Below, in pieces: positions 1 through 64,000 of a stretch of DNA of 64,000 bases (its first letter is position 1; every line of letters begins with the position of its first letter). The stretch lies in contig JABSSW010000005.1 of NCBI GenBank assembly GCA_018902385.1, positions 248,001 to 312,000 of the forward strand. Reading direction: 5' to 3'. The DNA is from Physcia stellaris (lineage: Eukaryota > Ascomycota > Lecanoromycetes > Caliciales > Physciaceae). A model generated the notes under the pieces. That model had not been told where the DNA came from, ran no database searches, and was given only the letters and a program-made list of their open reading frames with translations. Both the position numbers and the translations under genes were made by a program.

Positions 1-1615
1 TCTTCAAAACTGTGATATCCTCACTTCAAACCGCGATAAGGCAGCTTAGGTGTTATTTTTGAGACTCTTCTCTGAGAAGAGAGGCCTGGGCGACAGTGAG
101 ATGTAAGAATAGACACCGAGTCTGGGCAACGAGGAGCGTTTTGTCGAATCCTGCTGTATCACGTCGAGAAGGAGGTTACTTTAGCCGCTCCACTGCTTCT
201 CAGGCACAGGGCATGCAGACCGGAGCGTTCCCGGTCGTGCGACTTTTCTGCAACGAGGACGGAGGAAATGGGGCATTTTGGAAGCTTTGGGCGGCTGCAC
301 ATAAGTGCGTACAGCTGCAGAAGGGGAGGATTGATTTGCTGGGGTGAAAGCAAATCATTGGGGAGAAGGGTTCGTGCTGGATGAGAGCTAGGCTGTTTCG
401 CGTTGGTGGTTGATGAGGATCGCAGTCCCGTGCACTGATTGGATCAGCTCGGCGGCTACATTTCTTCACCTACTGTCCATGAACTCGAGCGAATGGAATT
501 ATGAAAGCACTGGATTTGGACATATTGTTCGTCGGCAGGCACTCTCTTCGTCGACGTTTAGAACTGGGCAACTTACCCGCCATGCCCCTATGTTCTGCTC
601 ATTGCATGGTAATGTAAGCAACAAACATCTGACGAAGGGCAATACGGCACAATCAAGCTGCTTGACCGCACTTGCCCTCTTGAAGCACCTCACCTGCCAG
701 GCAAAAGTTGTACAGAATGCTCGACTGTTTCGACTTGCATCCAACCCCAAACATTCAGCTAAAGTCGACAGCGCCCAGCAAAAGACGGGGCGACATGAAA
801 GAGTAGATGCAGCAATTCACTGTTACGATTAGGCGTGCGCATATTCGTTCACTGGCCGCAACGTAACTGACCTACTGACCATCCGATCCGCTGATGGAGA
901 TATACTGTACGAGGGCAATTTCGACTTGGGCAGTTTAGATGACGACGTGAAAGCAACACCAGAAGAGAGGAAATGTGTAAAATGCGGTGAATCCTCGTGT
1001 CTAAGGTCAAGCTTAGAGGTGAGAGCATGGTATGGGTAATTCTAACACTGCAGTCATACGAATGATAGACATTCATTGCACACCAAACATTGAGAACATC
1101 GAAGCAACACTAGGGGAGGGTAGCCCAGAACCCGTTATATATATTGAGGGATCGCAAATATAGGAAGTAGATAAGAAAGATGTGCACAAACCACAAAGAC
1201 GACTAGCAAAGTAGACGGACATCGGCAACGTGCGATCGAAGAAGGCCGTCATTTGACATCCTGGGCGAGCGCTCATTGACAGATGCTTGACCAGAGTCAA
1301 TGCAGCCTTCGCTTTCTTTGATGACCTATGCAAACTATGTAGAGCCCCTCAGTATGCTTGAAGTATTCACCAGCGCTCCCTACATGCTTATCTTCATCCA
1401 TTGAAATTGAACAAAGGCTGTGAATATTAAAGCAGTATCGACAAAGGCAATCGCCACCGAGCTCATTGCACTTAGAAAAGGGAATTAGATCAACAATCTG
1501 GATTCGAAAAGAAGCCACATGGTCATTGGGCGGTAGGAGTAGGTGCTAGACTTAGCTGTTGGGGTTAGAAAGGGAAGAGCAGAGATTGGGAAGGTGCCAT
1601 ACCATTTCCGACCAT
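1..1615. other. Intergenic, downstream of hex1
   Basis: Normal base composition. Short open frames exist on both strands, but none has a recognisable domain, a convincing splice pattern or an ATG-led length above about 140 codons. The right part is expected to hold the 3' untranslated region of the minus-strand hex1 gene. I see no RNA gene or repeat. Confidence 0.5.
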
Positions 1616-3057
1616 CTATAGTCTTGACCCATGGATGACTTTGTAGTCCACAGCAAGTTCACGGCCGCCGTCGTTGATGACCAATACGCGAACGCTGCCA
1701 CGACCATTGGCAAAGGAATCATTAAGTCTCGACCACAGACCGCCCTGATCGATGACTGGCAGACCCTGCTTGACATCTCCGGTCTCGGTCATCGCTACAA
1801 CACGGCCATCGTCACGGATATCGAGAACACGATATTGCTTGAAGACAGGTCCAAGCATATTCTGGACAATAACCGATGGAGATGGATTGGAGACGAAGCT
1901 AGACTCTTCATGAAGCTGCTTAGTGAAGAGATCAACCCCGAGGTAGCGGTGCTGGCCAGTTTGGGCAGAAGTAGTGATACGGATCACTTGGCAAGGGCGA
2001 CCCTGAAGGACCAACAGATCACCAATGCGAATGTGATGGCACGGGATGGTGATAGTATTAGGTCCTCCACCGCGCTCGACATAGCGAACGCTCTCACGAA
2101 CGCCCTCGCGGATACGGGTGGGACCGCGATCTTCCTCGTCAATTATCACCTCCTCACGCTCAGTGCGATGGCCATGGGGATGGAAAGGGTGGAAGACACG
2201 GTCAGCGGCTTTCTCAATGCCGTGACGGAAGGAATGGTAGCGACCTTCGTCGTCGTAATAACCCATTTTTGATGGTGGATCGACGGTCGTCTCAGTTTCG
2301 ACTCTTACTTCTTCGCGAGGTGTGGTGTTTCGACGCTCGTACTCAACGTCGTAGGAAGGGTGGACGCGTCGGCGGTATTCCCGTTCAGTGACGTCGATCT
2401 CTTCGTCGCGGTGAGGAACTTCGATGTCAACCTTGGTATCGGTGTAGCGTTGGTAGCCTGGCTCACGATAACTATAACGGCCAAGCGTGTTAGTAAGCTT
2501 TATAGGCTAAAGGGTTTGGCAGAAATCAAGCGACGCGGACGGTCATCCGAGCTTGCAGAACTGGGATATGAGGCTGTGTTGCAAATCGGATGAAGGATGG
2601 TTAGAGCAAGTAGACTCACCGTTCTCTAGAAAGCTCGACTTCTGGAAATCGGGACTGACGATAGCGATCTTCTTCCTCGTAGACTCTTACGTCTTCTTCG
2701 CGACGTGGACGGCGTTCACGATCTGCTTCGTAGACTTTGACCTCTTCCTCCTCGTACTTAGTACGATCTTTGCGGTGGGGAAGAGATGCAGAGAAGGACG
2801 AGTATCGTTCTTCGTGACCTTGCCGTCCAACGCGCGAAGATGGAGGAAGGTTGGCTTGTCCTTCTACCTTGACAGTAGTGGTTTCGGTGGTAGCCTCGTT
2901 GCGGTACGAGGATGGGAAAAAGCTGACAGGAATCGGGACCTTGGCGTCAAAGTCCAGATTGCCGGAGTAGAGGAGTCTCTTCTCGAATGCCTTTCGAACC
3001 GTGAGGCAATTCGAAAGGAAGACAAGAAAGACTCTTGCTTCGGGGGATTAAGAGGGA
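1616..3057 (-). CDS. hex1: HEX1, major Woronin body protein (septal pore plug)
   Basis: The core protein is 216 codons, from the ATG at 2266 to the stop at 1616. It starts MGYYDDEGRYHSFRHG and carries the eIF5A-like HEX1 fold signatures (TIPCHHIRIGDLLVLQGRPC, LGVDLFTKQLHEESS, VLVINDGGREL). It ends in SRL, the peroxisomal PTS1 signal expected of HEX1, which crystallises in peroxisome-derived Woronin bodies that plug septal pores after wounding. The same frame stays open upstream of that ATG to 2471. There an acceptor with a perfect TACT AAC branch site bounds a 148-base intron (2472-2619, donor GTGAGT). The next exon is open to 3057 and encodes a charged, Glu/Arg-rich extension that joins in phase. 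No ATG lies in this extension, so the long form needs an upstream exon or a non-AUG start. Alternative N-termini of HEX1 are known in other filamentous ascomycetes. Core identity is very secure; the 5' structure is not. Confidence 0.93.
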
Positions 3058-3880
3058 AGGCGGAAGGTGACGGGTTGCCAGCACCACGCTTCTATCTCTC
3101 AATGCAGTTGACTGATCAATAATATTTCTGATGAGTTGACAGGCGAAGGATGAGAGAGGCAATTGATGAAGATGGCCTTGGGGGAAGAAGGTTCAAATTG
3201 GAAGGTGGTAGGTGGTTGGCTTGATCTTCACCCTGACTGCTTGGCGTGGTTAGCGTGTTTACAAACGACAACCGGGAGAGTCACCTAGCAACCTAAACCG
3301 AATTCATTCCTAGTAAAAAATACGAGACTATGTTTACTCAACTTAATTGCTTCAGGACTCTATCATACAAAGCCGTCGGTGAGAGCTTTGCTTCATAAGT
3401 ATTCGTGAGTGCAGCAATTATTTGTTACGAGCGCCTTGATGTTTGATTCTATTTGCTGCATGCAGACGTGGCGGCCCTTCACCATTGGCCAGCTTTTGAT
3501 TCACATGCAGTCATGGCCGCCCGAAACCGCATTTTTCAGCTGAGATGCTGCTGTAGTTGCAATACCCTTGAAGACTGGACATTCCGGACAGTGCACGAAA
3601 TTTATATAGAGGATACTATATTATCGGTTGACTTGGATAGCCAAGGTGTTGTTCTCTTTCATGCTGGCGTCCCTGCAACACTTTCGTGGCACCTTCGCAG
3701 AAGCAAGGTAAAGAAAGAATAAAAATGGATAGTTGTCCAGTTTCTGTTGGAGTAAACTCACCACCAAAGGCAATGCCAAAACGTTATTCTGTTATAGGTT
3801 AGCGTGCAAACTCTGTACAATAATTCACATTCATCACATGTACGATAGATATTATTATCATGAATAATAAGCACGTTGCA
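3058..3880. other. 5' region of hex1 and edge of the AT-rich block
   Basis: Normal composition until about 3,850, then an abrupt fall in GC. It should contain the promoter and leader of the minus-strand hex1 gene. An 89-codon open frame on the plus strand (3453-3722) starts with TTG and has no recognisable features, so it is not called. Confidence 0.4.
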
Positions 3881-5549
3881 TTTTACATATTTGTAACAAA
3901 TTATGAATTCGACAATGTTTGTCAAATATCATTCGAATTGATTCATATTATTTTACAACGTTCAAACGTTGATTTCATAAATCGATTGAGAAATTTCTGA
4001 TTGATTAAACGACGATCAAACTCGAAAACATCAAATTGAATTCACAACGAGTTTATCGTCATTTAATGTCGTCAATAAAATGCATATTGTTTATTTTAAC
4101 GATCGTCATTTAATTTCTCAAAGATTCAAAAAATCAACATCGACGTTGATCGATGAAAACGTTATTTATCGTTCAAACGAACGTCAAATTCGAACGCACG
4201 ATCGATTACTCGATTTCGATAAAAACGTTTTCAAAGAGCACGAAATTTTACATACACGATTCGATGATTCAATGAATTCGTTATTGTTTCGAATTGATGT
4301 TTCGAATTCATTTGTTACGAAATGAAAAAAAAAACAAATACGACATGAAATTTACACGTTTTACACGATTTCACGAATCACATACGTTTTATTTTTTTTT
4401 TTTTTTATTTATACGATTCAAATTTTCAAATTCAAACATCACAATGATTGTCAAACATCATTTACAATTTTGTCGTTTTCATTTCAAAATCAAAACAATA
4501 TTTCAATTGAAAAATTGACGTCAGAAATGATTTTCGAGTCAATCATGTTGAATGAACAATCAATTTATCAATAAAATTAATGTTTATCGTCGAATTTTTA
4601 TATAACAAAAACATCGATTGAAATTTCATCGATGCAAAAGCGAAAATCAAAATCACGAATTTCATCATCGTCGTCGAAAAACACGAACGAAATTTGAATA
4701 AAAATTTTTTTTATTTGTTCAACGATGAACGTCAATCATCGTTTTTTTATCATTGTCATAACGAATTCAACATCGTTGATTTATTGAACAAAAATAACAA
4801 AACGTTTCAAGAAGAATATTTTTGTTCTTTTCGTCGATATCATTTTCGATTTTATTGATCGATTCGTTACATTAACAGGCGTCGAATTTTACATCAAAAT
4901 TGTTGAATCATTACACAATCAATTGATTATCGAAAACGTTGATTTTAAATTTATTGTCGACGTATTTTGTCAAAATATTTTGCTGTTCAAAATGCACAAA
5001 TTAGTTCATTTTAATTATTTCGTGATTCGTCAACGTGACGAATGAATTTTCGAGAATACAAATCTCATCGAAATCGAAATTTTTTTTTTTGAATTTCGTT
5101 AAAATCATCATCGATACGATAACAAAATCAAATTCAATTGCATTGATCGTTGATTGTTTCAAAAAATTTAAACATATTCGTTTCAATATATCAAAATTTG
5201 AATACATCGATTTTTTTGCATCAATCAAAAATGCATAAACAACGATTTCATTAAACATGATTTTGAAAAATGCTATTATAATCATTCAAAAGCGTTTTCA
5301 AAAAATGAATTGATAAAAACATGTTTGATCATTTATACGACAAAATTTTGAAAAAAATTCAAAATTCACAATAACAATCAACGTCGTTGATTGAATTTTG
5401 AAAACAAATTTTGTTCATTAATCATTCAATCAACGATATGTTGTGATACACAAATTCGAACGTCAACATTCACGTGTGCAAAAATCGAAATTTGATACAT
5501 TTTTTCATGTTTCACATCGAACATGTTGTAATTGCAAACAAAATTCGTT

Positions 5550-6330
5550 TTATTGTTGAAAAAAAAAATAATCAAATTATTGTTCGTTTTTTTTTACAAC
5601 AATGCAAATGATCAATTTATTAATTTATCAATTTTTTACATGTCAAATTCGTCAGCAAATTTGTTGTCAATATCAACATTCGAAAAACAAAACGTTTATT
5701 GAAACATTGAAAATCACATTTTCAAACATCAAAACAAATCAATCGAGTATGTTTTTGCAAAACAACAAATTATACGTTTTGAAATTGCAATCACATCAAA
5801 TGATTGCATTGTCAACAACATCATTATTGTCGTTTATCGTATGACATCGAAATTTGAATCACATAAATTTTTTTTTTATTACGTCAATATTTAAAAAAAT
5901 TGAATCATTTTTATTAAAACGATTACAAAAATAATCATGCGATGTTTGCAAACTAATCAAAACAAAAAAATCGAATAAAAAAAATATTCATCATGTCGAA
6001 AAAACGTTTCATATTATTCACATTGATTTAATATCAATAACGATCAAAAATTTTGAAAATGAACGTTATTACATCAATATCATCGATGACAAATCACGTT
6101 GAACGAAAATATACATCGTTAAAAACAAACACGAATGATTACAATGTTTTATCAAATACATCAATTGAATCAAACGTCAATTCGATGTTGACGTCAAAAT
6201 CGTACGTACAAATTATGACAACGAATTTCGCAACACGCAATCAATCAATTATTTTAATAATCAAAACTAAATTGATCGCGTCGAATCAAAAACTTGAAAA
6301 AAATCAAAAATTTGATTCGAAAAAATCGAA
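5550..6330 (+). mobile_element. Ty1/copia retrotransposon fossil (integrase region)
   Basis: Plus-strand translation shows pieces matching the pre-integrase and integrase zinc-binding and core regions of Ty1/copia polyproteins. They are a CxxC motif near 5,938, an IIHIDLIS-type core start near 6,015, and RYY and DDKSR-type segments after it. The element is broken in many places and heavily mutated. Only this part is recognisable; sequence from about 4.6 kb may belong to the same copy. No LTRs were identified. It looks old, since mutation is near saturation. Confidence 0.6.
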
Positions 6331-6649
6331 TCAAATTTGAAATGAAAAATTTGAAACTTGTTTTGACGTCAAATTCAAATTTTTGATTTTAATGTCAAAT
6401 TCAAATTCAAATCGACATATTCGATTTGAAATTTGTTTTGACGTCAAATCAAATTTTTTTCTTGAATTTGAAATTTGATTTGAAAAATTTGATTTAACTT
6501 GAAATACTATTGATAAAAAATAATAAAAATAAATTTTATTTTTACAAATTCTATTGAAAAAAAAAATATTACAAGAAATTTTAAACATGAATAATGAATA
6601 ATGAATTTTGATAATGCAATTTGAAAAAAAAAAATTGATCATTATTCAC

Positions 6650-8742
6650 AAACAAATGATAATGTATCATGATAATGCATATTCGTTATTTAATCAAATT
6701 AAAAATCGAACATTATGAAATTTGCATCGTTCGTATTTTCGCTATTTTCGAATTCGTTTTCGTCATCGAAATTTTTCACGCTGTTTTTTTTTTCGTCATC
6801 GTCGTCGTTTTTTGCATTTTTTTTTGATCGCATTGAAAAATTCGATTTTAATATTTCGATTTTTCGCATTGTGCGAAAATGCAAAATTTTTAATTGTTTT
6901 TCGCATTTTTTTCATCGCGTCAACAAAATTCGTCGTTTTCAATGCGCGAATTTTTATATTATTATAAAAAACGCGTTGCGCGATCAATTTCGTCATTAAA
7001 TACAAATATTTTTTTATTGCGTTTTGCGTTCGTTCAATGTTTTCATCGTTTTGAAATTAAAATGAATCATTAATGAAATCAACAAATTTTGATATTCAAT
7101 ATTCATTGATTGTTGCGAAAATTCGAAATTAATTGTTTGACGTATGATTTCGATTGCATTTTTTTTGACATCGTTTTGTCGTGTTTGTTCGTCGAATTTT
7201 TTTTTGTTTTGTCGATAAAATTCATTTTTCAAAAAACACGTTAAAAATTAATTAAAAATCGCAATTTTTATATGCATTATTCGATTGCATTATCATGATT
7301 GTCGTTTTCAATACGAACATCGAACATTTTTTTTTTATCATTTTTTTTCATAATTTTGCGATTTTTTTCATCAAATTCAAATCAAACAATAATTTTTATC
7401 AAATTTTTTTTGAATTTGAACACAACGACATTGTCGACATTTTGTGTTTTGTAAAATTTGATTTGAATTTTCGATCAATTTTTTTTTTTCGCGATTAACG
7501 ACATTTTTTGAATTCGTCGAATAAATTTTAACAAATGTAAATTGTGCAAATTCGAACATTTTGATGATAAATATCAACACGATAATGCGACAAAAAAATG
7601 CATTATTTTTGAACAATGTTCAAAACGTACGTCGAATATAAATCAATATCAATTAATCGATAAAATTGAAAACAAATTTGTGATTGAATTCATCAACAAA
7701 CGTGTTGCGATAAACAATTGAATCATATTTAAAAACGAAAAATAAATCAAATTTGAAAATTCAAATTAATGTTTATTCGTCAAATTTGTGAATTTGTGTG
7801 CAATGAAATTGATTAACATCGATAATGCGATATAATCATGCATTCAATTTTGAAACGAAAAATAACGAATATTACACACGAAAATAATCAAATTTGACAA
7901 ATGATTTATCAATATCGAAAAAAAAAAAATTGAAAATGTTATAAAAAATCGATCGAAAATTGTCGATACGCGATTGTTGCGTTTTTATCGAAAAATTTAA
8001 ACGTCGAAATTAAAAGCAATATTTCGATGCAAAAATCTAATCAAACATTCAACACGATCGCATCGATATTTTCGCAACGTTTGCAAATAATGCAAATCTG
8101 TCTGTATCGCGAAAAAATGAATTTATTGATTGATGAACAACAATCGATTCATCGTATGTTTAATTTTGTAATTAATGACATTTCTATTAAATTTTCATTT
8201 GTAACAACATTAAATCAATAAAATAATGCATGAAAATAATGCATAAATTAACGAAATTAAAATATTTCGACGTTCATTCAAAATTTAAAAATTTTCAAAA
8301 CGTTCAATCAACAATTGTTATTGCTATAACGATGAATAAAAACGATGAAAATATTGTAAATTTGATATTTCAACGAAAAATGTGAACATTGATAAAAATG
8401 ATAATGTAAAAAAATAACGCATAAATTAACAAATGATAAAACGTTTTGTAAAAAATTGCATTGTTTGTTTCGTTTTCAATCAATATTTCGTCGATCAATT
8501 GAAACGTTTTTGCGAACGTTGTTCGAAAATTTAAGTCGAAAATCGTTGCTGAAATGTTTATTAAATTTGCTAATGATAAAAAATTTGAAAAAACGCAAAA
8601 TGATAAAATCGTTGATATTAATAATCATAATGATTTTTCGTTTTGTAAATCGAATAATGCATAACGATAATGCATAAATTAACAAATCATCGCAATTGTT
8701 GAAAATAAAAACATTCAAAAAAATTCGAAATATCAACATAGA
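6650..8742. repeat. Repeat unit A, copy 1
   Basis: This stretch matches 12,150-14,230 over its whole length. For example, 7,295-7,450 and 12,790-12,945 agree at roughly nine positions in ten by eye, in the same orientation. Its protein content is not recognised; an acidic minus-strand frame ends near 6,700. In copy 2, unit A runs straight into unit B. Here it stops at about 8,742, where unmutated DNA begins. Confidence 0.8.
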
Positions 8743-8814
8743 ACACAACCTATAAAAAAATATCTATCGTTTCCTCTACAAAAAGTTTACTTCCTTATTG
8801 GGTTAGACCAATCT

Positions 8815-8945
8815 TGGCGAAGAACATCAAATTTTGGTGCAACTTTTTTACATTGCACACCAACCAAGAACTTGATATGATTTTTGTTTATGTAGTCAAA
8901 GTTGTAGAGTTTAATGAGGGGAATCCAATACTGTAACGTTTGTTA
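8815..8945 (+). repeat. Direct repeat, left copy, within the insert
   Basis: Alignable with 10,725-10,885 in the same orientation. Shared landmarks include TGCACA-CAA-CA, ATTGTAGAG or GTTGTAGAG, AATGAG and ATTCCAAT or ATCCAAT. Both copies translate to related peptides (LHTNQ here, LHINQ in the right copy) that end at a stop at the same place. This suggests a duplicated old coding tail rather than a simple repeat. Confidence 0.55.
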
Positions 8946-9019
8946 AATTCTGACGTGGGCGCATCGAGTTATTGAAATGCGGATTTTGATCGCATACAAA
9001 TTGATGGATTCGGGGTTCG

Positions 9020-9835
9020 ATGATCCAAACACCAACAACAACATCAACTTCAACTCCATATCAACTCAACCACGAGAATTTCAACGAATCCCAACAAATC
9101 ATGCAGCTGACGTTGGATTTAGGCCTTCCTACTACGGCGCGTTCGCGTGGTGCAGCAAATCGCCATGCCAAAGAGCGAGAGAAACGGGGTGCTCTCCAGA
9201 AACTTACTCCTACTTCTACGTCTACCTTTACTTCTGCTGCTGCATCGATCGAAATCAGCGCTCCCTACGAATGTCATTCAATGACTGTTACACCTCAAAC
9301 ACCCGTCGAGTTTCGAGAGCCTCACTACACAATCAATGGCCGAAATGGAATGACGTTGGATAGACAAGAGCCTGGAATCTATCCGGTCCCACAGCCAGCT
9401 ATTATTCAGGAAATGACTAAAGCACGTCCCATGTTTGACGTTGCATTCGATGTTTCAAAGGTTAAGACAATACGCGTTCTCAATAACGTGGAATCACAGC
9501 AAAAACTGCTGCAAAAGGATCAGGAAGCTTGGGAGGGTCAGATCTTTCAATACTTTTGGCGATTGGAACGATCTGAAATCATACGAATCAATGGAGAACT
9601 TTTTTCGGATCTCGAATATCGGTTAGGACTGTCTGGAGGGGCTTTGTTTCAAGAGCATTTTCGTTTTCAACCTTGGACGGAGCGTTCTGTATGGAGTGGT
9701 TATGCTCATTGCAAATTCAAGAAGTATTTTTCTCCTCTTTCTACGGCTGTTCGAGCCAACGATGAGGAGAAAATTCGCTTGCATATGAGGGAGGAAATAG
9801 TCAGACATAGCAGTCGTTTTCTTTCAAATCGTTGA
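9020..9835 (+). CDS. Orphan protein of the insert (unknown function)
   Basis: A 271-codon open frame with an ATG start. The first ~90 residues are rich in Thr, Ser and Gln, with a short basic stretch (RHAKEREKRG) near residue 50. The rest is a mixed charged and aromatic globular-looking region containing WEGQIFQYFWRLERSEIIR and EEIVRHSSRF near the end. I recognise no domain, signal peptide or membrane segment. Base composition is ordinary and unlike the mutated repeat around it. Downstream open frames (9,851-10,561) are likely its continuation through introns or a frame break. It could be the cargo of a mobile element or a captured host gene. Confidence 0.5.
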   Translation: MIQTPTTTSTSTPYQLNHENFNESQQIMQLTLDLGLPTTARSRGAANRHAKEREKRGALQKLTPTSTSTFTSAAASIEISAPYECHSMTVTPQTPVEFREPHYTINGRNGMTLDRQEPGIYPVPQPAIIQEMTKARPMFDVAFDVSKVKTIRVLNNVESQQKLLQKDQEAWEGQIFQYFWRLERSEIIRINGELFSDLEYRLGLSGGALFQEHFRFQPWTERSVWSGYAHCKFKKYFSPLSTAVRANDEEKIRLHMREEIVRHSSRFLSNR

Positions 9836-9850
9836 CGAAATACGCCTGCA

Positions 9851-10561
9851 ATGCGATGCAAAGAAAGAGATGGAAACTTGATCCTCCACACAATATCCCA
9901 ACCCCGAAGAAGCTCAACTTGCAAAGGATATCAAGCGGGCGAAAAAGGCGAACGAAAGAGTGAAAGCGGAGGCAACAAGAATAGGGAAAAGCATTCAGCT
10001 TGGCCAGACGAGCCGGACGATTCTGATGAGTCGGACGATACATATATGACCGACGAATCGATCGATTCTGACAATCGTTCTGACGACGACGAGGGAGTGC
10101 AATGGAGCGAGTTGGTTGAATTGAGAACCGAAGCAGACGAGCATAAATGGAAGCAAAAAAGAGAGCTTTACTCGAGTATGCCATGGTCGATATAACCTCC
10201 ACGAATTGCCCTCTTCAGGCCGAATCGACCTCCACCAAATGCCTTATCAAATGCTCCACCGAATGCTCCACCAAATGCCTCAGCAAATGCCTCACCGAAT
10301 GCCTCACCGAATGCCTCACCGAATGCCTCACCGAATGCCTCCATGCGCGGATCACTTCCGCAGGCATACACCGATGCAAAGACTGCAGATTCGAGCTTTT
10401 CGAGCCTTAATAAGCCAGAAGACCTCGCTGGAGAAACAGGCCCGATTTGTATGGCATATTCTCGATATCTCTGCCGCAGATGGCCAGGCCAGTCAGAATT
10501 CTGGGACCAGCATATGTACATAGTATCCAGAATGGCCAATATCAGGGCAAATCTATCCTGA
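9851..10561 (+). pseudogene. Probable 3' continuation of the orphan gene, frame not resolved
   Basis: Three consecutive plus-strand frames each look coding in part. About 9,895-10,010 gives a Lys/Ala-rich helical stretch (PEEAQLAKDIKRAKKANER). About 10,000-10,195 gives an Asp/Ser-rich acidic stretch (DEPDDSDESDD). About 10,215-10,561 gives an Asn-Ala-Ser-Pro repeat followed by an ordinary globular tail ending at 10,561. No single frame or clean set of introns joins them, so either several small introns or frame-breaking indels are present. Confidence 0.35.
10256..10341 (+). repeat. 12-base coding minisatellite
   Basis: About seven tandem copies of a 12-base unit, CACCGAATGCCT. The last four copies are essentially identical and the first three are diverged. 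A multiple of three keeps every frame open, giving an Asn-Ala-Ser-Pro repeat in the likely coding frame. Slippage expansion is the simplest explanation. Confidence 0.8.
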
Positions 10562-11215
10562 TACCCTATTGCGCTATACCCAATCGAGAACCATGATATG
10601 CTTCGAAGATATGGTCAAATGACTGCAATTTCTGCAGTTCAGACTCCATGCCTGGCATTGAGACCCCCAGTTATGGACTTCAGATTTGCGGCACTCTTTC
10701 CCGATTTAGCTAGCTCAGGGTCTACTAAATGGCGGCCAACCACCAAAAATGTAGTTTGTTGTTGCAGTTGATTTACAACCTGCACATCAATCAGCAATCA
10801 AGTATAATTTCCACTTATCTAGCCAGGATTGTAGAGCAGAATGAGCGCATTCCAATGCTGCAAAAATAACAGAAATCGGTTCATTATCGCAATAGTTCTG
10901 GGGCTTGAAAGGTCATGCTAGAAATGTGCCTGTAGAACAACTCCGCAACAACGCCTGCGAAGCAACAATGCCATATCCACCATAACTCAATGCGCACTCG
11001 CTCGATTTTCGATATTTTGATTCTTTGAATAGTACTCACTTCGTGCTTCAAAACAAGCCTTCGAGTGTATGGTTTACTTACTGGGTTAAGAAGCTATTAA
11101 GGTGCGAAATCGATGAGATCGCAAGGGACCCTGATTTCGTAATCTTATCAGATTTGACCCTAACCCTAAAGTTCTCGACAAAGTTTTTTAAAAAAACTTC
11201 CGGGCCTACTTGTTT
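10562..11215. other. Non-coding right part of the insert
   Basis: It holds the right direct repeat (about 10,725-10,885), which contains an open peptide ending at a stop near 10,871. It also holds two head-to-tail CCCTAA units (11,157-11,168), identical to the usual fungal telomere repeat, and a perfect AAGTTTTTT/AAAAAACTT hairpin near 11,185-11,202. No gene is supported. Confidence 0.4.
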
Positions 11216-12150
11216 CAAATGTTTGAAAATCGAAAAAATGTCGAAAACGATGAATCGAATGAAAAAATATTTGATGAAAATGAAATCAAAATTGTTCACA
11301 AATTCGATATTCATGATATTGTTTATTCATACTGAATTCGAAAATGATAATCAAATTTCAAATAAATCGAATAATGCGTCAAAATAATGCACAAATTCAC
11401 AAATCGAAACACGCGTCATGAAAAAAACAAATCGACAAATGAATGATGACATTGATATGAACAAAAACAAAACGTCGATCGAAAAACGACAAAAAATAAA
11501 CATGATCGCGTTCAAATTTTTCGCGTTCAAATTTTTTGCGTTCAAATTTGTCAATAAATCGAACAAAAAATCAATCGCAAAACGTTTGAATTCATTAATT
11601 AAAAAAAAATCGCGAACAAATCGATAATGTATTCAAATTATGCGTTATCGAATATTGATTAACATATCAATAAAAACACAAACGAACAAAATTCGAAATA
11701 ATCGCATTGCGCGAAATCAAACGTTTTCAAAAAATCATTGAATTTTTAATTGCAAAAAAATCGTTCGCGAAACTTGTGAAAAAAATGATGCAAAACATAA
11801 AAAAAATGTCAAAATTCAAATATCGATTTTTGAAATTTTACAAAAAAATATCAAAACGTTTGTCACAAAAATGTTTGAAAATAAATCAAATACATTATTT
11901 TTGCGCATTATTTTGTTGATTAATTTTTATGAAATGATTAATGCAAAAACGATTCATGCGAAACGAATGATTGTTCAAATAAAAATATTCATTTTGTTCG
12001 AAAAATTTTGAAAATGTTTATGAATAACAATGTTTCAATCATTTAAACACAATGTTATTTTTGTTGAATAATTAATTTACATAATTTGAATTCGTGTTTG
12101 AATTATTTTTTATATCAATATTTGTCACGTGAATTGAAAATTAAATGATA
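11216..12150. repeat. Repeat unit B, copy 1
   Basis: Matches 14,230-15,270 in the same orientation with an offset of about 3,050-3,110. It contains three tandem copies of a ~14-16 base unit, GCGTTCAAATTTTT, at about 11,508-11,552. Plus-strand frames are Lys/Phe-rich after mutation and not recognisable. Confidence 0.75.
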
Positions 12151-14230
12151 ATAAATGATGATAATGTATTTTCGTTATTTAATCAATTTAAAAATCGAAC
12201 ATTATGAAATTTTTATCGTTCGTATTTTCGTTGTTTTCGAATTCGTTTTCGTCATCGAATTTTTTCACGTTGTTTTTTTTTCGTCATCGTCGTCGTTTTT
12301 TGCATTTTTTTTTTGATCGCATTGAAAAAATCGATTTTAATATTTCGATTTTTCGCATTGTGCGAAAAAACAAAATCATTAATTGTTTTTCGCATTTTTT
12401 TCATCGCGTCAACAAAATTCGTCGTTTTCAATGCGCGAATTTTTATATCGTCATAAAAAACGCGTTGCGCAATCAATTTCATTATTGAATACAAATATTT
12501 TTTTATTGCGTTTTGCACGCGTTCAATGTCGTCATCGTTTTGCATTTAAAGTGAATCATTAATGAAATCAACAAATTTTGACAAATTTTGACATTGAAAA
12601 TTAAATCGATTGTTGCGCAAATTTGAATTTTGTTGTTCGACGTATAATTTCGATTGCATTTTTTTGTATCGTTTTGTCGTGTTTGTTCGTCGAATTTTTT
12701 TTTATTTTGTTAATAAATTTCATTTTTCAAAAGCACGTTAAAAATTAATTAAAAATCGCAATTTTTATATGTATTATTCGATTGCATTATCATGATTGTC
12801 GTTTTCAATACGTGTATCGAACATTTTTTTTTTATCATTTTTTTCAAAATTTTGCGATTTTTTCATCAAATTCAAATCAAACAACAATTTTCATCAAATT
12901 TTTTTTGAATTTAAACACAACGACATTGTCGACATTTTGTGTTTTGTACAATTTGATTTGAATATTCGATCAATGTTTTTTTTTTTCGCGATTAATGATA
13001 TTTTTTGAATTCGTCGAATAAATTTTAACAAATGTAAATTGTGCGAATTCGAACATTTTGAATGTAAATATCAACACGATAATGCGACAAAATAATTCAT
13101 CATTTTAAACAATGTTCAAAACGTACGTCGAATATAAATCAATACGAAATGATCGATAAAATTGAAAACAAATTTGTAATTGAAATCATTAACAAACGTC
13201 ATACGATAAACAATTCAATCATATTTGAAAACGAAAAAAAAAAACAAACGTGAAAATACAAAATAATGTTTAATCGTCAAATTTGAAAATTTATTTGCAA
13301 TAAAATTGATTAACATCGATAATGCGATATGATAACGCATACAATTTTAAAATATTCACAACGTAAATGATAAAACGAAAAATAACGAATATTAAAAAAA
13401 AAAAATAATCGAATATGCGAAATGATTTATCAATATCAAAAAAAAAAACTGAAAATGTTATAAAAAATCGATCGAAAATTGTCGACACGCGATTGTTGAC
13501 ATATTGCGTTTATCGAAAAAATTTAAACGTCGAAATCAAAAACAATATTTCGATGCAAAATATTTAATCAAACATTCAACACGATCGCATCAATATTTTT
13601 GCAACGTTTGCAAATAAAACAAATTTGAATCGCAATTTTTGAATTTACTGATTGTTGAACAGATTTCGATAAAACGTATCAACAATTTTATTGAATATTC
13701 ATTTTGACAATAATAAATAAATAAAATAATGCATGAAAATAATGCGTTGATTAATATTAATTAAAACATTTCAATTTATATTCAAATCACAAAAATTGAA
13801 TTATGTTTTCATCAAATGACATCGATGTCATCAATTTCATAAATCAATTTTTTTAAATGTTGTCGATTTTCAAACAAACACTGAAAATAACGAAAATAAT
13901 ATTGATAATAATTCGAAAAATGTTCAAAACACGAATAAATAATAATGCATTAAAATAATGCATAAATTAACAATTTTCAAAATTTATGTTCGCGAAAATT
14001 GATTTGTTTATTTCGTTTATAACGAATATTCAATCGTTCAAATTTAATGTTTTGAAAAACGTGATGCGAACATCTAAAACGACAATCGATACGAAATTTG
14101 AAAAAACGAAAAATGATGAAATTATTGATTCAATAATAATATCAATAATAATAGTAATTTTTTTTTGATAAATCAAATAATGCATTTAAAAATAATGCAT
14201 AAATTAACAAATTATAACAATTGTTAAAAA
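12150..14230. repeat. Repeat unit A, copy 2
   Basis: Second copy of the 6,650-8,742 unit. Differences between the copies are mostly C/T or G/A, and many lie at CpA, TpG or CpG positions. CpT and CpC are depleted in both. Unit A passes directly into unit B here. Confidence 0.8.
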
Positions 14231-15270
14231 TACGAAAATTTCAAAAAAGTTCGCAATGAAAACGATTTAAAAATTTGAAAATCAAAAAAATGTCGAAAAC
14301 AATATTTCGAATGAAAAAAATTTGATGAAAATGAAAATTTGAATGCAAATCAATTCAATGATAATAGTTTTGACGATAATGAAACGAATGACGATAACGA
14401 TATTCGAATTTTGAATAAATCGAATAATGCGTCAAAATAACGCACAAATTAACAAATCGAAAAACGTCGCATTGAAAAAAACAAATCGACGAATAAATAA
14501 TAATATTGATGTAAACAAAAACAAAACGTCAATCAAAAAATCACAAAATTGATTTTTTATCGCGTTCAAATTTTTCGCGTTCAAATTTATTGCGTTCAAA
14601 TTTTTTGCGTTCAAATTTTTGCGTTCAAATTTTTTGCGTTCAAATTTTTGCGTTCAAATTTGCAATTCAATCGAACAAAAAATCAATCGCAAAACGTTTG
14701 AAATTATTGATTAAAAAAATGACGAACAAATCGATAATGCATTCAAATCACGCGTTATCGAATATTGATTAACACATCAATAAAAACACAAACGAACAAA
14801 ATTCGAAATGATCGCATTGCGCGCGAAATTAAACGTTTTCAAAAATCATGAATTATTAATTGCAAAAAATCGTTCGCGAAATTTGTGAAAAAAATGATGC
14901 AAAAACATAAAAAAAAATGTCAAAATTCAAATATCGATTTTTGAAATTTTGCAAAAAAATATCGAAACGTTTATCACAAAAATGTTTGAAAATAAATCAA
15001 ATGCATTATTTTTGCGCATTATTTTAATAATTAATTTTTATGAAATAATTCATCAAAAAACGATTCATGCGAAACGAATAATTTTTTCAAATGAAAAATA
15101 TTCATTTTGTTCGAAAATTTTGAAAATGTTTGTGAACAACAACGTCACAATCATTTAAACACAACGTTAATTTTGTTGAATAATTAATTTACATAATTTA
15201 AATTCGCGTTTGAATTTTGTTTTTCAAATCGATATTTGTTATGAAATGAAATGAAAATTGAATCGATTAA
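14230..15270. repeat. Repeat unit B, copy 2
   Basis: Second copy of the 11,216-12,150 unit. It ends in a stretch homologous to the end of copy 1 and then enters the TA-rich desert rather than a third unit A. Confidence 0.75.
14563..14665 (+). repeat. Minisatellite in unit B copy 2
   Basis: Seven head-to-tail copies of a 14-16 base unit, GCGTTCAAATTTTT. The matching place in copy 1 (about 11,508-11,552) has three copies. The array has therefore changed copy number since the tandem duplication. Confidence 0.8.
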
Positions 15271-16790
15271 CATTTAAAAAACGCGAAATGTCAAATTATG
15301 TATGTATTTGACGATTTTGTTTGTCGAATCATCATCAAAATCATATCGAAATTGAAACGAAAACAAAATTTTTGTCAAATATGACGTAACAAAATATCAT
15401 CAATTTTCATATTTGTTCGCATTAAATTATATGCAAAAAAAGCCCATAATTGATTTCGATTTATAACAATATTTCATGAAATAATAATAATATGATAAAT
15501 GATTTTTTTGTCAATTTTGAACAATACATTATATCATTATTTTTCATTTTAATTTTTGAATTGTTAGAATTTTATTTATGTTTTTCAAATAACGCAATAT
15601 AAATATAAATTTTAATTTTTGCATTAAATTATTTTTGCGAAAAAAAAATATTAAATATCGAATTATTCGAATATTTAATTTTTCAAAAAATCAAAAATCA
15701 TCATAAATAAAACAAAACAAATGTTCATAATAACAATATTTGTTTTTTAATAAAATTGAAATTCATTTTCGATTGTTGAAAACAAATAATTTTAATACAT
15801 CGAAATGAAAAATAAAAAATAAAATATCGATTTAAAAAAACGATTTAACGAAAAAATAATAAAATATTATTCGATTAATTTCGTATATAAATTAAAACAA
15901 CACGATTTGATATATTATTTCAAATATATTATATATGTTTTATATAGAACAATATATATTATAAATTTTATTATAAAATCATTTAAAATTATGAAACATA
16001 TATTATTTATATTACAATCATAAATTTATAATTATATTATTATTTTATTATATTTTATATTTTCGTTTATATGATTAATAAAATGAAAATTTTTGTAATT
16101 TTATAATAATTTATATATAATATAATATTGAAATGTCAATTCATATTATTTCGTACGTTTTTATTGTGATTATATTTTCATTTTATTAATTGTTTAAATT
16201 ATTGTATGTTAATATTTTAATTTCAAATTTGTATTTTTTAAAAACAAATAATTTGTATCATATATATGTTTGAATTTGAATTGAAAAAACGTTTATATTG
16301 AATTTCAAATTTCTAATTTTAAAAATGTATTTCAATTAAATTTTAATTTTTTCAAAATTCGAATATAATTAATATCAATATTCGTTTTGAAAAGTTTCAA
16401 TTGATTGAATTTTTCAATAAAAAAATTTATGACATTAATTTCTATATACGAACTAACATGTTCAATAATTTTTTAATTAATTTAATATTTTTGTTTTGAA
16501 CAATTATTCGTTTTGCATGAATAATTAATTTGTTAACAACTAATAAATGTCAATAAAATTATGATTTCAAAATTCGAACAATTAAAAAAAATATTTATTT
16601 TCGAATATATCAATGACATAAATTTCGATTGTTTTTTGTAATGTTTTCAAAACATTTGTTTGAATTCGCATTTCGACATTTTGATCAACTATTTCAAACA
16701 AAATTTTTCGAATCACTCGTTGAAATGACAATTTTGATATCATAAAATCAATCGATTTTTGATATTTTCGAATTTTTTAAAAACGTTCAA
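15271..16790. other. TA-rich desert
   Basis: The most AT-rich part of the window. Unlike its neighbours it is rich in TpA, with long ATATAT-like stretches around 15,900-16,080, and it has few CpG sites. No element, repeat or coding remnant is recognisable. It may be older or may have had a different starting composition. Confidence 0.6.
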
Positions 16791-16799
16791 TCGCGTTTT

Positions 16800-19700
16800 G
16801 TTTTTGATTCAATAAAAATCAATTTGTGCGAATCAAATGCATTATCAATATGCATTATTTTTTTTGATTTCGATTTTTTGTTCGAAACATTATTCGAAAC
16901 AATTTTACGCGAAATTTCAAAAACGATCAAATCGATTTGAGAATTTTTTTGTTGAATCACAAATTTTTTTTTTGCGCGAATTTTTTTTTCAACATCATTT
17001 TCACGATTTTTATTTCGTGAATTTTTAATTCGTTTATTCACGACTTTTTTTCGCGAATTATTATTGATTTGAAATTGATCAATTCGTTTTTGAATCGTTA
17101 AAAATGCGACGATGTTTTCGTTCGCAACAATATCGTTAAATTTCGATATTTTTCGCGATTTTCGATGCACATCATCAATATTTTTTTCGAAATTTTCAGC
17201 AAACGAATTGATTTTTTTCATTTTTTTGTTTTCGACATCATTCAGAGATTTCGTGATCATGATATTTAAAAATCATTTTTCAATTTTTAATCGTCAAATG
17301 CATTACTATCAAACATTATTTCGATTCATTTTATCGATGATTTTTTCGAAATTTTCAACAAACGAATTGATTTTTTCATTTTTTTGTTTTTGACATCGTT
17401 CAAAAACATCGTGATCATTGTATTTAAAAAATCAATTATTAGTTTTTAATCGTTGAATGCATTATTATTAAACATTATTTTGATTCATGTCATCGATGTT
17501 TTTTTTTTGTTTTTTGTTCGTGTCATTCAATTCAAATTTTAAACATTTTTTCAAAATCGAAAAATCGATATCAATTTCGTTTTTCATGAATGTTTCATCG
17601 TTTCGCGAATTGAAATTTTCAATTTCGAAAATGTTTGAACTTTGAAAATGTTTTGATAAATTTGTCGTTAAAAAATATTCTCGAACAGATTCTGTTGTAT
17701 TATCAATAATATATTCAAACAATAAAATGAAAAATACAAATTTTCAAACTTCATAGAATTCATGTTTGTTTGCGTTACGAGATAATCTATCAAATAAATT
17801 ATTAATAATAGATTAATTAAAATACTAGAATGAAAATTGAAAAAGAAAAAAAAAAAAAAAAAATCAACGTTTATACGACTCGAAAATTAAATTTTGCAAT
17901 TATATGCGACTATGCGCAATCTAATTAATACTTTCGATGTTTTGATTGAATGCAAATAGTTTATGCATTATTTGTTTGCATTATCGATGATTATTGCAAA
18001 TTTCATTTCAAATCGTTTATTATTAAATTTTGAAATCATAAAACGAAACATTTTTTCTATTGAACGACGAAAAGCATTTTTCATCGCAATTTCATTATTT
18101 TCGTTCTTTCATCGTTTTATTAAATTTCAAATTTTCGAAACAACATTTTTAGATTTTGCATTCATCGTTCGATTATAATATTTGATCATCATCGTTTTTT
18201 CAATCGTTTTTGATTCAATATTGCTCGATCATATTTACAGATTCGACGTGTCAAACTGAAAATTCGCTTCATTTTTATCGATGAAACAGAACAAAACAAA
18301 ATATTTTTCGTCATTCGAATCAATCGAAAAAACTCGAAACATTATCGTTTCAATATTGTCAACTAGAATTTTTTCATGATTGATATAAAAAATAACGTTC
18401 GATTTCGTTTTGTGACTGTTTCGATTTTCGATTCGATCGCAAAATCGAATTAATAAAAAAATTTATTGTTTTGTTAAATTGAATTTCAATGCATTATTTT
18501 GATGCATTATCTTTTTATCGAACGATTGAAAAATAACGCGTTGAAAATCATCATATATTTTGTCATCATAATGATTTCGATAGTAATTCAAAAATCGTTT
18601 ACGAACGTCATTGATATACGCATGTTTTTTTTTTTTTGTGATTTTTTCGAAATTGTTATTTTCATTTCAGATTTCATAAATCGATAGTTTGTTGATTGAA
18701 TTTAGAATATTAACAAAATCGTATATCAATTCATCATCTTTCTTTGTTTTCGCATAATATTTGAAAAACTTTTGAATGACTTTCGCACAAACAGTCAAAA
18801 TTAATGATTTGTCGAAACATTGACTTTGTCGTATCGTTTCATTGAGATAATTCAAATGATCGTATAAAAAATTGAAAACTTTAAGTTCAATTTGCACATT
18901 AATGTTCGTGATTCGTGAAACAATCAACGTGATTTCGTAAAATGTTTTTAACATGTTTTCGAAAAATAGAATTTGATTTCAATCATCATCAAATATTCGA
19001 ATTTTGACAATTTTGACATCGTTGCGATTTTTTTTTAAATTCATTTATCAACGAATCGTCGAAATTGATAAACACGTCGTATCATAAAATAGCAAAAATT
19101 TCAACGAATCTTGACATTCTGTTTCAATTTTCGAGAACGTTTAATTTTTTTTTTTTTGTAATTTCACAAAGCGAATTTTTCGTTGCGAAAAAAATTGATA
19201 ACAATCGTCAAAACACGAATCTGATTATTTTGTTAACAAACGCATTACTTTTTTGCATTATCAAACTGATTTATTTTTTTGACGATTTTTGACATTTCTG
19301 TATTTTGTTCGATGTCATCGATTTGATCATTTTTCAAATTTTGAATAATATCATCGCTAATAATTTCGATTTCAATCGAATTGATAAAATTCTGTGCGAC
19401 TAAATTGCACACATGAATTAAACAATTCATGAAATTTTGATTTACATCTCAACTAATGCTCATTTCAATCATCGTTAAATTCAATAATTGTTTGAAAATG
19501 CGATTATTGAATGCATTATCAATCGTGATCGTCATTAGTTTTTCTGTTATTTCATAAAATTTTAATATTGACAACAGAAAATTTAACATTTTTTTCGTCA
19601 TGACAAACATCTAACGAAACAAAGTCGATAAGTTTTTTTTTTGATATTGAAAATTAATATTCATTCAATATATTATCACATCTAAATAAGCGATTTTTTG

Positions 19701-20760
19701 TTGATTGAATCAAACATTTAACGAAATAGAAACTCGATCAACATTTTTCAATTCGTCTCTCAATTGATCACGAATTTCTTCATAATTTTTCGTTACAAAT
19801 TGATTTAATTTGATGCGATGTGATAGTTTCAAAATGAATCGACTCATTTTCAAACATATTCGAAAATGCTCGTTCTCGATCGTTCGATAAGAAAAATCAC
19901 AAACAATAAAGATTTTGATTAAATGCTTTTCAAAAAATTTCTCGTCGAATGTTGCACGAGAATCGAGTTTGCTTTTTTTCTAATAAAAATAAATAAATGC
20001 ATTATCAACATGCATTATTCAACAAATTTATATTGATATTCTCGAAAAATTCGATTATTTTTTGAAAATCAAACGACATTGTTCGATTTTTTTTTTCAAT
20101 TATAAAACGATATTTTGCGCTTTTCAAATGTTTGTTCATGACGTTGATGTCGTCATTTGCGCTTAACGAATGTTGTTGAACTTTATGACATGTTTTACAA
20201 ACAATCATTGATGTTTCGTCAAACATTTTCGCTATTTGAACAAATTCTTGTCAACATGAAGCAATTTTATCTTTCTTGTTCGATCAATGTGAATTATTGT
20301 ACTTTGTTTGAATTTTGTTCAAAATATTTTCATCAAGACTGATCTGTTTTCATCATTCTAAAAAAGCATTCGAATTTTTCTTTTTCAAAATACATATTTT
20401 TTATTGCTATGAAAACTAAAATCAGAATGTTTTGTTCGAAATTCTTTCGTCAATTTGATTATCTGATTTTGACGATTATCAAAAACTGAAATTATCGATG
20501 ACTGAAATTTGTGATGATTATCAAAAACTGAAATGATTGATTGCTGAAAATTGTCAATTGACATATCGTCATCGTCGTTCATGATGAACGAGTTTTCTAA
20601 ATCTTGAATTGAAAACGAAAAAAAACTCGAAAACAATTCGAAACTCGACATCTTATCTGACATTTGAATAGATGATAAAGATAATGCAAAATGATAATGC
20701 AACTTGAAGCACTAATTGTATATAACACGAAATCAAATCTCAAAATAATGCACAAAAATA
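16800..20760 (-). mobile_element. Decayed hAT-family DNA transposon
   Basis: Read on the minus strand, a BED-type zinc finger appears near 20,220-20,100 (CKTCHK followed by NKHLKS). A hAT core segment (CLIHVCNLVAQ) lies at 19,430-19,245. A segment near 18,954-18,667 matches the hAT pattern of LDHL followed by KYYAKT, IYD and KLSIYE. The order fits one transposase read leftwards. All pieces lie in different frames with stops between them, so the gene is dead. Mutation is less saturated near its 5' end (19.7-21.2 kb). Terminal inverted repeats were not found. The family call rests on motif order and is moderately secure; exact ends are not. Confidence 0.6.
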
Positions 20761-20989
20761 ATGCAAATATGATAATTGCAATTGTTCGATGAAAATCTTG
20801 AATCAAAAAATAATATAGTTCAAAAAATAGTAAATTGTCGAAAAGAATTGATAATAATCTCGAATACAAAATAATACTATGATTATCACGTTTGATTTAT
20901 ATGAAATAATGCAAAAAAAAAGTTCGAAAACTCTGAAAAAAAACATTTATAACTAGTATCAGAAATATCGCGAAATAATGTAATACGTC

Positions 20990-21240
20990 ATGAAACTAAA
21001 ATTCTTGACGAATCAAATCAAGTTCGACATCGAAGCTTGAAGCTTGATTCAAATTCAAATCAAATTTTCACATTTTGACTTGAAATTTGATTCAAGCTCA
21101 AATCTTTTAACGTGTCAAAAACTTGAACTTGACTCAAGCTCAAACTCAAGTCGAGATTTTCAATTTGCAAATCGAATCAAATCGACGCATTCGAATTTGA
21201 AGCTTGACTCGACGATCAGTCTAGATCGATGATTGTAAAA
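20990..21240. repeat. Degenerate CAAGCTTGA/CAAATTTGA-type short repeats
   Basis: Many short direct and inverted copies of strings such as AAGCTTGA, ACTTGAA and CAAATTC. A more mutated stretch of the same kind lies at about 6,300-6,500. Both may be subterminal repeats of the same kind of DNA transposon; the copy here lies just outside the 5' end of the hAT element. Confidence 0.4.
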
Positions 21241-24200
21241 TCATTTTTTTTATCACGAATCGTATCGAAAAAATCGAATCAAAAAATTTTTTTAATGCAA
21301 TTTTCAATGAAAAAAAACATGTTTTCGTTATGTTTGTACAAATAATTTTTGACGAAATAAAATATTTGAATAACGTACATATCGAACGACAATCGCAAAT
21401 CGATTTTGCTTTCGCGAAAATGAAAAAAAAATATCAAAAATTTTTTATTCGAAATTTTGAAAAAATTCGTTGACATAACAAATAAAAACAAAATATACGA
21501 ATTATTTAATCATGAATTCGACGATCACGCAATAAATTTAAAATCGAACAAAAAATTATCGTATAAATTTATTTACGTATTGTTCGAAAACGAATTCAAA
21601 ATTTTGCGAACATATTTGAATAAACATTTGAAAAACGAATTTATTCGATTTTTCATTTTTTTTGCGAACGTTTCAATTTTGTTCGTTAAAAAAACGAAAT
21701 TTTACGATTGTGCGTAAATTACAAAAATTTTAATTTTTTAACGATCAAAAATAAATATTCTTTATCATTAATCGATGAAAATTTGAATCGTTTAAACAAA
21801 ATTCGCAAATATACAAATTTTGACATGATAACGATTTACAATCGATTTCGTATTAAAAAAACGAATGAAAAACAACGTTCAAAACACGATACGAATATTT
21901 TGAATATATCGTTATGTTTTTCGATTTCATTAATGTATTTGCAACGTTTCAAAATTTCGTTAACAAAATTTTGATCGAACGATTAAATTTGTCGATCATT
22001 GTTTATTTGAACGATATAATTATTTATTTTAAAAACGAAACATAATACGTCGAAAACGTCAAATGAATATTAAATCGTTTAAAAAACACAAGTTTTTTTA
22101 ACATGAAAAAATGTAAATTTTTCAAAAATAATATCGAATTTTTGAATTTTATCGTTTTATCGAAAAAAATGCAAATGCAACAAAACAAAATCGAAATTAT
22201 ACAAAATTGATTTGTATTCAAAAACGTGTTCGAAATTTTCGAATTTTTCGAATTGTGCAATTTCTATAAACGATTTATCAAAAATTTCAATAAATTGACA
22301 TTATTTTTGATTTTCATGTTAAAAAAATCAACAAAACTTCATAAAAAAAAAAAAAAAACGAAATCGAAATAAAAATCACAATAAAAAACGATTATCGAAC
22401 GAATTTTTGATTTTCGAAATTTTCGAATCATTCAAACGATTACGCAAAACGTTTATAAAAATTTTTGTTTTGTAACATTTCGATTCGATTAAATTCATTC
22501 GCGTGAAAATCGACGTTTCGAATAAAACAATAAAAAAAATATTTTGTCAATTAAACGACAAAAATCATTAACATTCGATAATTTATTTTTCAAAAAAAAT
22601 GATATTCGCGAAATGTAATCATAAAATTCACGACAAAAAACTTTTGATTATAATTTTCGCATTTAAACATTGACGTCATTATTTGAAAAAAAAGAAAAAA
22701 CAAATTTTCGTTTTGACGAATTATCGAAATTTCAATCGTTTCATAATTACAACAAAATTATTATTTCGACAAATACGATAAACACAAAAATTGTTACGTT
22801 ACAATTTTGTTATCGATTAACGTTTCGACAATAAAAATTTTGCGAACGATTTGTCAAAACGATTTGATTACATAACGATCATTAAAAATAAAATTGAAAA
22901 TAATTTTCAAATTTTGACACGTTTGCGACAATTTTTACAAACGAATTCAAACGAATTTTCGATTTATGTAAACGAAATCAAAACAACGATATTCAAATTC
23001 AATGAAAATAAAAATTTCGCGTGCGAATTTCTTGAAAAAAATGAAAAAATTTATTTTTCGAATGATTTTTTTGACGTTTTAAATATATCAAACATGATTA
23101 TCGACGAGTAAAAAACATTAATATTAAATAATGCAACGATTTTCGAATCGATCGACGAAATAATTGCGCGAAAACATATTAAAAAACATAATGCGACATA
23201 CGAAAATAAAATTATTAATATTTTTGTCGAATTGATTTGTTCGTTGTAAAAAAAAATCTTTGTGCGATTCAAATGAAACAAAAATTAATTATTTTTGAAA
23301 AATTACATTCGTTTTGAAAAAACGAAAACGAAATATTATGACATAAAAGTTGTTTGTACGTATTATCGAATTTGAAAAAAAAACGTCATAAAATTAAATC
23401 ATAACAATTTTTTCGCAAATCATTTCGATGTAATACGCATTTTGAAATTCATACGACGAAAATATTATTAATCGAACGAAAAAAAAAATTTCAATATAAT
23501 TCAAATATGCGAACACAAATAAAAAAATATTGCGAAACATATGCAATTTGCAAAAAAAACAAAACATTTCGTCATAAATTATATAAAAAATTATCGTTTT
23601 TTTTATATCGAAATTCAAATGAATTGACATTATTATGAATTTCGTGACAAATTTATTCGAAAACAAAACATGAAACGAAACAATATATAATTTAATATTC
23701 GTTGTCGTAAATCGTTTAACGAAAATAATACATTATATTTCGATCAAAAAAACAATAATCGCAAAAATCTCGTCGAAATATTGATTCGAAAAATCATTAA
23801 ATTTCATGATTTTTTTATCGATAACAACAAACAAAAAATCGATTTTTATTTCGAAATATCACGTCGTTTTATGTTATGTTTTAAAATCAAATTTAAATTA
23901 TTTACGATTTATTATTCGCAAACAAATGATCAAACGAAACGTCAAAATTCAATCATAAAACAATATTTCAAAATTTTTGTCAATTTTCAACAAAATAATT
24001 GAATAAAATTATTGTCGATGATTGAATTCGTTTATAACAATAATAAACATACGTTTACGCAAATATCGTTTTTTGAAACAATGCAAAAATATATTTCGAA
24101 AATGTTATTCGAAAAATTTGTAAATTTCAAAATTAAATCAAAATTTGCAAAAAAAACATGTCGAAAAACTGATTGAATTGATGAAAATATTAAAAATTAA

Positions 24201-24700
24201 TTTAACACAAACACAAAAACAACAAATTAAATACAAAAATACAAAAACAAAAATAAAAAATTTCGACGTAAAAAATTACGTCAATGTCAACGACAAAAAC
24301 ATTCGTATCAAACGCAACAAAAAATTCGAATAAAAATTTTTCGATTTATTCAAAATATTCAAAACAATAAAAAATTAAATATATCAATTCGAAATATTTA
24401 AACGTTGACGAATTTATAACGTTTTTCACGTTTCGTTGCTGAAAAAATCAAATTTAAAAAAAAATTCGTTAAAATTCACGTATCAATCGAATATCGAAAA
24501 TGACGAGAAATTCACGAACGAAAAATTCTGAATTGAAATCATTTTGAACAACAAAATTTATAAAAAAATCAAATTTCGAATAAATTATACAATAAATCAA
24601 AATTTTATTATTTGATTCAATGAAAAAATTACGAAAAACGTATTTGAAAATCAATTGCAATAATTAAATATTTAAAAATATGTTTCGAAAATTTCATATG
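21240..24700 (+). mobile_element. Ty3/gypsy chromovirus-type retrotransposon fossil
   Basis: Plus-strand pieces occur in the canonical pol order: reverse transcriptase (from about 21,460, with YDCA/MCVNYK and the following YSLSLIDE region), then RNase H and spacer, then integrase zinc-binding and core regions (about 23,400-24,010), then a C-terminal part (about 24,145-24,335) and a chromodomain-like segment (about 24,500-24,680). The element is broken in many places and strongly mutated, so it is old and inactive. LTRs and gag were not identified with confidence. Confidence 0.8.
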
Positions 24701-25830
24701 AATAATTCGAGAAAAAAATGATATTAACAAAATTATCAATTATCGACGCGTTCGACGTCAAATAAATGTAATTTTTACGATGAAATCGTTAACAAAAAAA
24801 TTCAATTTTCACACGTAATTCAATGTTATTTATTGTTTAAAATTTACGACGCATAAAAAGTTAAATTGTATCAAAAATAATTTCAAAAATTGTTGTTCGA
24901 TCTGATTGAACGACGAATAAAATGTGAAATGAAAAAAAAATCAAAAAATTTTTCGAAAATTGATATATTGAATGCAATCGCGATTACAACGTTTTTCGCG
25001 TTTAAATATTTTTTTTTATAATTTCGATATACAAAAAAAATAAAAAAATAAAAATTAATTCGAATTCTAAATTTATTGTCAATTAATTAATTGTCAATTA
25101 TCAAATCAAAAATCATAATTTGTACGAAATCGAATTTTCGATTTTAAAAACAACAAATAACAAAATTATCAATTTTTTTTTTAATTATTCAAAAAAACAT
25201 TTTCAAATTTTTAACGCAAATTGATTAAAAATCGAAATAAAAAATATTCAAATGCGAAAATCACGATGACAATAATTTTTCAATTCAACGATTTTAAATG
25301 CGAAAATCGCGATTACAACGATTTTTCAAATTTCAAAAAAAAAACATATTTACACAAATTTAACGAATTTTTATTGCGAAACATGTCGAAAAATGTTGAT
25401 TATTTCAAAAAATTTCGATGTTAAAAAAACGCATGTAAAATATTCAAAATTCAAATTAACAAAATATTGCGAATCGAATTTCGATAAAATTATATTAAAC
25501 AATTCGATAAATCACGAAAACGATCAATTTGATCACGTCAATATCAAATTTTCGATTGAATTCAACGAATTTATATTTTCGAACAAATTTCGAAATGTGT
25601 GTACGATTAAACAAATTGATTGATTATATGAACAAAAATTTGAAAAACAATTAATTTTGCAATTATTAATTTAATTATACAATCGTTTTTGTTATACATT
25701 TTGATATCACATTTTTGAATTTTACAAATAAATAGAAAAAATTAATCGACGATATTATTGTTTAACAAAATTTTTGTTGTGAATGTTTTTTGCATAAACG
25801 ATGTTCGTTGATCGAATCAATCATCAAAGT
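24700..25830. other. Mutated repeat sequence of unknown type
   Basis: AT-rich with the same dinucleotide pattern. Two plus-strand frames at 25,221-25,623 contain Cys and His residues in a polar context, but no family is recognisable. GC content and CpT/ApG return from about 25,800. Confidence 0.4.
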
Positions 25831-26757
25831 CTCTATACAGAAATTTTCAGAAACATTAGTTGATATTTCAATAACGTTTATAGCGTAAATTGCTGAATCA
25901 TTTACGATTGATAGTTGAAAATTAAAAGAAGTTATTTCAGTTAACGTTTGACAATTGTCACGACGAATTTCTTTATCGCTGATTCGGTCTTACCAGTCCT
26001 TGTATTCGACTTAATATTCAGATTTCTGTCACATTCTTCACAATATGATTCAAGAAGTTCAACTTTTTGCGAACATCGATCGAGCGAATGATCGAAACAA
26101 TTGTCAGATACAAGATTTTCAAATCCGGAATGGAGCTTGATTGTAGTAAGTGACATATTGTTAAGCTATCTATTCAATGATACGTCTATAGATTGTCACT
26201 TTATTCCCTCTCTTCGTCGTCTTCCCTCCCTATTGATAGTTTGTCCGGTTTGCATCAAGCAATTGCTTTCTAATCGTCCTCGAACTCGGATTCCAACGAG
26301 CGAAATTTTTTTAGGCCGTCGTCTCGACAAAGTTGCTCGAGGTCCATTCGCTGCTGCACCGCACAACAGCCGGCGTCGTATCTCGCCCCCCACTCATCCT
26401 CCCCTTGCCCAACAACCCAAGATCAACGGTCTCTCTAGTCGGCGGCGAGGTAGAGAAGCTGTTGAGCATGTCAGCATTCCCACTCTCAAAGATGACATTA
26501 TGAAGGGAAACGTAATCGACATACCTTTTTATTTTTATTTTATTTTATCTTATTTTATTTTGTACTTGGGATTGTCTTGATATAGCTGCTGTTATGCTAA
26601 GATAGTCTATCGTTTTTCATTCGGCAATCTACAGCCGACTTCATGCTCTGTCCCCCACCGTCTCCGAATCCATCGCCAAACCTATTTCGGATTCATTGGA
26701 TTGGGAGGGATTCCATGAGTTTGTTTTTGGCTGGTCTTCGACATTCATGACATTGGG
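25831..26757. other. Transition zone, possible decayed plus-strand gene
   Basis: A plus-strand frame (26,101-26,580) contains a plausible coding stretch around 26,290-26,510 that ends at a possible donor, GTAATC. A T-rich tract and an acceptor (ATATAG) follow near 26,586, but the next frame stops within a few codons. I do not recognise the protein and regard it as a remnant. Confidence 0.25.
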
Positions 26758-27045
26758 TCAAGCGTTCGCTGGTCCAGCTTCCACATTTGCTTCCTGTTCT
26801 TCATCACCGTGTTGTTCGGCCTCTTGTGCATCACCTTGTTGTTCGGCGTCTTGCTCAGCATCTGCTTCTCCTCCCTCTTGGTCATCACCTTGTAGTTGTT
26901 CTGGGGGAGTTGGGGGGGTTGGTGGAACGCAGGTGCTGGCTTTTCGGTGTGGAGGGAGAGGCGTCAACCCGTGCTCGTCACAACACCAGTAGTGCTTTGT
27001 GCATATCTCCCGGAGTTTTTGCCCGTTCTGTACACGAATTGCCAA
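26758..27045 (-). CDS. Acidic Gln/Glu/Ala-repeat protein fragment
   Basis: An open frame of 95 codons on the minus strand whose second half is an imperfect repeat of Asp, Glu, Gln, Gly and Ala. The DNA is a diverged ~24-base minisatellite (26,805-26,890). The first half has a Cys/His-rich patch (ICTKHYWCCDEH). The open frame begins with a non-ATG codon, and a plus-strand frame across the same DNA is equally open. Direction and reality are uncertain. Confidence 0.25.
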   Translation of the reverse strand: MAIRVQNGQKLREICTKHYWCCDEHGLTPLPPHRKASTCVPPTPPTPPEQLQGDDQEGGEADAEQDAEQQGDAQEAEQHGDEEQEANVEAGPANA

Positions 27046-27266
27046 ATAGTAGTGCCAATTCCATACCGCCTATATCTGCCTCTGGCCCATAACAACATGC
27101 CACAGGAGAAAAAGAAAGCTCAACGTCCTCGTTGAGTCCAAAGTCCTACCTCCATCCATCATCATATTGCCAATTGCTATCACTTCCTTACCCTACGTCC
27201 GCGAGCCCGACCACCAGAGCCGTCTGGATTGTTTAGTTCGTACTGCTCGATAAGGCCCAGGCTGTT

Positions 27267-27773
27267 TTGCAATCCGGAGACACTCCGTCTGGCATCTTCG
27301 GCAAGAATAGATCTTTGTCTGCTGAGCTGGAGGGGTGGCTGGGCGTTGGGACCCCGAGGATGCGTGGGCTGACTTATCGCCAGAAGCCTTCGGGGATGTG
27401 GGGGTCTTTCCTGGAGACATACTTTGATAGTCTGAATTGGTATGATGTGAATGCTCAGGTTTTGGATATTGAGGTGGAAGATTTTAGGTTGAAGGTTTGG
27501 GCCGAGCCAATCATGGAAAATCGCGGGCCCTCCGAGTCCTCCAGCATCCGTTCACCCCCGTCACCCTTCGAGCGTCCATCGTTCGAGTCACTTAGGCCGT
27601 TCACTTTAAATCAAAGTATCCCAACACTTGAGAGAGCCTCGTCCAGACAGCGCAGATCATCTCGGTTTTCGGACTATCGGAAGTATCTGCCACATATACA
27701 TCAGTGCACTCAACCCTTCGATTCAAAGCCAGGACCATTTTGCTCGAGCAGAGGTGGGGTTTCAGGATATTGA
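27267..27773 (+). CDS. Hypothetical protein, possible exon
   Basis: A 168-codon plus-strand open frame with balanced composition. A hydrophobic-aromatic stretch (SFLETYFDSLNWYDV) and an acidic LDIEVEDF segment are followed by a Ser/Pro/Arg-rich tail. No domain is recognised. A minus-strand frame over 27,193-27,420 is also open and resembles, over about 30 bases, the start of the minus-strand pseudogene near 31,900. Low confidence in strand. Confidence 0.3.
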   Translation: MQSGDTPSGIFGKNRSLSAELEGWLGVGTPRMRGLTYRQKPSGMWGSFLETYFDSLNWYDVNAQVLDIEVEDFRLKVWAEPIMENRGPSESSSIRSPPSPFERPSFESLRPFTLNQSIPTLERASSRQRRSSRFSDYRKYLPHIHQCTQPFDSKPGPFCSSRGGVSGY

Positions 27774-27929
27774 CCGCTGTGACTTGGTTGAGTAATATGA
27801 AATTATCAATTTCCACTCTCCACTGCTGGACTGCGGCTCTCAGTCTATTTTCCATTCGCTTCTCTTGGAATTCGAAGTTGCGGCAGATTGAATTTCTATA
27901 TACTCAATGTATTTGAGCTGATTCACATT

Positions 27930-28150
27930 GTTTGAAGAAATTCGTCAAAATTAAACAATTATTTTCGAGCAATTGAAAAATGAAATATTGCAGTTTTGAC
28001 AATCGATTCGAAAATGTGAACGAAACAGTTGCAAATTCATGACGATTGATGTCGACATGTAATTTTTCGATATAAATGTCAAAATATAATCATGATTAAA
28101 AAAGAACTGATGATTTGTTAATGAGAAGTAACACAATGTTCAAATGAATG
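27930..28150. repeat. Small AT-rich mutated patch
   Basis: About 220 bases with the look of the large block (TTCGA, AATTTT, GTCGAC contexts) but with some ApG left. It is probably a fragment of a repeat that was mutated less heavily. Confidence 0.5.
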
Positions 28151-29719
28151 CATATTCATCATCTAAACTCAATCTCGTCTTCGGCAAGCTATTCGGATTG
28201 ATGTCTTCAACAAGAAGACGAAGTCGGAGTCGGGAGACGTTTGACCCATCCTCGATCAAAACCCCAAAAAGTCGATTCGGGACGTTTGGAAGAATAACCG
28301 AAAATCTCCATGTCTTTCATCAGGGTTGAATAGCTCACTTCTCAAATCTTGATATCCAGTTCAGCTAGCTTTGCTGATTTGATAGAAAGCGCCAAACGTC
28401 GCAGAGGTTCAGTGGTAGGTAGATACTTAATTCAACTTTAGGACTTTTCTGAGTTTCGAGATCGACACGCAATTGGCTGGTAACGAATCTAGCCTCCTTA
28501 TTAAGATTGGAGGCTGGGTATTCATTGCGAAGCTCTGAGCGGTGTCAGAATGGATATAGCAGGTCAGTCCAGCTCAGCGGTCATGTTTCAGGTCGTTCAC
28601 TATCAATTAGACGTGATTTTCTCAGAGTCATTCCCTAAGTTATCAGCACTGCTTCAGAACTAAGTGAGCAAAGCGTGGGAAAAGGAGAAAGGTTGGCATG
28701 TAGCAGAGTATTGATGACGGTCGGCTTGATCATTGCTTTTGCTGATTTAACTTCATCGGCTTTCTCGACAGACAGGAGATCATTGACACGGATATTGGGT
28801 ACTATGTGCGCAAAGCCTCATGTAGAGTCTGAGTTTAATTGATGACCTCCTTGAATTTGCGATTGACTCGTTGTATGTGAAAGGGAGCCGCGATTTGAAA
28901 GACCCAAGGGTTGGAATGAGGGTTTCGTTCACAGCTAACACTTCTGTGATCGGCCGGATTATCAAACTAAACTGTGTCAGTTTCGACTCTGAATCTAACA
29001 TACCATCTAAAGGTACTAGGACATACCAGGAATCAGTTATGTGATCAGGCAGCCAGGTTTCGTCGTTTATGGTGACAGACGACCCTGTCACTCAAACCAA
29101 AGTCATCCTTTTCGCCGAAGAACCCTTAGGGAACGCTTGGAACCTAAGGTAGGCGCCATGAGTTTTTACTGAAATACTGACCTTGTATTATATATTAGTA
29201 GCACTTCGTAAAGAACCTATCTAATGACTAGCAGTGCTTCGGTGCGGACTTCGAGCTCAATGTTCACCATTCGAGCTCATCTCGAAATTTCGGGAACGAA
29301 TTCCAAAGAGCTACGGCTTGATGGGGAGGACAGATGGCATGTAGAACCTATCAAAGTCTTGGATTTCTACCTCGAAATCCTCGAATGTCACCCCCTGAGA
29401 CGATCGTCATCTCTCTTGGAAAGAGAAGGATCACTCTTCTGAAGGGTAGTCCCAGAAAGAGGAATGCAGGGCCGTTGAGGCTTGGACATCGACTCCGGAT
29501 TCTCAGAGCATACGTGTCGGGATGTTCTAGGACAGCTTGTTGGTTGGTCGCAATAAAGTCGTTTGAGATTACTGCCGATTCGCATTAAGCTGATGGGCCG
29601 TCATATGGCTGTCTCTTAAATGAATAACTTCTTCGATTAAGCCCATGGCCCTAGATCACGCTTCGCGTCAGCTAGCGCAGCTGTAAATTCACACTGCCAA
29701 ATTGGAGTCATCTACTGGC
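28151..29719. other. No supported gene
   Basis: Short open frames on both strands (for example 28,780-29,091 minus and 29,224-29,442 plus) have protein-like stretches, but no ATG-led model, splice set or domain can be supported. It probably contains decayed coding DNA. Confidence 0.35.
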
Positions 29720-32210
29720 TCAAAACCCGCGGACTCCAGTGAGTTCTGTTAGAGGACCCAAAGGATCTTGTTTCTTAGGGGTATGAATCACTTTTCCAGG
29801 GGGAGGTGATGGCCGGAGATGCGGCCAGTCGTACTTCTCCATGACTAGGTGGATTCAGTCAGTCAAGCAGACAAAAATAGAGAAGACAAGAACAGCTTAA
29901 ATTTACTCATTTCTGTCTGAGGAACGGCATCTTTGTCCAAGTGATGCAAAAAGATCGGGTTCAAGGCACTTGGAAGATCAGCTAGAGAAACTCTATTGGC
30001 ATTAGGGATTTGACCCATGCGTTGAATTCGATTCTTAACATAGCAATTGATTTGAGTCAGATGCTCTTTGATATGCATGTTAAAGTCTTCAAACCGGGAG
30101 ACGACTTGTTGATCGTTCATGTTGGCGGTGACTTTTCTCATGTCGAGAGCTGTTCCCGCAATCTGTGTGATATTGCCGTTGAGGTGCTTGCGAGACGAGC
30201 TATGTTTGGAGATGCTCTCTATGTCCATGAATACAAACGGAGCAAGGGAGCGTGGCCAGGTGGTTGGTAGCAGCGTCTTGGGTAGGTCAGACGCTATGAA
30301 ATGATCAAAGGCAACTGGCAAAGGGTATGAGGATTTATGAAGAGTAGTATGGAGCGGGTTGCAGACCGCGACAGGATAATTCGTAAGGAACAAATTCCAA
30401 ACTGACAAAAGAGAAGTGAGGTGAAAGTTGTGGCTCGACACGGGGATAAAGCCCCGAGGAGGAACTGATGTAAAAATCCTTGATGGAATGAGTGGCGAAA
30501 GAGACTTGCGATAAAGGATGCTCCAAGCGACCCTCCGTCATATAGGGCGTCGTGGTGTGGTATTTTCAAGAGGCATTCAATTTTCTATGTAAATCCCCAA
30601 ACGTTGTATTGCGACGGAATGTTTTCTTTAGCAGACGAGAGTAAAGTCTCTGAAACTCCCTTGCAAAATCCTGGGTCTTTCTTACAAGATCGTCAACCTG
30701 CTTTGCATGAAGGTTTGAAAGATTTTCGCCCTTTGATTCATCGGATTGTAGTTGATCATTCATGGTGCTGGCGTCTTCGATAGTAATTTTCTCGAGAATC
30801 TCATATCGTTCATTGAGCTTCTTGAACTCATCATCCTTCATGCGGATCTCCTTTTTGTGAGCTTCGCTGACGAGTTTCAGAGTCTGCTCCATCGATTCAT
30901 TGTTTACTAATGCTCGCTCCTCAAGTGAGCGTTTGGTATCATTTGTCCTCGCTGATGTTTTTGAAGCGCTGTACGCGTTGCGGAGTGCGGAGGATGTAAG
31001 TATTGATGTTGTGAAGTCTGCCTTGCGAGCCTACTTTTTCATACTCTTGCAACTCGGCATTGAGCTCTCTAACCTGATGGATATTGATGACTATTCCAAC
31101 TTCAACGTCAGGATGCTTGCCGAAGAGATATGCTTGTACTGCTAGGTTGATCAAGATATTCCAAATTCTCGGGATCTTCGTCATAGACTTCCACCGGATC
31201 GTCAGCGGGATCCTCGAAATCTGTGCCATCTTCGGAATAATCTGAAGCTACTTCGACCTCTAGATCGTCGTCGAAGGTATTCTGAAAGGCCGATTTATTA
31301 TTTTGTAAGTCGGGGCCTTTCTTGCTCGGCTTTTTCTCATTGATGTTCAAACCAGCTTCGGGGTGCGAATCCGAAGCAACCACCCTCCTTTTCGTCCTTG
31401 GGCTTGACCGAGTGTCCGTGACCTCCTCGTTGCGCAAGCGTATGAAGGAGAGCTGACTCTCCCAGTCTTCGTGAGGTTCCTGACGACTTTTTTTGTTTGT
31501 AGCTGTTTTTCCGGATACTGTCGATCCATCATTCAGATCGCCCTGTTTGCGCTTTTCCTTGCTGGCGCAAAAAATATCTCACTAAAAAGCCCATCACTTT
31601 TTTCGCTCTCGGTGATCAGTGTCAGAAGACACGAACACATCTATCGGAAAGCCTTCTTTCCCTCGGGGCCGTGATAGCTGTTGACGTTCCCCTAGCGTGG
31701 ACAGGGTTCTCTCAAGCTCTTTGTCCGTCAGGGATGCGTCGCACCAGTCAACCATTTGAGCTAGGTTGTCCCAAGCTCTTCGTCGTCGAGGGCTGCGTAT
31801 TTAAGCCGGACCAAGAGCTCTCCTGGGGTGTATCATGTAGGCACCGCTGGAGGGCGTAGCTCATGTTGTTCCTGGAGTTGGTTTCTTTACTGGGCGACGC
31901 CGAGGATGCGGGGGCTGACTTGTTGTCAGGGATTATCGTCTTAGACGAAGATGGCTTGAACGGCATGGTAAGCAGTATGAATCGTTTTGCTTTGAAGGTT
32001 GGAGTCGAATGTTTTGCGAATTGGAATGAGGATGGAGGGCTGGTCCTCTTTTATACTTCGAAATCCTGCGTTCGAAGGATAAGCTGGGCCATGGAACTTC
32101 TTGGTATCATCCATTCCCAGGTGTCCAGCCAACTGGGTATGTTCGACTCTAGGTTCACGTCGCTGATGCAGAGTATTATGGAGGGAGATAGGGAGATAGC
32201 TCGTTGAGTG
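29720..32210 (-). pseudogene. Decayed multi-exon gene, coiled-coil and acidic protein of unknown function
   Basis: A run of minus-strand coding segments in one order. They are a Ser/Pro-rich start near 31,966, a segment around 31,770-31,600 (WCDASLTDKELERTL), and an acidic segment 31,530-31,110 (EDGTDFEDPADDPVEVYDED). A long coiled coil follows (30,892-30,566) and then a C-terminal region (30,520-29,907). The last intron is clean: donor GTAAAT at 29,906, acceptor CTAG at 29,845, 62 bases. It joins in phase to a final exon ending at 29,720. In contrast, at least three frame changes and an in-frame TGA near 30,566 interrupt the upstream part. The gene therefore looks recently dead or mis-assembled. 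Function is not recognisable. Confidence 0.5.
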
Positions 32211-33923
32211 GAGGTCTCAAGTGAGTCGGGGACATGGAATGACTGAATCAGATCGTAGTGAGGTGTATGAAGTGTGAGAAATATATATGGTGTTAAGGAA
32301 CAGAATTCAAACTAGAGGAAAGATTGGTTCAAAATTTCATGATCTGGCATGGTGCTCAATACCTCGCCACTAATATAGTTATTATAACAAGACCGGGACC
32401 CGTATCTGGAACAAAGCATATGAATACGTCATGAATTAAACACCAAGTTCTGATTCGGTCCGAAGTCAGGCAATCGGAGGGTTTTCAGCGTGTATGCTAA
32501 GTCATCGCATCACATAGTGTCAGGCCATAGGATAGTGAGTTGATTCAGATGGCCAAAAAGTGCAGGCAAGGAACAGACTCATAGCGGCAAACCAGCTGAT
32601 TCTTTACCTTTGTCGACGTCTTCGCTTGTGATATTCAATGATCAAGAGGCCATGGCCACAGTATAGGAAGGTAGATAAGAGTTGAATGATACAAGTGGCA
32701 CGAAGATATGATGTGCCGCATCCATCCACTGTATGATGGTATTTACTCGACATGAGACCAATTTTCCAATTCGGAGCATTCGTCCCTGATGCAAAGCCTG
32801 CGATAGGATGGTGAGGGTTCACCCAGTTTGCATGGATGTAGAGATGTATATCTAGATATTAAAGGACGTAGCGAGAGGGTGGCGAGATGGATTGAGGAAG
32901 TCGACTATAGAGGTAGATGTAGATGTAGAATGTATATGTAGAGGGGAGGGTTTGCTGGGTGGGTCGAGGGTTTAAGTATGCGAGGGATGTCGCTTCCTTC
33001 CTAATGCGTCCTTTGTGAATGCTCGACGTGGATTCCCAAGATGTTCACAAGGGAGGGTATGTCAGTGTGATGTCAAGCGTTCAATCAATGATGAGAAGAG
33101 GAGAGTGATATTAGGAAGTACGCAGTGAAAGTGGGGATTGATGAGAAAGACAGTTCTCCGAGACATAACGTTTATCCTGGAAAGAGCCACTGGAATTTAG
33201 CGGTAGGACAGATACCGAATGTCTCCAGAGGTGATGACGACTGAGCAGAAATAGGTCAGATACGTGGAAAGCTGCAAGATTGAGATCAGTTCTCCAGACG
33301 AAGGGGGGTGAAAAGTAAAGATGAACGACCGATTCAGAGATCCGTGACTGATTGAGTAGCCGGAATGAGCTTATTGAACCTCACAACGTGATCAGGGACC
33401 TGTATGATTCCACTTCAAGTGATCTCCGAAGGACACTTGTCTCTGCGTCCTTCTCTTGTGATTAGATTTGTGAATGTGATCATGGTCTTAAAAGCTGAAG
33501 TACAGAGAAATGGAATCTGATTGACGGTCAGTCACATAAATTCACGAGAGTGGCCGGCGAGAAACTGACCTGAGAATTCCAGTTGACGAGCAAGGGGAAG
33601 AATGGCACTTTGCAGGGACGCAAGGTCTGGTGACTCATTGCACCATGACGGTCTTTTCTTTCTATCATTAAGGAAGGAACTCGATGTATTTACGTTGTAT
33701 GAAGCCGCTATGTTCCATCTTTGGGCACCAGTTGCGAGGCTACTAATCTTCGATAAGTCTACCATCCTGCCAATACTGCTGCTGCCAATCGAAATGTCTC
33801 GTGGTGGAAGCTCAAAGCAGCATGCTAGGCTCAATTAAACATCTGTGTGTAAGATTACCTGTCGTTCTGAAATCATTCAGTCGTCAGCACATGCTAATTT
33901 TCGCAGTAAACGGCGAGTATCCC
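32211..33923. other. Intergenic
   Basis: Normal composition. A GTAGAT-type short repeat lies near 32,907-32,945. Open frames at 33,532-33,834 (minus) and 33,602-33,838 (plus) overlap each other and have no recognisable features. No gene is called. Confidence 0.4.
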
Positions 33924-36179
33924 TCATCCCACAGCCCCGGCTTCCTCCTTTTCCAGCACAGGAACATCCACCTTCTTCTCTCCCTCATCTCCCCAGAAGA
34001 GCTTCTTCAGTTTCCGTTCCTTCTCATCTTCCAGAAACTTGTCAAAGTTCGCCTCCACCGGATTGAACACCTTGCCTTGGTAGACCTCGTGCGGCAAGAA
34101 TGCACACTTCTCCTCATCCCTTGCTAGATATCTGCAAACGTGCATATGCAAGAAAATCGCTACCCTCTGGTTCCCTTGCTCCGTAAGTCTCCATTTTGGT
34201 GGCTTCACGTGTTCGTCTAGGTAGAGATCGAGATTTGAGGAGTCTTCAGTCGTGTCTAGCCATCCTGAAGTATCAAGCCAGAAGACCGCTTTGTCACCAT
34301 CTGCGCGGAGCTGGTTGACGGCATTCTGAGTGGCGTGTTCGAGTTGCCCAAGCAGAGGACGCATGATGAATATCGGGATTGCAGCCGGGGTAGAACTGGA
34401 GACGAGACCGGGGTAGCCGAAGCGCTCGCTGTGGATGATGGCGGGATGTTTGGGATAAGCGAGGGTACGAATAGCTTTGATGAGGGAGATGTAGGTTTCT
34501 TCGAAGCGGGCAGAAAGGTCGAAGAGCGTTTTGTTGTAATCTGCGCTGTGGAGATTGAAGGATGTCAGATCTGAATTGCCGATGTTCAAGACCTGGCGAG
34601 GAATACTTTCAGTAATTTAGAAAGGACAAAGGGTTTTCTAACTTACCATGACATCAGGTATGTAGGCATCGAACATCCAGGGATGGTCAAAATAGGGAGA
34701 CTCATATGGACCACTTTGCTCGTCAACTGCGGTCTGATGTGAGATTTAAGGGATAAACGAACCTGCGAAAGAAAACGTCGCCTAAGCCAGCTGGAAAGCC
34801 AACACCGCCAATGCAATCCTGGGTAAGGCACATTCCATCCATTCCGATACCGACATGATCAGCACCAAACATTTCCCCAAGCAAATATTCCCAGCCCATA
34901 ACGCCAGCAAGCAGACCGTCAGCGCCGCCGCTACGACCGCTCGCATGCTGTGCACGGAATGAACCTGGTACATCTGTAATTACCTCTAGTACTTTCTTGC
35001 GGTCGCGGAGGAGGGTAGGCACATCCTCCTTGTCCGCAAGTTCTTGCTGCTTCATCTCCCGAGCGTTGCCTCTAAGGATATTCTTCAGGCCATTTTCATG
35101 CTTACGACCAATCTGATCATTTTCGGCGCTCAAGTCGTCCTCGTCTTCGTACTCTTCTGCCAACAAAGAGCCTTGAACACGCAACAGCTGTCCACCTTTG
35201 CTTAGCCAGAGACCTTCCAGCTCTAGGATACCTCTTCCGTTGTCATCGGTCATAGGGGCTGCGATCCTGATCTGATGTTCGTCCTCTCGCCTCAGATCGT
35301 TTGAGCAAACAGATACTAAGGAGGAACAGTTCTGTAGAATAATGTATTCTTCGCCATCTACCCGAGCCAAAAGAGAGATCGGAGGCGCTGGTCTTTCATT
35401 AGAAGTGATGGGTCGAAACGAGTAATGGCCAGGAGTAGGTAAAGGGACTAACGCCGATGTCTGGGTAATAGCGCCATGCTTGCCTGCCTTTGGATGTATG
35501 CCGACATTGTGGAGAGCAAGGAGCAAAGTAGTCGTGTTGGTGACAGTCACGTCGAAGTAAACACCTTGAGGCACCAATTGTCAGCAACCGCTTCGAGATT
35601 GAGGTCCCATGTTACCGATTCTTACCAGGAAATGTCCCGTCTTTCCGTAGTCGATTAGGTGTGGCCGACCAACGGCCTACATACTACTCATTGTAAGCCT
35701 CTTTTCGCCCTCCAGAGCGTTGGAAGATAGCATACGTGGATTTTTGGGTTATTAGCTGGGAAGAACTGTAAATCCTTGGTCCGTCCTTCTGGAAATAGAT
35801 CCCTTCCAAGCCGGTTCGCATCAAGTTTGACCATATTCAGCTCGTCTCTTCCGCCGTGAAACCACCATAGTATCAAGACAACAAGACCAAGTAGAAGCCA
35901 TAATGGCTTGCTCTTCAGAATCCGCTTGATTCGGTACCAACTGTAGGTTTCGTAGTACCGCCTTCTCTCATGTCTTGGAGTGAAATGCATTGGACCTCCA
36001 TATGGCGTTGGCGGCTTGAGCCCAGCGGAGCGAAACGGCGAGTAGCTAGTTGTTGCTAAAGGCGTACCGAGGGGCAATGGTGTTGTATGGCCGGAGATAC
36101 GTGGAGAGGCTGAAAATCGTGGGAGGGACAGATGGAGGTTTGGTCGATTGCGAAATGGAGTCGGGGTAGTATTTGCCAT
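33924..36179 (-). CDS. Type II membrane SGNH-hydrolase-like protein
   Basis: Five exons fit in phase: 36179-35736, 35676-35616, 35564-34763, 34713-34647 and 34592-33924. The introns are 49-59 bases, and the protein is 680 residues. Residues 1-90 are a Pro/Ser-rich cytosolic tail; one membrane segment lies at about 92-107 (KPLWLLLGLVVLILWW). The lumenal part has a beta-rich region (GVYFDVTVTN) and then an SGNH-like region. An NIGNSD block at 461-466 matches the family's third block (G-x-N-D type). The YLLGEMFGAD and HPWMFDAYIPDV stretches resemble fungal and CE2-like SGNH proteins. The usual GDS nucleophile motif is replaced by TDVPGS, and the place of the catalytic His (D-x-x-H) reads WRLTEQG. 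The protein is therefore either a divergent family with its own catalytic set or a pseudoenzyme. It probably acts in the Golgi or ER lumen on glycans. Confidence 0.75.
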
Positions 36180-36624
36180 TGTACCAGCATGGATCTATGG
36201 AAGCGAAGGATTACATGGAATCCTTGTATCCTGGAGTTGCATGTGGATTATGAAGGATCAGCATGTGAATGAGGATGAGGAGGGGATCAACACAGTGAAG
36301 TGCTCTGCCCAAGTCGTGACTTCCTCATTTCATCCATCAATCTAATCTTATCTTCCTGATACCCTTTTGATTGTCACGACTCCTCAATATTAGCTACTTC
36401 GAAGAACCCCACAGTCAGAGATAGCTGAAAGTCAAACTCAAGCAGAAGTTGACTCTTGTATTTCTGGTAGCCTGTACAATAAGTGATATCTCGTGCTGGG
36501 TGATCCTCTCAGAACTGCTTCAACTAAACCATTGATGAACTTTTGTTGGGACACTGCAACAAAATTGGGATCACAGCCCTCGGTCCATACCTCTGAGCCC
36601 GCCTACCAGTCTTATAGCAAGCGA
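36180..36624. other. Intergenic between two minus-strand genes
   Basis: About 445 bases between the end of the Mpv17-family gene and the start of the SGNH-like gene. It should hold the promoter and leader of the latter. No further feature is seen. Confidence 0.4.
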
Positions 36625-37209
36625 TCATCGAGAAGCTGTGATTGCGAGAAACACCCCCCAGCCTAGGCCCACCAGACTACCAACAAGGGTCCTTCGTTCG
36701 ACGGGTATCACCGTGTAATTGAGTAGACTGACTGCCGGCCAGAGTTTATACCCAGCGAACATCATTGGCACAAGTTTCTGAAGGGTAAGGTCAGCTCAGT
36801 GTGCTCACAATCCTCAATCAGGGCGGTAGACCTCCTTGACCGCTTGCAGACACTCATTTGGCGGGATGCCCTGCAATAATCTGACCCCCCCAATGAACAG
36901 TGTGACGTTGATGAGGGCGAGTATTGTCTGATCGAAGGCGAACTTCATCGCTGTATTCTTGACATTGAGCTTCTTCTCCACCTCCACGCCCCTGCCTCCG
37001 TCATCTACTGCAATCTTCCGTGTAGTATAGCCCGGCAAGAGCTTCTCAATCTTTTGCTGCCAAAGGTAATTAGGCGGGGTCGAAAGCAAGGTGAAGGTGA
37101 CAAGAGCGAGGATCGGAGGGTTGCTGTTGGTGAAGTAGGTAGCGACGAGCGAGGAGCAGAGGGAGAGGAATGCGGACTGTAGCGTGGCGACTAGGATGCG
37201 AGGAGCCAT
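36625..37209 (-). CDS. Mpv17/PMP22-family organelle membrane protein
   Basis: Two exons, 37209-36832 and 36777-36625, with a 54-base intron that has a weak donor (GTCTAC) and acceptor CTTCAG. They give 176 residues, the usual family length. The family core is clear: LSTPPNYLWQQ, then KNTAMKFAFDQT, then KLWPAVSLLNYTVIPVERR and the C-terminal GLGWGVFLAI segment. Four hydrophobic segments are expected. Members sit in peroxisomal, mitochondrial or vacuolar membranes and are thought to form channels. In Neurospora the Woronin body sorting protein WSC belongs to this family, but that assignment cannot be made for this gene from sequence alone. An in-frame upstream stretch (to 37,518) lacks family features, so the ATG at 37,209 is preferred. 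Confidence 0.88.
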
Positions 37210-37644
37210 CTGAATAGGACTGTCGATGAGGGACACAGAGGTTGAGCAGGATGAGGTAAGAACTGTTGTAAGCACTTGGGTTGCGATGTAGAGAGTATGA
37301 AGTTTGTTCCTGACGCGGAGTGACGCGACTGGTGCACTTCGCAGATCTCTTCCGGACTTATGGTGCCATATCTCCGCCCTATCAATTATCTCTAGTCTTT
37401 GAGGCTTCCGATGCTGCTCTTTCCCATGATTTCTGTCACCAATCCACCAAATGAAAAGACCAAATACTTTTCTAGCAGTAGAAACTCTGTCATCTGTCAT
37501 TGAGCAAGCTCCAAGCATGAGTAATAGTCAATGTAGCTCTGGTCTGCTCGACAATGATTCCGTGTCTGCCATAGACAGATCCACGGCAATTGCAAGACGA
37601 CTAAGCCTCCACAATGCGATAGGGTCTTTGCGAATCTCTGTCAC

Positions 37645-39513
37645 ATGGCATTAGAGACAGATATCCTCAAGTATCAATATCAGCCCTTGGAGGAGGGTTT
37701 TGCTTTCCGACTCCTCGTCCTTGAGATAGGTCAGGAAAAGGAAGACATTCGATGCTCTCTGAAACATACTTCCTTAGAATATCCTGATATTCAGTATGTG
37801 GCTTTGTCCTACACTTGGGGTGATCAGAATGACCGACGACTAATATCGGTTGATGGATGCTCAGTCTCTATCACCGCGAACCTCTATTCTGCACTTTACA
37901 GGCTGAGAAAGCCGATTGAGAATATCATGATCTGGGCAGACGCAATATGCATTGATCAGTCCAATCGCAACGAAAGAGAGCGGCAAGTCGGGATGATGGA
38001 TCAAATCTACAGGTTAGCAGCCCATGTAGTTGCCGATCTTGGTGAGGAAGATGAGCAATCAAAGCTAGCGTTCCAGCTTGCCTCGGATATTATTGGCGTT
38101 GTGCGAGAGCTAGAAGACGATGTGGTGATTAAGGAGCCTGAATTTGAGAGTTATGGACTGCCTAATTGGCAAGACAAGGCTTGGCCAGCTTGGACAAATT
38201 TTCTTCAACGCCCGTGGTTTCGACGGGTATGGGTAATCCAAGAATTTGCTCTTGCGAAAGAGGTTAAGATGTTGTGTGGAAAGACCTTTTTTCCCTGGCA
38301 GGCTTTAGAGTACACAATATCCATGATGAACCATCATGGTTTTGGGGAAAACCAGCGGAGTATTCGCGATCAGTCCTATGCGGGCATCTTAAAGGCTTCT
38401 AGGAGTACTGTGAATATCATGAGCATGACAATTCTTAGGCGTCAGGTGGAAGCGAATCAGAAGATGACGCTTTCGGAGCTATTAGCTTTCACGAGGATCT
38501 GCGAAGCTACTGATCCAAGAGACAAAGTATATGCTTTTCTTGGACTAGCTACGATTACAGCTGGCCAGGAGCTCTACATCAGCTACACTCAATCAACGAG
38601 TGTTGTTTACCAGCGCTATGCAAGTTGGCAAATCAATCACGGTATGGCTATGGAGATGCTGTATCGAGCTGGCGGTCCTAGCTCGTTGACTGGCTTACCG
38701 TCCTGGTGCCCGGACTGGAGTCGTCGCCGGCCTGATAGCTATCTTGGCAGACTTTATTTTCCGGATGGCAGGACTAAAATCTATCGATGTTCTGGCATTC
38801 ATGAGCCAGAAATTCATCTTGATGCTCGGCAGTCAACCGTAAGTGTGAGCGGGGTGGTCGTGGACTATATCACAGAAGTTGGTAGTCCAATGTTCTGGGA
38901 CGAGAGTAGACCGCTGTCTGATAACGACATCTGGGAAAGATCACTTGAGTGGGAAGCCGAGACCCAAAGATTGAAGGTCAAGCTGCAGAATTACCCTACT
39001 GGGGAGGCTGTTGACGAGGCCTATTGGAGAACATTGATCGGTAACAAAACACACACAGATGGAGCGCTCCCTGGCGATTTTGCGAAATCCCATGCAGCGC
39101 ATCTAGAGACGCAGAAAGCATACAGACAAGGCTCGTCAGTCTCTAATGGATCTGGGAACCTACCATTTTCGCGTACGCTTGCGTCGACAGCAGCATCGAC
39201 AACTTTTGAGGAGCTTGAAAATCTAGCCCGACCTTTCCGTCTAGGCACACAAGTTATGTTCTGGAGAAGACGTTTCTGTATCACAAAGAAAGGCTACATG
39301 GGTATGGTTCCAATGAATGCGGCCGAAGGTCACTTGATCAGCATCTTCTTGGGTGGCTCAGCTCCGTTTGTCCTTAAGCCTGAAGTCAGAGAACCACAAC
39401 ACATTGCTAGGGTTTACTACCAGCTAGTAGGAGAGTGCTATTTGCATGGTATAATGAACGGAGAGTTCTTTCAAGGGCTAACAATAGACAAGAAAACATT
39501 CGAGATACAGTGA
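37645..39513 (+). CDS. Heterokaryon incompatibility (HET) domain protein
   Basis: A single-exon gene of 622 codons with an ATG start. The HET domain (PF06985 type) spans about residues 50-240, with its three diagnostic blocks: YVALSYTWGD at 51-60, IWADAICIDQ at 96-105 and ERERQVGMMDQIY at 110-122. A block containing PWFRRVWVIQEFALA follows. The C-terminal half is the variable region common in this family, ending in a FRLGTQVMFWRRRF stretch near residue 535 and GLVPMNAAEG-like sequence. HET proteins trigger cell death or growth arrest after fusion of unlike mycelia, and many copies exist in each genome. It is divergent to the Mpv17 gene, with 435 bases between the start codons. Confidence 0.93.
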   Translation: MALETDILKYQYQPLEEGFAFRLLVLEIGQEKEDIRCSLKHTSLEYPDIQYVALSYTWGDQNDRRLISVDGCSVSITANLYSALYRLRKPIENIMIWADAICIDQSNRNERERQVGMMDQIYRLAAHVVADLGEEDEQSKLAFQLASDIIGVVRELEDDVVIKEPEFESYGLPNWQDKAWPAWTNFLQRPWFRRVWVIQEFALAKEVKMLCGKTFFPWQALEYTISMMNHHGFGENQRSIRDQSYAGILKASRSTVNIMSMTILRRQVEANQKMTLSELLAFTRICEATDPRDKVYAFLGLATITAGQELYISYTQSTSVVYQRYASWQINHGMAMEMLYRAGGPSSLTGLPSWCPDWSRRRPDSYLGRLYFPDGRTKIYRCSGIHEPEIHLDARQSTVSVSGVVVDYITEVGSPMFWDESRPLSDNDIWERSLEWEAETQRLKVKLQNYPTGEAVDEAYWRTLIGNKTHTDGALPGDFAKSHAAHLETQKAYRQGSSVSNGSGNLPFSRTLASTAASTTFEELENLARPFRLGTQVMFWRRRFCITKKGYMGMVPMNAAEGHLISIFLGGSAPFVLKPEVREPQHIARVYYQLVGECYLHGIMNGEFFQGLTIDKKTFEIQ

Positions 39514-40796
39514 GAAGCACAAAAGCATGTCTTTCGAGCCCTCCCAAAATTTGATCGCGATCGAAGCTCGCCCTTTCCAGGGGCGACACGCATTGTGGAT
39601 GAAACCCCAGTAGAATTGCTACTAGGATCAAACCTAGAGCACTGTGTGCTCCATCCTGGTTGCCAAGACCTCTCGGGGCATACTACTTTACATAACACGA
39701 CCCTTTCAATCTGATATGATGTACTTGACAGAGGACATTCCTACATGTCCTCCAGCCTCAACTATCCATTGTCCTGGCCACTAAAGTTGAAGATCTTGAA
39801 CTCTTCATGGAACAAAAATCTTGCAGCTCGTCCCGAAACTAGAAAAGCTCTGCGAGACGTCCTTCAAGAACATTGAATAAAGGATTATGTTCTCGACCGT
39901 AAGGTTCCAACAAGCGAGTTATCCAGAAGATTTGTACTAATAACATTGCATATAATAATCAAAACCAAAAAGAGCATTTTCTTATGCATATTTAGAATAA
40001 AATTCCCGAAACCAATCTTATTCGTTTTGCACACAAATCGAATGCGAAAGTCTACGGAATCGATGGTCAGCAGCGCGAAAGTGCTTCTCCATCGCTCTTG
40101 ATGAGCTCAATATCAGGTCCTAGGGAGTAGACGGGGAGAAATGTTATAATATGTCAAGTTTCCTGGTATATCCGAAGGATCCCGCTGTTGAAATTTACAA
40201 CATAGTACTTGGAAATACACTACCTTTGGTTAAGAGACGTTTAAGACATCAACGGTAGGAGGGCGGGATCCGTCTCCGATTCTCCTTTCTATTTCAGTTT
40301 TCAGGCCGTTCCTGCTCAGAGAGAATAGTAAACATCATTGTCCGCTTCGTATCAAGTTTTCGAGAAGATTTAAAATGATAGCTTAGAAGCATGCTCTCTC
40401 TTTCAAGATTGGCGGTTGCGCTAGACTTGTGAACCAACGGCCGTCCTGATAATCAATCCATTCGCAGAATACGACTGGAAACGATTACGAAAAGTACTCT
40501 TTCACATTTTCAATGCCGTAAGATCCAAGGGAAATCGATCTGCCCCAATCCTCAAGATTGAGAAGCTGTCTGGATCATGCAAGAACGACCCATTGACTCG
40601 ACATTGACAAGCAATATTATGTCATTACTACTTTCAGATCATCTCCCTGCATTGGAAGTAGTATCAGTGTACGAGCTGCGGTTAGTGGGGGTACCTTGCA
40701 CGGTGGGTTCAGGATGAAGGTAATAGACAATATCTGTGGCGTTTCCTGGACGATTTCGAGAGCATTCGTGACCATGAAAACGTCCAATGATGAATT
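39514..40796. other. Intergenic
   Basis: Normal to slightly AT-rich, with no coding potential beyond short frames. It lies between the 3' ends of two convergent genes. Confidence 0.45.
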
Positions 40797-41456
40797 TCAA
40801 GGTCCCGGTAGCGACAGAAGAGCAATCTGAGATAACGTCTCAATGTACAACCTTCCCAACCCCAGAACTTGGACGTTGCCTTCCTCCCGCCTCTCGATCT
40901 TGAAATAAGCCTGTCTATTGCGATCACCATCCTCAAGATACAACCTTAACCCCCTCAATACGTCGTTTAGATTACCCCACGTGATCCTTGGGGGGTTCTG
41001 GAAACCACGAGCGAAAAATTTCCAGTCTTGATTTGGCCGTCGGAGGCTAGGCGCATGTTCATGCCAATTATTGTCAGGCAGAATTGCATCCACTCCGTGT
41101 GTTGTGGTTTCGCGGCCAACTTCGCGTGCCAGGAAAGCCAAGAAGGCCCCAAGCTCCCTCTTGTCGACTGTACGGAGGCTCAGGCTCAGCCGCAGGGTTA
41201 TGGGGGAGTCGGGGACGTCGAATCTATATGGAAAGAATCTGGGAAACCCAAGTCCACTGCCAATTGCATATCAGGACCCCTTTTTCAGACTTTACTCTTC
41301 GTCTGTGGAGAAAAGAAATAAAGAATTGGCTACAAACCTTGTAATATTACCATTCGTAGCCACCGAAGGGTGGAGCGAGATAAAAGGCGGCAACGAAAAA
41401 GAAATAACACTCTGTATGACCAACGCGAGGTAAGACAGAACTAATGGTAGACGCAT
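40797..41456 (-). CDS. Small secreted protein, unknown function
   Basis: A two-exon model. The ATG at 41456 begins a hydrophobic signal peptide (MRLPLVLSYLALVIQSV) and exon 1 ends at 41338 with donor GTTTGT. After an 81-base intron, exon 2 starts at 41256 (acceptor GGCAG) and ends at 40797, in phase, giving 192 residues. The mature protein contains PYRFDVPDSPITLRLS, ITWGNLNDVLRGLRLYL and a late VQVLGLGRLYI. This arrangement is common in uncharacterised fungal secreted proteins, where a TWG/TYG-N-L-x-x-V-L-x-G-L stretch precedes a final beta-strand. No Cys pattern or enzyme motif is present. A second acceptor (TCCCAG at 41,239-41,240) also fits in frame. Role unknown; a host- or habitat-interaction protein is possible. 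Confidence 0.62.
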
Positions 41457-42472
41457 AGCTTCTCTTTGACTGCGAAAGATACAATGGCCAACGGATTCGA
41501 TCGGCTTGCCAGCTCAGCACAATTGAGCAAGGAGAAAGAATAGAGACGTCAAGTTGGAATATACCTGCGCATATGTGTACCGCTTCTGTCGCATCCAAGC
41601 GGCGGCTTTTCTTCGCCTCTTGCCCGTGTTCACAATTGGAAACGCTTACGCGGGGGCTTCGCGGATATGGGGGTAGGAGGTACTGTACGCTTTTCTTTTA
41701 GCCGATCGCCACCCTTTTCGAGGACTCATTTCGTTATACAAGATCGCTTCCAGCTTCCTGATGTTGAACCGAGGATTCAAGTTGAACCTGGCTTGACGGT
41801 GTTGGGGCAGTCTAGGTTGCGATCCGTTCTTCTCGCGCAATATCGACCAACTGAAACAGCATCATGGTCAGGCATGGGAGACTACTGAAACGAGTCCTCT
41901 TCACTCCACGAGATATTTTGTTCTGGAAGATACTTAACTAGACTTGACTGGGCGCGAGATGATCTTTAAGCTTGTGATTGACATCACCATCTGAGATACG
42001 AATGGCTACCATAGTTTGGCATCCATAGACCACCTTCAGAAGACACAAATGTTCACCAGGCTCTCAGGTTTGTGAACAGGTCAATAAATACAACGACCCT
42101 TTTTCTTAGACAAACAGGAGTAGATCTGCCATTGTGCGTTGGGTCGGCTGATCCATGGCTACGTGGAATGATCAAAAATCGTTCGTGTGGATTAGCAGCC
42201 ACCAGACACATCGTAGTGAGACCCTTCTTGTCGCATTCCAGACCATAGGCTATTGTTGTCGACTAACTTTCAGTTCTCACGTGGACGCTTGTTCATGATT
42301 TCAATTTGGGTCGGAGGCGTGCACAGCAGGAGCACAGCCTCAGTCCGCCGCCGTGGGGCTGGTGTCGCTGATCAACCGCTTCCCCACGTAGCTGAAATCG
42401 GTCTCTTTGGTTCATGCAAGACTCGTCCACCTAGGCTGTCTGTGTCAATAGGATTACCAAAAGATTGCGGTC
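41457..42472. other. Intergenic, divergent promoter region
   Basis: Lies between the start of the minus-strand secreted protein gene and the start of the plus-strand P450 gene. It should hold both promoters. No coding segment is supported. Confidence 0.4.
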
Positions 42473-44201
42473 ATGGCATATCTACTGTCGATATCGATCA
42501 CAGCTCTTGCCTTCATCTTAGCGGGTACCATGTTCTTGTACGGCCATTTTACCAAGCAAGACTCTCGAGAGCCACCGCAAGCACCATCGACCATACCATT
42601 AATCGGCCACGTCATTGGCCTTATGCGAAGCAAATTCAACTATTATGTACAACTAAGGTGAGACCATGAGAGGGTTTTTGTACCCAATTCAGATATACAT
42701 AATCAAAGGCTTTTCTGATTTTCCACGTAGCCAACAAATCTCGTCACCGATCTTCACATTGACGATGCCAGGCCAAAAGATGTACATAGTCACAACACTG
42801 GGACTTATCCAGATTATTCAGAAAATGCCGAAACTATTAGCGTTCCCACCTATAGAAGCCAAGTTCGCCAGCCAAATTTGCGGCACAAGTGCAGAGGCAC
42901 ACGAGATCTTGATGAAAAATGTCAACGGTGACGAAGGCAGCTGGGGCTTGTCAATGGATACATACGAAGCTATGCGTGCTGCATTAAAGCCCGGTACCGC
43001 GCTCGACAGCATGAATCGTCTGATGGTACAAAGCGTTGCCGCATCGCTTGACAGCTTGGCCGCAAAGGACGGCAAAAGCAGAAAAATCCACCTCTCTTCC
43101 TGGCTCCGTCATAGCATAACAGCAGCTACCACGAACTCGGTTTATGGGCCTCAAAACCCCTTCAAAGCCCGACAGGTCGTAGAGGCATTCTGGTTTGCAT
43201 CATAGCGTTCTTTTCATCGTCAGTGGTAGGCTGACTTATTCAAGGCAATTCGAGAATAATCTCATGTCCATCCTCGTGGGTATTCTGCCATCAATCATGG
43301 CTCGCAAAGGCCTCACGGGCAGAGCAACAGTCGTTAAAGCGTTCGAAAGCTATTTCCTGGCTGGAGGTCATAAGCAGGCTTCAGTGCTAATGCAGAACCG
43401 ATTTGATACAGGCGCAAGAAATGGAATTGCAATCAAAGACATTGCTCGTTTCGAGATAGGAGGCGCTCTAGCGCTCCTAGTCAATACTGCACCCGCCACT
43501 TTTGGATGCTGCTGCTCGTCTATGCCGATCCTGGTCTTCTTGAGGAGGTACGGCAAGAAGTCGGATCGGTCATAGAACGAACCTCGGATAGCTTTGGGTC
43601 CACTAACCATATCGACATTACCAGTCTGAAGTCGACTTGCCCGCTTTTGACATCAACCTTTCAAGAAGTTCTTCGCTACCGATCAATGGGCACTTCAGTA
43701 CGCCAAGTTACGAAAGACACGCTACTAGATGGTCAATGGCTTCTGAAGAAAGATAGCATGGTTCAAATGCCAAGCCGTGTGCTGCACAGTGATTCTTCTC
43801 TTTGGGGGCCAGAAGCACATGAATTTAATCCCCGACGCTTTATGAAGAGTGAAGGACAGCCGACGAAGAGTAAAAGAGCGCCCGCCGCCGCTTTCAGAGC
43901 CTTCGGTGGCGGCTCCACGCTCTGTCCAGGTCGTCATTTTGCCACCAATGAGGTTTTGGCCGTGGTCTCCATGTTCGTTATGCGTTACGAAATGGTCCCG
44001 CTGAGTGGCAAATGGACTTTACCAACAGTTGAAAAAAGTAATGCTGCTTCGGTGATAATGGAGCCAGATACAGACGTCGAGGTCTTGGTTTCTCAAAGGG
44101 AGGGCTACGAGGGAGATCGTTGGTCCTTTGAGTTGAAAGACTCTGACGAAATATTCGCAGTGGCTGCTGAAGACACTGCGGAATACCAGAGCGGCGCTTA
44201 A
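42473..44201 (+). CDS. Cytochrome P450 monooxygenase (CYP7/8-like fungal type), with an apparent one-base frame break
   Basis: Three exons: 42473-42657, 42731-43192 and 43245-44201, with introns of 73 and 52 bases that fit in phase. The N-terminus is a membrane anchor (MAYLLSISITALAFILAGTMF) followed by a Pro-rich hinge. The protein shows the I-helix region (NTAPATF), the ExxR motif (EVLR) and the heme-binding loop FGGGSTLCPGRHFA. The pattern resembles fungal P450s often annotated as 7-alpha-hydroxylase or prostacyclin-synthase-like. Near 43,496-43,505 the frame must slip by one base to pass from NTAPATF into WMLLLVYADPG, at a run of four T. No intron fits there. This is either a recent inactivating deletion or a base-calling error in a homopolymer. 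Substrate unknown; no cluster partners are obvious. Confidence 0.8.
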
Positions 44202-44509
44202 CATGCATGATGGTGCTTGTGGGTAATAGAATTCTATGGGGATTGCCGAAAATCGCTACGTTACTTTCGGCATGCCAAATTGTCCGTCAAGTCTTCAAGC
44301 CTATCTGAGCCGTTTTAACTCATGCAAAGCCTTCTTACAGGTCCTAGATCATCGAAGTGTGAGACGGCGGCAAGTGCTTACAAGGGAAAAAGAAAGGACG
44401 CTTCTGTGACCGAAAAAATGGTTCGAGATTCCTTCAAGAGATGACATTCATTAACAATCCTTTTCAATCCCTCCGCCCCCCTGTGCTACTGGTTATCTTT
44501 CCCAGTCCC

Positions 44510-44661
44510 ACCCTCTCAAGATCCCGGATACATCGAACACCTACACTGCGGCCCCGAAATATCATGATCTTCACAAAAGGAATACCGCGTCCCCGCCGCC
44601 TCACACAAATTCTTGCAGATCGATCCGGCGTGCTGTGACAGCTCTGCGCACCCATCACTAA
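44510..44661 (-). pseudogene. Out-of-frame third Cys module
   Basis: Directly downstream of the Cys-rich gene and in another frame, a minus-strand stretch repeats its module: DGCAELSQHAGSICKNLCEA, AGTRYSFCEDHDISG and a closing C-x-C. It looks like a third unit lost from the protein by a frame change, or used by an alternative splice form. No splice site is obvious. Confidence 0.5.
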
Positions 44662-45410
44662 TCACAGAGCCGCGACCGGCCACCCGGGACACTGTGTACA
44701 CGAAGCAAACTGCCCCGAAATATCCCTATCCCTACAGTACGGATATCTCGCCCCGGCCGCGTTACATATATACCTACAGCACGGATTCGGCGTGCTGGGA
44801 CAGCTCTCCGGGACCGTACCATAAGTCAGGTCGCAATCGGTGGTCCCCAGACACGGATCACATCTACTGTACTTGCTTGTGAGATCGCGTTCGCTGCAGA
44901 AGTTAAAAGGCACTAGGGCTGCGCCGCAGATGTATTTGCAGCAGGGGTTGTTTTTGACGGGGCAGGTAGCAGCGCTGGTACTTATGGGGCAGGATGATGT
45001 TGTTGATGTGCTGCTTATTGTTGATGACGAGGAGCTGCTTGTTGTTGAAGATGAAGAACTGCTTTGCGTGGACGACGCGTCGCTCGTTATTGCTGATGTG
45101 ACGAGGCAAGAGCAGGCTGAGGAGAGGCGCGAAGGGGAGTTGGCGCAGGGTCCGGAGAGGGCGGTAGGGGTTGGCGAAGGGGCGCTGGAAAGGTTAATTT
45201 GAGATCACTCGTGGTGCTGGAAGACGAAAGAAGATCGGGGGAAGTTTACGATGTTGCTAATTGCTTTGTGCAGAAGGCGGTGTCGCTCTTGCTTTGATAG
45301 GATATCACGGCCCTAAAACAATTGTCCCGGTTGCAGGCGGCCGCTGTCAGGCTGGGAAGAAAGAGGAGGGGAGCGAGGAGCAAGAGGGTGATGCGGTGCA
45401 GGGCAGACAT
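44662..45410 (-). CDS. Secreted modular Cys-rich protein
   Basis: Two exons, 45410-45250 and 45184-44662, joined in phase across a 65-base intron (donor GTAAAC, acceptor TTCCAG), give 227 residues. A signal peptide (residues 1-23, rich in Leu) leads to a short N-terminal domain with CNRDNC, a further Cys, and ANSPSRLSSACSCL, as in many fungal secreted proteins. A long Ser/Thr-rich linker follows, probably O-glycosylated. Then come two related Cys modules, each with an NPCC(K/R)YIC motif, an xCxxxDxx(S) block about 14 residues later, and a closing CxxC. A third module follows out of frame. No named family is recognised. It could act in the cell wall or outside the cell, for example by binding carbohydrate, but this is inference. 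Confidence 0.7.
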
Positions 45411-45627
45411 GCTTGCAACACTGAGGATAAGTCTTCTTTTTCCGCTGTTAATACGGTACTCGCAGAAGAGGAACAGCTGGGACTGCTGATTTCAAGGTAA
45501 CTACAAAGTCGAAAACAATCCTGGTTCTTCTATCCTTTTGTACTTCAACATGCCCTCTTCATGTTCATTCATGGCTTTGGCCAGCACATCGACATCTGCA
45601 GTCTCGCGTCCATATCCAGTGTGCCCA

Positions 45628-45912
45628 TTACCAACGCGCATATTGGGCTGGGTCTAGAAGTAAGAATGAGATCGGATCTTCATCAGGTGGAACCATTTTA
45701 CGAGATTGACCGTTGAGTCTAACCTGTTGAGGACAGTTTAAGCGATAAAATCCATTCTGAGCGAACAGCTGGAGCTGGAAGTCTTGGGGACGCAATATTG
45801 GCATTCCGCCAAGCGCAGAATCGCCGGCGAGGACGAGTGGTCGTAGTTGAGTTGCCGCGGTATGGGCTTTTGAGAGGGTTTGGAATGCGAAGATGAGGAA
45901 CGTCCAGGCCAT
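45628..45912 (-). CDS. Possible small secreted protein
   Basis: An ATG-led frame of 94 codons with a plausible signal peptide (MAWTFLIFAFQTLSKAHTAA). The remainder contains repeated Phe/Gln/Leu stretches and one Cys. It sits upstream of the Cys-rich gene on the same strand, about 220 bases away. It has no recognisable domain and no intron signals were needed. Small secreted proteins of this size are common in fungi, but chance open frames are too. Confidence 0.35.
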   Translation of the reverse strand: MAWTFLIFAFQTLSKAHTAATQLRPLVLAGDSALGGMPILRPQDFQLQLFAQNGFYRLNCPQQVRLNGQSRKMVPPDEDPISFLLLDPAQYARW

Positions 45913-46207
45913 TGCAGATACATTCCGTCGAGCTAATCAAGGTACATTGCCTCCTACCCAAGCTACAGAAACCAAAAAGAAAGCTTACAACCTCGCCTCA
46001 TCAGAACCACTCTCCAAATCCAACAAGCCCGATCCCCGAATCCATCTCCAAGACAAAAAATCCCCTCCCACGGGCCACAACCAACCTCAACCAACCCAAA
46101 CCGCAACCCCCACAACCCCCTCCACCCAAGCCCCTCAAGCGTCCTCTCCCCCTCGCCCACCCCACACCTCTCCCCGGCACCCAACACCACCAACTCCTCA
46201 CTCCCCC

Positions 46208-46867
46208 TTACTCAACCCCGCCAAAACCCCAATCCCCTCCACAACATCCCCAAACTCCTTCTCCTCCCCGTATCCCCCTCCTCACCCTCAGCTTCGTAAC
46301 CGTGATCCCTCCCCCCGCCGGCGCGCCCAGCTGCCGGATCAGATCCCGGACAGACATGCACGCCGGCACGACGCGGCGCGAGACCAGGAGCTGCCGTTGG
46401 GCAGCCAGGGCTGGGTGCCGTCGTCCCAGTACTGGAGCATGATGTGGGACGAGGGGAAGATGTAGGAGAAGGTGGCGGGGGGCTGAAGGTGGGGGTGTGC
46501 CCGTAGAGCTTGGTGCCTGGGGGCTCGAAGCGTGCGGGCGCGGGCTCGTAGCGGGGGTGGGGACGGGGCGGTGGGGCGGGTGGGGATGGCTGGGGAGGGG
46601 TTCCTCGCGGCGGTAGGCTGGTGGGGAGGGGATTGGGGCTGGGATTGGCAGGGTGTAGCTGTAGTATAGTGGGAGGGCGGTTGCGATTGCGTAGGAGGGT
46701 GGGGAGTCGGGCGGTGGAGGGCGCTTGTCTGGTGGGACGCCCCCGTAGGGTGGTTCGCCTGAGAGAGTGATGAAGCGCCGGTTTGGGTTGGGGATCTCCA
46801 CTGGCGCTGGGGGCTTGCCGCCGTAGGGTGGCAGGCCGTCCACGGTGTTGTAGCGGGTGAGCGCCAT
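46208..46867 (-). CDS. Proline-rich hypothetical protein, frame uncertain
   Basis: Begins MALTRYNTVDGLPPYGGKPP at 46867 and has two PPYGG motifs, then a long Pro/Ser/His-rich region. The conserved-looking C-terminal parts lie in two frames. FSYIFPSSHIMLQYWDDGTQ near 46,440 is in another frame from VSVRDLIRQLGAPAG-like sequence near 46,340, which is back in the first. Two compensating indels in this GC-rich C-run region, or assembly errors, would explain it. The VRDLI-QLGAP pattern is familiar from uncharacterised fungal proteins. Function unknown. Confidence 0.45.
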   Translation of the reverse strand: MALTRYNTVDGLPPYGGKPPAPVEIPNPNRRFITLSGEPPYGGVPPDKRPPPPDSPPSYAIATALPLYYSYTLPIPAPIPSPPAYRREEPLPSHPHPPHRPVPTPATSPRPHASSPQAPSSTGTPPPSAPRHLLLHLPLVPHHAPVLGRRHPALAAQRQLLVSRRVVPACMSVRDLIRQLGAPAGGGITVTKLRVRRGIRGGEGVWGCCGGDWGFGGVE

Positions 46868-47646
46868 GGTGTTTCGGATAGGGGCGTGGGGATGAAGGTC
46901 CAGTGGTCGCAATGAAGAGGTCTCCGATTGTCTGGAAAGACGCAGGATGTTGGGGATGTTACAGTGTGGAAACGAACATGATTCAGGAGAAGGGAGTGAA
47001 ATAGGTTTTGGGGGGCTTATATACATAGGCTGTGTTTCAGGTCTCTGAGTCAATATGGGGTTGTGTGAACAGCGAAGTCGGTGGGATATTGCTCGGGCTG
47101 TGAACGGGTCGATTCCCCATTATGTTGACATGCTGCCATGATGGCCTGGATGATTCGGTGAGTCATGTGGATATTATCGTTGCTGCGTCCCTTAGCCTTG
47201 CTAGTCTGTCTCCTGAATGCCATGTGTAGCATTGGTTCTCAGAGAGCCCACATACTCCACTGAGAGGGAATTGTGTCCATATCAAGACTACTGAAAGTAT
47301 GAATAATACCTTTGTAAATTTAGGTTTTGGGAGCCTTTTACAGTTGCTGATGATTGCCGCATGATGGACAAATTGACTATGCAAGCTGTGTACGGATGAC
47401 GGTGGCTTTACCTCCAATGCGTGGTTGCCTTGTGATCCTGGTATCATTGTCTCATCACGGTTTGTGCAAAGACTGACTGGCACTATCGTAATCGGAGAGC
47501 AGTCTCGGTGATGATGTCAATTCCCTTACAGCTTCACGGTAGATGTGGCTCGTACTCTCCATGTAAATCGCGGATGGACTCACGGTCCTGCGGGTCATGC
47601 TCTCCGAGAGCAGATCAAAACTTGCCCCAGCCCTCTAACCTCCCAA
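46868..47646. other. Intergenic
   Basis: Normal composition. Only short frames without recognisable features occur. It should contain the promoter of the proline-rich gene on the right-hand side of that gene. Confidence 0.4.
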
Positions 47647-48700
47647 TCACCATGAGAGCGTCATTTCACTCCATAATCTCTCGGGGCGCCTTGGTTTCTG
47701 ATCATGCCAAAGAGAGTCGTTGGTCATTCTCAGCCGCCAAGGGGAAGCCTGACTCTCATACATCGCAGCATCGAGGCGGGGATCTTGTGCATAAGCAGCC
47801 AGATCTTCCTTCGTAACCTGCGAGGCAGCCATGCAAAGCATTAAGCATCCTCGCCCGGCCCACGGCCGTACTATCCAGTCAATCATACGTCGCGTGCGGA
47901 GAGTCTGCCATACGTCTTGGTTTGACATTGCTCCGAACTCGGCATCCCACGAAGGTTTATATTTTGGCCATTTCAAATTGAGCCACATACTTGGAAGTGT
48001 TATTGACGGGCTACCCTCTCTTCCGAGCCTTGAGACACTGATCGGTGAACCCCAATACGATAAGGAACCAGTGGTAGCCTCCCATGACCCGGCTATTGAA
48101 TGATGGGGAAATGACTTTCGATACCATAACTGTGCGTATATCTTGATGTCTTTACTCAGCTCAGGTGAGTTCTTGATCGGATGACGGGCGAGTAACTGAA
48201 ACTTTTGTCTAGGGCTGCACCTGGATTGAAATCATGAGCAGCGAACGAAACAAGAAAAATAGAATTCAAAACTTACCACGAGCAATGCCGTGTCTTTGTA
48301 TGATCCATAAAAGCCAGCGACGATAATTAGGAAGCCTTTCCATCACAGGCATCATCAAGAAGGGCGCAGCGGACTGGCAATTTACCCTTGTACGGCATGT
48401 TGGGCAAGTCTTTGCTCTAGCCAGCCATAATCGAAGACAAATATGGCCATAAAAATGGCCGCATGCCAGCCGCACCGGCTTCTCAATCCCTAGAAGATCA
48501 TTATGGGATGCCGCAGAACCATACTGTGATTCACAAATATGACATGAATGATCGTGCTCGTCCACAGGTAGGTCGCTGTATGGTATTGTAGAACGTTCGA
48601 TGAATTCGTCACACAGACTGCCCTGAGCGGGAATTCGAGTGAGTACTTTAGATAGGTCTTCCTGGGTCCGGAACCCAATATCGAATATGAATTTGGACAT
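47647..48700 (-). CDS. RING-finger protein
   Basis: Exon 1 (48700-48277) encodes a RING-type zinc finger: CHIC at about residue 53, then LACGHFYGHICLRLWL and CPTC. This is the CGHxxGxxC variety frequent in fungal RING proteins, suggesting an E3 ubiquitin ligase. Donor GTAAGT at 48,276 and acceptor TCCAG at 48,221 give a 56-base intron. The simple splice ends after 21 more codons (stop at 48,156). A second minus-strand frame is open without a stop from about 48,220 to 47,647, close to 190 codons. It has coding character (for example WDAEFGAMSNQDVWQTLRTR), so the true protein probably continues there through another splice or across an indel. That C-terminal part is not recognised. Confidence 0.6.
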
Positions 48701-49337
48701 GATATCGTATCAAAGGCGTTTTGTCTCTGTTGGGCCAGGATTGGCCTCCAAGACCTGGACAGTGCTTCTGAGTCGAACAGAGGGAGTTCGAGTTAGTGAC
48801 TGGTTCAGGTATAGTTTGCAGACTTTAGCTGCTAAATGTTGGCTAATATATAATTGAAATATTGTAGTATGAGGCCTTGAACGAATGTGACATTCTGAAA
48901 GTGACTTGTGATGTGTTGGAAAGAAAAATGCTAAAGATCAGCTGATCGACTTGCTATCCTGTGTTGTCATACTATGCTATGTGAAATGTGTCAGACGAAG
49001 TTTGTACATAGAACAACTCCAGATAGCCGGATCCATCATCGAACGCCGATTAGGGATCCATGGGCCAGGCATGTAATATATCCTGACTGTGGCTGATATT
49101 GACAGCGACTGAGACCCACAAGTCATCGAGATGGACCAACTATTCCATATTGTTCCTAGAATAGTAGGGGGCATGGTGCAAAGTCTTGCATTCAGTTTTC
49201 TCATCTAGGCCCCTGAATCAGTTGGTCACTCTAATGACGGTCTCGAAGCAGTTTGGTCAATATGAGATTAAGTGCAGAGAGAACAATGTGGACACTTTTG
49301 ATTATCATATGCATTGGAAATGAAGGTACTGTCGGTT
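48701..49337. other. Intergenic
   Basis: About 640 bases between the SET-domain gene's stop and the RING gene's start. It holds the RING gene promoter. Nothing else is seen. Confidence 0.4.
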
Positions 49338-51015
49338 TTACTTATCTAGTTTCCAATTCCCTTCTCGTCTTGCCAGATTCTTCAGTTTGGAACTCGAGTA
49401 TTTGCAGTTCGGCTGACCACAAAGGCAGAATTGTTCCACTTCGCCTGGAACAAGCGTTAGCCAGTACCCAGGGCCATAATCGATTGTCAGCTCCGAGAAG
49501 GCCTCTATATCACGCTCCGCTACAACCATGACCCGGTACCTTTCTCCTATAGCCATGGTCTCGAAGCTCAGCGAGGCTGAACATGAGTGATTTATGAACC
49601 TTGTCCAGTTCCCTTTTATCAACGCACTGATCTCTCCGAACTCATTTCTACTATCGGCGCCAGGGGGGTGAAACGACACTGAATAAACATGATCCTCGTT
49701 TGTCACGGGAAGGATTTGTCCAACGTACTCCTCGAGAATGTCGCCACGATATATTTTCTCGAGTGTGCGGACTCCAATGCCCTTTCCCGGGTACTGCCGT
49801 AATTCGACCAGAGGATGGCTGACTACATTGCTTGAAAAAGGGTGGCAATTACATCTTCGGTGTCGACAAAGATGACACAGTTCGTCTGCGTGGTTTCTCA
49901 AAGTCGGGTCTGAAGGGTATGCTCTGTTTTCTGGCCAATTGCGTGGTCGAGCTGGACCTATGAAGTCTTCTGGCCTGTATGTAGATTCGGAGATGTTGCT
50001 ACGAACATATCCTTGGCATCGAGGAAGACGTATGTTTTGATGAATTGCCATAGGAACGAAGACTTCATGAGGGTGGCGAAAATAAAAGTATGGCCATTTT
50101 TCTCCCAGAGCAATTCGAGCAAGGCGACTGTTTGGATGAATAGATTGGTATTCGAGGGCTGCAGTCCAGTCAAGTCCTCGAGATTTGGCAAATATCTCGA
50201 GACTATCAGCGTTTTCGTTAATATCAGCTTCTAAACACGCCCAGTCACGGTCGTTCAAATGACGACACGCTTCGCGAAAAGACATTGAGTGTGCCAAAAT
50301 GCACAACATCATGAGACCATGATGGCGAGCGAATTCGCCGTACCGTTCGCATTGACGTTTCATGGTACGGATTAGGAAAAGGTGGCGATGTAAATCATCC
50401 GAACCAGAGCAGAAGGAATTGAATATATCGTTCAAGGTGTTTTGAGGATGATTGTCTTTGATTTCAAACCAAAGGTGAGCAAAATCTTTGACACATCAGT
50501 TTTAACATCAATCCCACAGAAATTGAAGACTAACCGATGACTTCGTACGTATTCGACAAATCAAGCTTTAGGGTAGAACGAATAAAGCCGCTAGTGCTGG
50601 TCATTTGGTCGACCGTGTTCAAAGCTCTGGACTGGGCCTCGTCGAACGAAGGGGCTGAAGCTATCTGTATGTCATGGTATATATTTGACAAGAGTGCTGT
50701 CAAAAAGTCTGACTCCAACGATGGATCAGAGGATGGCGAAGAAGGTTGAGAAAGGGAGTTCGTGGGCGGAGAAGATCCAGGTGATGGAGGTGGAGGCGAT
50801 AAAGAAGAGGATGTATGCATAGAATGCGTACTGGAAGAGAATGACCTTGAGGACTTACGCTCCTGATGGTGGTGAGACTGGTTCAATGATGATTTGACAC
50901 GCAGGCTGGCCCCGACTTTGGACCTTGTATAATATTTACTTTGTTTGTTAGAATGCTTGGAAATTCCTGAATATATAGAGCTTCGGCTGGCGAAGTCCGG
51001 CTTCGGCGGAGCCAT
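49338..51015 (-). CDS. SET-domain protein (lysine methyltransferase-like)
   Basis: Two exons, 51015-50535 and 50485-49338, with a 49-base intron (donor GTTAGT, acceptor CAAAG) in phase, give 542 residues. The N-terminal 110 residues are Ser/Pro/His-rich and disordered. The SET domain lies at about 385-505. It has GKGIGVRTLEKIYRGDILEE at its start, the NHSC motif (FINHSC, ~457-462) for S-adenosylmethionine binding and the ELTIDYG motif (~492-498). A post-SET-like CLCGQPNC cluster follows at ~514-521. A short Cys cluster (CHLCRHRRCNC, ~364-374) precedes the SET domain and may be a reduced pre-SET. It is expected to methylate lysine in histones or other proteins; the target cannot be inferred. 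Confidence 0.85.
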
Positions 51016-51600
51016 TCTCTATTGAAGAAGACCTGGTGCTGGAAGTTTAATTGGTACAATGTTCGATGCGATATCCAGGTTCTGCAGTTCGAGACCGAGT
51101 TTCAAGCTGATCTCATCTAGCCCTCGGCGGCCGGAGCCTGTATTTTTGCAATTATTGATGAACGAAATCCTCCCTTTGACTAGCCAGAGTTCTACAGGAT
51201 TCGAAGATTAAGTTTGGGAATAGAGAATTAAACGGTTGTTCTCGTGGCAAATTGGGCACGTGAGAGGAACGAAAGCGACCACCAGAAGCAATACTAATGA
51301 GATCAACTTGCCCAGGCTACACCCATGACATTATGAAGATCAAAGCCATACCTCTGGGCTATCGGTGACTTTCAAAGGCGGACTCGGCATCTTGGTCATT
51401 GTTGCGTACAATAGCTCTACTATAGACATTGATGTGGCGCTTGGCTTCAGACAAAAGTCTTTATACGTAGCGTAGACTAAGGGCGGATGTGCTTTAGGAA
51501 CATGTAGGAAGAAGTGCTCAATAAAGCTGTCCATTAGCGACCGCTACGCGTGAGTAATGAGTACATGTAACTCAGTGGATGTTACAGGGAATGCCACCAG
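51016..51600 (-). other. Upstream region of the SET gene with unresolved coding-like segments
   Basis: Two coding-like minus-strand segments lie here. An ATG-led one at 51534-51353 (MDSFIEHFFLHVPKAHPPL) ends at a possible GTATGG donor. A second at about 51,200-51,019 (LWLVKGRISFINNCKN, LKLGLELQNLDIA) is in the same frame as the SET protein, but a TAG lies two codons before the SET ATG. No phase-compatible splice joins them. They may be a decayed or alternative 5' part, or leader sequence. Confidence 0.3.
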
Positions 51601-52449
51601 ATTGACAAGCGAAGCTGATGCAATATAGTCATTCTAGCTCGTGATGTCAGCTCTGATAGTGTATTCGAAGCTATCGTTTGTACCGAGTTTCATCTTGATC
51701 TGCAGACAAAGAAAGCAGCTGCTTTGTGGACCAGCGACAAGCCAACGACGCGTCGACGTCATTGTTCGGCCAGTCTACGGAGTACTTCTCGATTTCGAAA
51801 CGCTTGCGAATGCTTGGCTTTTTTTTTTTCTCATCTATCTCGCATCGCCCGCCTCTCATCAAAAATAATCTCACAAATCTAACTCTGACTTCGGAATTCC
51901 GTTGATCAATGAGTCAGATTTTATTATTTTGATGAAAAATTGACTTTTGAAATATATTTTTGCTACATTGTGATCGCATCGATTCATAAAATGATTGTTG
52001 TTATTTTTGAACAGTTTGAAAACGTCGTTGTTGAGTTTTGTTGTGTTGAAAGTTGAACGTTGAAGAGAATATTGAGATAAAAAAAAAAAAAGTCAAGCAT
52101 TCGCAAGCGTTTCGAAATCAAGAAACCAAGCTTTTCTTATTTCTTTTCTTGGGATCTTTTTCTGATTGGATGGCAAGCGAGCTCCGATATGCGATAAGCC
52201 CAAAGAGGCAAGTCCGGGCTTGGCCGATCGGCAGCTCCTTTGAGCATACGAGATCCTGCAGCTACACTACTACTACTGCTCGCACAAGTTTCCATCTTGC
52301 AACAGTCCTGAGCATGGATGCTTTGGCCACAAAAGCAACAACATCTTCAGAATCCCAAGCTTTGGAGGGTATCAATATCTCTCAAGTCCGCCAATGTGGG
52401 GTTCTTTGCTTGACCAACCCTCTCTCAACCGCCCTGCAGACGACTCGTG
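51601..52449. other. Intergenic with AT-rich stretch
   Basis: About 51,900-52,090 is AT-rich and contains a run of 13 A, and it may be a small, partly mutated repeat remnant. It also serves as the promoter region of the MFS gene. A plus-strand open frame (52,053-52,487) has no ATG-led features and is not called. Confidence 0.4.
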
Positions 52450-54235
52450 ATGGGTCGTCCGGGGCTGCCTGTCAGCCAACATCGTAAATCCTCCACTGTT
52501 CACTATCAAACCTTTCCAACTCCTCCTCCCAAGTCCAAGGGACAGCCACCCTCACTTTCTCCTCCTTCGTCAAGCGGCAGCCGCCACCATGGTGGCAGCA
52601 ATTCAAGCAGCTCCAACCGCGGCGAAACCCCCCTCCCAAAGAAGCAGCTCGCTATCCTGGCTGTCATCGCCCTTTCGGAGCAGACCGCCTTGAACTCCAT
52701 CAGTCCATACCTGCCCCAAATGGTGTCATCCTTCCCTGATGTCAAGATCGGACAAGTGGGGCTTTATGTTGGCCTAATAGCATCCGCATTTGCCTTGGCA
52801 CAATTCACAACAAATTTCTTCTGGGGTTGGTTGTCGGATCGCATAGGGAGAAAGCCAATAGTCCTCCTCGGCACTTTCTTCACCGCTGTGGGGCTTGTTG
52901 CGTTCGGATTTTGCAGGACACTTTGGCAAGCAGTGCTGGTGCAGGCTTTCATAGGCCTATTTAATGGCAACCAGGGCATCATTTCCACCTGCTTGGGGGA
53001 GGTTACCGATCGTACCAACCAGTCCCGGGCTTTTGTTTACTTGCCGGTCATATACGGGTTGGGAGGCATCACGGGCCCCGTTCTCGGAGGTGTACTGGTA
53101 GCCAAGGGAGCAATGCCTACCAGCGACAATCCATATCCTTTCCTACCGCCAAATTTGCTTTCAGCGGGTATTCTATTAGTCGATATGATCTTGAGCATGT
53201 TCTTCCTAGAAGAAAGCTTGGAAGAAGCCAAGGATCTACCTCCTCTCGGGACGCGGGTTGCGAGTTTGTTTGCGTGGGTCTGGCAATTCGCAAGCTCCAG
53301 CCGACCAACATACACCAAGACCAAGGACGATTCACCCTTGTTACATAACGGGGACTCGGCTGCTGATTATGGCGAAGATGAAGAGTCGGGTGGGGCGTCT
53401 CATGGTGCTCGACCTACATTACTTCCACGCAACGATGTCGAACTCTCGAGAAAAGTAATCTTCTGCCGGGACACAATATGTATTCTAGCGTCATTTATGA
53501 TCTTTCAAATCGCCAACATCTCATACAACTCGCTCTACCCCATTTTCGGAGCAGCGAAGCCACCCATCGGACGTAATTTGTCGCCGGAGGAGATTGGGGT
53601 TACCATAGGTTTTGCTGGAGGGGTCACAATTGTCTTCCAGATCGGCATCTTTGGTAAACTGCGGGGGAAAATGGGTAATCGAGTCACATACAGAGTGTGC
53701 ATGGGTATCATGGTCCTGGCCTACCTCCTGACACCTTGGGTTGGATACAAAGATGCACGCAAAGGAGACGGCGGTATGTCGAGTGGGAAAAAGTGGCTTT
53801 ACGTCGAGCTTTGCATTATCTTGTTGATTCGTGCCGTGGGGGCCGTGGGTTGCTTGACAAGCGCACTGCTTTTGGTAAGCACTGTCACGACAAGAACACG
53901 CCTTTCAACTCACAGTGTCATTCTAGATAACCAACTCCGCCCCTAATCACTCGGTCCTCGGCACGTTGAACGGTCTTGCCCAAACCCTGTCCGCTGCTGG
54001 CCGTACCATTGGACCTTTCCTAGCCGGTGGACTGTTCTCACTCTCAACGCATGTCCATCCCAAGGGCGAAGCTCTTGCGTTCGGCGTCTTTGGAGCAGTA
54101 ACATTCATCGGCTTCCTCACGAGCTTCGGCATTCGTGATCCAAGCTTGGAGGCTCAAGACCGGGATGAAGACGAAGGAAGTCAGGGCGATGATGATGAGG
54201 ACAACGAAGATGATGATATCGAGCGGCGTGAATAA
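52450..54235 (+). CDS. Major facilitator superfamily transporter
   Basis: Exons 52450-53874 and 53927-54235, with a 52-base intron (donor GTAAGC, acceptor TTCTAG) in phase, give 577 residues. The first 63 residues are a Ser/Pro-rich cytosolic tail. The MFS motif A, GWLSDRIGRKP, is at 126-136 between helices 2 and 3. A proline/glycine-rich motif C-like stretch (GGITGPVLGGVL) follows in helix 5. The large acidic central loop falls near residues 275-340, and the C-terminal tail is strongly acidic (DEDEGSQGDDDEDNEDDD). The sequence style matches the fungal and plant ZIFL-like drug:proton antiporter group. It probably exports small molecules across the plasma or vacuolar membrane. Confidence 0.9.
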
Positions 54236-54774
54236 TAGGAGGGACATACTTTGTATTGTAAAGGCAAAATCTGGGTTCGGAAAGAGCGAAGGCGTAGGAG
54301 GCGCCATGTGATGCTCATGGTCTTGGTGGAGCTTAGCTATGGACAGATAGGAGGACCATACAGTGAGTGTCTGCTTTACATGTTGATACCCGGCAGCTTG
54401 GCATGGCTGTAAGCTTCGCGATTTGTGCCATACAATGTAGTGATGAAACATGCGTGGAAGCTTTTGGCATTTCCCAGATCCATTTCTTGACTTGATACTT
54501 AAAGATAGCAAGAATTCTCTCGACCAATTTGATGTGGCCACGATGTATGAAGGTAAGGCACAGAGAAAGATCCTAATGAGGATGTGGACCTACTTAGTAC
54601 TATGCTCACCCGAACAATGGAAAACACTTCGTGGACTATTGACGAAGCAAGATGTCGACTGGGGAAAGAAGTCGGTGTCAAGGCAGGACACGATAACACT
54701 TCATCCATCTCACACTCATAGTGCTCACTCACCTCAAATCTAGCAACCCTGTCCATCCAGAGTGCGTCGCATCA
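54236..54774. other. Intergenic
   Basis: About 540 bases between two plus-strand genes. It contains the promoter of the downstream gene. No separate gene is supported. Confidence 0.4.
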
Positions 54775-56623
54775 ATGATCTATCTGCCTCCATTACGCCG
54801 CCTTCTACTACCTGCCATCCTTCTTCTGGCCCTTATCGTCTTCTATCGCTCTCACCTGCAAGGCCATGCCTTTCCGCCACTGATTCTTCATCCATCGCCT
54901 GCTCCACCAGAGGGCATCCACCGGTCAATTGCCAACCTCAAGACTCATTCTCTACCCATCTTCAATGCAACTCACAATCACCTATCTCCTCCGAAACAGT
55001 ACTACTACAGCGACACCAAGGCAACAAACAAGACCCTCGCCGATACGCTGACGTCGCCTCTGCTCAACCCAGCTCTTGACGTCCTATTCAAGTGTGCTTC
55101 GGAACCAAACAAGTACACGGGCCATGTCCGTCTTCCAAACATCGTCCAGAACATCTCACAAATACAAGCGGGCTCAAAGTCCGACGGTCGAGTGTTCTGG
55201 AATCCAACAATCATCTCCTTACCTTACTGGTCCAAGAATCAATACCTCGTTGTCAGCCGCATAGTCACGGACGGAAATCATCAAGAGAATGTACTCTGCG
55301 AAGCCAATGTTTGCTACGTTGGTTCAGGAAAGGATGCAAGACCTGGAGAGAAGCCATGCACCGAGGACGATCTTCTCCACGTTGGTCCCGCTGGTGGTAT
55401 GAGATGCGTGACGCCTGTCACAACCCTCAGTGTACCACCGACACCAGCAGAGCACTGCGAAGGCAAATTCAACAGCTATGTTGACATTCCCGGCTTTCAC
55501 GATCCTCGCATTTTTTGGAGTGGAAGAGGCGAGCCATTGATGATGGTCAACACCCAGTTAGTCCCCCCTCCGTTGTCTTCCCCATATTGTCTCCTCTCCG
55601 CCGGTCCAAGCTGACATCCTCCTCTACTCGATAGATCCCGCTACGCTTGCTTCGGCCTCTGGCTCATCGACCTCCGCACCCTCCATCCACCCCTCTCCCA
55701 TCTTCTCACGATCTCCCCCACGCGACCCTCCCTTGGCCCCCTAAAATCCTACGCCTCCCTCACCGAACTGACTCGAAATCCACCCTCGACACGCTCCCCA
55801 ATCGAGAAAAATTGGATGCTTTTCTTTCCCTCCACTGGCGAATCTTACATTCACTACGACCTTTCCGGTCCCCGCTCAGGCCGCACCTTCGCAAAACTCC
55901 TAGGCAACGGTCTTACCACCTCCAACCTCACGGACCCGCTAGAGCAGCCGTGCCTACGGAATTTCGACAAAGAAGAAAAGGACGAGAAGAAGAAAGGCGG
56001 GACCTTCCATCAGGCCACCAACTCTCTGCGCCTAATCCTCTGCAACAGAAAAGACAAAGACACCGAAAAAGGATGCAAACCAACGGAGCAAAACACAGTC
56101 TTCTTCGCCCTCATCCACCGCAAATTCCCCAACTTCCTCAAACTCCCCCTCCGCTACGAGCGCTACTTCATCGTCTGGTCCGCCTCCCCGCCCTTCGCCA
56201 TGCTCGGCGTCTCCAAACACCCCCTCCTGATGGCCAACGAGACCGCCTCGGGGTGGACCCAGAGCCAGAACTGGGACGACGACCCCACCAACCGCAAACG
56301 CGTCGCTGGCACCAAAAAGCTGCAACAGGTCGAAAATATCGGCGCCTTCAAGAATCGGGATGGGGGTAAGGGGGTGGTGAAGAATGCGACGGAACCGTAT
56401 GGGGGCAAGGGCTATTGGGCGTATTTCACGTATACGGTTAGTATCAGCTATGCGTGGGGGCGCGGGGGATGAGGTTGGGGATAAGAATGTCGGGTATTTG
56501 GATGATGAGGTTGTGTTGGGGATTGGGGTTGATGATTTGGGGCAGGGGTTCGCGAGGGTCAAGGCGGGGGATTTGGTGGCTTGTTTGAGGGCTTGTCCTG
56601 GGAGGGGGATGGGGGAGGGGTAA
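54775..56623 (+). CDS. Large type II membrane or secretory-pathway protein, fungal family of unknown function
   Basis: Exon 1 (54775-55556) begins MIYLPPLRRLLLPAILLLAL, a signal anchor. A 78-base intron (donor GTTAGT, acceptor CGATAG) leads to exon 2 from 55635. The lumenal part has many Asn glycosylation sites and conserved-looking blocks: FWNPTIISLPYW, GFHDPRIFWSGRGEPLMMVN, IEKNWMLFF and RYFIVWSASPPF. Repeats of short Trp/Phe strands with D-P-R-I suggest a beta-propeller-like glycan-active fold, but this is inference. Near the end either a 49-base intron (56,437-56,485) or a one-base slip in the G-run at about 56,463-56,468 is needed to reach the last segment (VGYLDDEVVLGIGVDD, CLRACPG). 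With the intron the protein has 573 residues. It may be a glycosyltransferase-type enzyme; I do not know its activity. Confidence 0.75.
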
Positions 56624-57520
56624 TGAAGAGACGAAGATGGAAAGTGAACGCCGTCGGTAGGAATTGTTCTGTGGTTGTGTAAATGTCCCTGCAGGTACCT
56701 TAGATAATTCATTGCTGGCTTGTACGAGATGAAGGCTATAGCTGTTGCACTTCTTTCACCATACCTTTTCCCTTTCATAAATGTCAAGGGTTACCCGTCT
56801 CTAGAACTCAGAACATCCTCATGGTTTAAATGAAGTTTATCAACTTGCCCTATTTCCCAAGTGGTTCTGTCAGATAAGTATCCGGTTCTTCGTATATGAG
56901 CCAAGTAAGTTAGCTAGAGATAAGAGCCCGGGAAGATTGATGGACTGGCTGTGGAGGGAAATAGATAGTATGGATGGGTGGTATCTCTACTTCTGCTTTT
57001 TTTTTTTTTTCTTTTTTTCTTTGGTATATATGGGGAAGCGGTGTCTCGAATACTGCATACTGTCGACTTAGGATGATGCGCTACCTAGGATAGTTCTCGT
57101 AGAACTCCCCTGGACAATTCTCCGATCAGATCTAGGTTTCTGGTTTCGGTAGGCAGTATCCAAGTACCCCCTACTAAATTAGCTCTATGATCCAACCCCT
57201 ATATTCTATTATGATTACGGGACAGCAGCTATGAGATCGGGAGGAAGGGGAAGAGTATCATCCACAAAGCAGGATGGAGCCAGATCATATCATCATCCTC
57301 CCTCCTCCCCCTCTCCCCAAACAGCGTTGCTAGATCCGAGATGAATGTCTCCTGCCTAAACGTCATTTTGTACAAATCCGACATAGGTAATGGAGGTATC
57401 ATAGAAGGTGGGATAGGACTGGGAAGGAGTAGGCAGGAGTAGGTGTAGCAGGAAGGGGTAGGGAGGGAGGCAATAGGACACCCCGCTATGATAACGCATC
57501 CCACGACTCTCTTATATACA
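56624..57520. other. Intergenic
   Basis: Contains a T-rich tract at about 56,998-57,021 and TA-rich stretches. The open frame at 57,229-57,504 (minus) is Pro/Ser-rich and has no support. Confidence 0.4.
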
Positions 57521-57904
57521 GGGACGATTATGGTGTTCGTTTCATCACTGGCCTCAACATCCGGAAGACGGGCAAATATGTGACGGACCGGGAGGCTTTG
57601 GAGCTGAGTGCCGATATCTGGGGGAAGGAGGGGATGGTTTTTCGGACTGGTGACCTTGCGAGTTGGCTACTGTGATAGACCACCGAGAATGCGAAGAACT
57701 GGAATCGAAGGGCGGGAATCAGGCGACTGGAGCTTTGGCAATTATGATTTGGAAGCAAGGAGGCCTTTGAAAATAGTACTGAAAGGGTTAGTTGATAAAC
57801 CATTCGGATACCCAATTCTTACCAGAGAAGTGGAGAAAAAGGTCGAGGAGGCCAAAAGTGTATTCGAGACTGTACGTGTGATCTCGAAGAAATGGCAAAG
57901 CTAG
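57521..57904 (+). pseudogene. Coding remnant of unknown function
   Basis: Two neighbouring plus-strand frames look coding: 57,522-57,676 (DDYGVRFITGLNIRKTGKYV, then ADIWGKEGMVFRTGDLASW) and 57,675-57,904 (PLKIVLKGLVDKPFGYPIL, EEAKSVFETVRVISKKW). They abut with a frame change and no workable intron. An acceptor-like ATACAG precedes the first. It is probably the tail of a decayed gene. I do not recognise the family. Confidence 0.35.
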
Positions 57905-60257
57905 GGATCAATCCCCTTTGTGCTCTCCTTTCAGGTCCTCTGACGCTTCCAGGCAACACAAGACTCATTTTCTGTTCTTTTCAATCAATAAAAGATGACG
58001 AACGCTGTTTCAAACCCTCAAGAAATTGATACTTTTACAACAATCGATGGCCATCGCTCCGCACTCCGATAGGCGATTATGGGGAGGGCTGCACAGCGAT
58101 CTAAAGGCGTCTGTAGAGCGGCCGACTCGATCTTAGATCCTGACCTTGGGTACTGGGACGTCGACATGATTAGAGATTTTGCTGCTTTGGAAGAGATGTG
58201 CACAGAGTTTGTAGTTGATGGGATAGCCTGTGAATTGAACTCAGGGGCCAGAAGTGAGGACATAGCTTATCTCGGAGTACAGATAGCGTGCACAGGATAC
58301 GGAGCCCGAGGATAGCAGCTTGTTGACACCACGGTCATCATGAATACGAACGATAATCAGGAGTGGGCATAGCTCGTTGCTAGGCCAGTCCATTTATATT
58401 CTATCGTCGTCCTTCGATCATGTAGCACAATTCTTGTCTTTTTCTTCTAAGTACCTTGAGTTGCGCGCTGTCAGCTTGATGCTGTAGGTACGAGGCAAGA
58501 CGATCGTAGACACAGCGCAAGGCTGCATATATGCTGCGTGGACCACTCTAAACAGCGCACAGGGTTGCCGCGGGCGCAAAGCATGCTCCGCATCGAGGTT
58601 ATTGTAAGGAATCCAGTCAACCTTGACAATTTTTACATACAGAATGGCGTAGGAACCGGGAACACATAGGTAGGTACGAAGATCGGGATAATGAAGAGAG
58701 ATGTCAACACTTAGTGAAAACCCGAAAGGCGATATTAATTGTGCAGCGTGGATGACCCATATCTGCCCGGAGTAGCAACTCGCCCTGGACAAAATGGAGC
58801 GCCGAAACCTGAATGGACACACGCTTTGCCGAGTTGGGGAAAAACAGTTTTTTCAAAGCCACATTCCGTGTGCATATTGTCTACGATCCGAAGTCGAGCA
58901 ATCCTGATTTCATCAATGATCGTCTCATTCCTACCCCATCTTTCTTCCGAGGCGAGTGTAGCTGGACTGATTGGGCTTCTGTCTGCAGCGTAGTAATCAG
59001 TACGTGGCGGTAAGAGGTTCCTCTGTTATCTCCCGCTACTTTGTCTCCACTCAAGGATCCAGCGTCATGGCCCATTCGGTTGCATTGGGTCACTATTGAC
59101 TTTCAAGGGCGGCGTCGGATCGCTGATCATTGATATATCGCCGTCATGGTTCTGTATGAGGGAGTGGCCAGGTATTGCAGGCCATGTCAGCATCCAGAAT
59201 CTGGCTTTGGTATGTAGATCAAGCTGTTTGGATGAGGACCGACTTGGTGGCTACACCTTCCAGCGGCTCCATTCTTCCTGTCATAACAACATGGTTATGG
59301 GGTCGATGAAAGAGACATGGTATCTTCAATGCAATGTGCCTCGTCGACGTAAGCGACCTCCTGAGACGCCCATCCACATCAAGATCCGAGCGTCTTGGGT
59401 ATGAGAAGTATATTCCTCCCCATCAATCCCCAAGCCATCCGCCAGCGCAGGAAAGCCTGTATTCACTCTTGCTCAAAGCCAGTATGCCATCGAATGCCGC
59501 AAGTCGGAAACCACCATCTCGAGCCATCCACATATCATAGACCCACGAGGTAGCCAATCTCCTAGTCCTCGATTCTAGCTCCCAAGGATGAGCAAGCTCG
59601 AGACGTCATGATCACCCTAGCGTAGTCGTCAGCTACTCTCTGGATACAGACGCGGTTCAACAATCACCATACTCCAGAGGAAGCTATACCGAGCAAACAC
59701 CACTCGCGATCCCCCATCCCACATCTCCATGGGATCACCACGCGTAGCTTGACGCGTCGTGGATCCGGCTATACTCGGGCGGCGAGCAGCTGGACAGCAC
59801 GGCCCTACAACGCGTCGTCCAACCCATGTAAGACTCGTTGACGATACCATCGCTGCTAGTCAAGTCATCTTCATGCCGTCATCCGAGACCCATTATCGCG
59901 TGTGAACTGAAGGGGACTTCAGAGCGGAGGGAAGAGCTTTGCGGAGAAGGCCAGGCAGCTTTGGGAAAGCAAGGCGCTGGGCCATCGTGGTTGGGGAGCT
60001 TTGAGTGCATGGTGGTCTGAGATCCACCGAGCAGGGCATGGTGGATATGGAGCTTGGGGAAGCGCGCTAGTGGGGAGGCTAGCGGCTTGAGGCACGTTTT
60101 ACCGTAGGATATATAGAATTTAGCTGCGTATAGGCCAAAGGAGGAGGAATTCAGCATCTTCCGGGGTGCAGTGTTGGAATAGGTCTGTGGGGTTTTCGAA
60201 GAATTCAAGTCCATGAGCTTTCCTTGGCTTGCCATAATAAAATTGGTGGTGTTTGTA
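57905..60257. other. Degraded region without a supported gene
   Basis: Several plus-strand stretches look like old coding sequence (58,079-58,315; 58,813-59,013; 59,096-59,404). Each is short, and they lie in different frames with stops between them. A minus-strand frame at 59,879-60,271 overlaps the MITE terminus and is not credible. Confidence 0.35.
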
Positions 60258-60399
60258 CAGTCCCCTACCACAGCGGGTGAATAGCGCGGATTAGGGTCAG
60301 GGATTTTATCCCTGTCTAGCAGGGATGATTTTGGTGGAGCTAACTTCTTGAGGCTAAATCAAGCATTTCACGCTATTCACCCGCTGTGAAAGGGGACTG
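60258..60399. mobile_element. Tc1/mariner (Fot1/pogo-like) MITE
   Basis: A 142-base element bounded by TA on both sides (60,256-60,257 and 60,400-60,401), the target duplication typical of this superfamily. The terminal inverted repeats are about 30 bases. The left end starts CAGTCCCCTACCACAGCGGG and the right end, read in reverse, starts CAGTCCCCTTTCACAGCGGG. They differ at only two places over 30 positions. The interior has no coding capacity and contains a smaller inverted pair (CAGGGAT/ATCCCTG). Near-identical ends suggest recent movement by a transposase encoded elsewhere. Confidence 0.88.
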
Positions 60400-61098
60400 T
60401 ACCTGGATAATTCTCCTTCCTTTCGTTGCCAGACTTTTGTAGCTAGAAGTGTACGTCTACCTTAAACCAGTTGATTGGAGTCTGTTTCTCGTGTACGCTA
60501 CGATGTTTCCTGGCTATGCCGATAATTTTTCATTTCAAGACGGCCTTCTCTACATGTAGGTTGAGCGTCGCCTTCTTCATAATGCATCGAGACCAATGTC
60601 AATGGTAATGAATTTGGGTGTCAATACGTAACCCTAACGTAATTCTCGCTATACTTAAGACAGAGCACACCATGGACCATGAGTAGATACCTATCCTGAA
60701 CCATGGATTAACTTTTACCGAGTCGAGGAAAATCGATCGACGACCTTGGAAGACGACTCTAGGGTTGTAGGTCGAGTGGGGAGATCAGGCTCGAGGGAAC
60801 GTACCAGGTAACAAATGACCAAGAAATCTAAATACATGCCAATTGTGTAAGCTTCGATGACAACATCAGTAGCTTTCCCGACGTTAACCTTGTTTCTTCA
60901 AACGAAGACCTGTAAAGCGAGTGCCTCTGTGGCGCGGTTGATGGTTCGAGGGTTTAGGGTTAAGAAATGTGTACAGTCGCTACTTGAGGGCTGAAGTTTT
61001 CCCCGCAGCAGCGTAGGAATTCTCACGGTACCTGGTGCTCAGCAGGTACTCGTATGTATCATCGGAACTCACATGCAATGCGTTTTCGTCTGCTCGTG
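60400..61098. other. Intergenic
   Basis: No coding potential. A single TTTAGGGTTA string at about 60,952-60,961 resembles one and a half telomere units and may be chance. Confidence 0.4.
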
Positions 61099-61640
61099 TT
61101 ACGCAGCAGTCATGCTGACACCGCCGCTCGCAGCATGTATGAGCTCCACTGCGGTGCACCTCTGCACGCACAATGACCTACCCTTGTCATCCAGAACCTC
61201 GCCGCCCTCGGCGGAACGTCCTTCGCAAAAGATCACAGAGGCGGCCAAATCATTCCACACGCCGTTCTGCATCAAAATCCTGCATGCGCGGTTTTTAGCA
61301 TCGTATCCGGACGGCGTACCTCGTAGTCGATCACTGGGATCTCCGAAGGTCGGATAATTGACGTGGACCTTGTCCAGATGTCGCGACTCGCTGTTGTGAG
61401 TGCCTGGCTGGTTGGCTTCGGATAAGCTGGTCGTAGTTAGTATGTCGTCAACGAGTGGTTTACCTCGTACTCGGACCATCAAGCTGCATCCGCTACTTAT
61501 ACCAGCAGTACGCCACTGCACGTGCGACAAGTAGCGATTGTCTGGTAGCGAGCGAGATGCAGCTAAGTTATGGCAGATTTTGCATTCGTCGTTCAGCTCA
61601 GCATCAACATCTTTCCGTGACGAGTAGCATTCGGATCATG
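61099..61640 (-). CDS. Possible exon of a HET-like or related gene
   Basis: A minus-strand frame is open from about 61,627 to the stop at 61,099, roughly 175 codons. Its start, DECKICHNLAASRSLPDNRY followed by GCSLMV, resembles the CxxC-xL...Y...GC stretch found before the domain in many fungal HET proteins. The HET blocks themselves are not present. Further minus-strand coding-like sequence at 61,822-61,604 has a good intron (GTAAGG to CCACAG) but does not join in phase. Fragment or pseudogene is most likely. Confidence 0.3.
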
Positions 61641-62980
61641 TCGGTTGAGATTTTCACACTCTCGACCTGTGGAAGGTTAATGGATGCCTGTCGGGGAAGA
61701 AGTCGCCTTACCGTATGGGCTTGTAGATCGACAAGCTGAAATTGCGATGCCTGACCATGGAACTGCACAGTGACAGCGTTAGCTATCAAGGCGACAGGTT
61801 TGATTGGTATTCGGACATTCACAAGAGCTTATCGTTCCATGTGCTCATTGGGTGGAAAGGGATCCAAAGAAGTTCGTGTCGATGATTGGTGAAGCTCCAT
61901 GACTCTGATGGCGGTGAACAAGATCGTCTCTGGGCGTCGCATTCTCATCACGAAACGAATCACATCTGCGCTGCTAAGTCGAGGCAACAATGGTTAACAC
62001 GAGATTCGTAGTCTCCTCGCTATGGTGGATTAATTAATTGGTGGGGATAACATCAGACGATCAAAGATCAGATCCAGAGCCGTGCGGATTCCACCCAAAC
62101 GGTCGACCCGCACATGGTGTTGTAAGACAGAGGGAAGGTGTCAGCAGTCAGCAGTCAGCACCTTACTTTTACGACTCGATGAGTGTTTGGAGGGGATGTG
62201 AGTGAGATCGAGCTATCGATAAGGAAAATCCTCCTGCGTCTCTGCAAGGCTCCTCCGATAAGGTGTCATCGCCTACTGGGTGGTGGTAGCGGATTACACG
62301 CCGTATCCGTACTGGATGTAGATTGTCAGGAGCTCCCTTCTCGGGCTAATAGAGGATGAGATGGTTTCTCCATGATATTGATAGCTTCACTTGCCGACAG
62401 ATGTTCCGCGTGAACGATGACCGGTAGTAGCGACTCCAATTAGTTGAGCACTTCTTAAGTCATTCACCGTCCATATACGATGGCGCGCATCCAAAAATAA
62501 CATGGCTTGAATGACCAAGGCTAGCTCATATGGAAGTCGACGGACTATCGACCGGAGGGGGCATTCGAGTCGTTCCGGAGAGTTGCGTCCGAGCTAGGCA
62601 AATAAGCGAACCTCGCTGCTTTTGCTGCCCTTTTAGCGGTAATTTTCCCCCCTGTCCCTGGTTTTATTGAGCAAGCAGCGCTAGTCCCAAAGGGAATATC
62701 GATTGAAATCCCTGACGACAGTCTTCTTCTCGTCCTGCTTGCCAGCCAAAAACGGGTGTTGGGCTAAGGGCCAGGCGTGGAGCCTTTATCTATTGAAATG
62801 TATTGGGTCCACTGCCGTCCCGTATTTCCCACCTACCCATCTTCCATATCCAGGTTTGCTGCTTTGCCCACAACCCTTCCTTCATCAACTCTCGCTTCCC
62901 CAACTTTCCTGCATTCCAGCACATTCCATTCGTTTGAACCCGCACTCGTTTGTGAGCGGTAGTATTCACTGTTTATCGCT
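61641..62980. other. Intergenic, promoter region of the GH16 gene
   Basis: It includes the fragment noted at 61,604-61,822 and then sequence without coding potential. A pyrimidine-rich stretch at about 62,850-62,940 precedes the GH16 start codon and is probably its leader. A plus-strand open frame at 62,703-63,083 overlaps the gene in another frame and is discarded. Confidence 0.4.
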
Positions 62981-64000
62981 ATGGAGGGGCAAGGATATTC
63001 TCAAGCCCAGGGCTACCCGATGGAACAGCGACGGCCTTATCAGACTTACACAGCTGCCACTTCAAGCAGTGCAACTCCAATGAGGCCGGGAACTCCAGAG
63101 CAGGACTCAATCAATGCCGCTCCTCAACGAGGCACCGGCACCAACCCCTTCGGTACTCCCTTCGCATCTGGACCAGCGTCCAGGAACGCGTCCTCATCAG
63201 CTGTCAATCTTCACCACGAAGCCCAGAACCAGAAATACTTTCATTCAAGGCGGGTGAGGAAGGGTGAAATTGAAAGGCCATGGTTGAACAAGAAGGATCC
63301 TAGGGAGAAATGGGTCACCATCATTCCTTTGATCGGTCTGGCTCTGGGTTTTGCCTTTGCAGGGTTTTTGGTCTACGATGGTCTCAAGACTGTGGTCAAG
63401 CACGACTATTGTCCCGTCCTCGATGACGATTTCTCCAAAGGCCTGGATACTAGCATCTGGACCAAAGAGGCCGAGGTTGGAGGCTTTGGGTAAGGCTTGC
63501 TATCCATGTGTTCGCAGGCTGTTTGTTGACAAAATATGCAGCAATGGTCAATTTGAGCAAACCACAACTACCGAGGAAAATGTTTACGTCCAAGACAGCA
63601 AATTGATAATCAAGCCAACGCTGCAGGATCCTGCACTCATCGAGAAAGACGGGGCCAGGATAGACTTGCTAGGACCCGACTGCTCGTCGGATCTATATAA
63701 GAATTGTCATGCCATCACCAATCTGACCAATGGCTCAATCGTCAACCCGGTCAAGTCTGGCCGCATCAACACCAAGGCTGGAGCGAGAATTACATACGGT
63801 CGCGTTGAGGTCACTGCCATTCTACCTGAAGGTGACTGGCTATGGCCGGCTATCTGGTTGCTGCCTACTAAAGAAACTTACGGTCCCTGGCCGAAGTCTG
63901 GCGAGATCGACATCGCAGAGTCTCGTGGCAACAACTATACGTACGGCCAAGGAGGTAACAACATCATTTCAAGCGCTCTTCATTGGGGCCCGAATCCCGC
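62981..64000 (+). CDS. Membrane-anchored GH16-family glucanase or transglycosidase, 5' part
   Basis: Exon 1 (62981-63489) and exon 2 (from 63542) are joined in phase across a 52-base intron (donor GTAAGG, acceptor TGCAG). The gene continues beyond the right edge. Residues 1-110 are a polar cytosolic tail; a single membrane segment lies at about 111-132 (WVTIIPLIGLALGFAFAGFL). The extracellular part is the start of a GH16 jelly roll, with SGRINTKAGARITYGRVEV, WPAIWLLP and the catalytic ExDxxE motif as SGEIDIAES (nucleophile and acid/base Glu). This anchored layout recalls Kre6/Skn1 and GNBP-like fungal GH16 proteins that work on beta-glucans of the cell wall. Incomplete here. Confidence 0.9.

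Follow-up and report, generated by a model that had tools for sequence, protein, structure and literature searches.

Near-saturated loss of cytosines before pyrimidines in AT-rich repeats of Physcia stellaris, a probable footprint of RIP-like hypermutation with inverted 3'-neighbor preference

The window analyzed here, a stretch of 64,000 nucleotides from the ascomycete Physcia stellaris (contig JABSSW010000005.1, positions 248,001 to 312,000), contains two AT-rich blocks, at 3880..8790 and 11180..25830, in which CpC and GpG are almost nil and CpT and ApG very sparse, with CpA and CpG as dense as in normal DNA. Both blocks appear as nearly saturated relics of CpY>TpY change. The first retains 2 CpC and 1 GpG in 4.9 kb (53 CpY/RpG in total), and the second 4 CpC and 2 GpG in 14.65 kb (221 in total), with a GpG-free run of 14,628 bp and a CpC-free run of 10,387 bp. 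The left edge of the second block is sharp, within about 200 bp, and its right edge is graded over about 400 bp. The initial annotation had assigned the signature to the whole of 3880-25830; this holds for both blocks but not for the region at about 8.79-11.18 kb, an island of normal base composition (8790..11180; GC 45-48% at 9-11 kb) from which the signature is absent. The island lies between two copies of a repeat, unit A. A partial copy 1 at 6654..8731 pairs with the matching part of copy 2 at 12143..14257 (80.7% identity), and further parts of the unit at 11214..12146 and 14266..15263 pair with each other (80.9% identity), all on the forward strand; a segment of copy 1 (7001-7400) has at least 40 matches in the genome. 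The spacing of unit A copies is 3.02-3.10 kb in 14 other pairs versus 5.49 kb in the window, and the island sequence (query 9101-10900) has 41 genome matches, 15 of them at 98% or more, the window's own included. Because of this wider spacing and the many near-identical copies, we read the island as a young multi-copy element whose insertion would have separated the two unit A copies. Transposon relics are also found: the segment 21261..22926 is akin to an RVT_1-bearing (gypsy-type) locus, L018 (64.6% identity over 1688 bp), and 5838..6267, on the forward strand, to an RVT_2-bearing (copia-type) locus, L044 (80.9% identity over 434 bp). The naming of these relics rests on DNA similarity to the two loci, since ten stop-free pieces of the relic DNA in the window, scanned against Pfam, gave no match above the cut-off.

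Counted over 4001-8700 plus 11301-25700 and compared with the expectation from base composition, the blocks contain 2 CC (expected 293), 1 GG (229), 153 CT (869) and 98 AG (835), together with 1244 CA (944) and 967 CG (259); TA is below expectation (1321 versus 2801). The densities per kb in the blocks and in the normal flank are 65.1 and 66.5 for CA and 50.6 and 50.7 for CG, with TG somewhat lower in the blocks (53.8 versus 70.5), and in 4001-8700 there are 239 CpR versus 9 CpY per kb. The hand counts through which the signature was noticed proved exact on recounting: CpA 14, CpG 17, CpT 1 and CpC, ApG and GpG 0 on the forward strand of 22801..23040 (a multi-copy stretch with at least 40 genome matches, at 76-100% among the matches listed), neither CpT nor CpC in 12,361-12,480, and 3 TpA beside 6 ApT in 22,801-22,860. 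The loss of CpY is thus real, and it extends beyond the window: near saturation was found in 6 of 20 one-kb grid samples of the genome, so that it covers perhaps one third of the DNA. The argument for a context preference that had been drawn from the tandem copies of unit A, said to differ mainly at CpA/TpA, TpG/TpA and CpG sites, is weak. It is correct for C/T transitions with matched neighbors (115 of 132), but 221 of the 353 differences in the two long alignments are of other kinds, and a third pair of 188 bp shows 9 differences at CpA/CpG, 5 at CpT and 14 others. The two CpT sites named as examples, 6,741 and 6,780, exist, but a count of the letters places them at 6,742 and 6,781.

The context preference was determined directly by comparison of mutated copies with intact references, namely a gypsy-type element (L013, 11 mutated copies) and a copia-type element (L043, 3 copies), 14 copies in total from the sampled families. 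In the gypsy-type family, C>T change affected 4232/4338 CpC (.976), 3925/4554 CpT (.862), 302/4335 CpA (.070) and 135/4013 CpG (.034), the last rate not exceeding the background of reverse T>C changes, and transversions at cytosines amounted to 0.2-0.6%. The copia-type family gave.946 for CpC,.817 for CpT,.066 for CpA and.046 for CpG, with 0.6-1.8% transversions, and a third family of 12 copies, scored against the partly mutated L044 as the reference, gave.968,.828,.072 and.025, respectively. The order CpC > CpT >> CpA > CpG recurs in each of the 14 copies of the L013 and L043 families, and the changes are almost only C>T and G>A, on both strands and far above transversions, with CpY normal in the intact copies of the same elements. 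The proposal of a fast, saturated CpT/CpC class and a slow CpA/CpG class, and with it of an altered 3'-neighbor preference, is therefore upheld by direct comparison, with the refinement that CpC is faster than CpT. CpA, which was conceivable as the main mutated context, is a minor one in the families compared. A preference for CpA is the hallmark of classical RIP, and classical RIP is rejected by these rates, in which that preference is reversed, as well as by the indices considered below. Methyl-deamination at CpG is rejected likewise, as no dinucleotide is better kept than CpG. Repeats might also be attacked by an unrelated cytosine deaminase acting on single strands, whether AID/APOBEC-like or of another kind, which could produce C>T on both strands in bursts. 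However, AID/APOBEC contexts lie on the 5' side, whereas the context found here is almost purely 3', the 5' neighbor having little effect (NCC.965-.978, NCT.822-.866); moreover, a search of the genome with APOBEC_N gave no match, although it lacked a positive control, all 14 control genomes being prokaryotic. We consider a deaminase very improbable and reject the APOBEC/AID-like variety.

Could the pattern result from base composition or from the assembly, i.e. from simple AT bias or a bias in base calling? The low GC content itself, and nothing beyond it, would speak for this. When C>T change was simulated without regard to context until GC fell to about 24%, the outcome differed from the blocks (CC 14, CT 45, CG 13 and TA 125 per kb), so that simple AT bias, anticipated in the initial annotation as a possible source of the depletion, is rejected; in addition, CpY is retained in the flanks of normal composition on the same contig as well as in the intact element copies. 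The chance of an artefact is, in our view, negligible. Application of the observed rates to the flank approached the blocks in CA (64 versus 65 per kb), CG (48 versus 51), CT (9.2 versus 8.0) and CC (0.6 versus 0.1), with a poorer fit for TG (67 versus 54) and TA (54 versus 69). Standard RIP indices do not detect this pattern. With bins regarded as RIP-positive at TpA/ApT >=0.89 and (CpA+TpG)/(ApC+GpT) <=1.03, the AT-rich blocks, with TA/AT of.41-.50 and a substrate index of 1.54-1.56, fail both thresholds, and none of the 127 bins of the window is positive. The expectation that such indices would partly miss the signature was thus an understatement, as within the window they miss it altogether. 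Among half-kb bins from 101 loci, 0/375 with GC under 40% passed, compared to 7/158 at 40% or more.

The family of the island element provides a series of stages. A copy at 99% (L094) is free of C>T change and one at 98% (L095) has a single change, while a lightly hit copy (L096) has lost 23/171 CpC, 8/221 CpT, 1/243 CpA and 6/184 CpG, so that CpC alone stands out, the value for CpT (.036) being above neither that for CpG (.033) nor the unmutated copies L097-L099. Two heavily hit copies show CpC.965, CpT.540, CpA.033 and CpG.044 (L100), and CpC.970, CpT.910, CpA.083 and CpG.060 (L101). The six diverged copies of the family carry 17-37 transversions each, unrelated to their C>T load (two of them are aligned over only 1.2 kb); at such similar counts, CpY change ranges from almost none to 97% of CpC. 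As the load is independent of the transversion count, the process seems to have worked in bursts, as RIP does, and not like a clock. This bears on the alternative that repeats methylated at CpC and CpT by a non-CpG, DIM-2-like enzyme slowly lose cytosines by spontaneous deamination of 5mC. A DIM-2-like gene is present in the genome, DIM-2 is described in a review as methylating mainly non-CG sites with CpT preferred (PMC13297926), and the loss of CpA is higher in the most mutated copies (.203 in L072). However, decay would tie the C>T load to divergence, and the stage series shows no such tie; moreover, CpC is saturated at about 2% transversions. We therefore regard clock-like loss as quite improbable. 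A single cycle of RIP is expected to show strand coordination, which was sought in 26 copies and found to be weak, with sharp patches absent. Residual CpT is unequal between the strands at p<0.01 in only two of them (L022 and L026), and in the lightly hit copy 20 of the 23 CpC hits cluster at its end (1513-1800), but on both strands.

The affected DNA that we examined is multi-copy, comprising several families of reverse-transcriptase elements, an rDNA relic and, judged from the spectrum of their stops, DDE_1 elements. Every mutated stretch used as a query was multi-copy, the flanking DNA is normal, and many young repeats are untouched. The latter include the island element, with at least 15 near-identical copies, and every transposon family has likewise kept a few intact copies, which indicates that the system does not act on every repeat now. 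The rDNA relic was scored against the Rfam consensus, leaving out LSU model positions 454-635, where the consensus has no conserved letters, the SSU before 1491 (doubtful alignment) and a part of the LSU alignment that was cut off. It has kept 36/36 CpG and 28/28 CpA, and it has changed 28/31 CC and 20/36 CU, i.e. CpT is only about half converted.

Inspection of the methyltransferase genes, suggested in the initial annotation, revealed one DIM-2-like gene (C3, with SPCQ and LENV, i.e. the ENV triad) and two of the RID/Masc1 class (class I), of which C5 contains PPCQ and LEQT (EQT triad) and C6 PPCQ and MEET (EET triad). The class is defined by an intact PCQ together with EQT or EET at the place of ENV in motif VI (PMC6709928), as is the case in both C5 and C6. 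No BAH domain was found in the scanned pieces of C5 and C6, in which PF00145 is the sole match at E 0.01 or better; C3 has a weak BAH match, below the cut-off. With regard to the short target-recognition region expected of the class, C5 matches profile positions 2-160 and 254-322, with the middle unmatched. The second piece of C6 is without a Pfam match, yet C6 forms one joined match over 2-323 in the genome search, and the two TGA codons inside this match fall in GT-AG intron-like stretches, as judged from the sequence. Both class I genes thus appear open at the sequence level. Besides these and the DIM-2-like gene, the genome has HET-domain genes, a set suggestive of Pezizomycotina.

We propose, as the probable explanation, that the AT-rich blocks are the footprint of a RIP-like, repeat-directed and burst-like C>T hypermutation with an inverted 3'-neighbor (CpY) preference. 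In the copies compared, conversion on both strands is almost complete for cytosine before C, with cytosine before T next, while it is rare before A and does not exceed background before G; C>T change reaches 97% of CpC at 0.2-1.8% transversions at the same cytosines. As the writer, an enzyme of the RID/Masc1 class with a C5-methyltransferase fold is the best candidate; it would prefer CpY to CpA and target duplicated DNA, probably during the sexual cycle. Alternatively, the DIM-2-like enzyme with its ENV triad could itself be the mutator, by analogy to Neurospora, in which older repeats undergo RIP even without RID and escape it only if DIM-2 is removed as well (PMC11969663); a CpT preference, as reported for methylation by DIM-2, would fit half of the pattern. 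However, DIM-2 is also reported to be active in all CpN contexts (PMC13297926), whereas here CpG and CpA are spared and CpC is the fastest, and we consider this alternative unlikely. As to a RID-class writer, the triad alone does not explain the specificity, because Botrytis likewise has a RID of the EET type (PMC6709928) and yet a mixed CpA/CpT signature (PMC4352252).

The process suggested here shares with RIP of Neurospora crassa the nearly exclusive C>T and G>A changes on both strands, the AT-rich relics, the hits in transposons and ectopic rDNA, and the presence of RID-class and DIM-2-like genes. However, the order in Neurospora is CpA>CpT>CpG>CpC (PMC5496416), whereas here it is CpC>CpT>>CpA>CpG, TpA is not raised and the standard indices are negative. 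Strong CpT signatures are described for Botrytis cinerea, Sclerotinia sclerotiorum and Magnaporthe oryzae (PMC4352252), Colletotrichum truncatum (PMC6180176), Anisogramma anomala (PMC10998396) and Neurospora Tad1 in RIPCAL (PMC2621366). In these CpT>TpT is prominent, and it even predominates in M. oryzae and in a strain of B. cinerea; the species in PMC4352252 and A. anomala are reported to possess genes of the RID class. According to the available portions of these papers, however, the CpT signature of the species is accompanied by one at CpA (depending on the family in C. truncatum), CpC is not named among the main targets, and most index values given for the C. truncatum and A. anomala families are still RIP-positive. 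In Physcia, CpA is almost spared and CpC is the first to be hit. Trichoderma reesei, in which C>T changes appear in sexual progeny, also has a preference unlike that of Neurospora (CpA and CpG about equal, then CpT > CpC; PMC5496416), but CpC comes last there and first here. The CpG-type C>T bias in transposon repeats of basidiomycetes and Tuber, which its authors link to DNA methyltransferases (PMC4352252), has as its main target the dinucleotide that is best kept here. We found no earlier description of CpY-type RIP in the open-licence PMC literature; Clutterbuck 2011 may list unusual preferences.

According to the available text of a survey from 2025 covering 1,239 fungi, RIP-like defences share a CpA preference (PMC12543289), to which the Physcia genome is a clean counter-example: the neighbor specificity often used for RIP detection can be inverted. 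It is tempting to generalize, with slightly less than even confidence, that the dinucleotide code of RIP can evolve to complete inversion, with a RID-class enzyme, perhaps the EET paralog, using CpC and then CpT and being nearly blind to CpA and CpG. Indices of the TpA/ApT type would miss such RIP, hence some genomes deemed RIP-negative may be heavily hypermutated. The EQT and EET paralogs constitute a natural enzyme pair in which to seek the residues that read the 3' base. The CpY preference also alters the damage to genes, as premature stops arise mainly via tryptophan codons (TGG>TGA) and TAG is removed, with CAA, CAG and CGA mostly intact; that CAA and CAG hardly give rise to stops is a further difference from RIP in Neurospora. 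Among codon-mapped premature stops, TGG>TGA accounts for 122/137 (86/95 and 36/42), and the stops inside domain matches number 250 TGA, 33 TAA and 3 TAG for RVT_1 (150 matches), 401, 101 and 3 for RVT_2 (137 matches), and 44, 3 and 0 for DDE_1 (10 matches).

In two transposon families, single copies that survive at normal GC content serve as references against which the C-to-T changes of mutated relatives can be counted. Against the gypsy-type copy L013, 11 mutated copies have lost 4232/4338 cytosines in CpC and 3925/4554 in CpT, compared with 302/4335 in CpA, which is thus not the main mutated context in the families compared, and 135/4013 in CpG; because the reverse T-to-C change reaches at most 3.1%, the CpG loss stays within background and the CpA loss exceeds it only slightly. 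Against the copia-type copy L043, three copies give 1306/1380 for CpC, 1021/1250 for CpT, 95/1434 for CpA and 58/1266 for CpG (reverse change at most 3.9%). A third family shows the same context order in 12 copies compared with L044, a reference itself already partly mutated. The order CpC>CpT>CpA>CpG is found in all 14 copies of the L013 and L043 families and bears out the initial annotation, which had proposed CpT/CpC as the fast class and CpA/CpG as the slow one. The 5' base has little effect (NCC.965-.978, NCT.822-.866), and among second 3' bases CCC (.909) lies slightly under CCA, CCG and CCT (.976-.988). Across the three families (L013, L043, L044), the slow loss at CpA is larger before a pyrimidine (CAC.119, CAT.097) than in CAA (.042) or CAG (.047). 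No context bias was found between intact copies (L014/L015, and L046 with L047 and L058). These have long open frames and differ by about 3-5%, and they occur alongside more diverged relatives, many with TGA stops.

The same signature shapes the AT-rich blocks of the window (3.88-8.79 and 11.18-25.83 kb), in which CpC and GpG are nearly all gone and CpT and ApG mostly gone: per kb, the blocks hold 0.1 CC and 8.0 CT, against 55.4 and 63.5 in the flanks. CpA and CpG remain at the density of normal DNA of the same contig (CA 65.1 vs 66.5, CG 50.6 vs 50.7), and TpG is somewhat lower (53.8 vs 70.5). The dinucleotide counts made by hand in the initial annotation proved exact on recount, and TpA is indeed not raised (TpA/ApT 0.48 in the blocks, 0.65 in the flank). 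TAG is almost absent from the blocks (1.2-1.9 per 1000 six-frame codons vs 10.8 in the flank), an outcome that conversion of ApG to ApA would predict. Of the four block edges, those at 3.8 and 11.2 kb are sharp, spanning about 200 bp at most. The signature ends within 100 bp at the 8.7-kb edge, where GC takes 400 bp to rise, and the transition at 25.8 kb is gradual, extending over about 400 bp. An island of normal GC separates the two blocks, and the flanks encode eIF5A-like domains (1616-2506), a HET domain (37558-39513), a cytochrome P450 (43407-44201), a SET domain (49338-50495) and an MFS transporter (52414-53946).

Simple AT bias does not reproduce this composition: context-free C-to-T change simulated on the flank down to about 24% GC leaves CC 14, CT 45, CG 13 and TA 125 per kb, and CpA-only mutation drives TA/AT to 1.74. 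Mutation of CpC and CpT at the rates measured in the families comes near the block composition, with a misfit in TG (67 simulated vs 54) and TA (54 vs 69) that fits an additional slow loss at CpA/TpG. Standard RIP (repeat-induced point mutation) indices, expected to miss the signature in part, miss it entirely in the window (0/127 RIPper-style bins pass); in 101 loci, none of 375 half-kb bins below 40% GC passes the usual thresholds, compared with 7/158 richer bins.

The phenomenon reaches beyond the window, which belongs to an assembly of 44 Mb in 147 contigs. Twenty one-kb samples were taken on a grid set by hand over 20 contigs: six are AT-rich, all six depleted in CpY (CpC or CpT), and the remaining 14 are normal. 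Across 533 half-kb bins from the 101 loci, a set transposon-rich by design and with some overlap, GC content tracks CpY (r 0.977) and hardly CpR (CpA or CpG; r 0.236), and 330 of the 335 bins under 32% GC contain at most three CpC+GpG. A mutated rDNA relic (L073, G000:C41:45899-46052 and flanks) is the sole 5.8S match scored in the assembly; intact rDNA seems to be either not assembled or not scored. Counted over SSU positions from 1491 onward and over part of the LSU outside model positions 454-635, where the consensus base and its neighbour are both upper-case in the Rfam alignments, the relic retains CA 28/28 and CG 36/36 (four further CG cells fall in gaps) and is altered at CC 28/31 and CU 20/36.

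From the genetic code, TGG to TGA is the sole route by which a single CpY change creates a stop. Among the best candidates listed, 150 RVT_1 matches contain 250 TGA, 33 TAA and 3 TAG (10 stop-free), and 137 RVT_2 matches 401 TGA, 101 TAA and 3 TAG (4 stop-free); ten DDE_1 matches contain 44 TGA, 3 TAA and no TAG (1 stop-free). In a random reading of the blocks in all six frames, TGA and TAA are similarly frequent. Mapped on intact codons, TGG to TGA accounts for 86/95 stops in the gypsy copies and 36/42 in the copia copies, and CAA/CAG to stop for three in each.

The island element (8.79-11.18 kb) has 41 genome matches, 15 of them, window included, at ≥98% identity, and would accordingly be a young repeat; it is repeated yet untouched by the mutator. 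A 275-aa open frame, for which no Pfam match was found, lies within it, as does a 12-bp tandem repeat (10233-10341). Its apparent insertion site is unit A, a repeat whose two window copies (6654-8731 and 12143-14257) are separated by the island and lie at a distance of 5.49 kb; among the matches listed, unit A occupies 40 places, including 14 pairs 3.02-3.10 kb apart. A stage series emerges from eight other island copies, picked to cover the range of identities. Copies at 98-99% identity show C-to-T change at 0-1 site. No clear context bias is seen in L097-L099, at 91-94% identity and with the alignment of two of them covering just 1.2 kb (CpC.018-.058, CpT.038-.049, CpA.008-.020, CpG.011-.043). 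In L096 CpC alone stands out (CpC 23/171, CpT 8/221, CpA 1/243, CpG 6/184), with 20 of the 23 hits, on both strands, in the last 290 bp (1513-1800 of the aligned element); this cluster falls inside 1408-1800, the part common to many short, more diverged matches. L100 reaches CpC.965 and CpT.540, and L101.970 and.910, so the series puts CpC conversion before CpT. Slow deamination of cytosines is an unlikely source of this load, which does not track divergence, the six diverged copies carrying 17-37 transversions; the series speaks for hypermutation events instead. Given that young repeats and a small number of intact transposons have escaped, the process would be episodic, sex-limited or now idle. 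Sharp strand-wise patches were not found in the mutated copies, and strand coordination is weak: two of 26 copies tested are unequal at p<0.01, with residual CpT of 26/186 vs 63/262 in L022 (p.008) and 63/189 vs 47/264 in L026 (p.0002), a possible relic of strand-wise action.

The process is not classical RIP, since the CpA preference fails. The Neurospora order is given as CpA>CpT>CpG>CpC, the reverse of ours in placing CpC last, as does Trichoderma reesei, with CpA about equal to CpG and apparently ahead of CpT (PMC5496416). CpT signatures are reported as predominant in certain species or families, with CpA signatures also present in those species (PMC4352252, PMC6180176, PMC10998396), RIPCAL accounts describe dominant CpT changes too in repeats of Neurospora and other RIP-capable fungi (PMC2621366, PMC7882544), and a 2025 survey presents CpA preference as common to RIP-like defences (PMC12543289). 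Searches of the open-licence PMC library turned up no account of mutation that is CpC-first or confined to CpY.

C5-methyltransferases read the 3' neighbour, a property shared with the mutations described here. A profile search finds three PF00145 loci in the genome: the DIM-2-like C3 (ENV triad, DUF7893, weak BAH match; closest solved sequence 9bap, E 2e-181), C5 (EQT) and C6 (EET), the last two with no BAH match. EQT or EET is described as marking the Masc1/RID group, with EET in Botrytis and Pseudogymnoascus (PMC6709928). The homologues to which the initial annotation had pointed thus comprise two RID/Masc1-class genes and one DIM-2-like gene in one genome (loci L009, L011/L012 and L010). 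In Botrytis, Sclerotinia and Magnaporthe, CpT signatures have been tied to genes of the RID class (PMC4352252). The CpY specificity seen here may reside in either C5 or C6, the two class I genes. The C6 match spans two TGA, each within a stretch with GT-AG ends, which we read as putative introns.
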